Assembly: GCF_027257975.1 (NCBI RefSeq)
Contig: NZ_JANZKX010000008.1
Span: 62,001 to 126,000 of the forward strand
Source: Pelomonas sp. BJYL3
Lineage (GTDB): Bacteria > Pseudomonadota > Gammaproteobacteria > Burkholderiales > Burkholderiaceae_C
Reading direction: 5' to 3'
DNA: 64,000 nt
This document shows positions 1 through 64,000 of the stretch, one piece after another; the first letter of the stretch is position 1, and each line of letters starts with the position of its first letter. The notes below the pieces were generated by a model. The model did not search any database, was not told the origin of the DNA, and worked only from the letters and a program-made list of their open reading frames with translations. A program made the translations under genes and the position numbers.

Positions 1-1951
1 CGCGGCGCGAGGCGGCCTCGCCCTTGCCCATCAGCTTGTTGATGGCGCCCTCGGTGGCGGCGAAGTCGAACATGCCGTAGGCCACCTGCATCAGGCGGCG
101 CGTCTCGGGGTTCAGCGTGGTGTCCCAGAGCTGCTCGGCGCTCATCTCGCCCAGGCCCTTGAAGCGGCTGATGGTCCAGCTGTTCTCGCGGGCGCCTTCC
201 TTGCGGAGCTTGTCCAGCGTGGCGGTCAGCTCGCCTTCGTCCAGTGCATAGATCTTGGCGGCGGGCTTCTTGCCGCGGGCCGGCGCGTCCACGCGGAACA
301 GCGGCGGGCGCGCCACGTAGATGTTCCCGGCCTCGACCAGCTTGGGGAAGTGGCGGAAGAACAGCGTCAGCAACAGGACCTGGATGTGGGAGCCGTCGAC
401 GTCGGCGTCGGACAGGATGCAGATCTTGCCGTAGCGCAGGTTGCTGAGGTCCGGCGTGTCGTTGGGGCCGTGCGGGTCCACGCCGATGGCCACCGAGATG
501 TCGTGGATCTCGTTGTTCTTGAAGAGCAGGTCGCGCTCGACCTCCCAGGCATTGAGCACCTTGCCGCGCAGGGGCAGGATGGCCTGCGTCTCCTTGTTGC
601 GGCCCATCTTGGCGGAGCCACCGGCGGAGTCGCCCTCCACCAGGAAGAGCTCGTTGTGCAGGAGGTCGCGGCTTTCGCAGTCGGTCAGCTTGCCGGGCAG
701 CACGGCCACGCCGGAGCCCTTGCGCTTCTCGACCTTCTGGCTGGCGCGCTGGCGGGTCTGGGCCTGCTTGATGACCAGCTCGGCCAGCTTCTTGCCGTGC
801 TCCACATGCTGATTGAGCCACAGCTCCAGCTGCGGCTTGACGAAGGCCGAGACCAGGCGCAGGGCGTCACGCGAGTTCAGGCGCTCCTTGGTCTGGCCCT
901 GGAACTGCGGGTCCAGCACCTTGGCCGAGAGCACGAAGCTGGCGCGCGAGAAGACGTCGTCCGGCATCAGCTTGACGCCCTTGGGCAGCAGGCTGTGCAT
1001 CTCGATGAAGCTCTTGATGGCGCCGAAGAGGCCATCCTTCAGGCCGGACTCGTGCGTGCCACCGGCCACCGTGGGGATGAGGTTGACGTAGCTCTCGCGC
1101 ATCGGCGCGCCCTCTTCCGTGAAGGCCACGCACCAGGCGGCGCCCTCGCCCTCGGCGAAGTTCTCGGTCTCGGCCTTGCTGGCGTACTGCTCGCCTTCGA
1201 ACAGGGGGATCAGCGGATCGCTGTTGAGCGTCTGCATGAGGTAGTCACGCAGGCCGCCCTTGTAGGCCCAGGTCTGCACTTCGCCGGTCTTTTCCTGCTT
1301 GAGCGTCACGGTGACGCCGGGCATCAGCACGGCCTTGGAGCGCAGCAGGTGCACCAGCTCCGCCTTGGGCAGGTCGGGGCTCTCGAAGTACTTGGCGTCG
1401 GGCCAGACACGCACCGTCGTGCCCTGCTTGCGGTCGCCGCTGGCCGCGGGGCGCACGGCCACCGGCTCCACCACATCGCCCGCCTCGAAGGCCAGGCGCG
1501 CCACCTGCTTCTCGCGCCAGACCGTCACCTCCAGGCGCTTGGCCAGGGCATTGGTCACGCTGACGCCCACGCCGTGCAGGCCGCCGGAGAAGCTGTAGGC
1601 GCCGCCCGAGCCCTTGTCGAACTTGCCGCCGGCATGCAGGCGGGTGAAGACGATCTCGACCACGGGCACGCCCTCTTCCGGGTGCAGGCCGAAGGGGATG
1701 CCGCGGCCGTCGTCCTCGATGGTGATGGAGCCGTCGGTGTGCTGGGTGAGGTCGATGCGGCGGCCGTGGCCGGCCAGGGCCTCGTCGGCGGCGTTGTCGA
1801 TCACCTCCTGGATGATGTGCAGGGGGTTGTCCGTCCGGGTGTACATGCCCGGGCGCTGCTTGACGGGCTCCAGGCCCTTGAGAACGCGGATCGAGGCCTC
1901 GCCATAGCCCGAGGGCGCGGCGGACGCGGAGGAGACTGCTTTGCTTGCCAT
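1..1951 (-). CDS. parE: DNA topoisomerase IV subunit B (ParE), C-terminus clipped by window edge
   Basis: ATPase subunit of topoisomerase IV, which with ParC decatenates daughter chromosomes. The reading frame is open from the ATG at 1951 to the window edge, about 650 codons, so only a short C-terminal piece is missing. Visible signatures are the GHKL ATPase motifs (EVIDNAADEAL; DDGRGIPFG; GGLHGVGVSVTNA), the TOPRIM motif EGDSAGGSAKMGRNK and the metal-binding SDADVDGSHI. The length fits ParE (about 650 residues) and not the longer betaproteobacterial GyrB. Its neighbour at 2085 is divergent. The long plus-strand frame opposite it is an antisense shadow. Confidence 0.95.
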   Translation of the reverse strand, partial: MASKAVSSASAAPSGYGEASIRVLKGLEPVKQRPGMYTRTDNPLHIIQEVIDNAADEALAGHGRRIDLTQHTDGSITIEDDGRGIPFGLHPEEGVPVVEIVFTRLHAGGKFDKGSGGAYSFSGGLHGVGVSVTNALAKRLEVTVWREKQVARLAFEAGDVVEPVAVRPAASGDRKQGTTVRVWPDAKYFESPDLPKAELVHLLRSKAVLMPGVTVTLKQEKTGEVQTWAYKGGLRDYLMQTLNSDPLIPLFEGEQYASKAETENFAEGEGAAWCVAFTEEGAPMRESYVNLIPTVAGGTHESGLKDGLFGAIKSFIEMHSLLPKGVKLMPDDVFSRASFVLSAKVLDPQFQGQTKERLNSRDALRLVSAFVKPQLELWLNQHVEHGKKLAELVIKQAQTRQRASQKVEKRKGSGVAVLPGKLTDCESRDLLHNELFLVEGDSAGGSAKMGRNKETQAILPLRGKVLNAWEVERDLLFKNNEIHDISVAIGVDPHGPNDTPDLSNLRYGKICILSDADVDGSHIQVLLLTLFFRHFPKLVEAGNIYVARPPLFRVDAPARGKKPAAKIYALDEGELTATLDKLRKEGARENSWTISRFKGLGEMSAEQLWDTTLNPETRRLMQVAYGMFDFAATEGAINKLMGKGEAASRR

Positions 1952-2084
1952 GGCGGCGATTGTAGGGAGGCGCCGGCCCGGCTCCGGCGACGGCGGGCGG
2001 GGGAATCCCCAAGCCTGACTTGAGTCGAGCGGCTTATTTCCGGCGTAGCATCCGCCACTTTGCTGAAGCCTGGGGCCTTCTCTC

Positions 2085-3608
2085 TTGTTGTACGTCCTGC
2101 GAATTTCCGTCCTGCTGACCTCCCTGGCCCTGGGCACCGCCGCCCAGGCCCAGACCGCCGCCGCGCCCACGGTCGGCCAGGCCCAGCCTTTCAAGGCCAG
2201 CGCCCCGCTGGCCATGGAGCTGCACAACGCCCGCTGGTTCGACGGCCAGGGCTTCCAGAAGGGCACGCTCTACGTCGTCGACGGCAAGTTCACCAAGGCA
2301 CGCCCCAAGCGCATCCACCGCCGCCTGGAGCTGCGGGACCAGTACCTGATCCCGCCCCTGGCCGAGGCCAACAACCACAATCTGCAGAGCGGCTGGGGGG
2401 TGCAGACCTTCGGCCAGCGCTATCTGCAGGATGGCGTCTTCTATGCCGCCATGCAGTGCGGTGACCCGGACAGCACCGCCAGCGCCCGCCCCCTGCTGAA
2501 CCAGCCGGACAGCGTGGACGTGAGCTTCACCACCGCCTGCGTCACGAGCTCCGACGGTCACCCGCTGGCCCCGCTGCTGGCCCAGCCCGTGGCCGAGGGC
2601 CAGGCGCCGCGCCAGGTCGGTGACTTCGCCGACAAGCAGCTGCTGCTCGTCGACTCCCCCGAGCAGGCCCAGCAGAAGTGGCCCCTGGTGGCACCACGCA
2701 AGACCGACTGGCTCAAGATCATCCTGGCCTACAGCGACCGGCCCGAGCTGCGCGGCGACCCGGCCGCCCTGGGCCGCCTGGGGCTCAGCCCCGAGACCGC
2801 CGCCGCCCTCGTGCGATTGGCGCACAAGGACAAGCTGCCGGTCAGCGCCCATGTGGAGACCGCCGCCGACTTCCGTGCCGCGCTCGAGGCTGGCGTTGAC
2901 CAGATCGGCCACGTGCCCGGCTATTTCGCGAACTTTGGCGACGGCCCCGAGCGTTTCCGCCTGGACGAAGCCACCGCCGCCCGCGCCGCCAGCCAGAAGA
3001 CCCAGGTGCTGACGGCCACGGTGGCCAACACCCTCTTCCCCATGAGCGAGGAGCAACGCCAGGCCCAGCGCGCCGTGCTGGCCGAGAACCTGCGCCTGCT
3101 CAAGGCCGCCGGCGCGCAGCTGCTGCTGGGCTCGGACAACTTCCCCGGCACCTCGCTGGCCGAGGTCCACCACCTGGCCGGCCTGGAGGTCTTCAGCCCG
3201 GCCGAGCTGCTGAAGATGGCCAGCATCAGCACGCCGCGCGCCCTCTTCCCCAAGCGCCGCCTGGCCTGCTTCGACGAGGGCTGCGAGGCCAGCTTCCTGG
3301 TGCTGGTGAGCAATCCCCTGGACGACCTGCACACGCTGGACAAGCCGCTCATGCGCATCAAGCAGGGCCGGCTCCTGACCCAGCTGGACAGCGTGGCCGA
3401 GGCCAGCGACGCCAGCACGGAGGCCACCGCCGTGGCAGCCAAGGCCGCCAAGCCCGCCAAGGGCAAGAAGGCAGGCTCGGCCAAGGCCGGCGGCAAGGGT
3501 GGCAGCAAGACCGCCGCCACCGCTCGCAAGACCAGCGCCGGCAGCGCCGCCGGCAAGTCCCCACGCGGCGCTGCGGCAGTCCGCCAGGGGACAGCGAAGC
3601 GCCGCTGA
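2085..3608 (+). CDS. Secreted amidohydrolase-family protein with a basic Ala/Lys tail
   Basis: 507 residues from a TTG start; the first residues form a signal peptide (LLTSLALGTAAQAQ). The body looks like a metal-dependent amidohydrolase (TIM barrel): an LIPPLAEANNHN segment where the HxH ligands belong, a lysine in DWLKIILAY, histidines in VSAHVE and QIGHVPGYF, an aspartate in LLLGSDNF, and a C-terminal return strand. The first metal-ligand histidine of the usual EAHNHN-type motif is Asn here, so activity is uncertain. The last ~70 residues are a low-complexity Ala/Lys/Gly stretch resembling histone H1-like tails. No clear Shine-Dalgarno site precedes the TTG. Substrate unknown. Confidence 0.75.
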   Translation: MLYVLRISVLLTSLALGTAAQAQTAAAPTVGQAQPFKASAPLAMELHNARWFDGQGFQKGTLYVVDGKFTKARPKRIHRRLELRDQYLIPPLAEANNHNLQSGWGVQTFGQRYLQDGVFYAAMQCGDPDSTASARPLLNQPDSVDVSFTTACVTSSDGHPLAPLLAQPVAEGQAPRQVGDFADKQLLLVDSPEQAQQKWPLVAPRKTDWLKIILAYSDRPELRGDPAALGRLGLSPETAAALVRLAHKDKLPVSAHVETAADFRAALEAGVDQIGHVPGYFANFGDGPERFRLDEATAARAASQKTQVLTATVANTLFPMSEEQRQAQRAVLAENLRLLKAAGAQLLLGSDNFPGTSLAEVHHLAGLEVFSPAELLKMASISTPRALFPKRRLACFDEGCEASFLVLVSNPLDDLHTLDKPLMRIKQGRLLTQLDSVAEASDASTEATAVAAKAAKPAKGKKAGSAKAGGKGGSKTAATARKTSAGSAAGKSPRGAAAVRQGTAKRR

Positions 3609-3627
3609 GCCCGCTACAGTGCGGCGG

Positions 3628-4857
3628 ATGCAGTACCCGCCCCACCCCGGTCTCCCCTCGCGTTCCCCCTCCGTGCAGCAGGTCCTGCTGTGCGGGGCCC
3701 TCATCGTGACCCTTTCGATGGGCATACGCCACGGCTTCGGCCTCTGGCTGCAGCCCATCACCGTGGAGCGGGGCTGGCCGCGCGAGACCTTCGCCTTCGC
3801 CCTGGCCGTGCAGAACCTCGCCTGGGGTGCCGCCGGCCCCATCGCCGGCATGCTGGCCGACCGCTTCGGGGCCTGGAAGGCCCTGGTGATCGGCGCCCTG
3901 CTGTACGCCCTGGGCCTGGTGCTGATGTCGGTCTCGCAGTCGGGCCTGGCCTTCACCGGCAGCGCCGGGCTGCTGATCGGCATGGCGCAGTCAGCCACCA
4001 CGTACGCGGTGATCTACGGCGTGCTGGGCCGGGCGGTGAGCCCGGAGAAGCGCTCCTGGGCCTTTGGCGTGGCCGCAGCGGCCGGTTCCTTCGGCCAGTT
4101 CTGCATGATCCCGCTGGAGAGCCACCTGATCGCCGGCCTGGGCTGGCAGCAGGCCCTGTGGGTGCTGGCCGGCGCGGCCCTGCTGATCATCCCCCTGGCC
4201 CTGGGCCTGCGCGAGAAGGGCCCGCGGCCCGCGCATGCCGGGCCCCACCAGAGCATCGGCCAGGCCTTGCGCGAGGCCTTCGGCTATCGCAGCTTCCAGC
4301 TGCTGATGCTGGGCTACTTCGTCTGCGGCTTCCAGGTGGTGTTCATCGCGGTCCACATGCCCAGCTACCTGAAGGACCACGGCCTGGAGCCGGGCCTGGC
4401 CACGACCTCGCTGGCCCTGATCGGGCTCTTCAACATCTTCGGCACCTACACCGCCGGCCTGATGGGCCAGCGCTATCCCAAGCGCTACCTGCTCTCGGCC
4501 ATCTACGCGCTGCGGGCGGTGACCATCACGGTCTTCCTGCTGGTGCCGCTGAGCGCGCCCAGCGTGTGGGTCTTCTCGGCGGTGATGGGCTTCCTGTGGC
4601 TGTCCACCGTGCCGCCCACCAATGCCGTGGTGCTGCAGATCTTCGGGCCGCAGCACCTGTCCATGCTGGGCGGCTTCGTCTTCTTCAGCCACCAGATCGG
4701 CAGCTTCATGGGCGTCTGGCTGGGTGGCAAGCTCTATGACGCCACGGGCAGCTACGACGTCGTCTGGCTGCTCGCCATCGCCCTGGGCGTGATGGCGGCC
4801 CTGGTCAACCTGCCGGTGCGCGAGCAGGCCATCGCGCGCCAGCCGCTGCCGGCGTGA
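3628..4857 (+). CDS. MFS transporter
   Basis: 409-residue inner-membrane protein with about 12 hydrophobic segments, a major facilitator superfamily carrier. The loop 2-3 signature GMLADRFGAWK is present, and a second-half counterpart appears as GLMGQRYPKRY. The ATG at 3628 is chosen because the frame upstream overlaps the previous gene and codes for Ala/Pro-rich shadow peptide. It resembles the oxalate/formate-antiporter-like and monocarboxylate-type MFS proteins common in Burkholderiales, but the substrate cannot be read from sequence. It starts 19 bp after the amidohydrolase gene, so the two may be co-transcribed. Confidence 0.88.
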   Translation: MQYPPHPGLPSRSPSVQQVLLCGALIVTLSMGIRHGFGLWLQPITVERGWPRETFAFALAVQNLAWGAAGPIAGMLADRFGAWKALVIGALLYALGLVLMSVSQSGLAFTGSAGLLIGMAQSATTYAVIYGVLGRAVSPEKRSWAFGVAAAAGSFGQFCMIPLESHLIAGLGWQQALWVLAGAALLIIPLALGLREKGPRPAHAGPHQSIGQALREAFGYRSFQLLMLGYFVCGFQVVFIAVHMPSYLKDHGLEPGLATTSLALIGLFNIFGTYTAGLMGQRYPKRYLLSAIYALRAVTITVFLLVPLSAPSVWVFSAVMGFLWLSTVPPTNAVVLQIFGPQHLSMLGGFVFFSHQIGSFMGVWLGGKLYDATGSYDVVWLLAIALGVMAALVNLPVREQAIARQPLPA

Positions 4858-4861
4858 CGCC

Positions 4862-5026
4862 ATGAGGGGACAGGTCTTGCCCCGGCCGCCCTGGCGCAAC
4901 GGGCGTCTCTGGCGCATTTGGCTGACGCGAGGCATGATCGCGCTCGCGCTGCTGCTGGCCTTTGCGGCCTACCAGGACCCGACCCTGATGCTGCAGCTGG
5001 GCAACCAGCTGCTGAGCTGCTTCTGA
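4862..5026 (+). CDS. Small single-span membrane protein (54 aa)
   Basis: A 54-codon frame between the MFS gene and the SDR gene. The N-terminal half is basic and Trp/Arg-rich (PPWRNGRLWRIWLTRG); the second half is a hydrophobic helix (MIALALLLAFAAYQDP) followed by a short tail ending in SCF. Short proteins of this shape, with an Arg-rich start and one membrane helix, are common beside Burkholderiales genes. Its first codons coincide with a copy of the GGGG(T/A)CAGGTCTTGC interspersed repeat, which weakens the case for the ATG at 4862. An alternative start is the ATG at 4934. Function unknown. Confidence 0.45.
   Translation: MRGQVLPRPPWRNGRLWRIWLTRGMIALALLLAFAAYQDPTLMLQLGNQLLSCF
4866..4880 (+). 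repeat. Interspersed repeat GGGGTCAGGTCTTGC, copy 1 (1 mismatch)
   Basis: GGGGACAGGTCTTGC; one of five close copies in this window (the others at 9006, 42662, 51898 and 55848), all in or at the edge of intergenic DNA. Confidence 0.5.
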
Positions 5027-5087
5027 GGCCGGGCATGCGCCCGGTGCCACCCATTTCCGGGCAGCTCCCACCTCTGCAGGACCCTTC

Positions 5088-5882
5088 ATGATCGTCATCA
5101 TCACCGGCGCTTCCGATGGCATCGGCGCCGAACTGGCCCGGCAATGGGCCGCACGCCAGGGCCAGGGACTGAAGCTGGTGCTCAGCGGCCGCCAGCTGCC
5201 CAAGCTGCAGGCCGTGGCGGCGCACTGCGAGGCGCTCGGCGCCACCGTGCGCGTGCATGCCGCCGATCTCGCGGAGCAGGCTGCCTGTCAGGGGCTCATC
5301 CGCGCCGCCACCGAAGCCTTCGGCGGCATCGATGTGCTGGTCAACAACGCGGGCATGTCGGCCCATGCGCTGCTGGAGGAGGTCCAGGACCTGGCCTGGT
5401 ACGAGCAGCTGATGCGCGTCAACCACTGGAGTGCCGTCTGGTGCAGCCATGCAGCCCTGCCCTGGCTCAAGGCCAGCCAGGGCCGGCTGGTGGCGGTGTC
5501 CAGCCTCGCCGGCCTGGTGGGTGTGCCGGGCCGCACCGCCTACAGTGCCACCAAGTTCGCGATGACCGGCTTCTTCGAGGCCCTGCGGGTGGAGATGGCG
5601 CCGGCCGGCGTGTCCGTGACCATCGCCTATCCGGGCGTGGTCGCCACCGAGATCCGCTACCGGGGCTTCGGCGCCAACGGCCAGCCCGCGGGCCGCAGCG
5701 GCCTGGACGAGCGCGGAGCGATGGGCGTGGACACCTGCGCCCGGCTCATCCTGGACGGCACGCTGCAGCGCGAGCGCGACATCGTCATGAGCGCCAAGGG
5801 CCGTCTGGGCCGCTGGCTCAAGCTGATCGCGCCCGGCGTGGTCGACCGCCTGGCGCTCAAGGCCCTCAACCGGCAGCACTGA
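5088..5882 (+). CDS. Short-chain dehydrogenase/reductase
   Basis: 264-residue classical SDR. The Rossmann nucleotide-binding motif TGASDGIG is at residues 6-13, NNAG follows near residue 85, and the catalytic YSATK (Tyr-x-x-x-Lys) near residue 155 with an upstream Ser (VSSLAG). An AGGA ribosome site precedes the ATG. A methyltransferase gene begins 13 bp downstream, so the two are probably one transcript. Classical SDRs use NAD(P)H to reduce or oxidise alcohols and ketones; the substrate here is not predictable. Confidence 0.88.
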   Translation: MIVIITGASDGIGAELARQWAARQGQGLKLVLSGRQLPKLQAVAAHCEALGATVRVHAADLAEQAACQGLIRAATEAFGGIDVLVNNAGMSAHALLEEVQDLAWYEQLMRVNHWSAVWCSHAALPWLKASQGRLVAVSSLAGLVGVPGRTAYSATKFAMTGFFEALRVEMAPAGVSVTIAYPGVVATEIRYRGFGANGQPAGRSGLDERGAMGVDTCARLILDGTLQRERDIVMSAKGRLGRWLKLIAPGVVDRLALKALNRQH

Positions 5883-5895
5883 GCTGCGCCCTGCC

Positions 5896-6465
5896 ATGCA
5901 AGACCTGACCCCCACGGCCGCGCCCTCCCCCTGGCTCCTGCGCTGGCAGCGCCATTTCGGCGCCGGCCAGACCGCGCTGGACCTGGCCTGTGGCAGCGGC
6001 CGGCATGTGCGCTGGCTGCGCGGGCGCGGCCTCCAGGTCTGCGCCGTGGACCGTGACGCCCAGGCCCTGGCCACCCTGCAGGACAGCGGCGCCGAGCTGC
6101 TCGTGGCCGACCTCGAAGGCGCGCCCTGGCCCCTGACCGACCGCCGCTTCGACCTCGTGCTGGTGACGAACTACCTGTGGCGCCCCCTGCTGCCGCGCCT
6201 CGTCGAGGCGGTGGCGCCGGGCGGCTGGCTGGTCTACGAGACCTTTGCGGACGGCCATCAGCTGCTGGGCCGGCCCTCGCGCCCGGACTTCCTGCTGCGC
6301 CATGGCGAGCTGCTCGAAGCGGCCCGGGGGCTGCGCATCGTGGCCTACGAAGACGGCTTCGCCGATGGCGATGGCGCCGGCGTCAACCCGCGCCAGATCC
6401 AGCGCGTTGCCGCCGTTCGCGAGCGAACGCCGGGCGACCCGCAGGCCCGCTATCACTTACCCTGA
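5896..6465 (+). CDS. Class I SAM-dependent methyltransferase
   Basis: 189 residues with the SAM-binding motif I LDLACGSGRHVRWL near residue 28 and the acidic end of strand 2 (VCAVDRD), then motif LVVADLEGAPWPL and the DLVLVTNYLWRPLL segment typical of Methyltransf_11/TehB-like enzymes. Compact for the class, with no extra domain. It sits between the SDR gene and dapA. The methyl acceptor is unknown. Confidence 0.8.
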   Translation: MQDLTPTAAPSPWLLRWQRHFGAGQTALDLACGSGRHVRWLRGRGLQVCAVDRDAQALATLQDSGAELLVADLEGAPWPLTDRRFDLVLVTNYLWRPLLPRLVEAVAPGGWLVYETFADGHQLLGRPSRPDFLLRHGELLEAARGLRIVAYEDGFADGDGAGVNPRQIQRVAAVRERTPGDPQARYHLP

Positions 6466-6526
6466 AGCCGGACCGGCCAGACCCATCCTGCGCTTCAGTA
6501 GAATCCGCTGATTACGAGGAACCCTC

Positions 6527-7408
6527 ATGAAACCGATTCTTGGCAGCATCGTGGCGCTGGTGACCCCGATGCAGGACGACGGCAGCGTCGACTACGACGC
6601 CCTGCGTCGCCTGATTGACTGGCACATCGCCGAAGGCACTGACTGCATCGGCGTGGTCGGCACCACGGGCGAATCGCCCACGGTGACGGTCGACGAGCAC
6701 TGCGAGATCATCCGCGTGGCCGTCGAGCACGCCGCCCGCCGCGTGCCCATCATGGCCGGCACCGGCGCCAACAGCACGGCCGAGGCGATCAACCTCAGCC
6801 GCTACGCCAAATCGGTGGGCGCCGACTGCACGCTGTCGGTCGTGCCCTACTACAACAAGCCCTCGCAGGAAGGCATCTACCAGCACTACAAGGCGATCGC
6901 CGAGGCCGTGGACATCCCCATGATGCTCTACAACGTGCCCGGCCGGACCGTGGCAGACATGAGCCCGGAGACCGCTCTGCGCTGCGCCAGCCTGCCCGGC
7001 GTCTTCGGCGTCAAGGAAGCCAGCGGCAACATCGAGCGCGCCGCCTACCTGGTGAAGAACGCCCCCAGGGGCTTCCACATCTATTCGGGCGACGACGGCA
7101 CGGCCATCGCCCTGATGCTGCTGGGCGGCCATGGCAATGTGAGCGTGACGGCCAACGTCGCGCCGCGCGCCATGCACCAGCTGTGCAAGGCCGCCCTGGC
7201 GGGCGACGTCAAGGAAGCCACCCGCATCCACTTCCAGCTGCTGAGCCTGCACAAGCAGCTGTTCTGCGAACCCAGCCCGGCTCCCACCAAGTGGGCGCTG
7301 GAACGCCTGGGCCGCTGCAAGGCCGCGCTGCGCCTGCCCATCACCCCGCTGACCGCGGCGGGCCAGGCCAGCGTCGAACAGGCCCTGCGCGAAGGCGGCC
7401 TGCTGTGA
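6527..7408 (+). CDS. dapA: 4-hydroxy-tetrahydrodipicolinate synthase (DapA)
   Basis: 293-residue TIM-barrel aldolase that condenses pyruvate with aspartate semialdehyde, the first committed step of lysine and diaminopimelate synthesis in the cytoplasm. Signatures are VGTTGESPT, the catalytic Tyr in PYYNKP, the Schiff-base lysine in FGVKEASG and the C-terminal substrate loop. A GAGGA ribosome site precedes the ATG, and a TAGAAT -10-like hexamer lies at 6499. bamC follows after 65 bp, the conserved dapA-bamC order also found in enterobacteria. Confidence 0.97.
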
Positions 7409-7473
7409 TTTGAGGTGTGAGCCGCGGATTTGTGTCAAATCTGCGGTACAACACCGCCCGTGTTCTCTTGGAG

Positions 7474-8637
7474 ATGTCTAGCGTGACTCGTTCTCTTTCT
7501 GCCCCGGCCAAGGGCCTGGCCTCCGGTCTTGTCCTGGCCTCGTTGACCTCGCTGACGGCCTGCAGTTCCATCGAAGGCATGATCGGCACCGACAAGGTCG
7601 ACTACCGCACCGGCGCCATGCAGACGAGTGGCCTGGACGTGCCTCCGGACCTGACCCAGCTGAACCAGGAACGCCGCAACAGCGGCGGCGTGGTGACGGC
7701 CTCCGAGATGGCCAGCCAGAAGGCCGCCCCCCGCAACGCGGGCACCGCGGCAGCCGCCAACGTGGCGCTCAACGCCGTGGGCGACATCAAGCTGGAGCGC
7801 GTCAACGGCCAGCGCGTGCTGCGCAGCAGCCTCGCCCCCGAGCAGCTGTGGCCGCAGATCCGCGGCTTCTGGATGGGCATGGGCTTCGAGATTGCCAGCG
7901 AGCAGGCCGAAGTCGGCGTGATGGAAACCAGCTGGGCCGAGAACCGCGCCAAGCTGCCGCTGGACTTCATCCGCCGCACCATCGGCCAGGCCCTGGACAA
8001 CCTCTACTCCACCGGCGAGCGGGACAAATACCGCACCCGTGTCGAGCGCGTCAACGGCGGCACCGAGATCACCATCTATCACCGCGGCATGCAGGAGGTC
8101 TACACCAGCCAGCAGCGCGACCAGACGGTGTGGCAGCCCCGTGCGGCCGATCCTTCGCTGGAAGGCGAGATGCTCTCCCGCCTGATGCTCAAGCTCGGCG
8201 GCCGCGAGGCGGACGCCAAGGAAGCCCTGCAGGCCAATGCCGGCAGCGCCAGCACGACCAAGCTGGCCGTGGAGCCGACGGCCCGCAATCTGTCGGAAGT
8301 GCCGACCAGCCTGAGCATCAACGAGGACTTCGACCGCGCCTGGCGCCGTGTCGGGCAGTCGCTGGACCGCCATGGCTTCACGGTCGAGGACCGCGACCGC
8401 AAGCTGGGCCTGTTCTTCCTGCGCTACGCCGATCCCAACCTGGTCGGCAAGGAAGAGCCCAACTTCTTCTCGCGACTGTTCGGCTTCGGCAAGACCGTCA
8501 CCGCCAACCGCTACCGCGTGCTCGTGAAGAGCGACGGCGGCAAGACCGTGGTGAGCGTGACCGACAGCCAGGGCGTGCAGCAGACCGACGACAACGCCAA
8601 GCGCATCCTCTCCCTCCTCCAGGAAGACCTGCGTTGA
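7474..8637 (+). CDS. bamC: Outer membrane assembly lipoprotein BamC (NlpB/DapX)
   Basis: 387-residue lipoprotein of the BAM outer-membrane protein insertion complex. It has an N-terminal signal with lipobox LTAC near residue 30, the conserved unstructured BamD-binding segment (VDYRTGAM...LDVPPDLT), and two helix-grip domains, the second containing VEDRDRKLGLFFLRYADP. It is the second gene after dapA. The start may instead be the GTG at 7483, which lies at better distance from the GGAG at 7469-7473; the ATG at 7474 abuts that site. Confidence 0.93.
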   Translation: MSSVTRSLSAPAKGLASGLVLASLTSLTACSSIEGMIGTDKVDYRTGAMQTSGLDVPPDLTQLNQERRNSGGVVTASEMASQKAAPRNAGTAAAANVALNAVGDIKLERVNGQRVLRSSLAPEQLWPQIRGFWMGMGFEIASEQAEVGVMETSWAENRAKLPLDFIRRTIGQALDNLYSTGERDKYRTRVERVNGGTEITIYHRGMQEVYTSQQRDQTVWQPRAADPSLEGEMLSRLMLKLGGREADAKEALQANAGSASTTKLAVEPTARNLSEVPTSLSINEDFDRAWRRVGQSLDRHGFTVEDRDRKLGLFFLRYADPNLVGKEEPNFFSRLFGFGKTVTANRYRVLVKSDGGKTVVSVTDSQGVQQTDDNAKRILSLLQEDLR

Positions 8638-8680
8638 GGAGGTGGGGCTGGCGCCCCATCTGTTGACCGGACTGAGGACA

Positions 8681-8717
8681 AAGCCTCTGGGTGCCGCGGC
8701 CCCAGGGGCTTTTTCTT
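8681..8717 (+). terminator. Rho-independent terminator after dapA-bamC
   Basis: Stem AGCCTCTGGG / CCCAGGGGCT (one G-T pair) followed by TTTTTCTTT, 44 bp past the bamC stop. A second small hairpin (TGGGGC/GCCCCA) lies just upstream at 8643-8658. Confidence 0.85.
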
Positions 8718-9005
8718 TGTTCGAAGAAGACTGCACGCCGCGACAGCAGCGGCGAGACCGTCGTGAATCTCGGAATCTCCACCTGCACAGAGCAGGCGGC
8801 GCAGGACTGCGGGCGTACGCCTTTGCTCCGTGTCCCCCGGCCCGCTCCGCGGTCCTCCTCCTTGACCTGCGCAAAGGCGCACACCCGCAATCCTGCTAGG
8901 CCAGCACGGAGTCATGGCCCTGAGAGTGGACGGCAACACCCTGAGAAGTGGCTCAGCATGCCCATGCAAGGCGAAGCAGCGACATTGCGCGTGGCTGCGC
9001 TGCGG

Positions 9006-9020
9006 GGGGTCAGGCCTTGC
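9006..9020 (+). repeat. Interspersed repeat GGGGTCAGGTCTTGC, copy 2 (1 mismatch)
   Basis: GGGGTCAGGCCTTGC, intergenic; same family as the copies at 4866, 42662, 51898 and 55848. Confidence 0.45.
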
Positions 9021-9051
9021 GCCCGAAGCCCGGAGAAAACGTCCAGGCAAG

Positions 9052-9085
9052 AAAAAACCGCCGGCCTTGCGGCACGGCGGTTTTT
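9052..9085 (-). terminator. Bidirectional-looking terminator downstream of the small lipoprotein gene
   Basis: Stem AACCGCCG / CGGCGGTT with an inner GCC/GGC pairing, flanked by A6 on the left and T5 on the right. It ends 18 bp from the stop codon of the minus-strand gene at 9104. Confidence 0.85.
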
Positions 9086-9103
9086 CCTGAACCGGGGATC
9101 CGA

Positions 9104-9310
9104 TTACTTGCTGGCGGCAGCCGAAGCGGCGTCAGCAGCGGCAGGAGCCGAAGCGTCAGCGGCGGGAGCCGAAGCAGCTTCCGAAGCAGCAGGAGCCGGG
9201 GCAGCGGCAGGAGCCGGGGCAGCAGCGGGAGCAGCTTCTTCAGCCTTCTTGCCGCAAGCGGTCAGGGCAGCAGCAGCCAGCAGGGAAGCCAACAGGATCG
9301 ACTTATTCAT
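9104..9310 (-). CDS. Small Ala/Pro-rich lipoprotein (68 aa)
   Basis: Starts MNKSILLASLLAAAALTACGKK, a lipoprotein signal with lipobox LTAC, cleaved before Cys19. The remaining ~50 residues are almost entirely Ala, Pro, Ser, Glu and Asp, a flexible tether without a folded domain. The ATG at 9310 is chosen because AGGA lies 7-10 bases upstream; an in-frame ATG four codons earlier has no such site. It is monocistronic, with its own terminator. Similar short Ala-rich lipoproteins are common in Burkholderiales; function unknown. Confidence 0.75.
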   Translation of the reverse strand: MNKSILLASLLAAAALTACGKKAEEAAPAAAPAPAAAPAPAASEAASAPAADASAPAAADAASAAASK

Positions 9311-9342
9311 ACTTGTCCTCAAGATCTATTAGACGAAGATTC

Positions 9343-9356
9343 AATTACCGGTAATT
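9343..9356. promoter_or_regulatory. Perfect palindrome upstream of the small lipoprotein gene
   Basis: AATTACCGGTAATT, a 14-bp perfect palindrome 33 bp upstream of the lipoprotein start. The flanks (CGAAGA... and ...TCTTCG) extend the symmetry with a 3-base bulge. It could be an operator or a 5'-UTR hairpin. Confidence 0.35.
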
Positions 9357-9502
9357 CTTCGAGCCGGCCACAAAACGATTGCGTCCAGGACACCAACGTC
9401 CGAAACGACTCCGCCCATGAGCAACTCGGCAGAACAAGACGTGGAAACCTCGAGCGCTTCCCTCGCCTAGCCAGAAATTATAGCGTCAGCTTTCGGCGCT
9501 AG

Positions 9503-10033
9503 TTAAAGTCCCAAAGTACTGGCGGCAAAGGATTCTTCTGAACGTTGCGAGACCGCATCAAACCATTCGAGCGCGGCGCCATGCGCACTGGCATCGCTTT
9601 CAAGCACCGCCCGCCCCTGCCGTGCATCGATCAGCCGCCACATCTGCGGCACCCGTCCCAGCAGCAGAGCCACCGGGCGGCGATGGTCAACCGGGCCTTC
9701 GTCGCTGAGCTGGCGAGCCTCCACCACATGGCCGTAGATCTGGCGCCATTGCACGAAACGCGGATGGCGGCGGGCCATGGCCTGGTAGTCGCGCGCCAGC
9801 AGGCGCAGGCGCCGCCGCGGCCCCACCCACTGGCGCAGGGCCTCCAGCAGCTGGGGGTTCGAGAGCGGCCAGTGCTGGAAGTCCGCATCGAAGCAGCAGA
9901 TCTGGGGCGCGCCGTCGCGGCAGGCCTGCAGCAGCTGCTCCAGCAGGGCCGCCTCGACGGCGGCCTGCCCCTCGATCAGCACGGACGGCGCTGCCGTGCC
10001 GGGATCGGGGCGGTCCTTTGAGGCGTCGTCCAT
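9503..10033 (-). CDS. Conserved hypothetical protein (176 aa)
   Basis: Soluble 176-residue protein without signal or membrane segment. The middle has a run of Arg/Leu-rich text (GPRRRLRLLARDYQAMARRHPRF) followed by VEARQLSDE and VALLLGRVPQMWRLIDARQ, resembling a small alpha/beta domain of the kind annotated as DUF7931 in proteobacteria; that match is from memory. GAAGGAG precedes the ATG by 8 bases. It starts 42 bp after the JmjC/cupin oxygenase gene ends, so the two probably form an operon. Biochemical role unknown. Confidence 0.7.
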   Translation of the reverse strand: MDDASKDRPDPGTAAPSVLIEGQAAVEAALLEQLLQACRDGAPQICCFDADFQHWPLSNPQLLEALRQWVGPRRRLRLLARDYQAMARRHPRFVQWRQIYGHVVEARQLSDEGPVDHRRPVALLLGRVPQMWRLIDARQGRAVLESDASAHGAALEWFDAVSQRSEESFAASTLGL

Positions 10034-10075
10034 GGGCTGCTCCTTCAGGTCATTGGGCCGGGCGGTTCCTGGGGC

Positions 10076-11209
10076 TCAGGCCGGGTCGCTCGCGGGCTGC
10101 ACCCAGCCGTCCTCGGCCCATTGGTCCAGCAGCTCACGCGCGCCCGCCGACAGCTGGGCCACCTCGCGGGCGCTGAGCGCGCGCTGGTCGGCCAGCCGGC
10201 GCATCAGTTTGGCATCACGGCCACCAGCGCGGTAGGACTCGCCGTTGATGAAGACATGGGCCGCGTCATACATCATGCGGCTGCGCCGGTCCAGCAGCGC
10301 CGCGGCGCCCTCGGGCAGGGCGTCGCCCATCTCGAAGAAGACCTTGGGCTTGGGCTCGGTGAGGGCCTCGCCCAGCGCGCGCTCCAGGGCCAGCGGCTCG
10401 CGCAGGGCGCGTTCGCAGGCATCGCGGGAGAAGTCCAGCAGCTGCTGGGGGATGGCGCCCGGGCTTTCGGTGGCCGGCTGCTTCGGATCCGCGTACATCT
10501 TGTTGGCATAGGCCTGGGACTCGTCGTCCATCAGGCGCTGCAGCAGCTCGCGGGCCAGCTCGGCGCGCCAGGGAGTGCGGAAGCCCACCGAGCAGGTCAT
10601 GCATTCGCCGATGGCAATGCCGTCGTGCGCCCAGCCTGGCGGCAGGTAGAGCATGTCCCCGGGCTCGAGGGTGAACTCCTGCTCGGGCTCGAAGTCCGCC
10701 AGCAACTTGACCGGCACGTCCGGACGCAGCGCGCCCGTCGTCGCATGGCCCTGGCGGCCGATGCGCCAGTGGCGCTTGCCATGGACCTGGATCAGGAAGA
10801 CGTCATAGGAATCGAAATGCGGGCCCACGCCGCCGCCGTCGGTGGCGTAGGAGATCATCAGGTCGTCCAGGCGCGCCTCGGGCACGAAGCGGAACTTCGC
10901 CAGCAGCTCGTGCGCGGCCTGCACATGCAGGTCCAGGCCTTGCACCAGCAGCGTCCAGCCCGGCTTGCTCCAGGGCGGCAGCTTGGCCACGGGGCCCTGC
11001 TTGAGGGCCCACTTGCCCTGGAACTGCGAGACCAGGCGGGACTCCACGTCCTCGCTGGCGGCCAGCGCGGCGAGCTCGCTGCGAGTGGCAGGCGGCTGGA
11101 TGCCCGGCAGGGCCTGGCGCACCAGCAGGGGCTTGCGCTGCCAGTATTTGCGCATGAATTGGTCCGGGCTCTGGTCGCCCAGCAGCGGGGTCTTGAGGCT
11201 TGTGTTCAT
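10076..11209 (-). CDS. JmjC/cupin ribosomal protein uL16 arginine 3-hydroxylase (RoxA/YcfD family)
   Basis: 377-residue Fe(II)/2-oxoglutarate oxygenase. The HxD pair is visible in GPHFDSYDVFLIQVHGKRHW and the distal His in LPPGWAHDGIA; this is the ROX/YcfD arrangement that hydroxylates an arginine of ribosomal protein uL16. The C-terminal part (winged-helix-like, DRRSRMMYDAAHVFING...) is also typical of the family. The ATG at 11209 replaces a longer frame that would run into the divergent FKBP gene. The following gene is an unknown protein probably in the same operon. Confidence 0.88.
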   Translation of the reverse strand: MNTSLKTPLLGDQSPDQFMRKYWQRKPLLVRQALPGIQPPATRSELAALAASEDVESRLVSQFQGKWALKQGPVAKLPPWSKPGWTLLVQGLDLHVQAAHELLAKFRFVPEARLDDLMISYATDGGGVGPHFDSYDVFLIQVHGKRHWRIGRQGHATTGALRPDVPVKLLADFEPEQEFTLEPGDMLYLPPGWAHDGIAIGECMTCSVGFRTPWRAELARELLQRLMDDESQAYANKMYADPKQPATESPGAIPQQLLDFSRDACERALREPLALERALGEALTEPKPKVFFEMGDALPEGAAALLDRRSRMMYDAAHVFINGESYRAGGRDAKLMRRLADQRALSAREVAQLSAGARELLDQWAEDGWVQPASDPA

Positions 11210-11264
11210 CCGGCCATTGTCGCCGCGCGGCGGACCGGGTCTATTGCCGTGGGACAATCGTGCC

Positions 11265-11786
11265 ATGCAAATCACCGCCCCCTGCGTCGTCTCCCTGAGC
11301 TGGAGACTGGAAGATGCCCAAGGCCAGCTGATCGATGAACTGGCCGAACCGCTGGAGTTCTTCTTCGGCGGCGACGACCTCTTTGCCAAGGTCGAGGAAG
11401 CCATTGCCGGCCAGGAAGCCGGCTTCGAGGCCAGCGTGGCTCTGGATCCGGAACATGCCTTCGGCGACTACGACGCCAAGCTCGTCTGCTTCGAGGCCCG
11501 CAGCGTGATGCCCGAGAACGTCGACGTCGGCATGCAGTTCGAAGGCATGCCTGAAGGCGCCGCCACCGAGGACATGCCGCAGGAGCTGATCTACACCGTC
11601 ACCGAGGTCTACCCGGAGCACGTGGTGCTGGACGGCAATCACCCCCTGGCCGGCGTGGGCTTGCGCATGCACCTGCGTGTGCGCGACGTCCGTGAGGCCA
11701 CCGAGGAAGAGATCGAGGCCGGCTCCGTCGGCGAAGCGGTCTTCAGCATCGTCAACGGCGCGCCTCCCGGGGAAGCGCTGCACTGA
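11265..11786 (+). CDS. FKBP-type peptidyl-prolyl isomerase (SlyD-like)
   Basis: 173-residue cytoplasmic prolyl isomerase and chaperone. The SlyD signature is clear: an FKBP half (LEFFFGGDDLFAKVEEAIAG...), an IF (insert-in-flap) domain, and DGNHPLAGVGLRMHLRVRDVREAT near the end. It lacks the His-rich metal-binding tail of E. coli SlyD. It is divergent from the uL16 oxygenase gene with 55 bp between them and is followed by its own terminator. Confidence 0.92.
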   Translation: MQITAPCVVSLSWRLEDAQGQLIDELAEPLEFFFGGDDLFAKVEEAIAGQEAGFEASVALDPEHAFGDYDAKLVCFEARSVMPENVDVGMQFEGMPEGAATEDMPQELIYTVTEVYPEHVVLDGNHPLAGVGLRMHLRVRDVREATEEEIEAGSVGEAVFSIVNGAPPGEALH

Positions 11787-11807
11787 GGCCCACCGCCTCG
11801 CCAAGCC

Positions 11808-11831
11808 GGGCTGCCTTGTGCAGCCCTTTTT
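11808..11831 (+). terminator. Rho-independent terminator of the FKBP gene
   Basis: Stem GGGCTGC / GCAGCCC, loop CTTGT, then TTTTT; 21 bp past the stop codon. Confidence 0.9.
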
Positions 11832-11902
11832 GCTTTCAGGGCGGCAGTCGGACCGTCTTGAAAATCCCTAACTTCGACCCTGCAAGTTCTGACAGTAGGG
11901 AG

Positions 11903-11918
11903 CTGCTCAACTGAGCAG
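11903..11918. promoter_or_regulatory. Inverted repeat upstream of the BTAD regulator
   Basis: CTGCTCA-AC-TGAGCAG, a perfect 7+2+7 inverted repeat 67 bp before the regulator's start codon. A candidate operator or small hairpin; no factor is identified. Confidence 0.35.
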
Positions 11919-11985
11919 TTGTGCAAAGATCGCCAGCCCAGCGGTTCTCACGCGCGCCAGCGCAGGCAGGCGCCACCGGAGCGAT

Positions 11986-12936
11986 ATGGACGTTCAGCTA
12001 CGCCTGGAACTGTTCGGCGCCTACAGCGTCAGCCTGCACACCGGCCACTGGGCCCCGCAGCGAAGCCTCGCCCTCAGCGGGCGCCTGGGCGGCCTGCTGG
12101 CCCTGCTCGCCCTGGGCCGGGGCCAGGCCCTGAACCGCGGCGAGCTGTGCCGCGAGCTGTGGGGCGCCGGGCCGGAATCGGCCAGCCCCGCCTGCTTCAA
12201 CACCCTGCTGTGGCGCCTGCGCCGGGCCCTGGAGCAGCCGCCCCTGGCCAGCGGCGCCATCATCGAGACCGACCGCCAGGGCGGCGTGCGCATCGCCCGC
12301 CATGTGCAGGTGCAGTCCGATCTGGAACGCTATCTGGCCTTGGTCGAGAAGCCCCTGGCCAAGCCGGTGGAGCAGCTGGAGGCGGGGGACGTGTGCGCCC
12401 TGCGCGAGGCCGTGCAGCTCTACCGTGGGGACGTGCTGGCCGGCTACCAGGACGACTGGGCGCTGCGCCTGCGCGAGCGTCACCGGCGCATGCAGCTGGG
12501 CGCCCTGGCACGGCTGATGCACCTCAGCAGCCTGCAGGGCCAGTGGCAGGACGCCATCCAGCACGGCGAGGCCATGCTGGACATGGACGCCCTGCGCGAG
12601 GACATCCACCGCGAGCTCATGCGCTGCCACCTGGCCGCCGGCCAGCGCGCCCTGGCCCTGACCCAGTTCGAGCGCTGCCGTGCCGCGCTGAAGCGCGAGC
12701 TGGCCATCGCCCCCATGGTCGAGACCCTGGCGCTTTACCAGGAGATCGCCCGCGAGGCCACCCGGCCCGCGAGCGCCGATGCCGCCCTGCCTCCGCCCAC
12801 CACGGTCTTCCCGCCGAGCGAGCGCGCCATGAACCTCCAGCCCATGCTGCCCTGGACCGAAGCCCTGGTGCAGGCCCGCTGGCACCTGGCCCAGGCCGAC
12901 GCCCACCTGCAGACGCAGCTGGACTTCGGCCACTGA
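11986..12936 (+). CDS. BTAD/SARP-like transcriptional activator
   Basis: 316 residues. The N-terminal ~95 residues read as an OmpR/SARP-type winged helix (LRLELFGAYSV...LLALLALGRGQALNRGELCRELWG...SPACFNTLLWRLRRAL); the next ~160 are the helical bacterial transcriptional activation domain (YRGDVLAGYQDDWALRLRERHRR...HLAAGQRALALTQFERCRAAL). The last ~50 residues are Pro-rich and unassigned. SARP-type regulators are best known in Streptomyces secondary metabolism. GGAG lies 4-5 bases before the ATG. It lies directly upstream of the multi-protease cluster, and phased direct repeats of the kind SARPs bind occur between the two, so it is probably the cluster activator. Confidence 0.85.
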   Translation: MDVQLRLELFGAYSVSLHTGHWAPQRSLALSGRLGGLLALLALGRGQALNRGELCRELWGAGPESASPACFNTLLWRLRRALEQPPLASGAIIETDRQGGVRIARHVQVQSDLERYLALVEKPLAKPVEQLEAGDVCALREAVQLYRGDVLAGYQDDWALRLRERHRRMQLGALARLMHLSSLQGQWQDAIQHGEAMLDMDALREDIHRELMRCHLAAGQRALALTQFERCRAALKRELAIAPMVETLALYQEIAREATRPASADAALPPPTTVFPPSERAMNLQPMLPWTEALVQARWHLAQADAHLQTQLDFGH

Positions 12937-13089
12937 GCCCGCCTCCCTCCTCCCCCGCTTCCCTCCTCCCCCGCACCCCCCTGGCTCACCGCCTGAGCCT
13001 GCAGCCCCAGCCCGGGGCCGCAGCGCGTGGCCGCGCCCGCCAGCCTCATCGCGCCGATCACTGGCCCATCACAGCCCTCACCCTGCCTT

Positions 13090-13129
13090 GTGATGGCCGT
13101 GTGATGGCGCCGTGATGCGGCGGTGATGA
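13090..13129 (+). promoter_or_regulatory. Four 11-bp-phased direct repeats (candidate SARP operator)
   Basis: GTGATG hexamers start at exactly 13090, 13101, 13112 and 13123, giving heptamers GTGATG(G/G/C/A) separated by 4 bp. SARP/BTAD activators (ActII-ORF4, DnrI, AfsR) bind heptamer direct repeats with this 11-bp period, about 8 bp upstream of a -10 box. Here CAAGAT, a weak -10 candidate, begins 9 bp past the last repeat. Inverse-orientation relatives GATCAC (13056) and CATCAC (13067), also 11 bp apart, lie just upstream. The gene for a BTAD protein ends 153 bp before the first repeat. Confidence 0.7.
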
Positions 13130-13142
13130 GCCGGGTCGCAAG

Positions 13143-13448
13143 ATGAGCTCGCCCACATTGCGCCCCTACCAGCGCCCCAACGCCATGGCCTTGATCAACG
13201 ACCGCAGCGCCGCCTTCATCGTGAGGGTGTGGTGCGAGCACGGCGATCAACCGGCGCGTGGCGTGCGTGACTGGCGGGGGTCCATCGAGCATGTCGAGAG
13301 CGGCGAGCGGGCCTTCTTCCGTGAGCTGAACGCAGTGCCCAGCTTCATGGACCGGCACCTGCGAACCCTCGGCATCGAGGCCCCCAACCGATTCTGGGAG
13401 CAAGTCTTCGACGAGGACGAGCCCCCCGAGCAGCGACCCAAGGAGTGA
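13143..13448 (+). CDS. Small conserved hypothetical protein, first gene of the protease cluster
   Basis: 101 residues, no signal peptide. The core AAFIVRVWCEHGD...DWRGSIEHVESGERAFFRELNAVPSFMDRHL looks like a compact beta-rich domain of a type I associate with unknown proteins in cyanobacteria and other bacteria; I cannot name it. The C-terminus is acidic (DEDEPPEQ). If the phased repeats and the CAAGAT at 13139 are the promoter, transcription would begin after 13143 and the real start would be the in-frame ATG at 13185 (MALINDR...). Neither ATG has a good ribosome site. The giant hydrolase gene begins 3 bp downstream. Confidence 0.7.
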   Translation: MSSPTLRPYQRPNAMALINDRSAAFIVRVWCEHGDQPARGVRDWRGSIEHVESGERAFFRELNAVPSFMDRHLRTLGIEAPNRFWEQVFDEDEPPEQRPKE

Positions 13449-13451
13449 GCG

Positions 13452-16400
13452 ATGCCACGCATTCAGGCCAATCGAGACCAGGTGGATGACCGCTTCAGCG
13501 TGCTGGGCTTCACCATCCGCACGGAGAGTCCCTTGTTCGAAGTGGCCGTGGCCACCGACCCCGCCCTGTTCCGCGCGGACGCCCGCGGCCGGCGCGGCCG
13601 GCGCAACTTCTACTCCAGCCGGGCCCAGGGCGTGCTGCGCGCGCGCCGCGGCGAGGCCGTCTACCTCCTGCCCCAGGACGTGCTGGCCAACTTCGTGGGC
13701 CAGCCCAAGCTCTACTTCGGCCTGGCCACCTACAAGGACGGCACGCCGCAGCAGCCGGACTTTGTGCAGCTGCCGCAGAGCGGGAACATGTACGTCTCCC
13801 TCAGCGGCCTGAGCGAGCGCGGCCTGCGCCGGTCCGTCGGGGCCTTCAACGGCAGCTCCTACGGCCAGGCCGCCACGGGCCGCGACCCCAGCCTCGAATG
13901 GGGCGGGGACAGCACGGCCGCTCGCCCGGCCACCGCGCCTGCGCCGGCCGCGGCCCCGAGCGCCGCACGCCCCGCTGCAGCGAATGGCGCGGCCGCCCCT
14001 GCCGGCACCGCCACCCCGGTCGCCGCCGGCCTGGACTATGACGACGGCTTCGGCCCCTTCCCCGCCGCGCAGTCGGACGAAGGCGTGCAGGCCTACCGCC
14101 AGAAGGACACCGGCGAGCAGCCCGCCAGCCAGTCCCCCGACACCCAGGCCATGGACATCCCCCTGGACCCGGGCGCCGGCGGCCGCTCCATCGGCCTGGA
14201 TGCGCTGCAGGCCGGCGACATCATCGTCAGCACGACGCGGGCCTGGGTCTCGCGGGCCATCCGGCTGGGCACGCTGTCGCCGGTCAGCCATGTGATGCTG
14301 TACCTGGGCGGCGGCCGAGTCATCGAGGCCGTGGGCTCGGGCGTGCGCGAGGTGCAGCTTGAAGCGGCCATCGCCGACGCCATCCTGGCCGTGGCCTACC
14401 GCGTGCCCAATCTCTCGGCCGCCCAGCGCGACCGCGTGCTGCGCGAGGCCCGCCAGTTCAAGGACCAGCCCTACAACTACCCTGGCATCGTGCAACGCGG
14501 CGTGGCCATCGTGGCGCCGGTGACGGGCGCGGTGGTCGATGCCATCAGCCGCCTGCTGAGCGTGCCGCGCCAGCAGGCGCATGCCGTCTACTGCTCGCAG
14601 CTGGTGCTGGAGGCCTACCAGCGTGCCGGCATCACCCTGCTGAGCAGCCCGGCCTCGCAGAGCACGCCCGAGGCCGTCGCCCGCTTCGCGCAGGGCCGCC
14701 TGGGCTATGTGGGCCATCTCAAGGCCGAGGATGTGCCCCTGGGCATCCAGTTCGCGCTGGACGAGGACAGCCCTGAGGCCGGCGCGCCCTATGCCGCACA
14801 GAAGCCAGAGCAGCGAACGGAGCAGGCCGTCCAGCCCCAGAGCTGGGTCGAGCCCCAGGAGGTGCTGCTCAAGGCCTACAACGGCACCCTGGGCGACCAG
14901 ATCCGCCTCTTCGCCGACACCGTGCGCTGGATCGCCGGCGTGGACGACACCCACGCACTGCCCCACAGCGCCATCTGCCAGGTGCTCTGCTACAACGGCG
15001 AGCGCATGATCGGCAAGGCCACGGCCTTCTTCATCGCGCAGCGCCTGCTGCTGACCAATGCGCACGTGGTGAACGGCTGCACCAAGCTCGTCATCATCCC
15101 CGGCAAGGTGGGCGATGGCGCGGGCAGCGAGCCCTTCGGCCGTTTCGAGACCACGACCTGGCGCGCCCACCCCAGCTACAGCCGCGGCAGCCGCGACTTC
15201 GACTTCGCCGTGGTCCTGGCCCCGCGCAATGCGCCCGGCGGCTTCCTCTCGCCCGTCGAGGAGCTGACCCAGAGCCGGCCCGAGGGCGTGGCCGTCTGCG
15301 GCTACTCGGCCCGCTCGCGGCGCGACGACCCGGTCGGCACCATCGTCAACGCCGTGCTCAACCCCGACAAGCAGCACGTGCACCGCGGCTATGTGCGCGA
15401 GATCACCGACGAGGTCATGCACTACGACGTGCAGGAGCTCGCCGGCTCCAGCGGCTCGCCGGTCTACTGGATCGAGGGCGGCGCCTTCCCGCGGGTGCAT
15501 GTGGTGGGCGTCAACGCCGGCCCGCGTGACGGCACCACCAACTCCGGCGTGCGACTCACCCGCGCCAAGGTGCAGTGGATCCGCGACCGCGCCCGCGACA
15601 TGGGAGTCAGCGTGAGCTTTGAGGCGGAAGGCGGCGAGGAGCCCAACCACGTCAGCGAGGCCCAGTCCGCCGAGGCGCTGATCATCGACAGCGACGACGT
15701 CACCCGCCTGCAGCGCCATCTGCCCGCCTGGCGCGACCTCTACACCTGGACCGCGCCCGGCAGCCTCACGGCGCCGCTGGCGGCCCGCAACATGCGCATC
15801 CAGCGCTTTGCCGACGCCCACGGCGCGCTGAACCTGGACCGCTACGAGGTACGCATCAGCCGCCTGCCCAGCGGGGCGACGCCGGAATCGCTGGTGGCGG
15901 AGATCCGCAAGAACATCAACCAGTACGTCGACACCCGCAACTCGGAATTCATCCCCTACGACGCCAGCGACGCCACGCTGTGGAGCTCCAACAGCCCCTT
16001 CGGCGCGGTGCTGAAGATCGACATCCTGGGCCCCGACAACGCCAGCGTGGTCTGCAGCCTGGCCGAGGCCCGCCGCTGGCGCTTCACCACCATCCATGCG
16101 CCGTGGTCCGGCGACCATCCGGTCAGCGGGCACCGTGAATTCGGCATCCGGCCGGACGGCGACGGCTTCATCTTCTTCACCCGCGCCGCGGACCGCGCCA
16201 CCGACGGCATCGCCGAGACCGTGGTCTGGGCCGGCGCCAACCACCTGTGGCAGAGCCTGCAGCGCAAGGTCACGGACTACGTCAACAGCCATGGCGGCGC
16301 GGCCAGCATCCTGCCTCACTTCAGCGAGCGCTTCCACCCGCGGGTGGCGGCCATCCTGGCTCAGGAGGTGATCGAGGCCCAGAGCCTGGCGGCCCAGGAA

Positions 16401-17711
16401 CCTGTGGCCGCGGCTCAGCCCCAGCGCGAGCTGCACCTGGCCCCGCCCCCGGCCCCGCAGATGCAGCAGCCCCTGGGCTGGGACGAGGCGCAGGCCGCAC
16501 CGGCCGCGGCCGTCGAGATCGCCAGCGCCATCGCCGGAGCCGCCATGGAGCGCCTCAGCAGCAACCAGGGCGACATCAACGTCGAGCTGGACCAGCTGCG
16601 CGGCCTCAAGCATCCCAATGACCAGGCGCCCGCGAACCCCGCGCCCTTCCAGGACGCGCCCGTGATCCGCCTGACCGGCTGGCCCAAGGTCAGCAACTAC
16701 CTGGGCGACGAGATCTCCGCCGGCTTCGAGATCCGCTGGCAGTTCAACGGCCGTTCGCTGGGCAATGTGCAGATCGCGCTGTCGCGCAGCAACGACGCCG
16801 TGGGCTGGGGCCTGCAGGTGCACGCCCGCATCATGGACGACGCCATCGTCTACCCGCGCCAGTCGCCCAGCTTCGCGGCCATCCGCGTGCGCTTCGACTA
16901 CCGCTTCACCCGCGCCGTCGGTTCCGACGTGCTGGCCCACCAGGAGGTCCACCTCTTCGGCAATGGCCGCCACAACATCAGCGGTGAATGGACGCAGGCC
17001 AGCACCTTCAGCCTGGCCGTGGAGGAAGAGGATCCGCGCCTGCTGCAGGCGCAGATGCCGGCCCAGGAGCTCAGCGGCGCCCTGGCCTTCACGGCCCGCA
17101 CCGCCACCCCCACGGCCCCCTCGCAGACCCTGCGCAACGCCCTGGGCGCGACCAGCGGCATGCGCAAGGCCCTGCTGGAGGTGGCGGCCCGCGAGCTGGG
17201 CGTGCGCGAGGAAGCCAACCCCCGCGCCGGCGAATCGGGCCAGGACCCCACCATCAATTCCGACAGCGAAGGCCGCATCGTGATGTACCTGCAGGAATGC
17301 GGGGTGGGCGCCGCGCAAGGCCAGGCCAACCCGGCCTACTGCGCCGCCTTCGCCACCACCATGCTGCGTCAGGCCGGCTACCGCGGCGTCAACGGCAGCG
17401 CCAGCGCCTCGCGGCTGCGCCAGCAGTTCGAGAGCGCCGGCAAGTTCCAGCTGCTGGACGCCAGCCGGCCCTACGACCCCGCCCGCGACTACCGCGCGCA
17501 GCCCGGCGACCTCTACTTCAAGGGCGCCCACGGCCACGAGACGCATGTGGGCATCGTGGTGGCCGTGGAGGACAACGGCACCCTGCACACCATCGAGGGC
17601 AACACCTGGGGCGCGGGCGGGCCGGCGCAGTCAGGCGTCATGGAACGCACCATCCGGCCCAGCCACGGCCAGCAGCGCGCCGCCATCGCCGGCTTCGGCG
17701 TGCTGAGCTGA
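13452..17711 (+). CDS. Giant three-hydrolase protein: permuted NlpC/P60-like + trypsin-like + CHAP
   Basis: 1419 residues; AAGGAG lies 6 bases before the ATG. No signal peptide or membrane segment. Order: residues 1-140, an unrecognised beta-rich domain (FSVLGFTIRTESPLFEVAV); 150-240, Ala/Pro linker; 250-440, permuted NlpC/P60 (YiiX-like) module starting AGDIIVS, with His280 (SHVMLYLG) preceding Cys381 (VYCSQLV), the permuted order; 480-700, chymotrypsin-like serine protease with H538 (TNAHVV), D584 (FDFAVV) and S667 (GSSGSP); 720-980, unassigned; 1075-1190, a predicted beta-sandwich; 1235-1419, CHAP amidase/endopeptidase with C1297 (AYCAAF) and H1365 (THVGIV). NlpC/P60 and CHAP modules usually cut peptidoglycan or acyl/amide bonds. 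I infer a multifunctional effector or processing enzyme of the surrounding cluster. Confidence 0.85.
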   Translation: MPRIQANRDQVDDRFSVLGFTIRTESPLFEVAVATDPALFRADARGRRGRRNFYSSRAQGVLRARRGEAVYLLPQDVLANFVGQPKLYFGLATYKDGTPQQPDFVQLPQSGNMYVSLSGLSERGLRRSVGAFNGSSYGQAATGRDPSLEWGGDSTAARPATAPAPAAAPSAARPAAANGAAAPAGTATPVAAGLDYDDGFGPFPAAQSDEGVQAYRQKDTGEQPASQSPDTQAMDIPLDPGAGGRSIGLDALQAGDIIVSTTRAWVSRAIRLGTLSPVSHVMLYLGGGRVIEAVGSGVREVQLEAAIADAILAVAYRVPNLSAAQRDRVLREARQFKDQPYNYPGIVQRGVAIVAPVTGAVVDAISRLLSVPRQQAHAVYCSQLVLEAYQRAGITLLSSPASQSTPEAVARFAQGRLGYVGHLKAEDVPLGIQFALDEDSPEAGAPYAAQKPEQRTEQAVQPQSWVEPQEVLLKAYNGTLGDQIRLFADTVRWIAGVDDTHALPHSAICQVLCYNGERMIGKATAFFIAQRLLLTNAHVVNGCTKLVIIPGKVGDGAGSEPFGRFETTTWRAHPSYSRGSRDFDFAVVLAPRNAPGGFLSPVEELTQSRPEGVAVCGYSARSRRDDPVGTIVNAVLNPDKQHVHRGYVREITDEVMHYDVQELAGSSGSPVYWIEGGAFPRVHVVGVNAGPRDGTTNSGVRLTRAKVQWIRDRARDMGVSVSFEAEGGEEPNHVSEAQSAEALIIDSDDVTRLQRHLPAWRDLYTWTAPGSLTAPLAARNMRIQRFADAHGALNLDRYEVRISRLPSGATPESLVAEIRKNINQYVDTRNSEFIPYDASDATLWSSNSPFGAVLKIDILGPDNASVVCSLAEARRWRFTTIHAPWSGDHPVSGHREFGIRPDGDGFIFFTRAADRATDGIAETVVWAGANHLWQSLQRKVTDYVNSHGGAASILPHFSERFHPRVAAILAQEVIEAQSLAAQEPVAAAQPQRELHLAPPPAPQMQQPLGWDEAQAAPAAAVEIASAIAGAAMERLSSNQGDINVELDQLRGLKHPNDQAPANPAPFQDAPVIRLTGWPKVSNYLGDEISAGFEIRWQFNGRSLGNVQIALSRSNDAVGWGLQVHARIMDDAIVYPRQSPSFAAIRVRFDYRFTRAVGSDVLAHQEVHLFGNGRHNISGEWTQASTFSLAVEEEDPRLLQAQMPAQELSGALAFTARTATPTAPSQTLRNALGATSGMRKALLEVAARELGVREEANPRAGESGQDPTINSDSEGRIVMYLQECGVGAAQGQANPAYCAAFATTMLRQAGYRGVNGSASASRLRQQFESAGKFQLLDASRPYDPARDYRAQPGDLYFKGAHGHETHVGIVVAVEDNGTLHTIEGNTWGAGGPAQSGVMERTIRPSHGQQRAAIAGFGVLS

Positions 17712-17739
17712 AGCCCCGACCACGAGACCCATCCCGCCC

Positions 17740-18798
17740 ATGGCCATGGACCCGCATCCGCAGTTCGCCAGCGCCCCGGCGCCCACCGTCGGCTTCGACG
17801 AGGGGGTACAGGCCCTGGGCGGCCTGCCGGGCATGCTGCCCGGGCTCAGCGGCAACGCCGTGCCTGCCCCGAGGCAAGCCCTGACCCCCAGCCCGGCGCC
17901 CGCCTCGCCCTCGCCCCCGCCCAAGCCGCCCGCCACCGAGACCCTGGCCCAGCGCACCGGCAACCTGATCAACGAGGTCGACTTTCCCGGCTTCGTGGCC
18001 CAGCTGGTCAACGGCACCTTCGACGCCATCGTCGACGCCTCCATCCGCCAGATGGAGAGCTATGCCGAGCTGGTGGCCGCGGTGGCCAAGACCACGGAGC
18101 AGTTCACCGAGGAGAACGTCAGCGCCAACCAGGCGCGCGACTGGGTGGCCCAGCAGTACGGTGCCGACGTGGCCGTGCTCCTGCCCCGCGGCAGCGACGA
18201 CCAGCTGCGCCAACCCATGCTGGTGCCGCGCGGCGAGGGCCACAGCCCGGCCTGGCTCGCAAACTACGGCGTGGGCGACCAGGAGCTCAGCAGCGAGCTG
18301 CTGGAGAGCGTGGTCCTGCCCCAGGCCCGCGCCCAGCTGGGCCGCGAGCGCCAGCAGCTGCTGGCCACGCTGGTGATGATGGGCCTCAACCGCGTGGCGG
18401 TGAAGGACGGCTCCATCAGCGCCAAGGTCATGTTCCGCGCCGTGGCCAACGACAAGGCCACGGTGCAGTACGCGCAGGGCGCCGACCCCGGCAGCGCCAC
18501 CGGGAGCAGCTGGGGCAGCCGAGGCTCGCTGGCGGCGTCCTCGGGCGTGTCGACCATGGTCAGCACGCTCAACCTCAACGCCCAGAGCGACACCAGCCTC
18601 AGCGCGACCATGTTCGGCGAGGTCAAGCTGAACTTCGTCTCCGAGACCCTGCCGCTGGACAAGATGGCCGATGCGATGAAGCTGGCCATGGTCCAGCGCC
18701 ATGCGGCCCTGGGCCCGCGCGCCGCGGCGCCCCTGCCCGCTGCCACGCCCGTCGCGCCCGCTGTACCGGCCGCCCCGACTGAACCCGGGAGGTCCTGA
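17740..18798 (+). CDS. Paralogue 1 of an unrecognised four-member family
   Basis: 352 residues. Shares three blocks with the products at 24401, 25800 and 28100: a helical block near residue 80 (VDFPGFVAQLVNGTFDAIV...QMESYAEL), a block near residue 200 (RERQQLLATLVMMGLNRV.VKDGSISAKVMF), and a C-terminal block (GEVKLNF.SETLPLDKMAD). It lacks the extra N-terminal helical module of the other three; instead it begins with a Pro/Ala-rich stretch and ends in an Ala/Pro tail. No signal peptide. Its TGA overlaps the next ATG (TGATG), implying translational coupling. Function unknown; conserved blocks and several copies suggest subunits of one assembly. Confidence 0.75.
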   Translation: MAMDPHPQFASAPAPTVGFDEGVQALGGLPGMLPGLSGNAVPAPRQALTPSPAPASPSPPPKPPATETLAQRTGNLINEVDFPGFVAQLVNGTFDAIVDASIRQMESYAELVAAVAKTTEQFTEENVSANQARDWVAQQYGADVAVLLPRGSDDQLRQPMLVPRGEGHSPAWLANYGVGDQELSSELLESVVLPQARAQLGRERQQLLATLVMMGLNRVAVKDGSISAKVMFRAVANDKATVQYAQGADPGSATGSSWGSRGSLAASSGVSTMVSTLNLNAQSDTSLSATMFGEVKLNFVSETLPLDKMADAMKLAMVQRHAALGPRAAAPLPAATPVAPAVPAAPTEPGRS

Positions 18799-19070
18799 TG
18801 CTGCGGGCCCTCTCCACCGTGATCGACGAGCTGCAGACCGCCATGGCACCGCTGCTGCATGAGGCGCTGGCGCCCGCCGGCGTGGCCCGCATCCGGCTGG
18901 CCGAGGCGCAGTTCGACCTGCCCCTGGACCTGGCCCTGGTCTTTGCCGACGGTGGCCCCTGCCTGCTGGCCGAGCTGCCGCGTTCCAGCAGCGACGGCCA
19001 CTGGCATGTCGACCGATCGCGCCTGCGCTTCGTGCTGCGCGCCGAGCTGGAAGAGGAGGTGTCGCCATGA
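18798..19070 (+). CDS. Small protein, possible Trypco2-like fold (90 aa)
   Basis: 90 residues, start overlapping the preceding stop and stop overlapping the next start (ATGA), so tightly coupled. One helix (LSTVIDELQTAMAPLLHEAL) is followed by strands (RIRLAEAQFDLPLDLALVF) and a final strand (SRLRFVLRAEL). This helix-plus-sheet order resembles the next gene's N-terminal domain, so it may be a second, divergent copy of the same fold; that is inference. No known motif. Confidence 0.65.
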   Translation: MLRALSTVIDELQTAMAPLLHEALAPAGVARIRLAEAQFDLPLDLALVFADGGPCLLAELPRSSSDGHWHVDRSRLRFVLRAELEEEVSP

Positions 19071-19897
19071 GCGGCAGGGACGAGGCCCCGCAGGTCAGCC
19101 AGCTCTCCGGCGTGGGCGACCTGGGCGTGCCCTTCGACGTCTTCATCCAGGCGCTGACTCTGCAGCTGGACAAGGCCCAGGCCGCCATGGCCCTCAAGGC
19201 CCGCGTGGGCAAGCTGCCGCTGACCTTTGCCGTGAAGGACGTGCAGCTGGACCTGCGCGCCTTCGTGCGCATGGTCGAGGACGACGTCTGGGTGCGCCCT
19301 GCCGGCCCGGGCGAGGCCGAGGCCAGCAGCATCAAGCTGGCGCTGACCACGGTCACCAAGCCCATGATCGACGAGAACGCCGTCAGCTACGAGGCCCACG
19401 ATGCCAAGCTGGATCTGAAGGAAGCGCTGGGCGAGCGCATCAGCACCGAGGAACAGCGGCAGCTGGAACGCATCGGCGTGCACACCATCCAGCAGCTGCA
19501 GGAGCTCAAGAAGTCCGCCGGGGCCGATGTGGTCGCGCGCCTGGCCCGCATGCCGGTGAACCGCCTGCAGCAGGCCATGATGGCCGCCACCGCGCCGCGG
19601 GTGCAGCGGGTGGACAGCGCGCCCGCCGTCGGCGACGAGGGCGGCTCGCGCTCGCGCGTCACCCTCAGCACGCCTTCACTCAAGAGCGGGCGGCTGCCCC
19701 AGGTGCGGGTCAATGGCCAGCGGCTGCCGGTGCGCCAGGCCGAGGCCATGGCCCTGGAGCTGAGCGTCGACCCCGAGCACATGGGTCAGGAAGCCGAGAT
19801 CGACTTCGGCGACGGCGAGACCGCCCGCCTGCGCCTCAGCGCCGGTGCCATGGGCAGCTGGCACGAGGCCGAAGCCACCGCCAAGGAGCAGCCATGA
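19067..19897 (+). CDS. Protein with Trypco2-like N-terminal domain and helix-hairpin-helix-like segment
   Basis: 276 residues. Residues 20-105 read as a helix (GVPFDVFIQALTLQLDKAQ), strand pair (LPLTFAVKDVQLDLRAFV), and terminal strand (SSIKLALTTVTKP). This matches my recollection of the trypsin-co-occurring domain 2 pattern, found in effector-associated domains of bacterial conflict systems. Residues 130-175 (ERIGVHTIQQLQELKK...VARLARMPVNRLQQAM) look like a helix-hairpin-helix domain. The last ~75 residues are beta-rich (VRVNGQRLPVR...AEIDFGDGE). Coupled by 4-bp overlaps to both neighbours. The neighbouring trypsin-like domain makes the Trypco2 reading plausible but unproven. Confidence 0.7.
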   Translation: MSGRDEAPQVSQLSGVGDLGVPFDVFIQALTLQLDKAQAAMALKARVGKLPLTFAVKDVQLDLRAFVRMVEDDVWVRPAGPGEAEASSIKLALTTVTKPMIDENAVSYEAHDAKLDLKEALGERISTEEQRQLERIGVHTIQQLQELKKSAGADVVARLARMPVNRLQQAMMAATAPRVQRVDSAPAVGDEGGSRSRVTLSTPSLKSGRLPQVRVNGQRLPVRQAEAMALELSVDPEHMGQEAEIDFGDGETARLRLSAGAMGSWHEAEATAKEQP

Positions 19898-21327
19898 TGG
19901 CCCTGCCCTCCGACTGGCCCAACCAGCTGCCGCGCCGCCTGCTGCTGACCCTGCGCCTGGGCGAGATGCCCGAGCATGTGCCCGCCTGGCGCGCCTGCCA
20001 GCGCCACGGCGTGCCCTTCGGCGAGCACCTGGACGGCGGTCCCATCGACCGCCTGCTGTCCCACTTCGGCGGCGGCATGCGCCTGGCTCGCGTGCACAGC
20101 GCGCGCACCGGCCGCGAGCAGGCGCCCTCGCGCGTGGGCGCCCGGCGCTTCGATGACATCGAGCAGCTCAGCGGCGTGGCCCGCGTGCTGCGCATCGAGC
20201 TGCAGCAGGGCGATCGCCTGCCCGAGTTGATGACGGCCCTGGCCCAGCTGCCCACGGTGGAGCATGCGCGGCCCGAGCGCCTCGTCGACATGGGGCTGGA
20301 CGGCAGCGCCGTGCATCCCTCCCCGCTGCCCGCCGCCGTGCCGCAGGCGGCCAGCGTCGACATGCAGGAGGCCTGGGCCGCGCGCGACCTGATCCGCCTG
20401 ACTGAGGCCCTGGCCTATGCACCGGGCGACCCGACCGTGATCATGGGCCTGGCCGACACCGGCGTGGTGATGGACCACCCCGCCCTGCACCGCGCCCTGC
20501 GCCCCGGCTTCGACACCGTGGACCTGCAGGCCAGCGCCGGCGGCCCCGAGCTGGTGGGCGACGACGCCGGCGCGGACGCCGACCCGCAGGACGAAGTCGG
20601 CCACGGCACCGGCTGCGCCGGCATCGTCTGCGCCGACAGCCCCGACCTGCCCCCGGGCGCGGCGGGCCGGTGCCAGGTCTTGCCTGCCCGGGTGCTGGGC
20701 GCCGCGCTGAAGGGCCAGCGGCGCGTGGGCATCGGCTCCGTGGCCAATATCGATGCGGGCATGAAGCGCCTGATCGACCTGGGCGTGAAGGTCATCAACA
20801 TGAGCTTCGGCACCGCCTCCTCCCAGCTGAGCCCGGACGAGCCGCCGCCCCACAGCGAGGTGGTGCGCTATGCCCTGGCGCGCGGCGTGATCCTGGTGGC
20901 GGCCAGCGGCAACTCCGGCCTCACCGAGCCCTTCTACCCCGCCGCCCTGCCCGGCGTGATCGCCGTGGGCGCGGTGGACCTGCAGGGCAAGCCCGCCCGC
21001 TTCTCCACCCGCGGCGATCACGTGGCGCTCAGCGCGCCCGGCCAGGGCATCTGGACCTGCGGCCTGAACGGCTGGCAGCGCGCCAACGGCACCAGCTTCG
21101 CGGCGCCCTTCGTGTCGGCCGTCTGCGCGCTGATGGCGGCGCGGGCCGAGGCCCGGGCCTGCCCCATCGACCCCGAGATGACCCGCCAGCTGCTCGTGCA
21201 GAGCAGCCGGCCCCATGCCCAGGCCGGCGAGTCCGGCATGGGCCGCGGCGTGCTCGACGCCCTGGCCGCCCTGCGCGCCCTGGACGACTGGCTGGACCGC
21301 CACGACGGCCTGCAGGCCGACGACTGA
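19894..21327 (+). CDS. Subtilisin-like (S8) serine protease without signal peptide
   Basis: 477 residues. The catalytic triad is visible: Asp188 (GLADTGVVMDHP), His237 (GHGTGCAGI) and Ser401 (NGTSFAAPFVSA), plus the oxyanion Asn in AASGNSG. The first ~165 residues form an N-terminal domain (LPRRLLLTLRLGEMPEHVPAW...) that may be an inhibitor-like propeptide, but no secretion signal precedes it, so the enzyme probably works or matures in the cytoplasm or is exported with a complex. The start at 19894 overlaps the previous stop (ATGA); a second ATG follows immediately. A much longer in-frame upstream extension is a shadow of the preceding genes. Confidence 0.88.
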   Translation: MMALPSDWPNQLPRRLLLTLRLGEMPEHVPAWRACQRHGVPFGEHLDGGPIDRLLSHFGGGMRLARVHSARTGREQAPSRVGARRFDDIEQLSGVARVLRIELQQGDRLPELMTALAQLPTVEHARPERLVDMGLDGSAVHPSPLPAAVPQAASVDMQEAWAARDLIRLTEALAYAPGDPTVIMGLADTGVVMDHPALHRALRPGFDTVDLQASAGGPELVGDDAGADADPQDEVGHGTGCAGIVCADSPDLPPGAAGRCQVLPARVLGAALKGQRRVGIGSVANIDAGMKRLIDLGVKVINMSFGTASSQLSPDEPPPHSEVVRYALARGVILVAASGNSGLTEPFYPAALPGVIAVGAVDLQGKPARFSTRGDHVALSAPGQGIWTCGLNGWQRANGTSFAAPFVSAVCALMAARAEARACPIDPEMTRQLLVQSSRPHAQAGESGMGRGVLDALAALRALDDWLDRHDGLQADD

Positions 21328-21359
21328 CCCTGTGCATGACCGAGTGACAAGGAGCCCCC

Positions 21360-23327
21360 ATGGCCAGCCAAAACCCCAAGAAGACAGCGCAGCGCAAGGC
21401 GGCCCCACCGGTCGCTGCGGCGCCTCGCGCCCCGCGCAAGAAGACGAGCGCCGCCGCTGCAGCGCCGCCACCCCCCACCCGCAAGGCCAGCGCCCCGGCG
21501 CGGGCCCGTCCCTCCCGTGCGGGCCTCGCCGCACCCAAAGCCACCGCCCCCGCTGCGGCAGCCAACACCCAAACAGGAGCCACCCAAATGAACCGCATCC
21601 TCTTCATCGACCTGGCCGAACGTGACCGCAACCGCCGCGCCGAGATCCGCGTGCGCATCGCCAACCTGGAGCGCATCGAGAACACCAAGGCCCGCTCCGG
21701 CGGCCTGGGCCCGGACCTGAAGAAGGAACTCGACGACCTGCGTGCCCAGCTCGCCGACCGCGACACCACCGACGAGCTCTACCGCGGCGTGGCCGAGCAG
21801 GTCTCGGGCAAGCCCTGGGCGGTGCTGTCGCAGACCGGGCAGACCGACTACGTGATGCGCTACGGCTTCATGGGCAGCCAGTACGGCGTGCAGCCCAATG
21901 ACCTGGGCGTGGAGGAGAAGGAGATCCTGGCCGTCTGCGGCTTGCTGCTGCTGGACGGCATCCAGGGTCCGGACAACCTGAACTTCGTCTCCAAGGTCAC
22001 CATCGCACGCGGCGAGTTCGAGCAGAACCGCGCCCTGTTCATGGCCGCCTTCAACCGCTTCACCACGCGCCATGAGGTGACGCTCAAGTCGCAGATCGAG
22101 AAGGGCTACGTGGACCCGGAGGCGCCCGGCTTCATCAGCGGCCGCAGCAGCACCAGCAGCACGAAGGGCAGCAGCTACCTGGTGCCGGACCCGGACGACA
22201 CCGTGTACGCCGTCTCCGCCAACAGCCTGGCCTCCATCGTGCGCCGCATCCGCGACGAGGGCATCTCCCCCAACGATCCCTGGCTCACCAGCCGCATGGA
22301 CAACGCCTTCAACCTGCTGACCGGCATGGTGGAAGGCGCGCCGCCCTCGGCCCTGGAGATCATGCTGCCCGACCTGGAAGAGGCCGTGGACGTGGAGATC
22401 CAGAAGGAGAACCTCCAGGCCTCGCAGGCCATCTACTTCGCCTACCAGCTGGAGGAGATGCGCATGTTCCAGGTGGTGGACAAGATCGTGGACCTCTTCC
22501 GCGGCGGCCTGCTGCCCCTGGGCAAGGGCACGGTGGGCGACAAGCTCTTCAAGTACTTCAAGACCAGCACCGAGCGCATCACCGAGGCCGAGCGCCGCGA
22601 GCTCTACTACCGCATGTTCGGCGCGCCCGGCGGCAACCCCAATGCCGGCGACCCCAACCGCGACTTCAACGAGCTGTGGCTGCGCTTCGTCTCGGCCGTG
22701 TCCAGCTTCGCCCGCCAGATCTCGGTGGAGCGGCTGCTGCGCAACAACGTGCCCATGGCCGTCAGCCAGGAGCAGGTGCGCAAGGCCGCGCGCGACCTGG
22801 GCGCCAACCTCTCGCGCAACGGCTACGGCATCGCCTACTTCGCCGCGACCGAGCTGCAGAACACCATCATCAACTTCCGCGACATCCTGCAGGACCCCGA
22901 CCTGCGCTCGGCCTTCGGCGCCCGCGACATGTGGCAGGTGATCGACATGGTCAACGTCAACTACCTGGGCGGCGCCAAGAACACGCACCGCTTCCGCACG
23001 CAGTCGCGCGCCGGGGCCATCATCATTCGCTGGATCTCGGAGAACATCCAGCGCCTGGCCAATATCTCGGGCCCGGTGCTCTCCATCGACGAGATCTCCA
23101 ACCCGCAGATGCGCATCTCCAGCGGCGCCAACCCCACGCTCAAGCCCACGGACTGGGACCTGGTCAATGCCTGCGAGCAATGGCTGGCGGTGATGGGTGT
23201 GCAGGAGCAGAGCGTGGAGCACTACTCGCAGTCCATCGAGGCCCCGGCGATGACCAGCCGGCCCATCGACATGCCCCAGGCCGCGCGCGATGTGCTGGCC
23301 TCCGTGGGCGTGAACCTGCCGGTCTGA
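21360..23327 (+). CDS. Large unknown protein with basic N-terminal tail and possible dual start
   Basis: 655 residues. Residues 1-76 are a Lys/Ala/Pro-rich disordered tail; residues 77-140 are strongly helical and charged (ERDRNRRAEIRVRIANLERI); the remainder is a soluble alpha/beta protein with no motif I can name (VEEKEILAVCGLLLLDG, NRDFNELWLRFVSAVSSFARQI, FRTQSRAGAIIIRWISENI). Two starts have good ribosome sites: ATG 21360 (AAGGAG) and ATG 21588 (AGGAG, 8-base spacing), the second giving a 579-residue form without the tail. Co-directional, 32 bp after the subtilase gene. No signal peptide. Function unknown; a structural or scaffold role is possible. Confidence 0.75.
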   Translation: MASQNPKKTAQRKAAPPVAAAPRAPRKKTSAAAAAPPPPTRKASAPARARPSRAGLAAPKATAPAAAANTQTGATQMNRILFIDLAERDRNRRAEIRVRIANLERIENTKARSGGLGPDLKKELDDLRAQLADRDTTDELYRGVAEQVSGKPWAVLSQTGQTDYVMRYGFMGSQYGVQPNDLGVEEKEILAVCGLLLLDGIQGPDNLNFVSKVTIARGEFEQNRALFMAAFNRFTTRHEVTLKSQIEKGYVDPEAPGFISGRSSTSSTKGSSYLVPDPDDTVYAVSANSLASIVRRIRDEGISPNDPWLTSRMDNAFNLLTGMVEGAPPSALEIMLPDLEEAVDVEIQKENLQASQAIYFAYQLEEMRMFQVVDKIVDLFRGGLLPLGKGTVGDKLFKYFKTSTERITEAERRELYYRMFGAPGGNPNAGDPNRDFNELWLRFVSAVSSFARQISVERLLRNNVPMAVSQEQVRKAARDLGANLSRNGYGIAYFAATELQNTIINFRDILQDPDLRSAFGARDMWQVIDMVNVNYLGGAKNTHRFRTQSRAGAIIIRWISENIQRLANISGPVLSIDEISNPQMRISSGANPTLKPTDWDLVNACEQWLAVMGVQEQSVEHYSQSIEAPAMTSRPIDMPQAARDVLASVGVNLPV

Positions 23328-23343
23328 GCCCAGGAGGCTTGTC

Positions 23344-24399
23344 ATGACGCAACCGATGTTCAAGCACGTGGCGCAGTCGCTGGCGGTGGCCTCGCGCCGC
23401 CTCGGCGTCAGCGATCCCATGGACTACGTGGGCCCCATGCTGCAGCGCAGCTTCGCCCGACCCGAGAACGACCTGGCCTATGCCAACAACGCGCTGACGC
23501 CCGGCGCCGTGCCCTACGAGCCCTCCTTCTCGGAGAGCGAGCCGCGCATGCTGCGCTTCACCATCTCGCCGCTGGAGCCCGAGGCCAGCCCCATGGCCCG
23601 GCGGGACGAAGCCACGCGCGAGCTGCGCCGCCTGGTCTACCCCATCTTCGGCCGCGATGCCCTGCGCTGGTTCGACGAGCGCAGCGAGGCCTGGCGGGGC
23701 ATGTCGGGTCTCTCGTGGATGAACTTCGGCGCCTGGTTCGGCAGCGCCTTCGACGAGGACGGCCTCTACGCCGCCAAGATCTACTACGAGCTCAACCCGC
23801 AGCAGATCGAGGCCCTGAGCCCCGGCCTCTCGCGCCTCACGCGGCGGGTGATGGCGCTGTACCCGCGGCTCATGCCCATCTTCACCAGCATCGGCTGCAA
23901 GCGCGATGCGGGCTCGCAGCGCGTGACCTTCATGCACCGCGGGCCGCTGGTGCTGTCCGAGCTGGGATCGCTGATGAGCGAGCTGGGCCTGGCCCAGCGC
24001 CTGCCCTCGCTGATGCGCGCCGTGGGCGTGGCCCTGGGCGGGCGCTTCGAGCTGCCGCACGGCTCGGCCCTGCTGGGCCTGCGCGAGACGCCCGAGGGCG
24101 TAGAGCTCAAGCTGGAGATCCTGCTCTCCGCCCTGCCCGACCTCCCCACAGGCTTCGTCGACCTGGTGCGCCTGGGCCTGGCCGAGCGCCCGCGCCAGCT
24201 GGTGGCCCTGGAGCGCTGGCTGCAGGCCTTCGGCGTGGACGATGCGCGCGAGCAGGGCCATTTCTCGGTGCTGTCCGTGCGGGTCACGCCGCGCAGCGAC
24301 GCCCGCATCAGCCTCTATGTGCGCCCCATCGAGTTCGAGCTGCGCGACCAGATGAACGAGCGCGCATCCGCCGGTCACGTCCTGAGCCCCGAGGTGTGA
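23344..24399 (+). CDS. Unknown cluster protein (351 aa)
   Basis: 351 residues, AGGAGG seven bases before the ATG, 16 bp after the previous gene. Text such as LYAAKIYYELNPQQ, LGLRETPEGVELKLEIL and ARISLYVRPIEFEL shows repeated strands ending in K-x-Y or L-Y-x-x-P, which is reminiscent of the ten-stranded ABBA prenyltransferase barrel. This is a weak resemblance and I do not assign an activity. No signal peptide. It ends one base before the second paralogue gene. Confidence 0.7.
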   Translation: MTQPMFKHVAQSLAVASRRLGVSDPMDYVGPMLQRSFARPENDLAYANNALTPGAVPYEPSFSESEPRMLRFTISPLEPEASPMARRDEATRELRRLVYPIFGRDALRWFDERSEAWRGMSGLSWMNFGAWFGSAFDEDGLYAAKIYYELNPQQIEALSPGLSRLTRRVMALYPRLMPIFTSIGCKRDAGSQRVTFMHRGPLVLSELGSLMSELGLAQRLPSLMRAVGVALGGRFELPHGSALLGLRETPEGVELKLEILLSALPDLPTGFVDLVRLGLAERPRQLVALERWLQAFGVDDAREQGHFSVLSVRVTPRSDARISLYVRPIEFELRDQMNERASAGHVLSPEV

Positions 24400-24400
24400 G

Positions 24401-25789
24401 ATGAGTGCACTGCCCGCCCCCAGCCCTTCGCCCGCCACGCCGCCCGTCAGCCGCGAGACCCTGCAGGCGACGCGCAGCTCCGTCCGCGCCCTGCTGGAGC
24501 AGAGCCCGGCCTACACCCGCCTGGCGCCGGACACCCAGCGCCAGCTGGCGCATGACCTGGTCCAGGTGGGCGCCTTCCTGGCCGAGCCGGGCATCAAGGT
24601 CGACCCTCAGCAGGCCGCGCCCGAGGTGCAGTCCCTGGCCGCGGGCGGCCTGCTGGGCTTCGGTGCGCTGAACAACCAGGCCAATGCGCGCGGCAGCACC
24701 AGCGGCGTCAAGGACGTGGAGGCGGACGATGCCCCGGCCTTCGGCGCCGCCGTGCGCACGGGCGTGGAGCAGGCCGTGGCCATGATCAAGGGGGTGAACT
24801 TCCCCGGCTTCGTCAGCGGCCTGATCAACGGCGTCTTCCACAGCATCGTCACGAGCAGCATCGAGCAGATGGAGGCCTACGCCAAGCTGGTGGCCGACGT
24901 CTCCAAGAGCCTCAACCAGTTCCGCGACGAGAACACCACGGCCAACCAGGGCCGCGACAACCTCATCGAGCGCTTCCCCGACCTCTTCCAGCTGCAGGAG
25001 CCCGGCCAGGGCGACTTCAGCTTCGGCGATGCGCCCGCCACCGGCCCGCGCGTGACCCTGCGCGAAGGCGTGGAGGAGAAGGACGCCATCGCCCGCATCA
25101 ACGGCAGCGGCCTGCCCCTGGCCCAGCCCCTGCAGCGCATCGACGACAACCTCATCGAGGCCCTGCTCGTGCCCGCCGCGCGCACCACCATCGCCACCGG
25201 CCGCCAGCAGCTGCTGGCCACCATGGTCATGATGGGCATGCAGCGCATCGTGGTGACGGACGGCAAGATCTCCGCCAAGGTGCTCTTCGACTTCCAGGCC
25301 CGCGACAACCGCCGCTTCCAGAAGAGCGCCGTCAAGTACGACTACGCGACGGACATGTACGGCAACGTCCAGAAGACCCACAGCGGCGAAGGCCAGTGGG
25401 ACTACAAGAAGGAAGGCGGCAGCGAGACCCGCAGCGACACCGGCGTGCTGACTGGCAAGACGGACGCCAGCACCTACTCGAACGGCTCCTACAAATACAA
25501 CGAGGCGCCCGTCGTCACGCTCATGAGCACCAGCCAGCTGCGTGACGACTCCTCGCTGCAGACCAAGGCCAGCCTGGCCGGCCATGTGGAGGTCAACTTC
25601 AAGAGCGACTATCTGCCGCTGGAGAAGATGGCCGACCCGGCCGCCATCGCCGCCATCCAGATGAACTCGCAGCCCGGCATGGTCAAGACGATGGCTGCGC
25701 GGCCGGTCACCACCACGCCGGGCGCGGCGGCACCCGCTGCAGCGCCGGCCGCCGGCACGCCGGCCCCTGCCCCCGCACCCGCCGCCTGA
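24401..25789 (+). CDS. Paralogue 2 of the four-member family
   Basis: 462 residues. N-terminal helical module near residues 20-65 (RSSVRALLEQSPAYTRLAPDTQRQLAHDL), then the shared blocks: VNFPGFVSGLINGVFHSIV...QMEAYAKL, GRQQLLATMVMMGMQRIVV.DGKISAKVLF and GHVEVNFKSDYLPLEKMAD. Between blocks 2 and 3 lies a ~90-residue Gly/Ser/Thr/Tyr-rich segment. The C-terminus is an Ala/Pro tail. No signal peptide, no known domain. Two of the other paralogues (25800, 28100) share its N-terminal module. Confidence 0.75.
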   Translation: MSALPAPSPSPATPPVSRETLQATRSSVRALLEQSPAYTRLAPDTQRQLAHDLVQVGAFLAEPGIKVDPQQAAPEVQSLAAGGLLGFGALNNQANARGSTSGVKDVEADDAPAFGAAVRTGVEQAVAMIKGVNFPGFVSGLINGVFHSIVTSSIEQMEAYAKLVADVSKSLNQFRDENTTANQGRDNLIERFPDLFQLQEPGQGDFSFGDAPATGPRVTLREGVEEKDAIARINGSGLPLAQPLQRIDDNLIEALLVPAARTTIATGRQQLLATMVMMGMQRIVVTDGKISAKVLFDFQARDNRRFQKSAVKYDYATDMYGNVQKTHSGEGQWDYKKEGGSETRSDTGVLTGKTDASTYSNGSYKYNEAPVVTLMSTSQLRDDSSLQTKASLAGHVEVNFKSDYLPLEKMADPAAIAAIQMNSQPGMVKTMAARPVTTTPGAAAPAAAPAAGTPAPAPAPAA

Positions 25790-25799
25790 GGACGCCGCC

Positions 25800-27134
25800 A
25801 TGCCAAGCACCGCGCTCACGTCCGCCGCCTCGGGCACTTCGGCGGCCCCGCACGACTGGCTGGACGATGCCACCCTGGCCACCGTGCGCCCCCAGGTGCG
25901 CGCCCTGCTGGCCCAGAGCGAGGGCTTCCGGGCCCTGCCGCCCGAGCAGCAGCGCGAGATCGCCCAGACCATGGTGCGCGTGGCCTCCTTCATGGCCAAT
26001 CCCCAGGGCCTGGCGCGCGAGGAGTTCGAGAACCCCGTGGTGCGCAAGGACGGTGGCTCAGTCGATGAGCCAGCGCGGCTGCCCCGCAGCGAGGCGGCCT
26101 CCGCCGAGGCCCTGGCCGGCGGCGTCGATGCGGCGAAGAACAAGGCCTCCGAGAAGGTGGGCACCTTCGCCGGCGCCGACTTCAAGGCCGGCGCCCTCCA
26201 GCAGGGCACCGAGCAGTTCAAGAACCTGATCAATTCGGTGGACTTCCCCGCCTTCGTCGGCGGCCTGATCCAGAACGTGTTCCAGGCCATCGTCAACGCC
26301 AGCATCCAGCAGATGCAGGCCTATGGCGAGCTGCTCAAGTCCGTGGCGCAGACCGTGGACCAGTTCGCCCAGGACAACATCAGCCTGGACCAGGCGCGCG
26401 GCTGGCTCAGCGACAAGTTCCCCGACGCGCTGCGCGTCGGGCGAGGCGAGCAGGAGGACGGCGGCACCGGCCAGCGACTGCAGCTGCGCAACGAGGACAA
26501 CGAAGGGGCGCTGGCCCGCATCAACCAGGAGCTGCAGCTGCTCAAGCCCGTCACCGACCTCTCGGACGAGGAGCAGGAGGCCCGGCTCGTGGCCGCCGCC
26601 CGCGTGCAGATGGCGCGCTCGCGCCAGCAGCTGCTGGCCTCGATGACGCTGCTGGGCATCAACCGCATCGTGATCACCGACGGCGCCATCAACGCCAAGG
26701 TGGTGTTCGACTTCCGCGCCAGCGACCAGGCCCTGCGCAAGGCCAAGGCCGGGCTCTCGGACCGCGAGCACATGCACAACACCAACATCTCCGGCGCGGC
26801 GGGCGGCTTCTTCGGCTGGGGCGCTGCCACCATGAACCGCAACGACTACGACCACATGACCACGGTCCAGTCCTCGGTGGATGAGAGCAGCGAGTCCAAG
26901 GCCTCGCTGAAGGCCAAGCTGACCGGCGAGGTGCGCGTCAACTTCAAGAGCGACTACTTCCCCATGGAGAAGCTCGCCACGCCGGGCATGCTGGCCTCCA
27001 TCCAAGGCAATGCCACGCCCTTCGACCCGAACCCGCCGCGGCCTGCCGCCCCGGCTGCACCGGGGACGACGCCCGCGCCGGCCGGCAATGCCGCCACCCC
27101 GGCCGGCCAGACGCCCCCGCGCATGGCCGCCTGA
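25800..27134 (+). CDS. Paralogue 3 of the four-member family
   Basis: 444 residues; GAGGA precedes the ATG. Same architecture as paralogue 2: N-terminal helical module (RPQVRALLAQSEGFRALPPEQQREIAQTM), block 1 (VDFPAFVGGLIQNVFQAIV...QMQAYGEL), an FPD-containing segment (WLSDKFPDAL), block 2 (RQQLLASMTLLGINRIVITDGAINAKVVF, quoted in pieces by the other members), block 3 (GEVRVNFKSDYFPMEKLA), and an Ala/Pro tail. It starts 10 bp after paralogue 2 and is probably a tandem duplicate of it. Confidence 0.75.
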   Translation: MPSTALTSAASGTSAAPHDWLDDATLATVRPQVRALLAQSEGFRALPPEQQREIAQTMVRVASFMANPQGLAREEFENPVVRKDGGSVDEPARLPRSEAASAEALAGGVDAAKNKASEKVGTFAGADFKAGALQQGTEQFKNLINSVDFPAFVGGLIQNVFQAIVNASIQQMQAYGELLKSVAQTVDQFAQDNISLDQARGWLSDKFPDALRVGRGEQEDGGTGQRLQLRNEDNEGALARINQELQLLKPVTDLSDEEQEARLVAAARVQMARSRQQLLASMTLLGINRIVITDGAINAKVVFDFRASDQALRKAKAGLSDREHMHNTNISGAAGGFFGWGAATMNRNDYDHMTTVQSSVDESSESKASLKAKLTGEVRVNFKSDYFPMEKLATPGMLASIQGNATPFDPNPPRPAAPAAPGTTPAPAGNAATPAGQTPPRMAA

Positions 27135-27155
27135 GTGCCGCCCCGGAGCATCGCC

Positions 27156-28097
27156 GTGAGCTGCGAGACCGCCCCCCATCCCGCCCACCATGCCGCCGCC
27201 GAGGCCCTCGCGGGCACCGAGGCCGCAGCGCCCGCCCCCGAGCCGGCGGTGCTGGCGCTGTCGGCCCTGCTGGACCAGGCCGAGGCCCTGCAGGCCGCGC
27301 ACCTGCCGGGTCTGCGTCTGCTGGCCCAAGGCCTGGACCTCGGCGCCATCGACCTGCCCGAGCCCGCCCGCCCCACGCGTGCACCGGCCCAGCTGGGCGT
27401 GCTGGCCAGCCTCTACCTTGTGCAAGAGCTGGAGCCCATGATCCGCGCCAGCGAGCGCATTGCCGCGCTGTGGAGCAGCGGCGCCATCAGCGTGGCCCTG
27501 CCCAAGCTGGAGCCCCTGCTGAAGAAGCTGTGGAAGGAACGCCGCCAGCGGCTCTCGGGCGACGAGCGCCGCGCCCTGCTGGCCCAGGCCTTCGACCCGC
27601 AGGACTTCGAGCCCGCCCTGGCCCGCCTCTGCGATGCCATCGTGCCCCTGGCCGACAACGCCGGCCAGCACGATGTGCGCGAGGAAGTCGGCCTGCAGCA
27701 TGCGGCCCAGGGCCTGCTGGAGATCGCTGCCAGCCGCCTCGAAGGCATGCTGCTGCAGGCGGCCGACGAGCTGCTGGGCCAGCTGCGAAGCGCCCTGCAG
27801 CTGCTGGGCGATCGCCAGCTGCAGACGGCCTTCGGTGTGCGCGACCTGCATGGCCTCGTACGCGCCGCCCTGGTCCATGAGCGAGACGTGCTGGGCGACC
27901 TGCGCCAGCGCTTCGACCGCGCCCGCGCGGGCAGCCAGGTGCTGATGTGGCTGGCTCAGGCGGCGAGCCAGGGCTTTGCCATCGCGCCCGCGGACCCGGC
28001 GCTGCAGACCCTCATCGCGGCGGCCGAGCGCTGGCGGCTTTCGGCCCGTGGAGAGCGCCCCGAGGTGGTCAACCTCGCCGTGCTGGAGGCCTTCTGA
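27156..28097 (+). CDS. All-helical unknown protein (313 aa)
   Basis: Leu/Ala-rich and predicted almost entirely helical (LALSALLDQAEALQ, LLKKLWKERRQRLSGDERRALL, LLEIAASRLEGMLLQAADELLGQL). No cysteine pairs, signal or membrane segment. The GTG at 27156 is chosen because GGAGC lies 8 bases upstream; an in-frame GTG at 27135 directly abuts the previous stop but lacks such a site. It sits between paralogues 3 and 4, 2 bp from the next ATG. Function unknown; a helical adaptor or spacer subunit is one possibility. Confidence 0.7.
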   Translation: MSCETAPHPAHHAAAEALAGTEAAAPAPEPAVLALSALLDQAEALQAAHLPGLRLLAQGLDLGAIDLPEPARPTRAPAQLGVLASLYLVQELEPMIRASERIAALWSSGAISVALPKLEPLLKKLWKERRQRLSGDERRALLAQAFDPQDFEPALARLCDAIVPLADNAGQHDVREEVGLQHAAQGLLEIAASRLEGMLLQAADELLGQLRSALQLLGDRQLQTAFGVRDLHGLVRAALVHERDVLGDLRQRFDRARAGSQVLMWLAQAASQGFAIAPADPALQTLIAAAERWRLSARGERPEVVNLAVLEAF

Positions 28098-28099
28098 GC

Positions 28100-29566
28100 A
28101 TGGAGGCCCTCAGCCCCGCCCGCCCCACGCAGGCCGTGCACGCGGCGGCCGCGCTGGGCCTGGAGGCCGACACCCCGCCGCCCTGGCTGCGCGCCGCCGT
28201 GCGCCAGCAGCTGGCCCACACCCAGGCCTATGCCGAGCTGCCACCCGAGCAGCGCCGGGACCTGGCGCAGGCCATGGTCAGGGTCTCCCACCTGGTGGCC
28301 CTGAGCCTGCAGGAGGAGCATGAGGCCGAGCAGGCCATACGCCGGCGCCAGCCCCGCGCGCAGCAGGCCGCGGTGCAGAGCCTCGAGGCCCAGCCCGACT
28401 TCGGCACCGCCACGCGCCAGATCGGCCAGACCACGCGGGACACGCTCAATGCCATCAGCTTCCCGCGCTTCGTGACCGACCTGCTCAACGGCGTCTTCCG
28501 CGCCATGAACGACTCCAACCAGACCCAGCTGCAGCAGTACCTGCAGCTGCTCAATGCGGTCTCCGGCTCGGCCCAGGGCTTCGAGCAGCTGGCCACGCAC
28601 GAGACCCAGGCGCGCCAATGGCTGGTCGACCATTTCCCGGACCAGCTCGAGATGGACGCCCCCGAGGCCCCGGACCCCGAGGACCGCCCCGCGCCCGGCG
28701 AGACGCCCGACCCCGACGACGCCCCCGAGGTGCCCCGCCTGCGCCTGCGCCCCAATGCGCACATGCCCGAGCCGGACACGCTCCGCGCGGCTTTCGGGCT
28801 CGGCCCCAACGAGCCCGTGGAGGCGTCGAACCCGGAAGCCCTCGTGCCCTTCGCCCGGCGCCAGCTCGCGCGCCAGCGCCAGCAGATGCTCGCGACCATG
28901 GTGATGATGGGCATGAACCGCATCGTGATCGACGCCGGCAAGATCAACGCCGCCATGCGCTTCCACATCGACACCCGCAGCGCCGCCTCCCAGGACCGCG
29001 GCAGCCAGTTCGGCATGCAGAACCGCGTGAAGGCCGGCGGCAGCTTCGGCATCGGCGCCTGGGGCGCCAGCGCCGAGGTGGAGAACACCATCTCCTACGT
29101 CAACACCGAGCGCAGCCAGCGCACCGAGGAGATCAACACCGAGGCCGAGCTGAACTCCTCGGTGGAACTGCATTTCCATACCGATGCGGTGCCGCTGAAC
29201 CGCCTGGCCGCGCAGGCGCAGGCGGACCGCATCCGCAATGCCAGCATCAACCCCAGCGCCGAGCTGGAGACCGCCCACCTCAATGCCCGCCAGCAGCGCC
29301 GCGAGGGCCAGCGCACGGGCGACGAGGCGCGCCGCACGAGCACGAACAGCGCTGTGGGCGGCGTGAGCCAGCCCAGCATGCGGGATGCGCCGCTGCCGGT
29401 GCCGGCGCCGGGGAGCACGGGTGGGACGGGAGGTGCCAGCGGTGGTGGTGGTGGCGGGGAGAGTGGGGGTACGGGCGGGGCGTCGGGTGCATCTGGCGCG
29501 TCGGGCGCATCGGGGGCATCTGGGGCCTCTGGCGCGAGCGGCGGCGGTGCTGCCACGCCGCCCTGA
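28100..29566 (+). CDS. Paralogue 4 of the four-member family, with Gly/Ser-rich tail
   Basis: 488 residues. It keeps the N-terminal helical module (RAAVRQQLAHTQAYAELPPEQRRDLAQAM) and the shared blocks in more diverged form (ISFPRFVTDLLNGVFRAM; RQQMLATMVMMGMNRIVI.AGKINAAMRF; SSVELHFHTDAVPLNRLA). Between blocks 1 and 2 there is an acidic Pro/Asp insert. The last ~60 residues are a Gly/Ser/Ala repeat (GASGASGAS...), like a flexible linker or a surface-exposed tail. The ATG at 28100 follows the preceding stop by 2 bp; a longer in-frame extension upstream is a shadow. Last gene of the cluster. Confidence 0.75.
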   Translation: MEALSPARPTQAVHAAAALGLEADTPPPWLRAAVRQQLAHTQAYAELPPEQRRDLAQAMVRVSHLVALSLQEEHEAEQAIRRRQPRAQQAAVQSLEAQPDFGTATRQIGQTTRDTLNAISFPRFVTDLLNGVFRAMNDSNQTQLQQYLQLLNAVSGSAQGFEQLATHETQARQWLVDHFPDQLEMDAPEAPDPEDRPAPGETPDPDDAPEVPRLRLRPNAHMPEPDTLRAAFGLGPNEPVEASNPEALVPFARRQLARQRQQMLATMVMMGMNRIVIDAGKINAAMRFHIDTRSAASQDRGSQFGMQNRVKAGGSFGIGAWGASAEVENTISYVNTERSQRTEEINTEAELNSSVELHFHTDAVPLNRLAAQAQADRIRNASINPSAELETAHLNARQQRREGQRTGDEARRTSTNSAVGGVSQPSMRDAPLPVPAPGSTGGTGGASGGGGGGESGGTGGASGASGASGASGASGASGASGGGAATPP

Positions 29567-29683
29567 CATCACGGAGGGCGTTTGTCTGGCCCCACATGCA
29601 GGGCCTTTCCGTTGCAGCGCGTCAGCACTTGGGCAAGGTGGTCATGCTGGATGGCATGACTGGTTCAGGCTGATTGCTGTCGC

Positions 29684-30754
29684 TCACCAACGACTGCTTT
29701 GCGGCTTCTCAGCGCCAGGCAGCGAGTCCAGGGGGCTGCGCACGGCACTGCCGCCCATCCTGAGCACATGGGTATAGATCATGGTCGTCGCCACATCGGC
29801 GTGCCCGAGCAACTCCTGCACGGTGCGGATGTCGCTACCCGCTTGAAGCAGATGGGTCGCAAAACAGTGCCGCAGCGTGTGAGGCGTGGCGGGCTTGTTG
29901 ATGCCTGCGGCCTGAACCGCGCGCTTGAACGCTCGCTGAAAGGTCTCGTCGTAGAGATGGTGCCGGCGAACGACGCCGCTGCGGGGATCGGTGGAGTGAT
30001 GGTCTTGAGGGAAGACCCAGAACCATCCCCAGCTGGCACCGGCCCGGGGGTATTTGCGCTCAAGAGCATGCGGCAACTCCACCCCCGCATGCCCTGACTC
30101 CACATCGGCCGCCCAAACCTGGCGAACCCGGCCCAATTGCTCTCGCAACGGCAAGACCAAGGATTGGGGCAGCATCACCACCCGATCCTTGCCGCCCTTG
30201 CCCTGACGCACGTAGATCGCGCGTTGCGCGAAGTCGATGTCCTTGACCCGCAGGCACAAGGCCTCGGTGATGCGCAACCCCGTGCCGTACAGCAGTCGCG
30301 CCAGCAATTGACGCTCGCCCTGCAGTCTGGCAAGCACCGCCAACACCTCTTCGACGCTGAGCACCACCGGCAAGCGCCGCTTGGGCACCGGGCGGCCGAT
30401 CTCCTGCATCCAGGGCAACTGCAGCCCCAGCACCTTGCCGTAAAGGAACAGGAGTGCAGACAAGGCTTGGCGATGGCTAGACGGAGACAGCCCGCGGTCG
30501 GATGCCAGATAGGTCAGGAAGGCCTCGACCTCGGAGCCTCCCATCTGCGCCGGATGGCGCAGGCCGTGGAACCTGATGAAGGCTCGAGACCAGTACAAGT
30601 ACGCCTGCTCGGTCCGCCGGCTGTAGTGCAACATCCGAATGCGCTCACGCAACTGGTCGAGCAGCCTAACGGCACGCAGCGGTGGTAGATTGACAGGGGC
30701 GGTCGGGCGCAAAGCCGCGCGAGGGATGGCTGGACGCACGACGGCAGGCAGCAT
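29684..30754 (-). CDS. intI: Integron integrase IntI
   Basis: 356-residue tyrosine recombinase that inserts and excises gene cassettes at attI/attC. Catalytic residues are visible: Arg in [10 protein letters not shown], Lys in GKGGKDR, HTLRH, and His/Tyr in [15 protein letters not shown]. The segment [21 protein letters not shown] is the extra helix region that separates integron integrases from other XerC/D-like enzymes. The ATG at 30754 is preceded by GTGGAGG at good spacing; an ATG 12 codons upstream has none. It points away from the cassette array, and a LexA box lies in its promoter region. Confidence 0.95.
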
Positions 30755-30830
30755 GGCAGCCTCCACTTGGCGGTGCCGCGAACCGGCCAAGCAAGTTTGT
30801 AACGGATGCGGCTTTTTGTCTGAAATTTAG

Positions 30831-30850
30831 TACTGTATGAATAAACAGTC
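30831..30850 (-). promoter_or_regulatory. LexA box upstream of intI
   Basis: TACTGTATGAATAAACAGTC: CTG-N10-CAG (30833-30848), a good match to the LexA consensus, 77 bp upstream of the intI start. SOS control of integrases is known in mobile and Vibrio integrons. Confidence 0.8.
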
Positions 30851-30949
30851 AAATGGGATGAAAGTCCAGTCTCGACAAGCACTTGGATCGCGCGCGGGGC
30901 GACCCGTTACTGCGCGGCCTGCCGTGATAGGCCGCGCCGCCCTGCGGTC

Positions 30950-30964
30950 TACAACACGTTGAAC
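30950..30964 (+). other. attI insertion point of the integron
   Basis: Core-type GTTGAAC at 30958-30964 with the expected G/TT crossover at 30958-30959, between intI and the first cassette. The full extent of attI (integrase-binding repeats to its left) cannot be fixed by eye. Confidence 0.6.
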
Positions 30965-30968
30965 CGCT

Positions 30969-31352
30969 ATGTATAGGCTGCTAGTTGAACGAGTCGAGCC
31001 ATTTGTGCCTGGTGACGAGAGCGCGACGGTGACGTTGCGGAGCGCGCAGGGCGTTATCGACGCGTTCTGCTGGCCATGCGATTTGGCCTGCGGTACCTAT
31101 GTCTGTGACGCTTTGTCTGGGGATAACGCGGAGGTTCAAGCTGCGTACTTGGCCGACTGGCCGGACGACGTTCGAGCGCAGCGCTCAGTCGAGCGGCTGG
31201 AGAAGGTTGGCGAGTGGTCATACAAGGGTGTGGCTCGCGTCGTCGACCAATCCCTTGGACTCATCGAAGTGCTCGGATTTCGCATCGAAGTCGGCGAAGT
31301 CCCATGCGACGGCGCTGTTGAATTCAGCATTTCCCGGCTCAACGTTCGATGA
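30969..31352 (+). CDS. Integron cassette 1: unknown protein (127 aa)
   Basis: Starts 10 bp after the attI crossover, as expected for a first cassette. 127 residues, acidic, with paired Cys (CWPCDLACGTYVC) in the middle and a beta-rich end (GLIEVLGFRIEVGEVP). No signal peptide. GC content is visibly lower than the surrounding chromosome. I do not recognise the family; unknown small proteins are the norm in chromosomal integrons. Confidence 0.75.
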   Translation: MYRLLVERVEPFVPGDESATVTLRSAQGVIDAFCWPCDLACGTYVCDALSGDNAEVQAAYLADWPDDVRAQRSVERLEKVGEWSYKGVARVVDQSLGLIEVLGFRIEVGEVPCDGAVEFSISRLNVR

Positions 31353-31356
31353 AGCG

Positions 31357-31413
31357 GTTCAACCTTTCACTGCAGCGGACGGCTTCGCCGCCCGCTGAGT
31401 TTTCACGTTAGGC
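31357..31413 (+). other. attC site of cassette 1
   Basis: R'' GTTCAAC and R' GTTAGGC flank a 43-bp imperfect hairpin (AGCGG...CCGCT), about 57 bp in all, directly after the cassette gene. An alternative R'' GCTCAAC at 31337 would lengthen it by 20 bp. Confidence 0.7.
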
Positions 31414-31421
31414 ATCAAGTC

Positions 31422-31835
31422 ATGATCGAAGGTTGGCACAACGGCCAATACTTGGTGATCCTCTCCCAGGGCGAGAGTGCCGAGGCTGCTAGACGATACA
31501 AGTTCGAGCAGTTCCTTCCCGGGTACAGCCTGGTTGGCCTGCGGGGCTGGGACGACTTCATCGTTCGAAACCAAGCAGGCAATGCATTCACTCTGCCAGC
31601 CGTTCCACTTGAAGCCTCATACGCTGAGCCGTTCAGCCTTCCCGAGTCGCTGGCGCTGGAACCCGACGCTCGCCTCGCCGGCAAGATCAAGTGGTACCTG
31701 AAGCCGCTTGTCTTCGGCGGTAGCGCCCAAGACAATTCCAATCTGGCGTGGGTCACGCATGAGCAGCATGCGGAACTCGTCACGTGGTGGAATGAACAAT
31801 ACAAGTCCCTCAAGGCGCAATCGTCCGGTGCCTAA
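31422..31835 (+). CDS. Integron cassette 2: unknown protein (137 aa)
   Basis: 137 residues, begins 8 bp after attC1. The first half (YLVILSQGESAEAARRYKFEQFLPGYSLVGLRGWDDFIV) looks like a small globular alpha/beta domain of SMI1/KNR4-like or unknown type; I do not claim a match. The stop codon lies inside the R'' element (GCCTAAC) of the cassette's own attC, which an IS1111-type element has split. Confidence 0.75.
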   Translation: MIEGWHNGQYLVILSQGESAEAARRYKFEQFLPGYSLVGLRGWDDFIVRNQAGNAFTLPAVPLEASYAEPFSLPESLALEPDARLAGKIKWYLKPLVFGGSAQDNSNLAWVTHEQHAELVTWWNEQYKSLKAQSSGA

Positions 31836-31839
31836 CCCC
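31830..31839 (+). other. attC of cassette 2, left part (R'')
   Basis: GCCTAAC (31830-31836) is the R'' core; the next bases are interrupted by the IS110/IS1111-type element. The rest of the site resumes at 33348. Confidence 0.7.
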
Positions 31840-32162
31840 TCTACAGGGACTTCCCGCTGAATCAACCGGTTCGGTATTGGCTGCTTTCGGTAGGCGCCTT
31901 TGCCGTTTTCCTCAAGACCTGAGTTCGGGTTCGATGCAGCGTCACAGAGAACAGACTGCACATCTACAGGCGGCCTTGTTGCACTCGGGTTTCGGTGCGG
32001 GCCCAGATACCAACCGCTCAGCAGGGCTCCATTCACTCGCCGCCGTCGCCACCATGGGCGCGGCACAGGGTTAGTCGAGCTTGCCTGCTGCCGGTCTGAC
32101 CTGTGTGATGCATCTTCGAACGCATGTCTACGGGAAGAACTTGTGAGTTGAGGGTGGGCGTT
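31840..32162 (-). ncRNA. Candidate bridge-RNA region of IS1111-type element, copy 1
   Basis: A 320-bp gene-free segment between the transposase stop and the element end. In IS1111-group IS110 elements a structured noncoding RNA specifying target and donor lies downstream of the recombinase gene. Position and length fit; the structure is not verified. Confidence 0.4.
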
Positions 32163-33245
32163 TCAAACCGTGGCGGTGCCAGGTGTTGCGAGCGCTGCAC
32201 CTGGCTTGACCGACACGTAGTTCGGATCGAACTCGCGCCCCTTGGCCAGCAGCGCCCAGACGATGCGCGCATTCTTGTTGGCCAGCGCCACCACGGCCTT
32301 TTGCCAGCCCACGCGAGCGAGCAACTGCACCAGCCACTGCGAGATCTTGTCGGTGCGTTTGTGCGCGGTCATCACGGCCGATTTGGCGCCCTGGATCAGC
32401 AGCGTGCGCAGGTAGTCGTCGCCGCGTTTGGTGATGCGCCCCAGCACCACCTTGCCGCCGCTGGAGTTCTGCCGGGGCACCAGGCCCAGCCACGAGCCGA
32501 ACTGCGCGCCGTTCTTGAACTGCCTGAAGTCGCCTACGGTGGTGACCAGCGCCGAGGCGGTCACCGGGCCGATTCCGCTGAGCTGTGCCGCCGCCTTAGC
32601 TTGCTGGTCCGAGCGCACATGCGCAGTGATGCGCTCGTCGCAGCTGGCGATGTGGCATTCCAGCTCGATCCAGTGCAGCCGCGCCTCCTGCAGCGCCAGC
32701 CGCGCGATGCCGGGCAACTCATTGCTGGCATCTTCAAGCACGTCGGCGAGCCCGAGGCGCAGCGCTTCGGGGCTTTGCGCGAAGACGATGCCGAACTCGG
32801 TCAGCAGGCCGCGGATGCGGTTGATGCAGGCGGTGCGGTCTTCCTTGTAGCCCTCGCGCAGGCGGTGGATGGCGAGCAGCGCTTGCTGCGCGGGCGTCTT
32901 CACGGGCACGAAGCGCATGTGCGGTCGGCCAGCGGCCTCGCAGATCGCGGCGGCATCGTTGGCGTCGTTCTTGCTGCCCTTGCCGGACATGCGGTAGGGG
33001 GTGACGAAGTGGCCGGCGACGAGGCGCGCGTCCAGCCCGAAGCCGCGCAGCTTGCGCGCCCAGTGGTGGGCGCCGCCGCAGGCCTCCATGGCGACCAGGC
33101 AGCCGGCGGGCAGTTGCACGCACCAGGCGGCGAACTTGTCGGCAGGCAGGGCCTTGGCGGCGACGACGCGGCCGGTGGCATTGACGGCGTGGACCTGGAT
33201 CACGCGCTTGGCCAGATCGACCCCAACTCGGGTAATCTCGTTCAT
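32163..33245 (-). CDS. IS110-family transposase, copy 1
   Basis: 360-residue DEDD recombinase. The N-terminal RuvC-like domain begins GVDLAKRVIQVHAV and contains NDANDAAAI; the C-terminal Transposase_20 domain contains LSGIGPVTASALV and FGSWLGLVPRQNSSGGK, which includes the catalytic Ser region. The protein is identical to that of the copy at 36257. Long plus-strand frames opposite it are shadows. Confidence 0.93.
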   Translation of the reverse strand: MNEITRVGVDLAKRVIQVHAVNATGRVVAAKALPADKFAAWCVQLPAGCLVAMEACGGAHHWARKLRGFGLDARLVAGHFVTPYRMSGKGSKNDANDAAAICEAAGRPHMRFVPVKTPAQQALLAIHRLREGYKEDRTACINRIRGLLTEFGIVFAQSPEALRLGLADVLEDASNELPGIARLALQEARLHWIELECHIASCDERITAHVRSDQQAKAAAQLSGIGPVTASALVTTVGDFRQFKNGAQFGSWLGLVPRQNSSGGKVVLGRITKRGDDYLRTLLIQGAKSAVMTAHKRTDKISQWLVQLLARVGWQKAVVALANKNARIVWALLAKGREFDPNYVSVKPGAALATPGTATV

Positions 33246-33347
33246 GGGCTTCCCCTTTCACAGGCTTGCAGATTGACGATTCGCACCATCAATCTTGGCG
33301 TCTCGACGCCGTGGGCCAGAAGGTGGGACGTCCCTTCGTATTCGCTC

Positions 33348-33400
33348 GAGCCGAATCGCGTCGGCAGACCGCCGCTCGCGGCTCATCTTCAACGTTGGGC
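33348..33400 (+). other. attC of cassette 2, right part (R')
   Basis: Remainder of the split site, ending TTCAAC-GTTGGGC (R' at 33394-33400). Joined to 31830-31839 it gives a normal attC of about 63 bp. Confidence 0.65.
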
Positions 33401-33408
33401 AGCACTAG

Positions 33409-33765
33409 ATGCAGCATGATCGACCTTCTTGGGCAGTTCGTGGAATCCGATGCCAGTGCTGCGCCGGGCAGGGCGCACTTTGCTTTTTGGCGTGTCCCAA
33501 TTGCAAGGCTGTGGTGCTGGTATGCGATGAAGTCGGTACCGCATATCTAGACCCGACCGACCTAGAGGCTGCGGTTTACGGCGCGCTCGATGATCCGAAT
33601 TGCAGGTGCCCAAGGTGTTCGGCGAAACGTATTTCAGAATTTGAAAGCGCCTCATCGGAGCAAATTCAGTTGGCAGGATTTCTGGATGGCACGTATGAGC
33701 GAGAGCTCGCTGCCCAACCCGTCATTGCAGCTGACCTGCGCCAGCTTCGCTGGCTGGTCGGCTGA
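33409..33765 (+). CDS. Integron cassette 3: unknown Cys-rich protein (118 aa)
   Basis: 118 residues starting 8 bp after the R' of attC2. Two CxxC-like pairs (CQCCAGQGALCFLACPNC and DPNCRCPRCSAKR) suggest a zinc-ribbon-like protein. The coding frame runs through most of its own attC (33712-33780), so the last ~18 residues are attC-encoded. Function unknown. Confidence 0.65.
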   Translation: MQHDRPSWAVRGIRCQCCAGQGALCFLACPNCKAVVLVCDEVGTAYLDPTDLEAAVYGALDDPNCRCPRCSAKRISEFESASSEQIQLAGFLDGTYERELAAQPVIAADLRQLRWLVG

Positions 33766-33780
33766 ATTACAACGTTCGGC
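33712..33780 (+). other. attC site of cassette 3
   Basis: R'' GCCCAAC (33712) and R' GTTCGGC (33774), about 69 bp, with internal hairpin GCCAGC-TTC-GCTGGC. Confidence 0.8.
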
Positions 33781-33788
33781 AGCACAAG

Positions 33789-34166
33789 ATGACTCTGATT
33801 GAGTTGTACAACTCCTTGCGAGAACGGTATCCAGGCATCAGCCAAAAGGCCGATGGATTGCACACTAGGTTGTGGGGTCCTCCAGAACCTGATTTCGCAT
33901 ACGTTTGGTTCGAGAGTCTTGCGATCGCCATTAATCTCGAAATGGCAGCTGAAGTCGATCCGGCCACCTATAAATCTCTTCTGAATTACTTGGATGGGGC
34001 GCTCGCTGGCGGATCCACTGAGCTTCGCGACTGTTTGGATGCTGGGTTTATGGAGAATCTTTTTTGGCAAATTGCCAGCGTTAAGGCGCGACCATACTGG
34101 GAGATCACGCCAAAGCGGCTTAGAGAATTTCACGTGGCATTTCACGGTAGAAGCCCCTTGGCATGA
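33789..34166 (+). CDS. Integron cassette 4: unknown protein (125 aa)
   Basis: 125 residues starting 8 bp after attC3. Soluble, with a helical end (NLFWQIASVKARPYWEITPKRLREF). It resembles small unknown proteins with the pattern LLNYLDGAL...VRDCLDAGFMENL that occur in many bacteria, often near toxin-immunity loci; identity not established. AT-richer than the chromosome. Confidence 0.75.
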   Translation: MTLIELYNSLRERYPGISQKADGLHTRLWGPPEPDFAYVWFESLAIAINLEMAAEVDPATYKSLLNYLDGALAGGSTELRDCLDAGFMENLFWQIASVKARPYWEITPKRLREFHVAFHGRSPLA

Positions 34167-34172
34167 AGTACT

Positions 34173-34242
34173 GCCAAACCCTTCGCTGCAGCCGACCCGC
34201 GCCAGCTACGCTGGCTTGGTCTGCTGCGCTAGAACGTTAGGC
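34173..34242 (+). other. attC site of cassette 4
   Basis: R'' GCCAAAC (34173) and R' GTTAGGC (34236), 70 bp, with the internal pairing GCCAGC/GCTGGC. Confidence 0.8.
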
Positions 34243-34257
34243 CTCAAGAAGACCGCC

Positions 34258-34527
34258 ATGCCGATCGAGTCATTCCTGGAGAACTACCCCGTCCTCTTTG
34301 TCGCCCCGATTTGCGCCGTCATGTTCCTTTCGGCGCGCCAGGACTACAAGTCCAGAGGTTCGATCAGCCCTTTCAACTTCAGCCTCTGGCTTGGTGCTGT
34401 TGTTCCGCTGGGTTGGGCCTGCGCTCTTGCAAATCGACCCTGGCAACTCGCCAGCATGGTTGCGGTTCTTGTGATCTATTGCGGCAGTGTTCTCAACCTG
34501 CTCTTGCGGCGGCACGGGCCTGTCTGA
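34258..34527 (+). CDS. Integron cassette 5: small membrane protein, 3' end altered by IS256-type insertion
   Basis: 89 residues as read, with about three hydrophobic segments (YPVLFVAPICAVMFL, FSLWLGAVVPLGWACAL, ASMVAVLVIYCGSVLNLLL). The last three codons (GPV) and the stop come from the inverted repeat of the IS256-family element that begins at 34516. Removing the element and one 8-bp duplicate restores ...RRHRK-stop and a GCCTAAC attC R'' directly after it, so the original protein had 88 residues. The insertion therefore probably leaves a near-intact product. Function unknown. Confidence 0.7.
   Translation: MPIESFLENYPVLFVAPICAVMFLSARQDYKSRGSISPFNFSLWLGAVVPLGWACALANRPWQLASMVAVLVIYCGSVLNLLLRRHGPV
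34508..34515. repeat. Target-site duplication of the IS256-family element, left
   Basis: GGCGGCAC, repeated exactly at 35906-35913. Confidence 0.9.
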
Positions 34528-35905
34528 ATTTCTGTGTTCGAGGCTCCATCTAGGGCCCATCAATTCAGACGGACCCGCGCCGCATATTACGCGGCAGGCC
34601 GTGTGAAGCGCTCGCCGTAGGCAATGGCGAACTGGTTCATGGCCTCCTTCCATTCCTTGGCCGCGCGGCCCCAATCGGCTGTGATGTTGCGCAGCGCCAG
34701 CCACAGCAGCTTGGTCGCTGCGTCATCGCTGGGGAAGTGCCCTCGCGTCTTGATGATCTTGCGCAGCCGGCTGTGGATGCTTTCGATGGCGTTGGTCGTG
34801 TAGATCACGCGCCGCACCGCCGGGCTGAAGGCGAAGAACGGAATGACCCGGTCCCAGGCCCGGCGCCAAGTGGCTGTCACGGTCGGGAACTTCTGGCCCC
34901 AGGGCCCGGTCTCGAAGGCATCGAGTTCGGCCTGTGCCACTTCGGCGCTGGCGGCCGTGTAGACGGGCTTCAAGGCCGCTGCCAGCGCCTTGCGATCCTT
35001 CCAGCTCGCGAAGTCCAGGCTGTTGCGGATCAGGTGCACGATGCAGGTCTGCAGCGTCGTAGCCGGGAACACCGCCGCAAGCGCCTCGGGGATGCCCTTG
35101 AGCCCGTCAGTGACGGCGATCAGGATGTCCGCCACGCCGCGGGTCTTGAGATCGTTGAAGACCTTCATCCAGAACTTGGCCCCCTCGGTGTTCTCGATCC
35201 ACAGGCCCAGGATGTCGCGCGTGCCGTCGGGCAGCACGCCCAGCGCCAGGTAGATGGCCTTGTTGCGCACCACCGCATCCTCGCGGATCTTCACGCGCAG
35301 CGCGTCGAAGAACACCACCGGGTACATCGGCTCCAGCGGCCGGCTCTGCCAGGCCGTGACCTCGGCCATCACGGCGTCGGTGACGGAGCTGATGAACTCC
35401 GGACTCACCTCGGTGCCGTACTGCTCGGCCAGAAAACCCTGGATCTCGCGCACCGTCATGCCACGCGCGTACATGGCCACGATCTTGTCGTCGAAGCCGG
35501 TGAAGCGCCGCTCATGCTTGGGGATCAAGATCGGTTCGAAGGAGCCGGCGCGGTCGCGCGGCACCTCGATGCGCAGCGGGCCGTCCTCGGTCAGCACGGT
35601 CTTGGCGGACTTGCCATTGCGCTGGTTGCCGGCTTCCTCGGGCCGGGCAGCGCCGGCCGGATAGCCCAGGTGGTGCGACAGCTCCGCGCCCAGCGCGCGC
35701 TCGATCAACGCCTTCTTCAGCGCCATGGTCGCGGCATTGATCTGCTCGGCTGTCATCGGCGTGGTGCCGCCGCTCAGTTGCTCAATGAGTTCCTTGGGGA
35801 TCGACGGCAGCGCCGTCATGCCGGCTCCCGCCGGCTTCTTCTTGCTTGGCATAGATGCTCCTGGCCGTCATGCTATGCCTCGCACACAAAAATCCTGACA
35901 GGCCC
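34516..35905 (-). mobile_element. IS256-family insertion sequence
   Basis: 1390 bp. Terminal inverted repeats of about 29 bp (34516-34544 and 35877-35905) both start GGGCCTGTC and agree at 25 of 29 positions. Exact 8-bp target duplication GGCGGCAC flanks the element, as expected for IS256. It lies in the last codons of cassette gene 5. Confidence 0.93.
34587..35852 (-). CDS. IS256-family transposase
   Basis: 421-residue mutator-type DDE transposase. The acidic residues are in VFFDALRVK, AVTDGLKGIPEAL and TNAIESIHSRLRK, and the C-terminal W-x-x-A segment (ADWGRAAKEWKEAMNQFAI) is typical. Full length for the family (about 400-420 residues), with no frameshift. It fills the IS256-type element. 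The reverse-strand frames are shadows. Confidence 0.95.
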   Translation of the reverse strand: MPSKKKPAGAGMTALPSIPKELIEQLSGGTTPMTAEQINAATMALKKALIERALGAELSHHLGYPAGAARPEEAGNQRNGKSAKTVLTEDGPLRIEVPRDRAGSFEPILIPKHERRFTGFDDKIVAMYARGMTVREIQGFLAEQYGTEVSPEFISSVTDAVMAEVTAWQSRPLEPMYPVVFFDALRVKIREDAVVRNKAIYLALGVLPDGTRDILGLWIENTEGAKFWMKVFNDLKTRGVADILIAVTDGLKGIPEALAAVFPATTLQTCIVHLIRNSLDFASWKDRKALAAALKPVYTAASAEVAQAELDAFETGPWGQKFPTVTATWRRAWDRVIPFFAFSPAVRRVIYTTNAIESIHSRLRKIIKTRGHFPSDDAATKLLWLALRNITADWGRAAKEWKEAMNQFAIAYGERFTRPAA

Positions 35906-35913
35906 GGCGGCAC
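35906..35913. repeat. Target-site duplication of the IS256-family element, right
   Basis: GGCGGCAC, matching 34508-34515. Confidence 0.9.
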
Positions 35914-35923
35914 AGAAAATGAG

Positions 35924-35933
35924 GCCTAACCAG
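35924..35933 (+). other. attC of cassette 5, left part (R'')
   Basis: GCCTAAC at 35924-35930; split by the second IS1111-type element. The right part resumes at 37442. Confidence 0.65.
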
Positions 35934-36256
35934 TCTACAGGGACTTCCCGCTGAATCAACCGGTTCGGTATTGGCTGCTTTCGGTAGGCGCCTTTGCCGT
36001 TTTCCTCAAGACCTGAGTTCGGGTTCGATGCAGCGTCACAGAGAACAGACTGCACATCTACAGGCGGCCTTGTTGCACTCGGGTTTCGGTGCGGGCCCAG
36101 ATACCAACCGCTCAGCAGGGCTCCATTCACTCGCCGCCGTCGCCACCATGGGCGCGGCACAGGGTTAGTCGAGCTTGCCTGCTGCCGGTCTGACCTGTGT
36201 GATGCATCTTCGAACGCATGTCTACGGGAAGAACTTGTGAGTTGAGGGTGGGCGTT
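35934..36256 (-). ncRNA. Candidate bridge-RNA region of IS1111-type element, copy 2
   Basis: Same 320-bp gene-free segment downstream of the transposase as in copy 1; positional inference only. Confidence 0.4.
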
Positions 36257-37339
36257 TCAAACCGTGGCGGTGCCAGGTGTTGCGAGCGCTGCACCTGGCT
36301 TGACCGACACGTAGTTCGGATCGAACTCGCGCCCCTTGGCCAGCAGCGCCCAGACGATGCGCGCATTCTTGTTGGCCAGCGCCACCACGGCCTTTTGCCA
36401 GCCCACGCGAGCGAGCAACTGCACCAGCCACTGCGAGATCTTGTCGGTGCGTTTGTGCGCGGTCATCACGGCCGATTTGGCGCCCTGGATCAGCAGCGTG
36501 CGCAGGTAGTCGTCGCCGCGTTTGGTGATGCGCCCCAGCACCACCTTGCCGCCGCTGGAGTTCTGCCGGGGCACCAGGCCCAGCCACGAGCCGAACTGCG
36601 CGCCGTTCTTGAACTGCCTGAAGTCGCCTACGGTGGTGACCAGCGCCGAGGCGGTCACCGGGCCGATTCCGCTGAGCTGTGCCGCCGCCTTAGCTTGCTG
36701 GTCCGAGCGCACATGCGCAGTGATGCGCTCGTCGCAGCTGGCGATGTGGCATTCCAGCTCGATCCAGTGCAGCCGCGCCTCCTGCAGCGCCAGCCGCGCG
36801 ATGCCGGGCAACTCATTGCTGGCATCTTCAAGCACGTCGGCGAGCCCGAGGCGCAGCGCTTCGGGGCTTTGCGCGAAGACGATGCCGAACTCGGTCAGCA
36901 GGCCGCGGATGCGGTTGATGCAGGCGGTGCGGTCTTCCTTGTAGCCCTCGCGCAGGCGGTGGATGGCGAGCAGCGCTTGCTGCGCGGGCGTCTTCACGGG
37001 CACGAAGCGCATGTGCGGTCGGCCAGCGGCCTCGCAGATCGCGGCGGCATCGTTGGCGTCGTTCTTGCTGCCCTTGCCGGACATGCGGTAGGGGGTGACG
37101 AAGTGGCCGGCGACGAGGCGCGCGTCCAGCCCGAAGCCGCGCAGCTTGCGCGCCCAGTGGTGGGCGCCGCCGCAGGCCTCCATGGCGACCAGGCAGCCGG
37201 CGGGCAGTTGCACGCACCAGGCGGCGAACTTGTCGGCAGGCAGGGCCTTGGCGGCGACGACGCGGCCGGTGGCATTGACGGCGTGGACCTGGATCACGCG
37301 CTTGGCCAGATCGACCCCAACTCGGGTAATCTCGTTCAT
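36257..37339 (-). CDS. IS110-family transposase, copy 2
   Basis: 360 residues, identical to the product at 32163 (GVDLAKRVIQVHAV near the start; LSGIGPVTASALV in the C-terminal domain). Intact, so both copies are likely active or recently active. Confidence 0.93.
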   Translation of the reverse strand: MNEITRVGVDLAKRVIQVHAVNATGRVVAAKALPADKFAAWCVQLPAGCLVAMEACGGAHHWARKLRGFGLDARLVAGHFVTPYRMSGKGSKNDANDAAAICEAAGRPHMRFVPVKTPAQQALLAIHRLREGYKEDRTACINRIRGLLTEFGIVFAQSPEALRLGLADVLEDASNELPGIARLALQEARLHWIELECHIASCDERITAHVRSDQQAKAAAQLSGIGPVTASALVTTVGDFRQFKNGAQFGSWLGLVPRQNSSGGKVVLGRITKRGDDYLRTLLIQGAKSAVMTAHKRTDKISQWLVQLLARVGWQKAVVALANKNARIVWALLAKGREFDPNYVSVKPGAALATPGTATV

Positions 37340-37441
37340 GGGCTTCCCCTTTCACAGGCTTGCAGATTGACGATTCGCACCATCAATCTTGGCGTCTCGA
37401 CGCCGTGGGCCAGAAGGTGGGACGTCCCTTCGTATTCGCTC

Positions 37442-37494
37442 AACCGGACCCGCAACGGCATGCCACGGCTGGCCGGTTAGCTTCAACGTTGAAC
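37442..37494 (+). other. attC of cassette 5, right part; end of the cassette array
   Basis: Ends TTCAAC-GTTGAAC (R' at 37488-37494). No further attC-like site follows, so this marks the distal end of the array. Confidence 0.6.
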
Positions 37495-37869
37495 GACTGC
37501 TTCCGGGTCTCGCGTTCAGCCAATCGAGGGACCGCCCCCGCTGCAGTGCCGCCCTCTGCTTCCGGCTGTAAACGGAAGCTCGCCAACGCCGGCCTTGCGG
37601 CGCCTGAACACTGATCAATGCATAAGGGGCTGCCCGCCCCCTGTTCACCTCGCCCGACTTCCAGCGGTACTCAGTTGGAATCTAGCTTCTTGAATGCCCC
37701 AAGGGCGAATCATCAGTAGTTGGGCGGCCGCTGTCAGGCCGACACGACTGTCGTGAACGGAACCGGCCAGGTCAGTCGCACCAGCTAGCGCTGCCGGGCC
37801 ATTGCGGCCATCAAGGAAGCCTGCGTTCTCCACTGCCCGCCCTCCATGGCCGGCCGACAGGGCTCGCCC
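37495..37869. other. Gene-free stretch after the integron array
   Basis: 375 bp without a credible gene, ribosome site or further attC. Short inverted GC-rich segments occur (GCTTCCGG...CGGAAGC near 37558-37580). I see no tRNA or terminator with a T-run. Confidence 0.5.
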
Positions 37870-38871
37870 TCACTTGACCTTGATGACGACTTTGCCCTTC
37901 GCGCGCCCGGACTCGACATAGTTCAGTGCCTCATTGGTGGATGCGAACGGGAACACCTGGTCGATGACGGGGCGGATCGCGCCGTCCTCGATGAGACGGG
38001 AAATCTCGTGCAGCTGGGCACCGTTCGCCTGCATGAAAAGGAAGGCATAGCCCAGACCGCGACGGCGTGCCTTTCGCCTGACGCCAGCGCTCAGCAAGCG
38101 CATGACCAGGCGCACGAGCCCCGGTGCGCCGATCCGCTCTCCGAACGCGGGGTCAGGCGGCCCGGAGATTGAAATCAGCTTGCCGCCGCGCTTGAGCACC
38201 CGAAGTGACTTGTCCAGCGTCTTGCCATCTTGGCTATTGAGCACTACGTCGTAGTCGCGCAGGACCTCTCCAAAGTCCTGGGTCTTGTAGTCGACGACCA
38301 CATCGGCGCCAAGGCGCTTCACGAGCGCCACATTGGCCGTGCTCGTCGTCGTGGCGACACTCGCGCCCAGGTGCTTTGCCAGCTGGATGGCGAAAGTGCC
38401 CACGCCGCCGGAGCCGGCCTGGATGAAGACCTTCTGCCCGCTCTTGAGCTGGGCCCGTTCGATGAGCGCCTGCCAGGCTGTCAAACCGACCAGCGGAATG
38501 GAGGCAGCCTCTTCCATCGTGAGGCCTCGGGGCTTGAGCGCCAGCGATGATTCTCTGACGGGAACAAACTCGGCGAAGCTGCCGATCCGGAAGTCATCGA
38601 GCCGCGCGTAGACCTCGTCGCCCAACTTGAACTTGCGTGCCTGCGGGCCCGCCTTGACGACGACACCCGCCACATCGTGGCCCAGGATGAGGGGCAGGCG
38701 GTACGGCAGGATGAGCTTGAACTCGCCGTCCCTGAGCTTGAAGTCCAGCTGGTTCACACCGGCGGCGTGGACCTCGATCAGGACCTCGTCGTCGCGCAGC
38801 GCAGGCACCGGCATGTCCGCCAGGCGCAAGGCGCTCTTCTTTTCATAGCGATCAGCAACAAATGCCTTCAT
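37870..38871 (-). CDS. NAD(P)-dependent zinc-independent alcohol dehydrogenase/quinone oxidoreductase (MDR family)
   Basis: 333-residue medium-chain reductase: N-terminal GroES-like domain (GVNQLDFKLRDGEF; LGHDVAGVV) and a Rossmann domain with QAGSGGVGTFAIQLAKHLGA. The catalytic zinc ligands of alcohol dehydrogenases are absent, as in quinone oxidoreductases. The ATG at 38871 lies 2 bp after the stop of the upstream SDR gene, so the two are co-transcribed and probably act on related carbonyl or quinone substrates under the TetR regulator next door. Confidence 0.85.
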   Translation of the reverse strand: MKAFVADRYEKKSALRLADMPVPALRDDEVLIEVHAAGVNQLDFKLRDGEFKLILPYRLPLILGHDVAGVVVKAGPQARKFKLGDEVYARLDDFRIGSFAEFVPVRESSLALKPRGLTMEEAASIPLVGLTAWQALIERAQLKSGQKVFIQAGSGGVGTFAIQLAKHLGASVATTTSTANVALVKRLGADVVVDYKTQDFGEVLRDYDVVLNSQDGKTLDKSLRVLKRGGKLISISGPPDPAFGERIGAPGLVRLVMRLLSAGVRRKARRRGLGYAFLFMQANGAQLHEISRLIEDGAIRPVIDQVFPFASTNEALNYVESGRAKGKVVIKVK

Positions 38872-38873
38872 GA

Positions 38874-39707
38874 TCACTTCACCCCTTGTGCCGCGTCGAG
38901 CCGCAGGTCCTTGCGAATGCCGGCATCCACCAGACCGGCCGGCGCATATCTACGCAGCAGACGCAGGCGGCCGGCAAGCCCGCCGGCGGTGTAGCGAAGC
39001 TTGGGCTGCGCGGCGTTGGCAGCTTTCAGCACCACCTCGGCCACGACGTCGGGCAAGTCTGCCGTGGCCATCACCTCCTTCACGCGCTGGTTCACTGCGG
39101 TGCGAATCTCACGGTACTCCTCCAGCTTGGCGTCGGGCTCCAGGAGGTTCGCATCGAACGGCGTCTTCGTGTATGCGGGCTCGATGACCGAGACCCGGAT
39201 ACCTCGTGTGCGCAGCTCATGGTCCAGCGATTCGGAATAGCCTTCGACAGCATGCTTGGTCGCGGCATACAGGGCCCCGTAGGGCATGGGAAGGAAGCCC
39301 AGCACCGAACCGATGTTGATGATGCGGCCCGAGCCCTGCTGGCGCATGTGCGGCAACACCGCGCGCGTCATCCGGATGAGCCCGAAGAAGTTGGTGTCGA
39401 AGATGGCCCGAGCCTGCTCCATCGAGCTTTCCTCGGCGCCGGCAGGGGCGACCCCGAAGCCTGCGTTGTTGACCAGCAGGTCGATTCGGCCTTCCGACTG
39501 CATCAGCCGTCCGACAGCCGCATCAACCGACGCATCACTGGTCACATCAAGCGGCAGCATCTCGAAAGCCCCTCCGCTTGCCTCGGCGCCTCGCCGGCTG
39601 GTGCCGTAGACCTTGTAGCCCGCCTTGGCAAGCCGCTCCGCGGTGGCTTGGCCGATGCCCGACGAGGCGCCGGTCACGAGGGCAATCTTGCAATGCTTCA
39701 TGTTCAT
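38874..39707 (-). CDS. Short-chain dehydrogenase/reductase
   Basis: 277 residues. TGASSGIG nucleotide-binding motif, NNAGFG, and catalytic YAATK (in GALYAATKHAVEGY). GGAG precedes the ATG by 6 bases. First gene of a two-gene unit with the MDR oxidoreductase; a perfect 16-bp palindrome lies 67 bp upstream. A common arrangement is TetR-SDR-MDR for detoxification of reactive carbonyls, which fits but is not proven. Confidence 0.88.
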   Translation of the reverse strand: MNMKHCKIALVTGASSGIGQATAERLAKAGYKVYGTSRRGAEASGGAFEMLPLDVTSDASVDAAVGRLMQSEGRIDLLVNNAGFGVAPAGAEESSMEQARAIFDTNFFGLIRMTRAVLPHMRQQGSGRIINIGSVLGFLPMPYGALYAATKHAVEGYSESLDHELRTRGIRVSVIEPAYTKTPFDANLLEPDAKLEEYREIRTAVNQRVKEVMATADLPDVVAEVVLKAANAAQPKLRYTAGGLAGRLRLLRRYAPAGLVDAGIRKDLRLDAAQGVK

Positions 39708-39773
39708 GAATATCTCCGTCTGGGCTGCAGGTTCGGAAGCCAGGTGTCAGGCAAGGGCTTCAAATCTATCTCG

Positions 39774-39789
39774 CATGATGATCATCATG
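39774..39789. promoter_or_regulatory. Palindromic operator candidate for the TetR regulator
   Basis: CATGATGATCATCATG, a perfect 16-bp palindrome between the SDR gene and the TetR gene. A looser relative (TATGATGTGCATA on the minus strand, near 40422-40436) lies at the TetR gene's own start, consistent with autoregulation. Confidence 0.6.
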
Positions 39790-39827
39790 TATTTTCACGA
39801 ACGAAACGCCCCTGTTCGTCAATGGCT

Positions 39828-40421
39828 TCAGCGAGCGGGGGGCAGCAGATGCTTGAGCGCCGCGTCGCGCAGGCTGTCTGACAACGCAGGGTCGTCAACG
39901 GCACGCGCCAAGAGCAGGGTGCCGACCATCGTGGACAGCGTCACGAGCGCCCGTTCGTGGGCGCTGGACTGCCCCCAGTCGGGCGACTGACGGGCGACAA
40001 GATCAATCATTTCCTTGATGTGGCGGGTCGCCACGCGACGCACTTCGGGCGCCTGTCGCGTGGTCTCGGAACCCAGCGCTGCCAGAGGGCACCCCTGCTC
40101 GACATTCTCGACATGAGCTTTAGAGAGGTAAGCGCTCAACATGGCGGCCAGGGCGGCGCCGGGAGCTTCGTTGGCGACGACGTCAGCCACGGCTGATGCG
40201 GACTCAGCGCAGGCCTTGCTTGCCGCCTCGGCCAACATGGCCTCGCGTGAGGCGAAGTGCGAATAGAAGGCACCATGCGTCAGGCCGGCCTCCTTCATGA
40301 TGTCGGCGACGCCGGTGCCGTCGTAGCCACTGCGCCGGATAGCTCGGGCGGCCACGGACACGATGCGCTCGTGAGTGGCGTCCTTGGCCGCGGCTCTGGC
40401 ATTCAAATTTGACTTTCGCAT
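39828..40421 (-). CDS. TetR-family transcriptional regulator
   Basis: 197 residues. N-terminal helix-turn-helix (RIVSVAARAIRRSGYDGTGVADIMKEAGLTHGAFYSHF) is quoted in parts: GTGVADIMKEAGLTHGAFY is the HTH core. The C-terminal ligand domain (GCPLAALGSETTRQAPEVR) resembles the TetR_C group that senses reactive electrophiles (NemR-like, with a conserved Cys in GCPL). The start at 40421 (MRKSNL) is preferred over in-frame ATGs further upstream. Same direction as the SDR-MDR unit it probably represses. Confidence 0.88.
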   Translation of the reverse strand: MRKSNLNARAAAKDATHERIVSVAARAIRRSGYDGTGVADIMKEAGLTHGAFYSHFASREAMLAEAASKACAESASAVADVVANEAPGAALAAMLSAYLSKAHVENVEQGCPLAALGSETTRQAPEVRRVATRHIKEMIDLVARQSPDWGQSSAHERALVTLSTMVGTLLLARAVDDPALSDSLRDAALKHLLPPAR

Positions 40422-40511
40422 TATGCACATCATACGAATATCCAGCAACATCCGCAAGTCAATGCGGCTTTGGCGGAAGCGTGCAGGAGTACGTCAGGCC
40501 GATAGGGCCGG

Positions 40512-41474
40512 TCAGGTCATTCCACGCACGTAGATCGACTCGAACGCCGACGGGAGTTCCTGTAGCTCTGCCTCAAGGTAGTAAACAGATGAGATGCCGT
40601 CCATCCATTCCAGGAATCGATCCTCGGTGAAGTAGGCTCGCAGCATCCCAAGTGCCGCCGCTCGATTCTCTGCAGCAATGAAGGCCTCAGTGGGCGGCGA
40701 GCCACTGTCGTCAGTGCCTGCAAGTTCGGGCCTCAGGCAATGCGACCACTCCCAGCCAATGTAGGGGCGAGCTTCCATCGAGAACTCTGAGGGCCATCGC
40801 ACGGTGCCATTCAAGATTTCGTGCGCTCCGAGAAGCCAGACCAGAACTTGGGCTCGCCAATGCGGCGACTGGATGTCAAGGACTGACCGCAGCCACGCCT
40901 CGATCGCGGACTCCGGCAAGTACTTCAGGCAGAAGAACAGCGAGGCCGAGAGGTCGCCGCTGGCATCCCACCAGATCCAAACCTGTCTCGGATTGTTGTT
41001 CGACCGGCGTAACACGTTGCCAATGGCGATGTCAGAGCCATTCCAGCATTCACTGTCCATGATGGATCGACCCAGTGTCAGCAGCACATCCTCCCGAAAG
41101 CCGCTGTACGGCTCGTGGTACACGCCGTTGGGATAGATCGCCATGAACCCGGTGAGCAGGGATTCCAGCAGGTAGGAAACGTGTGCTTCATGGCTGCGCG
41201 GGACAAGCCGCCCGAGCAGGTAGTGGTACCAGATGTGCCATTCCCTCATGGGCCCGAACGAACTGGTTCCGCTCGCAATTTCGATGAGCGGCTTCTGAAG
41301 GTCGTAGGCCGAAACCGCATCAAGATCGCCCAGAAGTTCGGGAAACATCTGGCGCTCATCGCCCATGAACCAAGCTTCGCCCATTGGCTCTGACGGCTTG
41401 TGGAAGTGCCCACATAGGCGCTCAAGCGCAGCCTGGTCGACACCGGCGCTCGGTATCCAAAGGAGTTTTTTCAT
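40512..41474 (-). CDS. Hypothetical protein (320 aa)
   Basis: Soluble, Trp-rich protein (EAWFMGDER, MREWHIWYHYLLG, RQVWIWWDASGDL, HWRAQVLVWLLGAHEIL). No signal peptide. The ATG at 41474 (MKKLLWIP) has AGGA four bases upstream; an ATG six codons earlier has none. The helical text FFCLKYLPESAIEAWLRSVL suggests a HEAT-like or all-helical fold. It is flanked by interspersed repeats and by another unknown gene on the same strand; I cannot assign a role. Confidence 0.65.
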   Translation of the reverse strand: MKKLLWIPSAGVDQAALERLCGHFHKPSEPMGEAWFMGDERQMFPELLGDLDAVSAYDLQKPLIEIASGTSSFGPMREWHIWYHYLLGRLVPRSHEAHVSYLLESLLTGFMAIYPNGVYHEPYSGFREDVLLTLGRSIMDSECWNGSDIAIGNVLRRSNNNPRQVWIWWDASGDLSASLFFCLKYLPESAIEAWLRSVLDIQSPHWRAQVLVWLLGAHEILNGTVRWPSEFSMEARPYIGWEWSHCLRPELAGTDDSGSPPTEAFIAAENRAAALGMLRAYFTEDRFLEWMDGISSVYYLEAELQELPSAFESIYVRGMT

Positions 41475-41510
41475 CTCATCCTGCAGGGGCATGCGTGCCG
41501 AGCCTGCCCG

Positions 41511-41546
41511 AAAGCAGCCGTCCGCGGCCGACCGCTACTGGCCGAC
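41511..41546. repeat. Interspersed AAAGC-type repeat, copy 1
   Basis: About 36 bp (AAAGCAGCCGTCCGCGGCC...TGGCCGAC), 26 of 36 positions shared with 42088-42123. Lies between the two hypothetical genes. Confidence 0.45.
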
Positions 41547-41586
41547 AACAGCCTCAGGAAGACCGAGGCTTGGCCACCACCCGGAG

Positions 41587-42009
41587 TCAAGCGCTCGGCT
41601 GCTGCCGACTAGCACCATCAAGCTCTTCCAGCAGCCGGCCGATCCGCGGAGGGCGTAGCGCATCGTCCGTAATGTGCCAGTGGTAAAGATGTCCCATGCA
41701 GTCCCTTCCAGGGTGATCAGGCAAGAAATCTTCGCGCACGATGTAGACATTCAGCAGAACGGCATCTTCATCGCCACAAGGCCTCAACTGAGACAACCGT
41801 CTCCGAACCAGCTCCGCGCTCCCGTACTCGAAGCCGTCGTCTTCCACGATGAAGAGGGGGTAGTCCGAAGCCGGGACCTCAATCATGTGTTGCGCTGGTT
41901 GAAGCTCTGGCGGGACAGCCGCCAGGAATTCAATCGCGCGCTGCTGATCTCGGCATATCGCCGAAATCCACTGCCAGCCTCGACTGTTGCTCGCTTCGAT
42001 GACAAACAT
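41587..42009 (-). CDS. Hypothetical protein (140 aa)
   Basis: 140 residues, no signal peptide (MFVIEASNSRGWQWISAICRD...). Acidic, with a C-terminal HLYHWHITDD segment. The ATG at 42009 is preceded by GAAGAG; a GTG two codons upstream is possible. Similar unknown proteins occur as lone or immunity-like genes; no family can be named. Same strand as the 320-residue unknown downstream, with 112 bp between them. Confidence 0.6.
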   Translation of the reverse strand: MFVIEASNSRGWQWISAICRDQQRAIEFLAAVPPELQPAQHMIEVPASDYPLFIVEDDGFEYGSAELVRRRLSQLRPCGDEDAVLLNVYIVREDFLPDHPGRDCMGHLYHWHITDDALRPPRIGRLLEELDGASRQQPSA

Positions 42010-42087
42010 GGTCACTCTTCATATGGCTGAGGGTCGTGGACGAACGCCATAGCGTGGCTTCGGACAGTGGGGCTTGGATCCCATCCG

Positions 42088-42123
42088 AAAGCGGTCACTC
42101 GCGGCCTTCCGCTCCTGGCCGCA
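42088..42123. repeat. Interspersed AAAGC-type repeat, copy 2
   Basis: AAAGCGGTCACTCGCGGCC...TGGCCGCA, related to 41511-41546; intergenic, between the hypothetical gene and dut. Confidence 0.45.
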
Positions 42124-42190
42124 AGCAGTCGCCGCCGGGGATCACTGAGGATCAACTCTGCCGCCACCGGCCACAGTCAAGCCAGCCACC

Positions 42191-42640
42191 TCAATGCTTC
42201 CCCGTCGACCCAAACCCACCCTCGCCGCGATCACTCGCGCCGAATTCGTCCACCACCCGGAACTGCGCCTGCACCACCGGCACGATCACCAGCTGGGCGA
42301 TGCGCTCCATGGGCTGGATCACGAAAGCCGTCTGGCTGCGGTTCCAGACGCTGACCATCAGCTGGCCCTGGTAGTCGGAGTCGATCAGGCCCACGAGGTT
42401 GCCCAGCACCACGCCATGCTTGTGGCCCAGGCCCGAGCGCGGCAGGATCACCGCGGCCAGGCCGGGGTCGGCGATGTGGATGGCCAGGCCGGTGGGCACC
42501 AGATGGGTCTGGCCGGGCTCCAGGGTCACGGCGGCGTCCAGGCAGGCGCGCAGGTCCAGGCCGGCGGAGCCGGGCGTGGCGTAGGCGGGCAGCTGCTCGG
42601 CCATGCGGGCGTCGAGGATCTTGAGGTCGATGGTGCTCAT
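42191..42640 (-). CDS. dut: dUTP diphosphatase
   Basis: 149-residue homotrimeric dUTPase that hydrolyses dUTP to dUMP, keeping uracil out of DNA and feeding thymidylate synthesis. All five motifs are visible: [37 protein letters not shown] and [11 protein letters not shown]. The start MSTIDLKIL at 42640 is typical; the longer frame upstream enters the repeat-derived hairpin. Third gene of trmB-coaBC-dut. Confidence 0.97.
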
Positions 42641-42661
42641 GGGAGGGGCTCGGGAAACTGT

Positions 42662-42676
42662 GGGGTCAGGTCTTGC
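42662..42676 (+). repeat. Interspersed repeat GGGGTCAGGTCTTGC, copy 3 (exact)
   Basis: Exact copy between dut and coaBC; its GGTCAGGT forms the left arm of the hairpin at 42664-42685. Confidence 0.6.
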
Positions 42677-42685
42677 TACCTGACC
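42664..42685. other. Perfect hairpin between coaBC and dut
   Basis: GGTCAGGT - CTTGCT - ACCTGACC: 8-bp perfect stem, 6-base loop, no T-run. It overlaps the interspersed repeat, so it may be the full palindromic form of that repeat rather than a terminator. Confidence 0.6.
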
Positions 42686-42700
42686 GGATGAAGTCGGCAT

Positions 42701-43909
42701 TCAACCGACGCGCCGGGCGATCTCGGCCACCAGCTGGCGGGCGAGCGTGAGCTTGTCGGCGCGGGGCAGTTCGGTCTCGCGATCGGCCTCGACCAGCACG
42801 AGGCTGTTGTCGTCCTTGCCGAAGGTGGCCGGGCCGAGGTTGCCCACCACCAGGGGCAGCTTCTTGCGCAGCAGCTTCTCGCGGGCATGCTTGACGAGGT
42901 CCTGGCTCTCGGCGGCGAAGCCCACGCAGTAGGGCGCATCGGGCAGCGCGGCCACGGTGGCCAGGATGTCGGCGTTCTCGGTGAGCTCGAAGGTCGGGGC
43001 GCTCTTCTTGCCGTCCTTCTTGATCTTGTGCTCGTTGAGCTGGGCGGGACGCCAGTCGGCCACGGCGGCCGTGGCCACGAAAACCTCGTGCTGCGGGGCG
43101 CGCGGCAGCACGGCTTCCAGCATCTGCCGGGCGCTGGTGACGTCGATGCGGCGCACGCCCACCGGCGTGGGCAGGTGCACGGGGCCGGCGATCAGCGTGA
43201 CCTCGGCGCCGGCCTCGGCGGCGGCGCGCGCGATGGCAAAGCCCATCTTGCCGCTGGAGAGATTGGTGATGCCGCGCACCGGGTCGATGGCCTCGAAGGT
43301 CGGGCCCGCGGTGATCAGCAGGCGGCGGCCCTGCAACAGCTTGGGCTGGAAGTGCGCGATCACGGCGTCCAGCAGCTGCTGGGGCTCCAGCATGCGGCCG
43401 TCACCGACCTCGCCGCAGGCCTGGTCGCCATGGCCGGGGCCCAGTACCTGGGCGCCGTCCGCCTGCAGCTGGGCGATGTTGCGCTGGGTGGCCGGATGGG
43501 TCCACATCTCGCGGTTCATGGCCGGGGCGACGAGCAGGCCGCAGCGCTCGCGCGGGCGCGCCAGGGCGGTCAGGGAGACCAGCTCGTCGGCGCGGCCCTG
43601 GACCAGGCGGGCGATCATGTCGGCGCTGGCGGGGGCGATGAGCATCACATCGGCCTCGCGGCTGAGGTTGATGTGCGCCATGTTGTTGGGCTCGCGGGCG
43701 TCCCACTGGCTGGTGTAAACCGGCCGGTTCGAGAGCGCCTGCATCGTGACGGGCGTGATGAAGGCCTCGGCGGCCTCGCTCATCATCACCTGCACGGTGG
43801 CGCCGGCCTTCACGAGCAGGCGGGTCAGCTCGGCGACCTTGTAGCAGGCTACGCCGCCGGATAGCGCCAGCAGCACCTGCTTGCCGGCCAGTTGGAGTGC
43901 GTCAGACAT
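42701..43909 (-). CDS. coaBC: Bifunctional phosphopantothenoylcysteine decarboxylase / phosphopantothenate-cysteine ligase
   Basis: 402-residue coenzyme A biosynthesis enzyme. The N-terminal flavoprotein CoaC half has the catalytic-type HINLSREAD and the substrate loop ACGEVGDGRM; the C-terminal CoaB half has ITAGPTFEAIDPVRGITN and the HKIKK nucleotide motif. It adds cysteine to 4'-phosphopantothenate and decarboxylates it to phosphopantetheine. Follows trmB by 36 bp on the same strand, with dut downstream. Confidence 0.97.
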   Translation of the reverse strand: MSDALQLAGKQVLLALSGGVACYKVAELTRLLVKAGATVQVMMSEAAEAFITPVTMQALSNRPVYTSQWDAREPNNMAHINLSREADVMLIAPASADMIARLVQGRADELVSLTALARPRERCGLLVAPAMNREMWTHPATQRNIAQLQADGAQVLGPGHGDQACGEVGDGRMLEPQQLLDAVIAHFQPKLLQGRRLLITAGPTFEAIDPVRGITNLSSGKMGFAIARAAAEAGAEVTLIAGPVHLPTPVGVRRIDVTSARQMLEAVLPRAPQHEVFVATAAVADWRPAQLNEHKIKKDGKKSAPTFELTENADILATVAALPDAPYCVGFAAESQDLVKHAREKLLRKKLPLVVGNLGPATFGKDDNSLVLVEADRETELPRADKLTLARQLVAEIARRVG

Positions 43910-43945
43910 GAGCGGGGACTCTATCAGCCGGGGCGCGTGCGCGCT

Positions 43946-44680
43946 TCAGCGTTTCCTGAAGACCAGGTCCCAGACCCCGTGGCCCAGCTTCAGGCCGCGG
44001 TTCTCGAACTTGGTGAGGGGGCGGTAGGCCGGCTTCTCGGCATAGCCCTGGGCCGTGTTCTGCAGCTGCGGCTCGGCGCTGAGCACCTCCAGCATCTGCT
44101 CGGCATAGGGCTGCCAGTCGGTGGCGCAGTGCAGGTAGCCACCAGGGGCGAGATGCTCGATGAGCTTGGCCACGAAAGGCGTCTGGATCAGGCGGCGCTT
44201 GTTGTGGCGCTTCTTGTGCCAGGGGTCGGGGAAGAAGATGTGGATGCCGGCCAGGCTGGACTTGGGCACCATCTGCTCCAGCACCTCGACGGCGTCGTGC
44301 TGGAAGATGCGGATGTTGGGGATGTCCTGCTCGCCGATCAGCTTCAGCAGCGCGCCCACGCCGGGCTCGTGCACCTCGCAGCCGATGAAGTCGTGGTCGG
44401 CCAGAGTCTGGGCGATCTGTGCGGTGGCGCCGCCCATGCCGAAGCCGATCTCCAGCACCACCGGCGCCTTGCGGCCAAAGACGGCCTCGTAGTTCAGCGG
44501 CGTGGCGGCCTGGAAGGGCAGCACATAGCGCGGGCCCAGCTCGGCCAGGGCCTTGATCTGGCCCGTGCCCATGCGGCCGGCGCGCACGACGAAGCTCTTG
44601 ATGGCGCGGCGCGGCGCCTCGCCGTCGGCGGGCGTGGCGTCTTGGGTGTCGGGAGGCGTGAGGTCAGGCGGCGTGGTCAT
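43946..44680 (-). CDS. trmB: tRNA (guanine-N7-)-methyltransferase
   Basis: 244-residue SAM enzyme that methylates G46 of tRNA. Motif [28 protein letters not shown] (the TrmB hallmark) and [15 protein letters not shown] are present, after a ~50-residue acidic N-terminal extension. A TAAAAT -10-like box lies about 25 bp upstream of the start on the minus strand. First gene of trmB-coaBC-dut; deoA ends 61 bp upstream. Confidence 0.95.
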
Positions 44681-44741
44681 GGGAAATTCCGGGCGAAGGG
44701 CCGGGATTTTACCGGCGCCCTGCCCGTTCGCCGCAGCCTGC

Positions 44742-46058
44742 TCAGCCGATGACGTCCATCACGATGGGAGCGGCCGTGATCGCGGTGCCCGGATCGGCCA
44801 GGCTCACCGCCGCCTGGTAGGCCGCGATCACGCGATCGGCCTGGGCCTGGTCGGCCGCATGCACGAGGGCCAGGGGCTCGCCCGCGGCCACCGCATCGCC
44901 CACGTGGCGGACCGCGGAGAGGCCCACGCGGAAGTCGATGGCATCGCTGGCCACGCGGCGGCCGCCGCCCATCTCGACGATCAGCAGGCCGATGTCACGG
45001 GTCTTCATCGCCGAGATGACGCCGGCCCGCGGTGCCGCAATGGCCTGGATCACGGGAGCGGCCGGCAGGTAGGCCTGCGGGCGCTCCATCAGGTCGGCCG
45101 GGCCGCCCAGGGCCACGACCATCTGCGCGAACTTCTCGGCGGCGGCGCCGCTGTCCAGGGCCTGCTGCAGGCGGCGGCGGCCATCCGCGGTGTCAGCGGC
45201 GATGCCGCCCAGCACCAGCATCTCGGCCGCCAGCGCCAGGGTCACCTCATGCAGGCGCGACTCACGGCGATCGCCCTTCAGGTAGGCGATGGTCTCGGCG
45301 ATCTCCAGCGCATTGCCCACCTCGTCACCCAGGACCTCGTTCATGTCGGTGATCAGGGCGCGGGTCTTGAGGCCGGCGCCGCCGGCCACGGCCACGATGC
45401 TCTCGGCCAGCTCACGGGCAAATTCGGGCGTGCTGGCGAAGGCGCCGTTGCCGCACTTGATGTCCATGGACAGGCCCTGCAGGCCCGCCGCCAGCTTCTT
45501 GGACAGGATGGAGGCGGTGATCAGGGGCACGCTCTCCACGGTCGCGGTGACGTCCCGCGTGGCGTAGAAGCGCTTGTCGGCGGGGGCCAGGTCGCCCGTC
45601 TGGCCGATGATGGCACAGCCCAGCTCGCGCACGATGCGGTCGAAGCGGGCCGGGTCCGGCGTGGTCGTGTAGCCGGGGATGGCCTCCAGCTTGTCCACCG
45701 TGCCGCCGGTGTGGCCCAGGCCGCGGCCGGCGATCATGGGCACATAGCCGCCGCAGGCCGCGACCATGGGGGCGAGCATGAGGCTGACCTTGTCACCCAC
45801 ACCGCCGCTGGAGTGCTTGTCCAGCACGGGGCCCGGCATGTCGGGCCACTGCATCACGCGGCCGGAATGCATCATGGCGCGGGTCAGGTGCACGGCCTCC
45901 TCGCGGCCCATGCCGCGCAGGAACACGGCCATGCCCAGCGCGGCCACCTGGCCCTCGCTCCAGCTGCCATCGGTGAGGCCCTTCACGAAGGACTGGATCT
46001 GGGCCTCGGAGAGGGCCTGGCCGTCGCGCTTGGCGCGGATGATTTCTTGGGCGAGCAT
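44742..46058 (-). CDS. deoA: Thymidine phosphorylase
   Basis: 438 residues. Phosphorolysis of thymidine and deoxyuridine to the base plus deoxyribose-1-phosphate. Signatures: [23 protein letters not shown] (phosphate/nucleoside binding) and the C-terminal pyrimidine-nucleoside-phosphorylase domain ([16 protein letters not shown]). It follows deoC by 4 bp and is the last gene of the nucleoside uptake/catabolism operon. Confidence 0.96.
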
Positions 46059-46062
46059 GGCT

Positions 46063-46842
46063 TCAGTAGACGGAGGTGACGGCCTGCGAGGCCTGGCCGG
46101 ACAGCACGGACTCGATGTCCTTCAGCAGACCGCTGGCGCCGAAGCGGAAGCGGCGCGCCTGCAGGGACTCAGCACCCAGCACGTCGGCGGCCAGTTGCAG
46201 ATAGCCCTGGGCATCGGCCACGGAGCGGATGCCGCCCGAGGCCTTGAACCCGGCCGAGGCCATGCCCGAGGCGGCGATCTCGCGCAGCATCACGCGGGCG
46301 GCTTCGGGCGTGGCGGAGACGGGCGTCTTGCCCGTGCTGGTCTTGACGAAGTCGGCCCCCGCGGCGAGCGAGAGGCGCGTGGCCTCGGCAATCAGCTCGG
46401 GCTCGGCCAGCTCGCCGGACTCGATGATGACCTTGAGTGTCAGCGGCCGGCTGGCATGGCGCACTTCGGCCAGGAACTCCTCGACCTCGCTGCGCTGGCC
46501 GGCCTGCAGGGCCCGCCAGGGCAGCACCACGTCGACCTCGTCGCCACCGGCTTGCGCGATGGTCTCGATGTCGGCAATGGCGCGGGCCACATCCAGCGCG
46601 CCTTCGGGGAAGTCGGCCACGGCGGCGACCTTGATCTCGGGCGGCAGCATCGAGCGCGCCTGCGACACGAAGCGCGGCCACACGCACACCGCGGCCACGG
46701 GGCCGAAGGCGGTCTGCGCGCGCTCGCACAGCGCGGTGACGTCAGCGGCGGTGTCGGCGTCGTTGAGGCTGGTCAGATCCAGGCACTGCAGGGCCAGGCG
46801 TGCGGCCTGGAGCAGGTCCAGGCGGTCAGTGTTTGTTGTCAT
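46063..46842 (-). CDS. deoC: Deoxyribose-phosphate aldolase
   Basis: 259-residue TIM barrel converting deoxyribose-5-phosphate to glyceraldehyde-3-phosphate and acetaldehyde. The Schiff-base lysine is in DFVKTSTGK; KVIIESGEL and the second lysine in GFKASGGIRS are also typical. Located between the purine nucleoside phosphorylase gene and deoA, giving the phosphorolysis-to-aldolase route. No phosphopentomutase gene is visible in the window, so DeoB must be elsewhere. Confidence 0.95.
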   Translation of the reverse strand: MTTNTDRLDLLQAARLALQCLDLTSLNDADTAADVTALCERAQTAFGPVAAVCVWPRFVSQARSMLPPEIKVAAVADFPEGALDVARAIADIETIAQAGGDEVDVVLPWRALQAGQRSEVEEFLAEVRHASRPLTLKVIIESGELAEPELIAEATRLSLAAGADFVKTSTGKTPVSATPEAARVMLREIAASGMASAGFKASGGIRSVADAQGYLQLAADVLGAESLQARRFRFGASGLLKDIESVLSGQASQAVTSVY

Positions 46843-46883
46843 GCGGTTCTCCCTGGGCGACGCCAGGCCGCCCTTTGTGTGGC

Positions 46884-47729
46884 TCAGCCCTTGAGCGAGT
46901 CAAGGTCGGCCATGCCGGCGATGACCTGGGCCAGGTAGGCTGCGGCGCGCGCGCCGGAGGCCTGGGCCTGCTGCAGGGTCAGGGCGTGGGTCAGGGCCTC
47001 GTCGGACAGGCCGGCGGCCATATTGGTCATCAGGGCCAGGCCCATGACGCGCAGGCCGGCGTGGCGGGCCAGGATGGTCTCGGGCACGGTGCTCATGCCC
47101 ACGGCGTCGGCGCCCCAGGCGGCGAACATGCGGATCTCGGCCGGGGTCTCGAACTGCGGGCCCAGGGCCCAGCAGTAGACGCCTTCGCCCACGATGAGGT
47201 TCTCGGCCTTGGCCACGGCCTTGGCGTGCTGGCGCAGCTCGGCGTCATAGGCAGCACTCATGTCCACGAAGCGCTCGCTGCCGGGCTCGCCGACGATGGG
47301 CGAGCGCTGCGGGGCGTTGATGTGGTCCGAGATCAGCATCAGGCTGCCCGGCTGCATGTGAGGGCGCAGCGAGCCCGAGGCATTGGTCTGCACCAGCACC
47401 TTGACGCCCCAGGCCTTGAGGCTGCGCAGCGCGCCGGCCATGCCGGTGCAGTCGTCGCTCTCATAGGTGTGGGCGCGGCCGCGCAGCATGACCACGCGCT
47501 GCTCGCCCATGGTGCCGACGACGACCTCGTTCACATGCCCCTCGACCTTGGGCTGCGGGAAGGCCGGCAGCTCGGCATAGGACAGGTGCTGGGCGCCCTG
47601 CACCTGGTCCACGGCGCCGGCCCAGCCGGAGCCCAGCACCACGGCCACGGCGGGCGCGGCACCGAATTGCGCCTGCAGCCTGGCCACGCTGGCGTCGATC
47701 TTGGGATTGAGGGTGTTGCGGTCGATCAT
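46884..47729 (-). CDS. Purine-nucleoside phosphorylase (trimeric PNP, type I/II)
   Basis: 281-residue PNP of the trimeric (inosine/guanosine) class: VVLGSGWAG (phosphate loop), MLRGRAHTYES, TNASGSLRP and GPQFETPAEIRMFAAWGADAVGMSTVPE are all visible. It cleaves purine nucleosides to base plus (deoxy)ribose-1-phosphate. The ATG at 47729 (MIDRNTLN) replaces a longer frame that enters cdd. It follows cdd by 32 bp. Confidence 0.92.
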   Translation of the reverse strand: MIDRNTLNPKIDASVARLQAQFGAAPAVAVVLGSGWAGAVDQVQGAQHLSYAELPAFPQPKVEGHVNEVVVGTMGEQRVVMLRGRAHTYESDDCTGMAGALRSLKAWGVKVLVQTNASGSLRPHMQPGSLMLISDHINAPQRSPIVGEPGSERFVDMSAAYDAELRQHAKAVAKAENLIVGEGVYCWALGPQFETPAEIRMFAAWGADAVGMSTVPETILARHAGLRVMGLALMTNMAAGLSDEALTHALTLQQAQASGARAAAYLAQVIAGMADLDSLKG

Positions 47730-47761
47730 GTTCGTTCTCCGTGTTCTCTTGGGTCGGACGT

Positions 47762-48178
47762 TCAGAAGCGCAGGTGGCCTGGTCCGAAACTCGCCGGCAG
47801 CAGCTGCTCCAGCGTCCAGTGGGCTTGAATGCCCGCCGGGTCCGCGGCGATCACGAGCAGATCGCCGCTGTTGAATTCGCGCAGCTTCTGTCGGCAGCCG
47901 CCGCAGGGCGTGATGACCTCGGGGCCGGGGCCCATCACCAGCACCGCGCGGGCCTGGCGGCCACCGGCCATGACCATGGCGCCCAGGGCGGTGGTCTCGG
48001 CGCACCAGCCTTGCGGGTAGGCAGCGTTCTCGATGTTGCAGCCGGCGTGCACGCGGCCCTGCTCGTCGAGCACCGCGGCGCCTACCGCGTACCTCGAGTA
48101 GGGCGCGTGCGAATGGCTGCGGGCGCTGGCCGCGGCGGCCAGCAGCTGCTGCAGCAACGCGTCATTCAGGGGCGGCAT
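47762..48178 (-). CDS. cdd: Cytidine deaminase
   Basis: 138-residue homotetrameric-type enzyme converting (deoxy)cytidine to (deoxy)uridine. Zinc-site motifs CAE (GWCAETTALG) and PCGGC (ITPCGGCRQKL), and the substrate motif FPPYSRYAVGAA-like PYSRYAVGAA, are present. The ATG at 48178 has GAGGG upstream; the longer in-frame start lies inside the permease gene. Together with the phosphorylases it degrades nucleosides imported by the adjacent ABC transporter. Confidence 0.95.
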   Translation of the reverse strand: MPPLNDALLQQLLAAAASARSHSHAPYSRYAVGAAVLDEQGRVHAGCNIENAAYPQGWCAETTALGAMVMAGGRQARAVLVMGPGPEVITPCGGCRQKLREFNSGDLLVIAADPAGIQAHWTLEQLLPASFGPGHLRF

Positions 48179-48188
48179 GGCAGGTCCC

Positions 48189-49154
48189 TCAGCGTTCTTT
48201 GACATAGGGCCGGCCCAGGGCCTTGGGCGCCAGGGCCTGGCCGATGAAGCCGGCCAGCAGGATGACGGTCAGCAGATAGGGCAAGGCCTGGATGGCCTGC
48301 ACCGGCACCTCGCCGATGCCCGGCAGCTTCACGCCCTGCAGGCGGATGGCGACAGCATCGAGGAAACCGAACAGCAGGCAAGCTGCCGCGGTGGGCAGGG
48401 GCTTCCACTTGCCGAAGATCATCGCGGCCAGGGCGATGTAGCCGCGGCCGGCGGTCATGTTGGGGGCGAAGGAGGCGTTCTGGGCCAGGGTCAGGTAGGC
48501 GCCCGCCAGGCCGCACAGCAGACCGTTGAGCACCAGGGCGCCGTAGCGCAGGCTCTTCACCGAGACGCCAGCGGCCTCCACCATGGCAGGGTTCTCGCCC
48601 ACCGCGCGCAGGCGCAGGCCCGGGCGGGTGCGCTCGAGGAAATACCAGACGGCGAAGACCAGCGCGAAGGCCGTGTAGACCAGGCCGTTGTGGCTCAGCA
48701 GGCCATGGCCCAGGACCGAGGCGAACCACTGCCCTTCCACCGGCTCGGCAAGACCTGGCACCAGGCCGTGCAGGCGCACCTCGGGCGAGACCGGCGGTGT
48801 CTGCCCGCCCTGCGCGAACCAGGCGATGCCCAGCACCACGGTCAGGCCGGCCGAGACCATGTTGATGGCCACGCCCGACACCACCTGGTCACCCCGGTGG
48901 CTGACACAGGCGAAGCCGTGCACCAGGGACCAGACGCAGGCCACCAGCAACGCCGCGGCGATGGCCAGCGTCGTGGAACCGCTCAGGGCGCCCACCGCGG
49001 CCGCGGCAAAGGCAGCCGACAGCATCTTGCCCTCCAGGCCCAGGTCCACCACGCCGGAGCGCTCGGACAGCAGGCCCGCCAGCGCGCCCAGCAGCAGCGG
49101 CGTGGTGACACGCAGGGTGGAGGCGATCACCGATCCGATCAGCACCTCATCCAT
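48189..49154 (-). CDS. Nucleoside ABC transporter permease (NupQ/YufQ-like)
   Basis: 321 residues, about 8-9 membrane segments, BPD_transp_2 family. Signature-like text: GLEGKMLSAAFAAAAVG (shared by the second permease of BMP-type importers) and GVAINMVSAGLTVVLGIAWF. It overlaps the first permease gene by 8 bp and precedes cdd by 10 bp. It works with the other permease, the fused ATPase and the BMP-family binding protein to import nucleosides. Confidence 0.9.
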   Translation of the reverse strand: MDEVLIGSVIASTLRVTTPLLLGALAGLLSERSGVVDLGLEGKMLSAAFAAAAVGALSGSTTLAIAAALLVACVWSLVHGFACVSHRGDQVVSGVAINMVSAGLTVVLGIAWFAQGGQTPPVSPEVRLHGLVPGLAEPVEGQWFASVLGHGLLSHNGLVYTAFALVFAVWYFLERTRPGLRLRAVGENPAMVEAAGVSVKSLRYGALVLNGLLCGLAGAYLTLAQNASFAPNMTAGRGYIALAAMIFGKWKPLPTAAACLLFGFLDAVAIRLQGVKLPGIGEVPVQAIQALPYLLTVILLAGFIGQALAPKALGRPYVKER

Positions 49155-50265
49155 TCTTGACCTCCTTGCGCTTGAAGGCGGCGTACAGCTTCGCGAACAT
49201 CGGCGCCGACACCATGGCCATCGCCCCAGCGAAGAGCACGATCAGGCCCTGCACCGTCACCACCATCTCGCGGGAGAAGCCGGGCACCTCGAAGGACACC
49301 TCGACGCCGCCCTGGTACAGCACGCCGAACAGCAGCGAGGCCATCACGATGCCCACCGGGTGGTTGCGCCCCATCAGAGACACGGCGATGCCGGTGAAGC
49401 CGGCACCGGCCACGAAGTCCAGGGTCAGCTTGCCCTGCACGCCGGAGATCTCGTTGACCGCCATCAGCCCGGCCAGCGCGCCGGAGACACCCATGGCCAC
49501 CAGCACCTGCAGGCGCGGGCGGATGCCGGCGTAGTGCGCGGCCTCGGGCGCCGAACCCACGGCGCGCAGGCGGTAGCCGGCGCGGCTCTTCCACAGGAAC
49601 CACCAGACGAAGACGCAGGCCAGCAGGGCCAGCAGCAGGCTCAGGTTCAGCGGCGAGGACGGCCACTCCAGGCCCAGCTTCTCGGCCAGGGCATGCAGGG
49701 CGGGCATGCGGGCGCTCTCGGCGAACTCCTGGCTCTCGGGCGACATGGAGCCCGCCGGGCGCAGCCAGTTGACCAGCAGGTACACGTTCAGGCTGGCCGC
49801 CAGGAAGTTGAACATGATGGTCGTGATCACGATGTGGCTGCCGCGCCAGGCCTGCAAATAGGCCGGCACCGCCGCCCAGGCCGCACCGAACAGCGCCGCC
49901 GCCAGCACCAGCAGGGGCAGCATCACCACGGCCGGCAGCTTGGGCGAGAGCCACAGCGCCAGCAGCGCGACGCCCAGGCCGCCGAAGGTGGCCTGCCCTT
50001 CCCCGCCGATGTTGAAGAGCCCGCCGTGGAAGGCCACGGCCACGGCCAGGCCGGTGAAGATGAAGGTGGTGGTGTAGTACAGCGTGTAGCCCAGGCCGCG
50101 GCCGCTGCCCAGGGCACCCTCGACCAGCACGGAGAAGGTCTGCACCGGGCTCTGGTGGATGGCCAGCACCACGAGGGCGGCCACGCCCAGCGCGACCACG
50201 AGGTTCCACAGGGGCAGCAGCACCAGGTCCATCCAGCGCGGCAGGGTCAACGATTGCGCGCTCAT
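49147..50265 (-). CDS. Nucleoside ABC transporter permease (NupP/YufP-like)
   Basis: 372 residues with about 8-10 membrane helices, BPD_transp_2 family (FNIGGEGQATFGGLGVALLAL, IVITTIMFNFLAASLNVYLL, FVAGAGFTGIAVSLMGRNHPVG). Larger than its partner because of a periplasmic/loop insertion near residues 180-215. Start overlaps the ATPase stop by 4 bp (ATGA). First of two permeases of the importer. Confidence 0.9.
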   Translation of the reverse strand: MSAQSLTLPRWMDLVLLPLWNLVVALGVAALVVLAIHQSPVQTFSVLVEGALGSGRGLGYTLYYTTTFIFTGLAVAVAFHGGLFNIGGEGQATFGGLGVALLALWLSPKLPAVVMLPLLVLAAALFGAAWAAVPAYLQAWRGSHIVITTIMFNFLAASLNVYLLVNWLRPAGSMSPESQEFAESARMPALHALAEKLGLEWPSSPLNLSLLLALLACVFVWWFLWKSRAGYRLRAVGSAPEAAHYAGIRPRLQVLVAMGVSGALAGLMAVNEISGVQGKLTLDFVAGAGFTGIAVSLMGRNHPVGIVMASLLFGVLYQGGVEVSFEVPGFSREMVVTVQGLIVLFAGAMAMVSAPMFAKLYAAFKRKEVKNG

Positions 50266-51824
50266 GCCTGCGCCTCCTCGGGCTGGGCCGTCATCAGCAG
50301 GCCCAGGGTCTTTTCATTGCAGTCGGCGATGGCCAGCTCGCCGGTCACGCGGCCGGCGTTCATCACCACCACGCGGTCGGCCAGGGCCAGGATCTCGTCC
50401 AGCTCGCTGGAGACCAGCAGCACCGCGCAACCCTCGTCACGCAGCCGGCGCAGCTGGCCATGGATGAACTCGATGGCGCCGATGTCCACGCCACGCGTGG
50501 GCTGCCCCACCAGCAGCACTGCGGGCTTCTGGGCGATCTCGCGGGCCAGGATCAGCTTCTGCTGATTGCCACCGGAGAACTTGCTCGACCCCAGCAGCGG
50601 GTCGCGGGGGCGCACGTCAAAACGCTCCATGAACTCCGCGGCCTGCGTCTTCATGTGGGCCTGGTCCATCGAGAGGCCCAGGGGCCCGGCGCGGTACTGG
50701 GCCTGCTCGTGGTAGCCCAGGGCCGCGGTTTCCCAGGCCGGGAAGCTCATCACCATGCCGCACAGGTGCCGGTCCTCGGGCACGTGCGCGAGGCGCAGCG
50801 TGCGGGCCTGCGAGGGCGTCATCCAGGCGCCAGGCTCGAAGGTCTGGCCGGCCACCGTCAGCTGCCCGGCCGAGGGCGCCTGCATGCCCGACAGCAGGGC
50901 CAGCAGCTCGCTCTGGCCATTGCCCGACACGCCGGCCACGCCGACGATCTCGCCCGCCTTCAGGTCCAGGTCCACGCCCTTGAGCGTCTGCACGCCCTGC
51001 TCGTTGCGCAGCGCGAGACCGCGGGCCTGCAGGCGCAGCTCGCCGGCCCTGGCGCCCTCGCCTTCCTTGCGGCCTAGGCTGACCTTGCGGCCCACCATGG
51101 ACTCGGCCAGGTCCTCGGGATTCGTCTCGGCGATGGCCACGGTCTTGACCACCTGGCCGGCGCGCATCACGGTGACGGCATCGCACAGGGCCATCACCTC
51201 CTTGAGCTTGTGGGTGATCAGCAGGATGGTCGTGCCCATGGCGCGGAGCTGGCGCAGGGTCACGAAAAGCTGCTCGGTCTCCTGGGGCGTCAGCACCGCG
51301 GTGGGCTCGTCCAGGATCAGGAGGCGGGCGCCGCGGTACAGGGCCTTGAGGATCTCCAGGCGCTGCAACTCGCCCACGGGCAGGTCGCCCACGAGGGCGT
51401 CCAGGCGCACCTGCAGGCCGGTCTCGCGCATCAGCGCTTCCAGCTTCGCGCGGGCCGCCTTCTTGGCGCCACCGAGGAAGAAGCCGCCCTCGGCGCCCAG
51501 CATGACGTTGTCCAGGCAGCTGAGGGTCTCGACCAGCATGAAGTGCTGGTGGACCATGCCGATGCCCTGGGCGATGGCGACCTGCGAATCGGGGATCTGG
51601 ACGCGCTGGCCCTGGATCTCGATGTGCCCCTCATCAGCCTGGTAGTAGCCGTAGAGGATGGCCATCAGCGTGGACTTGCCGGCGCCGTTCTCGCCGACGA
51701 TGCCGTGGACCGTGCCCGCGGCAACGCTGATGCTCACGCCGCGGTTGGCCTGCACGGCGCCGAAGCGCTTGGAGATCTCGCAGAGGCGGACCGCCGGCTG
51801 GGCGGTGCTCATCGGAGCTGTCAT
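50262..51824 (-). CDS. Nucleoside ABC transporter ATP-binding protein (two fused ATPase domains)
   Basis: 520 residues with two ABC domains, as in RbsA/NupO-type ATPases. First domain: Walker A GENGAGKSTL, LPVGELQRLEILKAL, Walker B ILDEPTAVLTP; second domain: VSGNGQSELLALLSG (degenerate Walker A) and FSGGNQQKLILAREI signature with LLVGQPTRGVD. The start could also be the ATG four codons in (MSTAQPA). It energises nucleoside import. Confidence 0.93.
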   Translation of the reverse strand: MTAPMSTAQPAVRLCEISKRFGAVQANRGVSISVAAGTVHGIVGENGAGKSTLMAILYGYYQADEGHIEIQGQRVQIPDSQVAIAQGIGMVHQHFMLVETLSCLDNVMLGAEGGFFLGGAKKAARAKLEALMRETGLQVRLDALVGDLPVGELQRLEILKALYRGARLLILDEPTAVLTPQETEQLFVTLRQLRAMGTTILLITHKLKEVMALCDAVTVMRAGQVVKTVAIAETNPEDLAESMVGRKVSLGRKEGEGARAGELRLQARGLALRNEQGVQTLKGVDLDLKAGEIVGVAGVSGNGQSELLALLSGMQAPSAGQLTVAGQTFEPGAWMTPSQARTLRLAHVPEDRHLCGMVMSFPAWETAALGYHEQAQYRAGPLGLSMDQAHMKTQAAEFMERFDVRPRDPLLGSSKFSGGNQQKLILAREIAQKPAVLLVGQPTRGVDIGAIEFIHGQLRRLRDEGCAVLLVSSELDEILALADRVVVMNAGRVTGELAIADCNEKTLGLLMTAQPEEAQA

Positions 51825-51897
51825 GGGTGGATGGGGATGGGGCGCTGGGAGGGCGCCACACCGGACGCCCCGCGATTTCCGGACGGCAGGCCCGACC

Positions 51898-51912
51898 GGG
51901 GTCAGGTCTTGC
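51898..51912 (+). repeat. Interspersed repeat GGGGTCAGGTCTTGC, copy 4 (exact)
   Basis: Exact copy in the ~100-bp gap between the ATPase gene and the binding-protein gene. Confidence 0.6.
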
Positions 51913-51924
51913 CGCGGGGGCTCG

Positions 51925-52908
51925 TCAGTATTTGCAGGCGTTGTCCGCCATGTAGTCGGCGACCTTGATCTTGCCGGCGATGATGTCGGCCTTGTAGGCC
52001 TCGACCTTGGCCTTGACTTGCGGGCTGATCAGCTTGGCATTGTGCTGGTCGACGGCGTACTCGACACCGTTCTCGGCCAGACCCAGGATCTTGATGCCGG
52101 GCTGCCATTCCTTCAGCACGTTGTAGACGGCCACGTCCACGCGCTTGACCATGGAGCTGAGCATGGTACCGGGCTGCAGGTGGTTCTGGTTGCTGTCCAC
52201 GCCGATGGCCAGCTTGCCGGCGTCCTTGGCGGCCTGATAGACGCCCACGCCGGTACCGCCGGCGGCCGCGAAGACCACGTCCACGCCCTTGGCGAACTGC
52301 GCCTTGGCCAGCTCACCGCCGCGGGTCGGGTCGTTCCAGGCGGTGGCCGTGGTGCCCGTCATGTTGGCCTGCACGTCGATCTTGGGATTGGCCGCCTTGG
52401 CGCCCTGCTCGTAGCCGCACTGGAACTTGCGGATCAGGGGGATGTCCATGCCGCCCACGAAGCCCACCTTGCCGGACTTGCTGGTCAGCGCGGCCAGCGC
52501 GCCGATCAGGAAGCTGCCCTCGTGCTCCTTGAAGACGACGGCCTGCACATTGGGCATGTTGACCTTCTCGTCGATGATGACGAACTTGGTCTTGGGGAAG
52601 TCCTTGGCCACCTGCTGCAGGGCCGAGGCCTGGGCAAAGCCCACCGAGATGATGGGGCTGGCACCGCGCTCGGCCATGCGGCGGATGGCCTGGGCGCGCT
52701 GGGTGTCGTTGCTGATCTCGAACTCGAGGTAGTTCTTGCCGGTCTCGGCCTTCCAGCGCTCGACGCCGCGGTAGGCAGCCTCGTTGAAGCTCTTGTCGAA
52801 CTTGCCCCCCATGTCAAAGATGACGGCCGGCTGCTGGGCCTGCGCGGTGGTGGCGGCCAGGGTCAGCGCGGCAAGGGCCGTCGCGGCAAGAGTGTGCAAG
52901 GTCTTCAT
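51925..52908 (-). CDS. BMP-family nucleoside ABC transporter substrate-binding protein
   Basis: 327 residues with signal peptide (TLHTLAATALAALTLAATTAQA) followed by VIFDMGGKFDKSFNEAAYRG, the start of the Bmp/Med family fold. Later segments GFVGGMDIPLIRKFQCGYEQG and DVVFAAAGGTGVGVYQAA are typical of BmpA/NupN/PnrA purine-nucleoside binding lipoproteins; here the leader lacks a lipobox, so it is periplasmic. The ATG at 52908 defines the signal peptide; a longer upstream frame is not coding. First gene of the uptake/catabolism operon. Confidence 0.93.
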   Translation of the reverse strand: MKTLHTLAATALAALTLAATTAQAQQPAVIFDMGGKFDKSFNEAAYRGVERWKAETGKNYLEFEISNDTQRAQAIRRMAERGASPIISVGFAQASALQQVAKDFPKTKFVIIDEKVNMPNVQAVVFKEHEGSFLIGALAALTSKSGKVGFVGGMDIPLIRKFQCGYEQGAKAANPKIDVQANMTGTTATAWNDPTRGGELAKAQFAKGVDVVFAAAGGTGVGVYQAAKDAGKLAIGVDSNQNHLQPGTMLSSMVKRVDVAVYNVLKEWQPGIKILGLAENGVEYAVDQHNAKLISPQVKAKVEAYKADIIAGKIKVADYMADNACKY

Positions 52909-53099
52909 GGTGGGCAATTCCATCTCGACAGAACAGACAACGGACGAACAAGGGATGTGGCGGACGACCCGCCGGCAGATCCACCCGCAGATCCGACGGG
53001 ACTCTCCCGGAAGATCGCCTGACGAACCCGCCCGGCGCCACCACTGCGGCAACGCCAGCGCATTCTAGAAAGCGGGAGTGTATCGGCGAATGAGGAAAA

Positions 53100-53114
53100 C
53101 GCTAAACGTTTGCG
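53100..53114 (-). promoter_or_regulatory. LacI/PurR/CytR-type operator upstream of the nucleoside operon
   Basis: CGCTAAACGTTTGCG, a near-perfect palindrome around the AAACGTTT centre typical of LacI-family purine/nucleoside repressors, 192 bp upstream of the binding-protein start codon and just upstream of a possible -10. Confidence 0.65.
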
Positions 53115-53353
53115 CGCCCGTTTCCTCTGGGGCTTGAGCCACACGCCGGGGCACCCCCGCGGCCGCGGCGGAACCGCCCTGCGCACCGCCCTGGCTACCG
53201 CTGCCGTCACGACCACGGGCCCTGCGGCGGCGGGTGTCGAACCGCCGGGGCACGGGAGCGCCGGAGCGCTTCCCGGGGCGCCCTCCCCCGGTCTGGAGCC
53301 AGCCCTCTACAAAAATTCACGCGCCAGTCTTGCGCTGGCTCAAGCCTTGATCA

Positions 53354-53378
53354 CTAAATGCGATTCTTTCTCATTTAG
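53354..53378 (+). promoter_or_regulatory. Fur box upstream of feoAB
   Basis: Near-palindrome with CTAAATG and CATTTAG ends around GATTCTTTCTC, matching the (A)AATGAGAATNATT-type Fur consensus; ends 44 bp before the feoA start codon. Confidence 0.8.
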
Positions 53379-53421
53379 AATGCCATCATCCTCTTCCAGA
53401 GCCTCGCTCCCGGCAGACACC

Positions 53422-53730
53422 ATGATTGCAGCCCCGTCCTTCACGCTGGCCCAGGCCGGCATCGGCCAGGCCCACCGGGTCAAGTCCCTGCACGCCCCGG
53501 CCCATGCGCCGGAATGGCCGCAATGGCTGGAGGAGATCGGCTTCGTCAGCGGCGAGCATGTCTCGGTGATCGCGAAGGGCCTGCCGGGTGCCGACCCGCT
53601 CGTCGTGCGCATCGGCCAGTCGACCTTCGCCCTGCGCCGCGCCGAGGCCGACTGCATCGAGCTCGCCCTGCCCCACGAGGCCCCCGAACTGACGAACGCG
53701 CCAGTCCTGAGCCAGCAAGCGCTGGCATGA
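53422..53730 (+). CDS. feoA: Ferrous iron transport accessory protein FeoA
   Basis: 102 residues, SH3-like FeoA domain (SFTLAQAGIGQAHRVKSL; EEIGFVSGEHVSVIAKG; PLVVRIGQSTFALRRAEADCIEL). A cytoplasmic partner of FeoB. The ATG at 53422 is the first giving a normal FeoA N-terminus; the in-frame extension upstream covers the Fur box. feoB follows after 70 bp. Iron-repressed via Fur is the likely regulation. Confidence 0.92.
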   Translation: MIAAPSFTLAQAGIGQAHRVKSLHAPAHAPEWPQWLEEIGFVSGEHVSVIAKGLPGADPLVVRIGQSTFALRRAEADCIELALPHEAPELTNAPVLSQQALA

Positions 53731-53800
53731 GCCAGGCCTGGCCGCCCCGAGGGGCTCCTTCCCGCGCTGCGGGATCGCACGCAGTGCAACAGTTGCTCCC

Positions 53801-55672
53801 ATGAACGAAGCCGTCATCCATCTGCATCCGGCCGGCCCGCTGCTGGCCCTGGTCGGCAATCCGAACTGTGGCAAGACCGCCCTCTTCAACCGCCTGACCG
53901 GCAGCCGCCAGAAGGTGGCCAACTACGCGGGCGTGACCGTCGAGCGCAAGGAAGGCCGCGTGCAGACGCCCCAGGGCAAGAGCCTGCGCCTGCTGGACCT
54001 GCCCGGCACCTACAGCCTCTATCCGCGCTCGCCGGACGAACGCGTCACCTGCGACGTGCTGGCCGGCCGCGCCATCGGCGAGAAACGGCCGGACCTCGTC
54101 GTCTGCGTGCTGGACGCCACCAATCTGCGCCGCAACCTGCGCCTGGTGCTGGCCGTGCAGCGCATGGGCCTGCCTTGCGTCGTCGCCCTCAACATGGCGG
54201 ACCTGGCGGCCAAGCGTGGCCTGCACATCGACACCGAGAAGATGTCCCGCGCCCTGGGCGTGCCCGTGGTCCGGACAGTGGCCACCAAGGGCGAAGGCCT
54301 GGACGCGCTGCGCGCCCTGCTGGGCCAGCGCGAGGACTGGCCGGCCGTGCCGGCCCAGGGCGAGCCGAGCACCGACCCGCAGGACCAGGCGCGCGTCAAC
54401 GCCCTGCTGCATGAGCTGGGGCTGGACCAGCAGACGCCCGAACTGCCCAGCGACCAGCTGGACCGCTTCGTGCTGCACCCGGTCCTGGGCCCGGCGCTGC
54501 TGGCGGTGCTGCTGTTCTTCCTCTTCCAGGCCGTGTTCAGCTGGGCCGAACCGCCCAAGGACCTGATCGAGGCCGCCATCGCCTGGCTGGGCACCGAGGT
54601 GGGTTCGCTGATGCCCGAGGGCTGGCTGCGCAGCCTCGTGGTCGACGGCCTGATCGCCGGCGTGGGCGGCGTGCTGGTCTTCCTGCCCCAGATCCTGATC
54701 CTGTTCTTCTTCATCCTGGTGCTGGAGGAGTCCGGCTACCTGCCGCGGGCCGCCTTCCTGCTGGACCGCATCATGGGCAGCGTGGGCCTGTCGGGGCGCA
54801 GCTTCATCCCGCTGCTGTCCAGCTTCGCCTGCGCGATCCCGGGCATCATGGCCACGCGCTCCATCGCCAATCCGCGCGACCGCCTGGTGACCATCCTGAT
54901 CGCCCCGATGATGACCTGCTCGGCGCGCCTGCCGGTCTACGCCCTGCTGATCGGCGCCTTCGTGCCGCAGCGCCAGCTGTGGGGTGGCATCCAGCTGCAG
55001 GGCCTGGTGCTCTTCGCGCTGTATCTGGCCGGCATCGCGGGCGCCATGGCCGTGGCCTGGGTGCTCAAGCGCTTCACCAGCGGCCAGCAGACCCGGCCGC
55101 TGATGATGGAGCTGCCCAGCTACCACTGGCCGCATCCGCGCAACATTGCCATCGGCCTGTGGCAGCGGGCGGTGATCTTCCTGCGCCGCGTGGGCGGCAT
55201 CATCCTGGTCCTGACCCTGCTGCTGTGGCTGCTGGCCAGCTTCCCCGGCCCGCCGGAAGGCGCCACGGGTCCGGCCATCCAGTACAGCTTTGCCGGCATG
55301 CTGGGCCGTGGCCTGGCGGTGATCTTCGAGCCCATCGGCTTCAACTGGCAGATCAGCCTGGCCCTGGTGCCTGGCCTGGCCGCCCGCGAGATCGCCATCA
55401 GCGCCCTGGGCACCGTCTACGCCCTGGCCGCCACCGGCGAGGACACCGCGCAGGCCCTGGCCCCGTTGATCGCCCAGAGCTGGGGGCTGCCCACCGCCTT
55501 CTCACTGCTGGCCTGGTTCGTCTTCGCCCCGCAGTGCGTGGCCACGCTGGCCGCCGTGCGGCGGGAGACCGGCGGCATGAAGATCCCGCTGATCATGGTG
55601 GGCTATCTGTTCGGGCTGGCGTATCTGGCGTCCTACATCACCTTCCACGTCAGCCGCTGGATTCTGGGTTGA
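53801..55672 (+). CDS. feoB: Ferrous iron transporter FeoB
   Basis: 623-residue inner-membrane Fe(II) permease with an N-terminal G-protein domain: G1 GNPNCGKTALFNRLTG, G3 DLPGTYSL, G4 NMADLAAKRG. The membrane part has two Gate repeats (GRSFIPLLSSFACAIPGIMATR and VPGLAAREIAISALGTVYAL). Shorter than E. coli FeoB (773 residues) but complete for betaproteobacteria. Transcribed with feoA; no FeoC is visible. Confidence 0.96.
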   Translation: MNEAVIHLHPAGPLLALVGNPNCGKTALFNRLTGSRQKVANYAGVTVERKEGRVQTPQGKSLRLLDLPGTYSLYPRSPDERVTCDVLAGRAIGEKRPDLVVCVLDATNLRRNLRLVLAVQRMGLPCVVALNMADLAAKRGLHIDTEKMSRALGVPVVRTVATKGEGLDALRALLGQREDWPAVPAQGEPSTDPQDQARVNALLHELGLDQQTPELPSDQLDRFVLHPVLGPALLAVLLFFLFQAVFSWAEPPKDLIEAAIAWLGTEVGSLMPEGWLRSLVVDGLIAGVGGVLVFLPQILILFFFILVLEESGYLPRAAFLLDRIMGSVGLSGRSFIPLLSSFACAIPGIMATRSIANPRDRLVTILIAPMMTCSARLPVYALLIGAFVPQRQLWGGIQLQGLVLFALYLAGIAGAMAVAWVLKRFTSGQQTRPLMMELPSYHWPHPRNIAIGLWQRAVIFLRRVGGIILVLTLLLWLLASFPGPPEGATGPAIQYSFAGMLGRGLAVIFEPIGFNWQISLALVPGLAAREIAISALGTVYALAATGEDTAQALAPLIAQSWGLPTAFSLLAWFVFAPQCVATLAAVRRETGGMKIPLIMVGYLFGLAYLASYITFHVSRWILG

Positions 55673-55990
55673 CCCCCCCTACGGCCTGCGGCCGCCCCCT
55701 CAGGAGGGCGCGCCCGTAGGACTCGCGGAGCCCGGTCATCGGGCGTCGTGCGGGGCGGTCTCCGGCTGCGCCGAGTGCACGCGTCAACGTCCACTGGATC
55801 GGGCTTGCGGGAGGTGAGTGGCCGTCCGCGGGGGCAAGGCGCGCAAGGGGGTCAGGTCTTGCGTGAGCCAAGCGGTCATGGGCTGCCGCGTCTCCGCAGC
55901 CTTTGGCCGGTCTGGCAGCCTGGTGCCCGAGTCCGCCTGCGTTCAGGCGTGCGGCGCGCCCACTGCCGGCCCGCGGCAGCGGTACGGGGC
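55673..55990. other. Intergenic stretch after feoB
   Basis: About 318 bp without a supported gene. It begins with a GC-rich inverted segment (CGGCCTGCGGCCG and CCCCCTCAGGAGGG) of the type common downstream of Burkholderiales genes, which may act in termination, and holds an exact GGGGTCAGGTCTTGC repeat at 55848. The frame over it lacks a ribosome site. Confidence 0.5.
55848..55862 (+). repeat. Interspersed repeat GGGGTCAGGTCTTGC, copy 5 (exact)
   Basis: Exact copy in the feoB-downstream intergenic region. A related reverse-strand segment (GTCAAGACCTGCCCC) occurs at 56517-56531. Confidence 0.6.
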
Positions 55991-56410
55991 TTAGAAGGCC
56001 GCCTTGACGAGCTCGGCCAGCTGCGCATCACTGGCGGGCTTGGCCTTGTTCAGGATGTCGGGGGTCACGCACACGGCGCTGCCGCCGGACTTGGCGCAGA
56101 CGGTCCGGATGTCCTCGTACTGGAAGGCATCGCCGCCGAGGGCGGGAAACGGGCGGATCTTGATGCCGGTCACGGACTTCCACATGGCGAACTGATCGGC
56201 GGACGCCAGGCGCAAGGTCAGTACGGTCGTCCCCTGGGTGTCCTGGTAGATCACGTCCGTCGCCTTGATCCCATAGGCGGAGATGGGCCGCACGGTGTGC
56301 TTCACGGCCGGCAGGCCGAGTATCTTGGCCACCGTGGCATCCGGGACTTCACCGGCAAGGGCCGGCAGGGACAGCAGGCTGAGGCTCAAGGCAAGGCTGG
56401 CGACTTTCAT
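55991..56410 (-). CDS. Small periplasmic protein of unknown function
   Basis: 139 residues with a Sec signal peptide (MKVASLALSLSLLSLPALAG). The mature part is ~120 residues with two cysteines (TVCAKSGGSAVCVTPD) that could form a disulfide. Text such as VLTLRLASADQFAMWKSV and GDAFQYEDIRTVCA suggests a small alpha/beta domain; I cannot name it. It stands alone between feoB and the TPR lipoprotein gene. Confidence 0.75.
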   Translation of the reverse strand: MKVASLALSLSLLSLPALAGEVPDATVAKILGLPAVKHTVRPISAYGIKATDVIYQDTQGTTVLTLRLASADQFAMWKSVTGIKIRPFPALGGDAFQYEDIRTVCAKSGGSAVCVTPDILNKAKPASDAQLAELVKAAF

Positions 56411-56696
56411 GGGTGCTCTTCAGGGTGTGCTTGGGTTCAGGGAAAGAGGCGGATGTTGGCGTCTCGGAGCCCAGGCCTCAACGCCGACCTTTGGGGGATC
56501 GATCGCGAGGGCGCCGTCAAGACCTGCCCCTCAGGACGCCCGGGTGGCCCATCCCCATGCGGCCGCCAGCGAGACCTTGAACGGGCAGGCTCGCACCGGC
56601 GCGCCCGCATCGATGTCAGGCGACACGGGGCCGCAGTGACAAGAGAGCAAAGCCGGGACGCTTGGAGCCCGGCCTGCAAGGGGCGCCTTCAGCCCT

Positions 56697-59477
56697 TCAG
56701 CGATTGGCCTCCGCCAGCAGCTTGTTGACCTCGTCCTGCTGCGGGAAGCCCTTGCCCAGCTTGCTCAGCTGCTGCAGTTCCTGGCGCGCCGGTGCCTTCT
56801 CGCCGGCGGCGAGCAGGTAACGGGCCAGGGCCAGGCGGTAGGTGGGCACCTCGGGCGAGAGCTGGACCACCTGGCGCTGCACCTCCAGGGCCTTCTTGGA
56901 CTGCCCTTCGGCGGCCAGGGCGCTGGCATAGGTGTCCATGATCGCGGGCTGCTCGGGCGCCAGGGCCAGGGCCTTCTGGGCGTAGTCCAGGGCGCCGGGC
57001 TTCTTCTGCACGCTCAGCAGCCAGGCCATGTTGTTCAGGGCACCGACCAGGTCCTGGCGCTTGGCCAGCAGGGCGCGGTAGTGCTTCTCGGCACCGGGAT
57101 AGTCGCCGCTGGCCAGGGCAAGGTCTGCGAGGTAGAGGCCGAAGGTGGTGTCCTCGGGGTGGGACTTGAGCCAGCCCTCGGCAAAGCTGTCGGCCTCGGC
57201 GGCGCGGCGGGCCTTGCGCAGCAGGGCATGCAGGCGCAACGGCGCCTCACCCGGTTGCTCCAGAGACAGGGCTTTGCGCATGGCGGCCAGCGCCGGCTCG
57301 GTCGCGCCGAGCTCCTGCTGGACGACGCCCTCGGCCAGGTAGCCGGCCGCGGCCTTGGGGTGGCGGGTCTGGAGATCCTTGGCCAGGGCCAGGGCCTCCT
57401 GCGGGCGCTTCAGCTGCAGCTCCACTTGGATGGCCATGGCGCGGCCCTGGAGGTCGTCCGGCTTCACGTCCAGCAGCTTCTTCAGCTCGCGCTGCGCCGC
57501 CTGGTAGTCCTTGTTGATGATCTGCACGCCGGCCGTGCCCAGCTGGCCCACGCCGGATTCCGGCATCAGCGAGGTGATCTTGCCGAAGGTACTCAGGGCC
57601 TGGCCGTTCTCGCCCGCCGCCAGCTGGGCGCGCGCCAGGCGTTCCAGCAGCTCGACATTGTTCGGGATGGCCGCCACAGCCGCCTGCGCGGTGCTGAGCG
57701 TGAGCTTGGCGTCGCGGCCGGCGAGCAGCACGTCGAGAAGCATCTCGCGGGCCATGGCGTCGTTGGGGTCGACGCGCACGGCCTCATTGAGCGTCTTGAG
57801 GATCTGCTCGTGCGGCTTGCCCAGCTGCGCATCCAGTTCGGCCAGGGCGCGCAGGGCCTGCGAGTTCTTGGGGTTGTCCTTGATGTAGGCCTCCAGGCGC
57901 GTGCGGGCCTGGTCGGGCTTCTTCTCGTTGACGTCAATGGTCACCAGGCCGCCCACCGCCAGCAGCATCTTGGGGTCCTTCTTGAGCACGGTGTCGAAGG
58001 ACTTGCGGGCCTCGGTCAGATTGCCCTGGGCCAGTTGCACGCGGCCGCGCAGCAGCGGCACGTCCACTGAGTCGGGCTGCTTGCGTTCCAGGCCCTCGAT
58101 GGCCTTGAGCGCGCCGGCGTAGTCGCGGCGGCCGGCCAGGGCGCTGATCAGGGCCAGGTCCACGCCCGTGCCCTTCTCGGTGGCGGCGATGCTGCTGAGC
58201 TCGCTCAGCGCCGCCTCTCCGGAGCCGCCCCGGCCCAGCTGGCCGATGGCCAGGGCCGCGCGGTAGCGCTGGTCCTCGGGGCGCAGGGCCGAGGCCCTCT
58301 TGAAGAAGTCCTCGGCCTGCTTCTGCTCGCCCAGCAGCATGCTGGCCTGGCCGGCCAGGGCCAGGGCCTCGCTGTCCTTGCTGCTGCTGTCCAGCAGCGG
58401 CTTCAGGGCCGCCAGGGCCTTGGCCGGCTGGCGCAGCTTGATCAGGGCCTGGGCGTGCTGGTAGCGCAGCTGGGATGACTGCGGTGCCAGCTGGACGGCC
58501 TTGGCCGACAGGGCCTCGGCCTCGCTGTAATTGCCCAGCCGCGCCTCGGCCATGGCGGCCATGCTCAGCAGGCCCAGGTGCTCGGGCGCACCACGGCGCA
58601 GGGCCTGCACCAGCTCCTTGGCGCGGCTGTAGTTGCCGGCGGCCATCTCGACCTTGGCCTCCAGCAGGGCCGAACGGCCACCCGGCACGCCGGCCTTCTT
58701 CATGGCGGCCAGCTGCTGGCGGGCGGCGTCCACGTCATTGCGGGCCAGGGCCAGGCTCAGCAGGGCGTCATGGGCATCGAACTGGTCCGGCCGCACCGCC
58801 AGCAGCTGCTGGAAGGTCTTGGTGGCCTCCGCGGGCTGGTTCAGGGCGCGCAGCTGCAGCTGGGCCTTGAACAGCAGGGCATTGACGGACTTGGGGTGGG
58901 TCTTGAGCAGTTCGTCCAGGCGCTGCACGGCCTCGTCGAAGGCCTGCTGGCTGGACAGGATGCGCGCCTGGGCCAGGCTGGCCTGCTCGGAGCCCGGGTC
59001 GCCGGCCACGGCGGCATCGGCCAGCTGGCGGGCGCGGTCCTTGTCGCCGGTGCCCAGGGCGGCGGCGCTGAGCTGGGCGTCCAGGGCGGCCTGGGCGGAC
59101 TTGTCGGCCAGGCGCGTGCTGCCGTAGTCGCTGAGCACCTTCTTCAGCTGGCCCTGGCTCAGCATCACCTGCACCAGCAGCGGCAGCACCTGCTCCTGGG
59201 GGTGCTTGTATTCCAGGGCGCGCCGCAGCTCGATCTCGGCGCTGGCGAGGTCACCGCCGTCCAGCAGGGCCTTGCCCAGCAGGAAGCGGCCTTCCGGGCT
59301 GGACGGATTCTTCTGCAGGAGGTTCTTGAGCTCGATGGTGGCCGTCTTGGCATCCTGCTGCTGCAGGGCCGTCTTGGCGGAGGCCATCAACTCCTCTTCA
59401 CTCTTGCCACCGCAGGCAGCCAGCAGGCTCACACTCAGGACCAGGGGAAGGCTCAGACGTCGGGCGCGCAGTTTCAA
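56697..59477 (-). CDS. prsT: PEP-CTERM-system TPR-repeat lipoprotein (PrsT type)
   Basis: 926 residues: lipoprotein signal (LPLVLSVSLLAAC) with the lipidated Cys near residue 22, then tetratricopeptide repeats over almost the whole length (TATIELKNLLQKNPSSPEGRFLLGKALL and later units). This matches the PrsT proteins linked to XrtA/PEP-CTERM exopolysaccharide and sorting loci, although no exosortase gene is in this window. The TTG at 59477 (MKLRARR...) is chosen because GGAG lies at proper distance and the signal starts there; in-frame ATGs at 59510 and 59549 lack ribosome sites and would put charged residues in front of the signal. Confidence 0.85.
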   Translation of the reverse strand: MKLRARRLSLPLVLSVSLLAACGGKSEEELMASAKTALQQQDAKTATIELKNLLQKNPSSPEGRFLLGKALLDGGDLASAEIELRRALEYKHPQEQVLPLLVQVMLSQGQLKKVLSDYGSTRLADKSAQAALDAQLSAAALGTGDKDRARQLADAAVAGDPGSEQASLAQARILSSQQAFDEAVQRLDELLKTHPKSVNALLFKAQLQLRALNQPAEATKTFQQLLAVRPDQFDAHDALLSLALARNDVDAARQQLAAMKKAGVPGGRSALLEAKVEMAAGNYSRAKELVQALRRGAPEHLGLLSMAAMAEARLGNYSEAEALSAKAVQLAPQSSQLRYQHAQALIKLRQPAKALAALKPLLDSSSKDSEALALAGQASMLLGEQKQAEDFFKRASALRPEDQRYRAALAIGQLGRGGSGEAALSELSSIAATEKGTGVDLALISALAGRRDYAGALKAIEGLERKQPDSVDVPLLRGRVQLAQGNLTEARKSFDTVLKKDPKMLLAVGGLVTIDVNEKKPDQARTRLEAYIKDNPKNSQALRALAELDAQLGKPHEQILKTLNEAVRVDPNDAMAREMLLDVLLAGRDAKLTLSTAQAAVAAIPNNVELLERLARAQLAAGENGQALSTFGKITSLMPESGVGQLGTAGVQIINKDYQAAQRELKKLLDVKPDDLQGRAMAIQVELQLKRPQEALALAKDLQTRHPKAAAGYLAEGVVQQELGATEPALAAMRKALSLEQPGEAPLRLHALLRKARRAAEADSFAEGWLKSHPEDTTFGLYLADLALASGDYPGAEKHYRALLAKRQDLVGALNNMAWLLSVQKKPGALDYAQKALALAPEQPAIMDTYASALAAEGQSKKALEVQRQVVQLSPEVPTYRLALARYLLAAGEKAPARQELQQLSKLGKGFPQQDEVNKLLAEANR

Positions 59478-59601
59478 GTCAATGTCTCCGAAGGTTTGCG
59501 GCGGGATCATGCCCTCAAGCGCCGAAGATTGCAGCAGGGACACCCCCACACTCGCAGGGGCGGGGCCTCGTGAGCGATGTCATGCCGGGTGACGGCCGAG
59601 C

Positions 59602-61053
59602 TCACAGCGGGGGTGCGATGGACTCGGCGTAGTCATACAGGGCGCCGAGGATCTCCTGGCTGCGCTCGTCCTCGGCGTGGTCGGCTTGCTCGCCCAGGGC
59701 GTCGATGCGCTCGAAGAAGGCGCTGAGGCTCAGGGCGCCGCCCTCGCCGCCGTGCAGGCGTGCCACGCAGTGCTGCTGCCAGCGCGCCTGTTCGGCTTCC
59801 GTGAGGGAGCCGGGGAAGTTGCGGGCGCGGTAGCGGAACAGCAGCTCCTCCAGGCGGCCGTCCTCGAAGGCAATGCGGCCGGCGGCCACGCGCTCGGCCA
59901 GGGCGGCGCCGTCCAGGGTGCGCAGGCGCTGCAGCTGGCGGCGGTCCTCATTGCCGACGAAGCCGCCGTAGAGGTCTTCGTCCACGTCCAGGGGCGGCAG
60001 GGCTTCGCGCTGGTAGACCCGCGACCACAGCCCCGCCAGCGCCCCGCCCTTCTCGGCCAGCAGCTGGGCATGGGCCAGGGCCTGCGCCTTGTCCAGGCCC
60101 CAGTGCTGGGCCAGGGCGTCGTTGACGGTGGCCAGGTTGCCGATCACCACAGGTGACTTGTTGACGTGGATGGACTTGATGGGCAGGCGCACCTGCCCCT
60201 CGGGCAGCTCGGACTGACGGGTGAAGAGCCGTGCGCGCACGGCCTCGGCGTCCAGGGTGAAGAGCTCGGACGGGTCATGGGACAGGTCCCAGACGATCAG
60301 CTCGTTCTTGTTGCTCGGGTGGGGCGCCAGGGGCCAGACCAGGGCCAGGCAGCCCCGCTCCACGCCATACATGCCGGAGATGTGCCAGAAGGGGCGGTTC
60401 ACCCCGATCTCCGCCCAGACCGCCTCCTTCTTGCGCAGCTTGAGGCAGAAGTCGAAAAGACGGGGCTGCTTCTGGCGTACCAGGCGGGCCAGGGCGATGG
60501 TGGCCCGGACGTCGGACACCGCGTCATGGGCCTGCTCGTGGGCCAGGCCGTTGGCGCGGCTGAGGTCCTCCAGCTTGAAGGACACGCGGCCGTCCTCATG
60601 GCGCGGCCACTCGATGCCCTCGGGGCGCAGGGCGAAAGTGCAGCGCAGCACGTCCAGCAGGTCCCAGCGGCCGCAGTCGTTCTGCCACTCGCGGGCGTAG
60701 GGGTCGATGAGGTTGCGCCAGAAGAGGAAGCGGGTGACCTCATCGTCGAAGCGCAGGGTGTTGTAGCCCACGCCGACCGTGCCGGGCTGGGCCAGTGCAG
60801 CCTCGATGCGAGCGGCGAACTCGCGCTCCGGCACGCCCTCGAGCTGGCATTGCTGGGGCAGGATGCCGGTCAGCAGGCAGGACTCGGGGTCGGGCAGGTA
60901 GTCCGGCGAGGGCTGGCAGTAGAGGGCCAGGGGCTCGCCGATCTCGTTGAGCTCGGCGTCGGTGCGGATGCCGGCGAACTGGGCGGGGCGGTCATGGCGA
61001 GGCACGCGGCCGAAGGTCTCGTAGTCGTGCCAGAGAAAGCTGAGGGTCTGCAT
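59602..61053 (-). CDS. sbcB: Exodeoxyribonuclease I
   Basis: 483-residue 3'-5' single-strand DNA exonuclease of the DEDD superfamily. ExoI motifs: HDYETFGRVP (Asp/Glu), VGYNTLRFDDEV, and HEQAHDAVSDVRATIAL (His/Asp), followed by the SH3-like and C-terminal helical parts (FPGSLTEAEQARWQQHC). Acts in recombination and mismatch repair. Monocistronic; the upstream gene is on the same strand 79 bp away. Confidence 0.95.
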   Translation of the reverse strand: MQTLSFLWHDYETFGRVPRHDRPAQFAGIRTDAELNEIGEPLALYCQPSPDYLPDPESCLLTGILPQQCQLEGVPEREFAARIEAALAQPGTVGVGYNTLRFDDEVTRFLFWRNLIDPYAREWQNDCGRWDLLDVLRCTFALRPEGIEWPRHEDGRVSFKLEDLSRANGLAHEQAHDAVSDVRATIALARLVRQKQPRLFDFCLKLRKKEAVWAEIGVNRPFWHISGMYGVERGCLALVWPLAPHPSNKNELIVWDLSHDPSELFTLDAEAVRARLFTRQSELPEGQVRLPIKSIHVNKSPVVIGNLATVNDALAQHWGLDKAQALAHAQLLAEKGGALAGLWSRVYQREALPPLDVDEDLYGGFVGNEDRRQLQRLRTLDGAALAERVAAGRIAFEDGRLEELLFRYRARNFPGSLTEAEQARWQQHCVARLHGGEGGALSLSAFFERIDALGEQADHAEDERSQEILGALYDYAESIAPPL

Positions 61054-61132
61054 GGGCCCGCACGATACCCCATCCGGGAGGGCGCGACGCCGGCCCCATC
61101 CGCAGCAAGGCGGACGAGGCCGGCCCCAGGGC

Positions 61133-63178
61133 TCAGCCCCTGGGCGCCAGGACCTGGGCCAGGAACTTCTCCAGGTGGCCGAAGAGCTGGTCGCGGTAGG
61201 CCTGGTGGCTCAGCTGATGATCCCCCTTCTCGAAGGTATGGAAGCTGTGCGGCTTGCCGGCCTTCTTCAGGGCCTCGGCCATCTTGACCGAGTGCTGGTA
61301 AGCCGCCTGCCGGTCATGGGTGCCATGGCAGAGAACGACGGGCACCTGGATGCGATCGGCATGCAGGCAGGGTGAGGTGGCACGCAGGCGCTCGGCGTCG
61401 TCGCGCGCATCGCCCACCTGGCGCCGGACAGCCTCTCGACGGCTGCCCTGCCCCGCCTCGCTGGCCATGTCGACCAGATCCGTGACCGGAGCAAAGGCGA
61501 AGGCCCCGCGGTAGAGATCCGGTGTCTTCACGACCCCCATCAAGGCGGCATAGCCGCCGTAGCTGGCCCCGGCGATCGCCACGCGCTGAGGGTCGCACCA
61601 GCCTTTGCCGACACAGTGCTGCAGGACATCCTCCAAGTCCTCCTGCATGGCCAGTCCCCAGCGGCGCAGGCCTGCTTCCAAATAGGCTTGCCCATAGCCG
61701 GTCGAGCCCCTGAAGTTGGGTTGAATCACGAAGTAGCCGCGATCCGCCATGAACATGGCCCAGCTGTCGAATTCCAGACCATCGGAGGACTGAGGCCCGC
61801 CATGGGGAAACACCACCGTGGGCAGCATCGCCGGCTTCCTTACCCCGGGGGGCGCCGTGCCGATGGCATGCAGCTCCATGCCGTCCCGTGCCTTGAACAT
61901 GAAATGCCGCTTCCTGCCCAAGGCCTTGTCCTGCAGTTCGGGATAGGTCTCCGAGAGCAGCGTGAGACTGGGCGAAGGGCCCAGGTTCGCCAGGTAGAAG
62001 GCCACGGGCCGGCTCACCTACTCAGAGGTGACAACGAAATCCTGCCCATTGCGTGCACCGGCGTAGAGCTGATTGAAGCGCTTGGGCAGGGCTTCATCGA
62101 TCTCCTTCTGCCAGGCCTTGTACCTAGCATCCCAATAGAAGCTGGCGGTCTCACCCAGCACGGCGTTGCGAACCCCTACAGCCTCGCCCCGTTCGTCGTG
62201 GATCAGGGCGCCGTCCAGCGAATAGCGCGGATGGGCCAGCTTCAGCACCGGCTGACTGTCGGCCTTGCTGATGTCCAGCGTGAAGACTGCCGTCAAGCCT
62301 TCATGCAGGGCCTGGACGTACAGCTGGTTGGGATCCAGGCCGAAACCCATGGGCGACAGGCGTGCGCGGTCGAATGCCCCGTACTCGCTGATCTTGCGCC
62401 AGTTCGAGCCGTCGGCATCGCATACCCAGATGGTGGTGCTGCCTTGCTCGGTGCGTCCCAGGCCGACGCGGATCTGGTGGGAAGCGTCGGTCACCCAGTC
62501 ATAGATGCGATCCCGCGCCGTGAAATAGGTGGACCGCTCGGCGGTGTCCACATGGACCTTGAAGACAGCCGTGTCGACATTGCGATCATTGGACGGCAGC
62601 TGCAGGAGCACATGTTTGCCATCCGGCAGAAAGTCCAGCACCTCGTCCTGCACCTGCGCCCATCGCAGGTCCTTGGCGGCGGCCCCACGGGGCTTGACCA
62701 GGTTGATGGGGTTGCTGCCATCCGCATTGATGGCCACCAGGCGGGTCTCCATGGTGGCCCAGGATCCGAGAAAACGCTCTTCGCGCCGGGACGGATAGCG
62801 CAGCCCCAGGACCAGCCGATCGTTGTTGACCCAGCGGATCCAGCTGAACATGAACTCCAGGTTATCCGTGGACATCAGTGCCTGTGGCGTGCCACCGGTG
62901 GTGCTGCGGACGATGAGCATCGTCCCCGCTTCAGCGTTGACCAGTGCTGCGAAACGCTTGCCGTCCGGAGCAAGGGCCAGCCGCTCCATCAGCGGGCGGC
63001 GGCTGAAGCTCTTCAGCGGCAGGGGCGCGCGCGCCGGCCCCCGCATCTCCGTTTCACCAGGCTCCTCATCGCCCTCATGCGTCCCCTGAGCAATGGCCAG
63101 GTGCATCGACGGCAGCGCCAATGCCGCCCATTGTGCAGTGCGCTTGAGCAGCGCCCTTCTCCTCATGGCCGAGTCCAT
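61133..63178 (-). pseudogene. S9-family (prolyl oligopeptidase-like) peptidase split by an in-frame TAG
   Basis: Two abutting frames, 63178-62018 and 62017-61133, in the same register and separated only by a TAG codon (62018-62020): the first ends ...FVVTSE, the second continues VSRPVAFYLANLG. Together they make a normal ~680-residue S9 peptidase: an N-terminal twin-Arg-like leader (MRRRALLKRTAQWAALALPSMHLA), a beta-propeller, and an alpha/beta-hydrolase half with catalytic Ser (GASYGGYAAL), Asp (CHGTHDRQA) and His (EKGDHQLS). The second half has no ribosome site of its own. Either a recent nonsense mutation, a sequencing error, or readthrough. Confidence 0.85.
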
Positions 63179-63354
63179 GCCTCAACCTCCAGCTTGATTT
63201 TTGAGTACCGGGCATTTTGCATGTCGAGGGGGCAATCCAGGCCGCGGACTTTGAGAGTTTTCTCCCCACATGCAACGAACAGAGCCACCCCCGCTGGGGG
63301 GGATGGCTTTTCCAAAGCCCATAATCATGCGCAATCTTGAGCCTTCCGTACCCC

Positions 63355-64000
63355 ATGCATCGCTTCATCACACGGCCTGCCTCCAAGTTCTCTTCACGAC
63401 AAGGGGGATGGGCGTCCCGCAAGCTGCTGCTCTGGATCGGACTCGGCCTGCCACTGGCCCTCCTGCTGCTGCTGGGCGTGGCTGCCGCCTTCATCTACCC
63501 CTCCCTGCCCTCGCTGGACAAGCTGACGGACTACCAACCGAAGCAGCCCCTGCGCATCTACACCTCCGACGATGTGCTGATCGGCGAGTTCGGCGCCGAG
63601 CGCCGCAGCTACCTGCCGCTGAAGGACATCCCCAAGCGCATGCAGGATGCGCTGCTGGCCGTCGAGGATTCGGCCTTCTACGATCATGGCGGCATCAGCT
63701 ACACGGGCATCCTGCGGGCGATGCTCAGCAACACCGTCAGCAGCCGCAAACAGGGCGCGTCCACCATCACCCAGCAGCTGGCGCGCGACCTCTACCTGAC
63801 CAAGCGCCAGCTCTACAGCCGCAAGTTCATCGAGATGCTGCTGGCCCTGAAGATCGAGAGCCAGCTCCCCAAGGAGAAGATCCTCGAGGTCTACATGAAC
63901 CAGATCTACCTGGGGCAGAAGGCCTATGGCTTCGAGGCCGCGGCGCAGACCTACTTCGGCAAGTCGCTCAAGGACCTGGATGTGGCCGAGACCGCCATGC
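63355..64000 (+). CDS. mrcA: Penicillin-binding protein 1A, N-terminal part (clipped by window edge)
   Basis: The first 215 codons of a bifunctional class A PBP. Short cytoplasmic start, membrane anchor (LLLWIGLGLPLALLLLLGVAAAFIY), then the GT51 transglycosylase domain: catalytic Glu in EDSAFYDHGG, QGASTITQQLARDLYL, EKILEVYMNQIYLGQ and GFEAAAQTYFGK. The transpeptidase domain lies beyond the window. Polymerises and crosslinks peptidoglycan. No clear Shine-Dalgarno site precedes the ATG at 63355, but upstream in-frame starts are absent. Confidence 0.93.
   Translation, partial: MHRFITRPASKFSSRQGGWASRKLLLWIGLGLPLALLLLLGVAAAFIYPSLPSLDKLTDYQPKQPLRIYTSDDVLIGEFGAERRSYLPLKDIPKRMQDALLAVEDSAFYDHGGISYTGILRAMLSNTVSSRKQGASTITQQLARDLYLTKRQLYSRKFIEMLLALKIESQLPKEKILEVYMNQIYLGQKAYGFEAAAQTYFGKSLKDLDVAETAM

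Follow-up and report, generated by a model that had tools for sequence, protein, structure and literature searches.

What kind of system is encoded by the tightly packed genes that follow a BTAD/SARP-type regulator gene in Pelomonas sp. BJYL3? The window (the whole stretch of 64,000 nucleotides analysed here) contains twelve co-directional genes 3′ of this regulator, at 13143–29566. Neighbouring genes overlap by 1–4 bp or are separated by at most 32 bp, with the start of g11 taken as the ATG at 28100. The preliminary description of the locus was right about the regulator, the shared direction and the tight spacing, but counted eleven genes: two genes, 18798–19070 and 19067–19897, lie between g4 and the subtilase gene, in frames that differ from a mechanically called 822-aa open reading frame at 18859–21327. 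An integrase and transposases adjoin the operon. The features are as follows.

11986–12936, + strand: g1, BTAD/SARP-type transcriptional regulator, 316 aa (PF03704, E 8.4e-23; PF00486, Trans_reg_C)
13143–13448, + strand: g2, 101-aa protein of unknown function (no Pfam or PADLOC match; NCBIfam and PHROGs matches at E >0.05 only)
13452–17711, + strand: g3, predicted polymorphic effector, 1419 aa, with a constant N-terminal domain and C92 permuted papain-like, trypsin-like and CHAP modules
13452–13847, + strand: constant N-terminal domain of g3, ~130 aa (about 132), from the alignment of g3 N-termini
17740–18798, + strand: g4, family A paralogue, 352 aa, with loop Trp258 (family A alignment)
18798–19070, + strand: g5a, 90-aa protein (no match in Pfam, PHROGs or PADLOC)
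19067–19897, + strand: g5b, 276-aa protein (weak DUF4332 match only, E 0.08)
19894–21327, + strand: S8 subtilase, 477 aa, no evident leader (PF00082, E 2.8e-37)
21360–23327, + strand: g6, family B, 655 aa, of unknown function (no Pfam or PHROGs match; NCBIfam only at E 0.38)
23344–24399, + strand: g7, predicted ABBA/DMATS-type prenyltransferase fold, 351 aa (AlphaFold, pLDDT 91.1; Foldseek)
24401–25789, + strand: g8, family A, 462 aa (family A alignments)
25800–27134, + strand: g9, family A, 444 aa, with candidate acceptor loop Trp340 (DUF6683 near-miss, 23.0 bits against a cut-off of 23.6)
27135–28097, + strand: g10, 320-aa protein, apparently related to family B
28100–29566, + strand: g11, family A, with a Ser/Gly-rich C-terminal tail and loop Trp323 (numbered from 28094)
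29588–29605, + strand: weak terminator-like hairpin 3′ of g11 (one found in the stretch, against a shuffle mean of 0.9)

The gene set is conserved together in other genomes, as the preliminary description supposed. Its core comprises nine genes in fixed order (family A, g5b, subtilase, family B, DMATS-fold protein, A, A, B-type, A), and this exact order is present in 38 of the 43 loci with enough flanking sequence, which is more than chance; 41 of the 43 contain all core parts. The covered loci are distributed over Pseudomonadota (41), Acidobacteriota (1) and Thermodesulfobacteriota (1). Shorter loci also occur in Myxococcota, Cyanobacteriota, Chloroflexota and Gemmatimonadota, and a diverged set without a g7 match is carried on cyanobacterial plasmids. 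Many relatives have a g2 homologue directly upstream of g3, and a BTAD homologue adjoins the cluster in 23 other genomes; the window's own genome has two BTAD matches, one of which is g1. Occurrence is sporadic, with the set found in 22 of 247 genomes around a Lysobacter and 4 of 347 around a Sphingomonas. In the g7 tree, the Bradyrhizobium protein groups with Cupriavidus (99/87), with Albitalea as the neighbouring branch (100/98), whereas the Rhizobacter Root1221 protein falls inside a sphingomonad clade (100/100). For the other listed genes of the two loci, the affinities are to Albitalea and to Sphingomonas, and the trees suggest horizontal transfer of the gene set. We regard it as very likely that the set is conserved as a system and that g7 has the fold assigned below.

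No described system was recognised in Pfam (all twelve operon proteins), NCBIfam (nine), PHROGs (ten) or PADLOC (ten), in keeping with the earlier proposal that the system is undescribed. Sheath, tube, spike/VgrG, EccC-type ATPase and exporter gave no match in Pfam (all operon proteins) or among the proteins scanned against NCBIfam and PHROGs, and the PHROGs tail matches are confined to the hydrolase domains of g3. The claim that the locus is not a contractile, type VI, type I or biosynthetic system holds for such machinery, but g7 is a protein of a biosynthetic-enzyme family. A phage origin was considered and rejected on two proteins alone, g8 (no relatives found in phage records) and g7 (none found in viral contigs). 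Among the titles and abstract openings searched, a set with most subscription journals outside it, no description of the operon as a system was found.

The g3 protein matches C92, NlpC/P60, trypsin and CHAP, all above the Pfam cut-offs, confirming the multi-hydrolase protein first noticed at this locus. Motifs that we take to be catalytic were located in the sequence. The constant N-terminal domain stands at the front of 33 of 34 g3-type entries, a figure that is partly by construction since the entries, among them the window itself and a duplicated genome (L126 = L112), were picked by similarity to the whole g3 of the window. The modules vary: a Burkholderia g3-type protein carries amidase, C70 and C92, and 13 further g3-type proteins carry varying sets of amidase, trypsin, C70, C92 and C39-type modules, including two shorter proteins with a weak GH46 match only and one with a weak peptidoglycan-binding match only. 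These domain assignments mark g3 as a polymorphic effector, present as one hydrolase per system, in which amidase, C70, C92, trypsin and CHAP modules are exchanged behind an N-terminal domain that stays constant. It shares a constant N-terminus and interchangeable C-terminal enzymatic modules with polymorphic toxin/effector systems; it differs in having several modules per protein, in that no known delivery apparatus was recognised, and in that 37 of 39 genome entries hold no second effector of this kind (exactly one match to the constant domain in these, none in the other two).

The remaining proteins are less readily classified. The subtilase retains its catalytic residues D188, H237 and S401, each conserved in ≥97% of the 58 sequences in the alignment. 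The subtilisin-like protease reported at the outset is borne out by the PF00082 match, and on inspection its N-terminus shows no evident leader. The Trypco2-like protein reported alongside it was not recovered, as none of the twelve operon proteins matches Trypco2 in Pfam at E up to 1. The g6 and g10 proteins appear to be related, and in several relatives the protein in the place of g10 matches g6 better. Merging families A and B into one family was rejected (hhalign probability 0.2%), and PDB profile searches of the two families found nothing useful.

The predicted structure of g7 is informative. All of the best 50 Foldseek matches to the model are prenyltransferases, led by CymD (E 1.2e-12, TM 0.69), and the model contains the PT-barrel of α-β-β-α repeats typical of tryptophan dimethylallyltransferases. 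This modelled barrel is shared with DMATS/indole ABBA prenyltransferases (CymD, TleC, FgaPT2; PF11991), from which g7 differs in sitting within a lytic-effector operon and, for the window protein, in having no Pfam match. PF11991 matches 32 of 57 g7 members at E up to 10 (best 1.3e-4), and the unrelated domain PF09099 likewise matches 27 of 57 (best 0.0039). A PDB search with the g7 sequence alone is not significant (CymD at E 0.87–1.1, with a plant protein ranked above it), and a PDB profile search of one divergent g7 was uninformative. The PF11991 search of relatives' and cyanobacterial genomes returned no match, nor did its controls, and this is not proof of absence.

The residues named for TleC (PMC4786772) include Glu106, Arg119, Lys187-x-Phe189, Arg248, Arg378-x3-Tyr382 and Tyr252. 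By strand order and spacing only, with no superposition, the first five would correspond in g7 to Glu59, Arg71, Lys145-x-Tyr147, Arg193 and Arg321-x3-Tyr325, and g7 has no Tyr at the position of Tyr252. The putative donor-binding residues Arg71 and Lys/Arg145 are kept in 53 of 67 g7 proteins and lost in 14; Glu59 (the putative catalytic Glu), Arg71, Lys145, Arg193 and Lys/Arg256 occur all together in 40 of 57 members. Because degenerate g7 is retained in those 14 systems, the protein may have a non-catalytic role too. Bacterial prenylation of peptide side chains is described for the cyanobactin F-family, which shares the barrel (PMC13290415); side-chain prenylation is common to this family, the ComQ/PalQ-type peptide prenyltransferases and the role proposed for g7. 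The g7 protein differs in being nearest to the DMATS indole enzymes, and no small precursor peptide was recognised.

A potential acceptor is found in family A. Alignment places g4, g8, g9 and g11 in this family, and these are the four paralogues of an unrecognised family noted previously. Family A proteins contain hydrophobic helices and a Ser/Thr/Gly-rich loop between two strands. A membrane-active role for them is a guess, because the AlphaFold model is poor (pLDDT 65) and a Foldseek-type search of this low-confidence model gave no fold match (best E 0.025). The g9 loop Trp (Trp340) accompanies intact g7 in 39/39 proteins of a first alignment, versus 3/19 with degenerate g7; in a second alignment the counts are 44/45 versus 7/21, or 42/43 versus 6/14 per locus. 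The one intact-g7 exception, L057, is probably misaligned, because the loop Trp is present on direct reading. Trp340 of g9 is replaced by Phe in 7/7 sphingomonad-type systems, where g7 is without donor-site residues and the 11 other conserved Trp columns are all retained. In an extra sphingomonad-type genome (L163) the g9 Trp is missing, but the g11 Trp column is also Phe. This clade has lost 37 of 611 conserved columns, a rate at which the disappearance of a single loop Trp out of three is not rare by itself. In a second clade with degenerate g7, 6/7 loci have a g9-type protein with the loop Trp, and the Trp340 pattern is absent. The only clade to support the candidate link between Trp340 and g7 is thus the sphingomonad-type clade, and one clade does not support it.

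The self-contained proteolytic or lytic assembly under SARP-type control envisaged in the preliminary description agrees with the joint conservation of the set and with the BTAD homologues beside it. The operon is more than a multi-protease system, because g3 is a polymorphic effector and an ABBA/DMATS-type fold lies mid-operon. We infer a role in conflict or predation, and tentatively propose a horizontally mobile effector system that is possible, if somewhat doubtful, as a whole. The A and B proteins would form an assembly to which g3 docks through its constant N-terminal domain, and the subtilase would mature or activate the assembly or effector. The g7 protein would prenylate an aromatic acceptor, in the simplest case a Trp in one of the system's own proteins, and so provide a lipid handle for a membrane; family A would be the membrane-active part. 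Finally, during competition or predation, the payload would attack a target cell by cutting its wall and its proteins. In this scheme the assembly, its delivery, its target and the prenylation are all inferred. The most specific version, in which the DMATS-type enzyme prenylates a Trp in the Gly-rich loop of a family A protein (Trp340 of g9 being the leading candidate) and so yields a membrane-active assembly delivering interchangeable wall- and protein-cutting payloads, is unlikely to be correct in full. We know of no earlier case of a DMATS-type enzyme naturally acting on a large protein.

Other readings have to be weighed against this effector system. An assembly that senses infection, with the subtilase and trypsin activating a hydrolase module that lyses the host, would explain hydrolases without an evident leader, the presence of more than one protease, the sporadic distribution and the adjoining integrase and transposases. 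Such anti-phage or abortive lysis is improbable, however: PADLOC, searched with ten of the twelve proteins, identified no catalogued defence system and returned nothing beyond a generic subtilase (E 1.3e-15), weak protease matches and a weak Cas11e match for g10 (E 0.0056); the Pfam scans contain no nucleotide-binding sensor; and the amidase and CHAP domains target the wall, outside the membrane. A structural or developmental role also seems unlikely, in which the operon would build a particle inside the cell or a machine that remodels the wall, and g7 would serve chiefly as a scaffold. The presence of four family A and two B-type proteins does suggest an assembly, and g7 is retained where its donor-site residues are lost, but most systems (53/67) keep those residues, and payload polymorphism with sporadic occurrence is unlike a housekeeping function.

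The BTAD regulator and the DMATS fold of g7 are also what would be expected of a biosynthetic cluster under SARP-type control whose product, a prenylated peptide, would come from this protein together with the subtilase, and the subtilase does match the PatA/PatG model for cyanobactin proteases, with 85 of the 421 bits set as cut-off. This seems quite unlikely, since the called genes contained no conspicuous precursor peptide, Pfam gave no NRPS or PKS match in the operon, and the core consists of large unknown proteins and a wall hydrolase. The best NCBIfam match of the subtilase is to mycosin (E 2.7e-44, yet 152 of the 279 bits needed), which might point to a divergent type VII, contractile or type VI secretion system; already disfavoured by the lack of matches to ATPase, sheath, tube and VgrG described above, that origin is extremely unlikely. 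The operon subtilase shares the S8 domain with mycosin of type VII secretion and with PatA/PatG, but falls below the NCBIfam cut-offs for both, and the partner genes of those systems were not recognised.

The operon looks like an undescribed effector machine: nine core genes that recur across several phyla in a fixed order, accompanied by a payload gene of polymorphic type and often by an adjoining regulator. It brings polymorphic lytic effectors together with tryptophan-type prenyltransferases, two research areas that rarely come into contact. If the proposed mechanism is true, the system would represent a new delivery route for lytic enzymes and a natural instance of protein tryptophan prenylation.

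Twelve co-directional genes lie 3' of the BTAD regulator gene g1, in the order g2, g3, g4, g5a, g5b, an S8 subtilase gene and g6–g11, ending at 29566; the reading frames are supported by their high third-position GC. The operon and its surroundings contain the following elements:

11808-11826, terminator-like hairpin before g1 (weak scan: one found versus 0.5 in shuffles)
11986-12936, g1, BTAD regulator
23344-24399, g7, predicted fold: PRENYLTRANSFERASE
29588-29605, terminator-like hairpin after g11 (weak scan: one found versus 0.9 in shuffles)
29684-30790, minus strand, phage-type integrase carrying SAM_4 at its N-terminus, immediately 3' of the operon and convergent to it
31830-37339, IS110-type element in duplicate, the copies running from 31830 and 35924 and 99.9% identical over ~1.5 kb (type assigned by scanning the transposase of the first copy)
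34587-35852, Mutator-type transposase gene between the two IS110-type copies, in a lower-GC stretch

A JmjC/ROXA-type gene and NlpB-type and DHDPS-type genes lie on the upstream side; the integrase and then the lower-GC stretch with transposases lie downstream. The genome is 5.24 Mb, and the nearest named matches of its g8 are in Mitsuaria sp. WAJ17 (97%) and Roseateles subflavus (94%).

With a profile of family A (the paralogues g4, g8, g9 and g11), a single scan of named genomes yielded 70 loci from the best 80 of 117 matching stretches, and their neighbours were recovered by single-sequence searches with each window gene. Within this best-80 set, g7 is present in 65 of the 70 loci, and 43 loci extend at least 6 kb before and at least 7.5 kb after g7. 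The exact order A–g5b–S8–B–g7–A–A–B–A, where B denotes g6 and the apparently related g10, is found in 38 of these 43, and every core part lies on its proper side of g7 in 41. The set therefore recurs together in other genomes, and refutation by non-conservation, as envisaged in the preliminary description, fails. In one of the two exceptions (L069), g7 is overlapped by a long frame that was placed in family A, which is probably a method artefact. The other, a Cupriavidus locus (L047), contains g7–g11 only, and no window gene from before g7 was found within 16.5 kb upstream. This locus (L047/L111, Cupriavidus necator A5-1) is a remnant in which several of g7–g11 are split.

The 43 covered loci belong to Pseudomonadota, except for one from Acidobacteriota (L062) and one from Thermodesulfobacteriota (L065). 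Loci from Cyanobacteriota, Chloroflexota, Gemmatimonadota and Myxococcota, too short for the order test, follow this order for most of their length; in some Myxococcota and other deep loci the A proteins at the end are arranged differently. BTAD homologues adjoin the cluster, on either side, in 23 other genomes (9 loci and 16 of 34 stretches of a second set, two of these from genomes already counted), and none was found in L114–L122, stretches of similar reach.

In four loci (L061, positions 1214-2620; L062, L063 and L068) an additional gene separates g3 from the first family A gene. The L061 product, without a row in Pfam, contains repeats of the type PEPxSATGQYPDxVW; a relative encoded in L089 reaches the GH46 cut-off by a narrow margin. 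Very large frames (~950–2000 aa, stop to stop) lie 3' of the last family A gene in L084, L085, L086 and L088; they are shared by some deep divergent systems, although part of them may be open by chance in DNA of high GC. In G045, a relative of the same family, family A genes from one system or two occur on two contigs, C37 and C28 (L127 and L128).

The payload, g3, is polymorphic. The window protein contains C92 (permuted papain-like), trypsin and CHAP domains with the usual motifs in place, which we take to be catalytic. Its L023 counterpart has amidase, C70 and C92 modules, and further relatives have varying sets of amidase, trypsin, C70, C92, C39 and DUF3238; only a weak GH46 match is seen in L121 and L122, and only a weak PG-binding match in L118. 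An N-terminal domain of ~130 residues precedes the modules in 33 of 34 g3 entries (query: the first 150 residues of window g3), a count that is partly by construction, the entries having been chosen by similarity to whole g3; a contig end truncates the 34th. Of 39 genome handles searched with a profile of the domain, 37 have a single match each (G002 and G100 appear to be one genome); the two without a match are the Cupriavidus remnant (G113) and Dinoroseobacter (G132), the latter with a g3-like gene that lies at the opposite end and lacks this domain. As in polymorphic toxins, the pairing of one constant N-terminus with exchangeable enzymes marks an effector that is delivered or docked.

Window g7 has no Pfam row. 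Rows for PF11991 (tryptophan dimethylallyltransferase) appear in 32 of 57 family members (E up to 10, best 1.3e-4), and rows for an unrelated domain, PF09099, in 27 of 57 (best 0.0039). Against the PDB, g7 sequence profiles reach CymD at E 0.87–1.1, ranked below a plant protein. AlphaFold models g7 confidently (pLDDT 91.1, pTM 0.88), with alpha-beta-beta-alpha units; Foldseek places CymD first in the PDB (E 1.2e-12, TM 0.69), with 88 matches passing E 0.001 and 50 of 50 among the matches listed being prenyltransferases. By strand order and spacing rather than superposition, the indole- and donor-binding residues of TleC, as given in the available part of PMC4786772, correspond to Glu59, Arg71, Lys145-x-Tyr147, Arg193 and Arg321-x3-Tyr325 of g7; residues of FgaPT2 from the available part of PMC11443524 were also used for comparison. 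Arg71 and Lys/Arg145 are retained in 53 of 67 g7 proteins, and the 14 without this pair are split evenly, 7 in a sphingomonad-type group and 7 in a deep divergent one.

Family A offers a candidate substrate. The g8 model has helices (116–191) and two longer strands on either side of a low-confidence loop, which in all four window paralogues is 29–45% Ser/Thr/Gly, versus 13–21% in the preceding part. A conserved loop Trp is present in g4 (258), g9 (340) and g11 (323). We compared 12 Trp columns, each with at least 90% conservation among systems whose g7 retains the donor residues. In the sphingomonad-type group 11 are kept throughout and g9 Trp340 alone is lost, to Phe in 7 of 7; in a further genome of this type (L163) the g9 Trp is absent and Phe occupies the g11 Trp column too. 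The g9 Trp is present in 7 of 7 further genomes with intact g7. Against a link, the deep divergent group, where g7 is degenerate, has a loop Trp in the g9-type protein of 6 of its 7 loci, and of 611 conserved columns, whatever their residue, the sphingomonad-type group has lost 37. The association of Trp340 loss with loss of the g7 donor site, a single event, is suggestive only.

The distribution is sparse within sampled taxa: of 247 genomes sampled from the family of a Lysobacter (G110, locus L043), 22 have g7, as do 4 of 347 from that of a Sphingomonas (G126, locus L073), both centres included; among 369 from the window's class, the window's own genome is the only one with a match. Counting that genome, g8 was found in 4 of 100 relatives. 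A single g7 copy is present in each of the 35 genomes to which the loci led; that of Ramlibacter montanisoli (L034, G104) is in two pieces, lying in two frames in the assembly through sequencing error or decay. In the midpoint-rooted g7 tree, some rows of which are MAGs, Bradyrhizobium groups with Cupriavidus (99/87), next to Albitalea (100/98), Rhizobacter Root1221 falls inside a sphingomonad group (100/100) and Aliikangiella among Chitinibacteraceae (100/94). Albitalea is the best partner for 6 of 6 genes listed for locus L038 (g6 and g9 lie outside that table), and Sphingomonas for 8 of 8 listed for L075. These partners and the tree placements support transfer of the set. No match was found for g8 in phage records or for g7 in viral contigs. 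On a Burkholderia pyrrocinia replicon the core order is intact, DUF3467 takes the place of g2 and no BTAD match is seen. Three cyanobacterial plasmid records have a family A match; in the one examined, S8, B and g5b are matched as well, but g7 is not.

Matches of the operon proteins over cut-off are generic BTAD, S8, C92, NlpC/P60, trypsin and CHAP only; g9 falls 0.6 bits short of the DUF6683 cut-off. In PHROGs and PADLOC, neither of which sets cut-offs, g3 and the subtilase return rows for hydrolases and proteases, and a few other operon proteins return weak rows. No description was found in the available text of the literature searched. We regard the system as new, its function being putative.

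What we observe is the gene set, the polymorphism of its payload and the predicted g7 fold. In the most economical story, A and B proteins would form an assembly on which g3 is carried via its N-terminal domain; the subtilase would mature this assembly, g7 would give it a lipid handle by prenylation, family A would then meet a membrane and the payload would cut wall and proteins, its presumed targets. Among precedents in the available part of a 2026 review (PMC13290415), cyanobactin-type and ComQ/PalQ-type enzymes are listed for bacterial peptide prenylation, and daptomycin is mentioned as an acceptor of ABBA aromatic enzymes. If the proposal is true, a large protein as the natural substrate of a DMATS-type enzyme would be new, as far as that part of the review goes.
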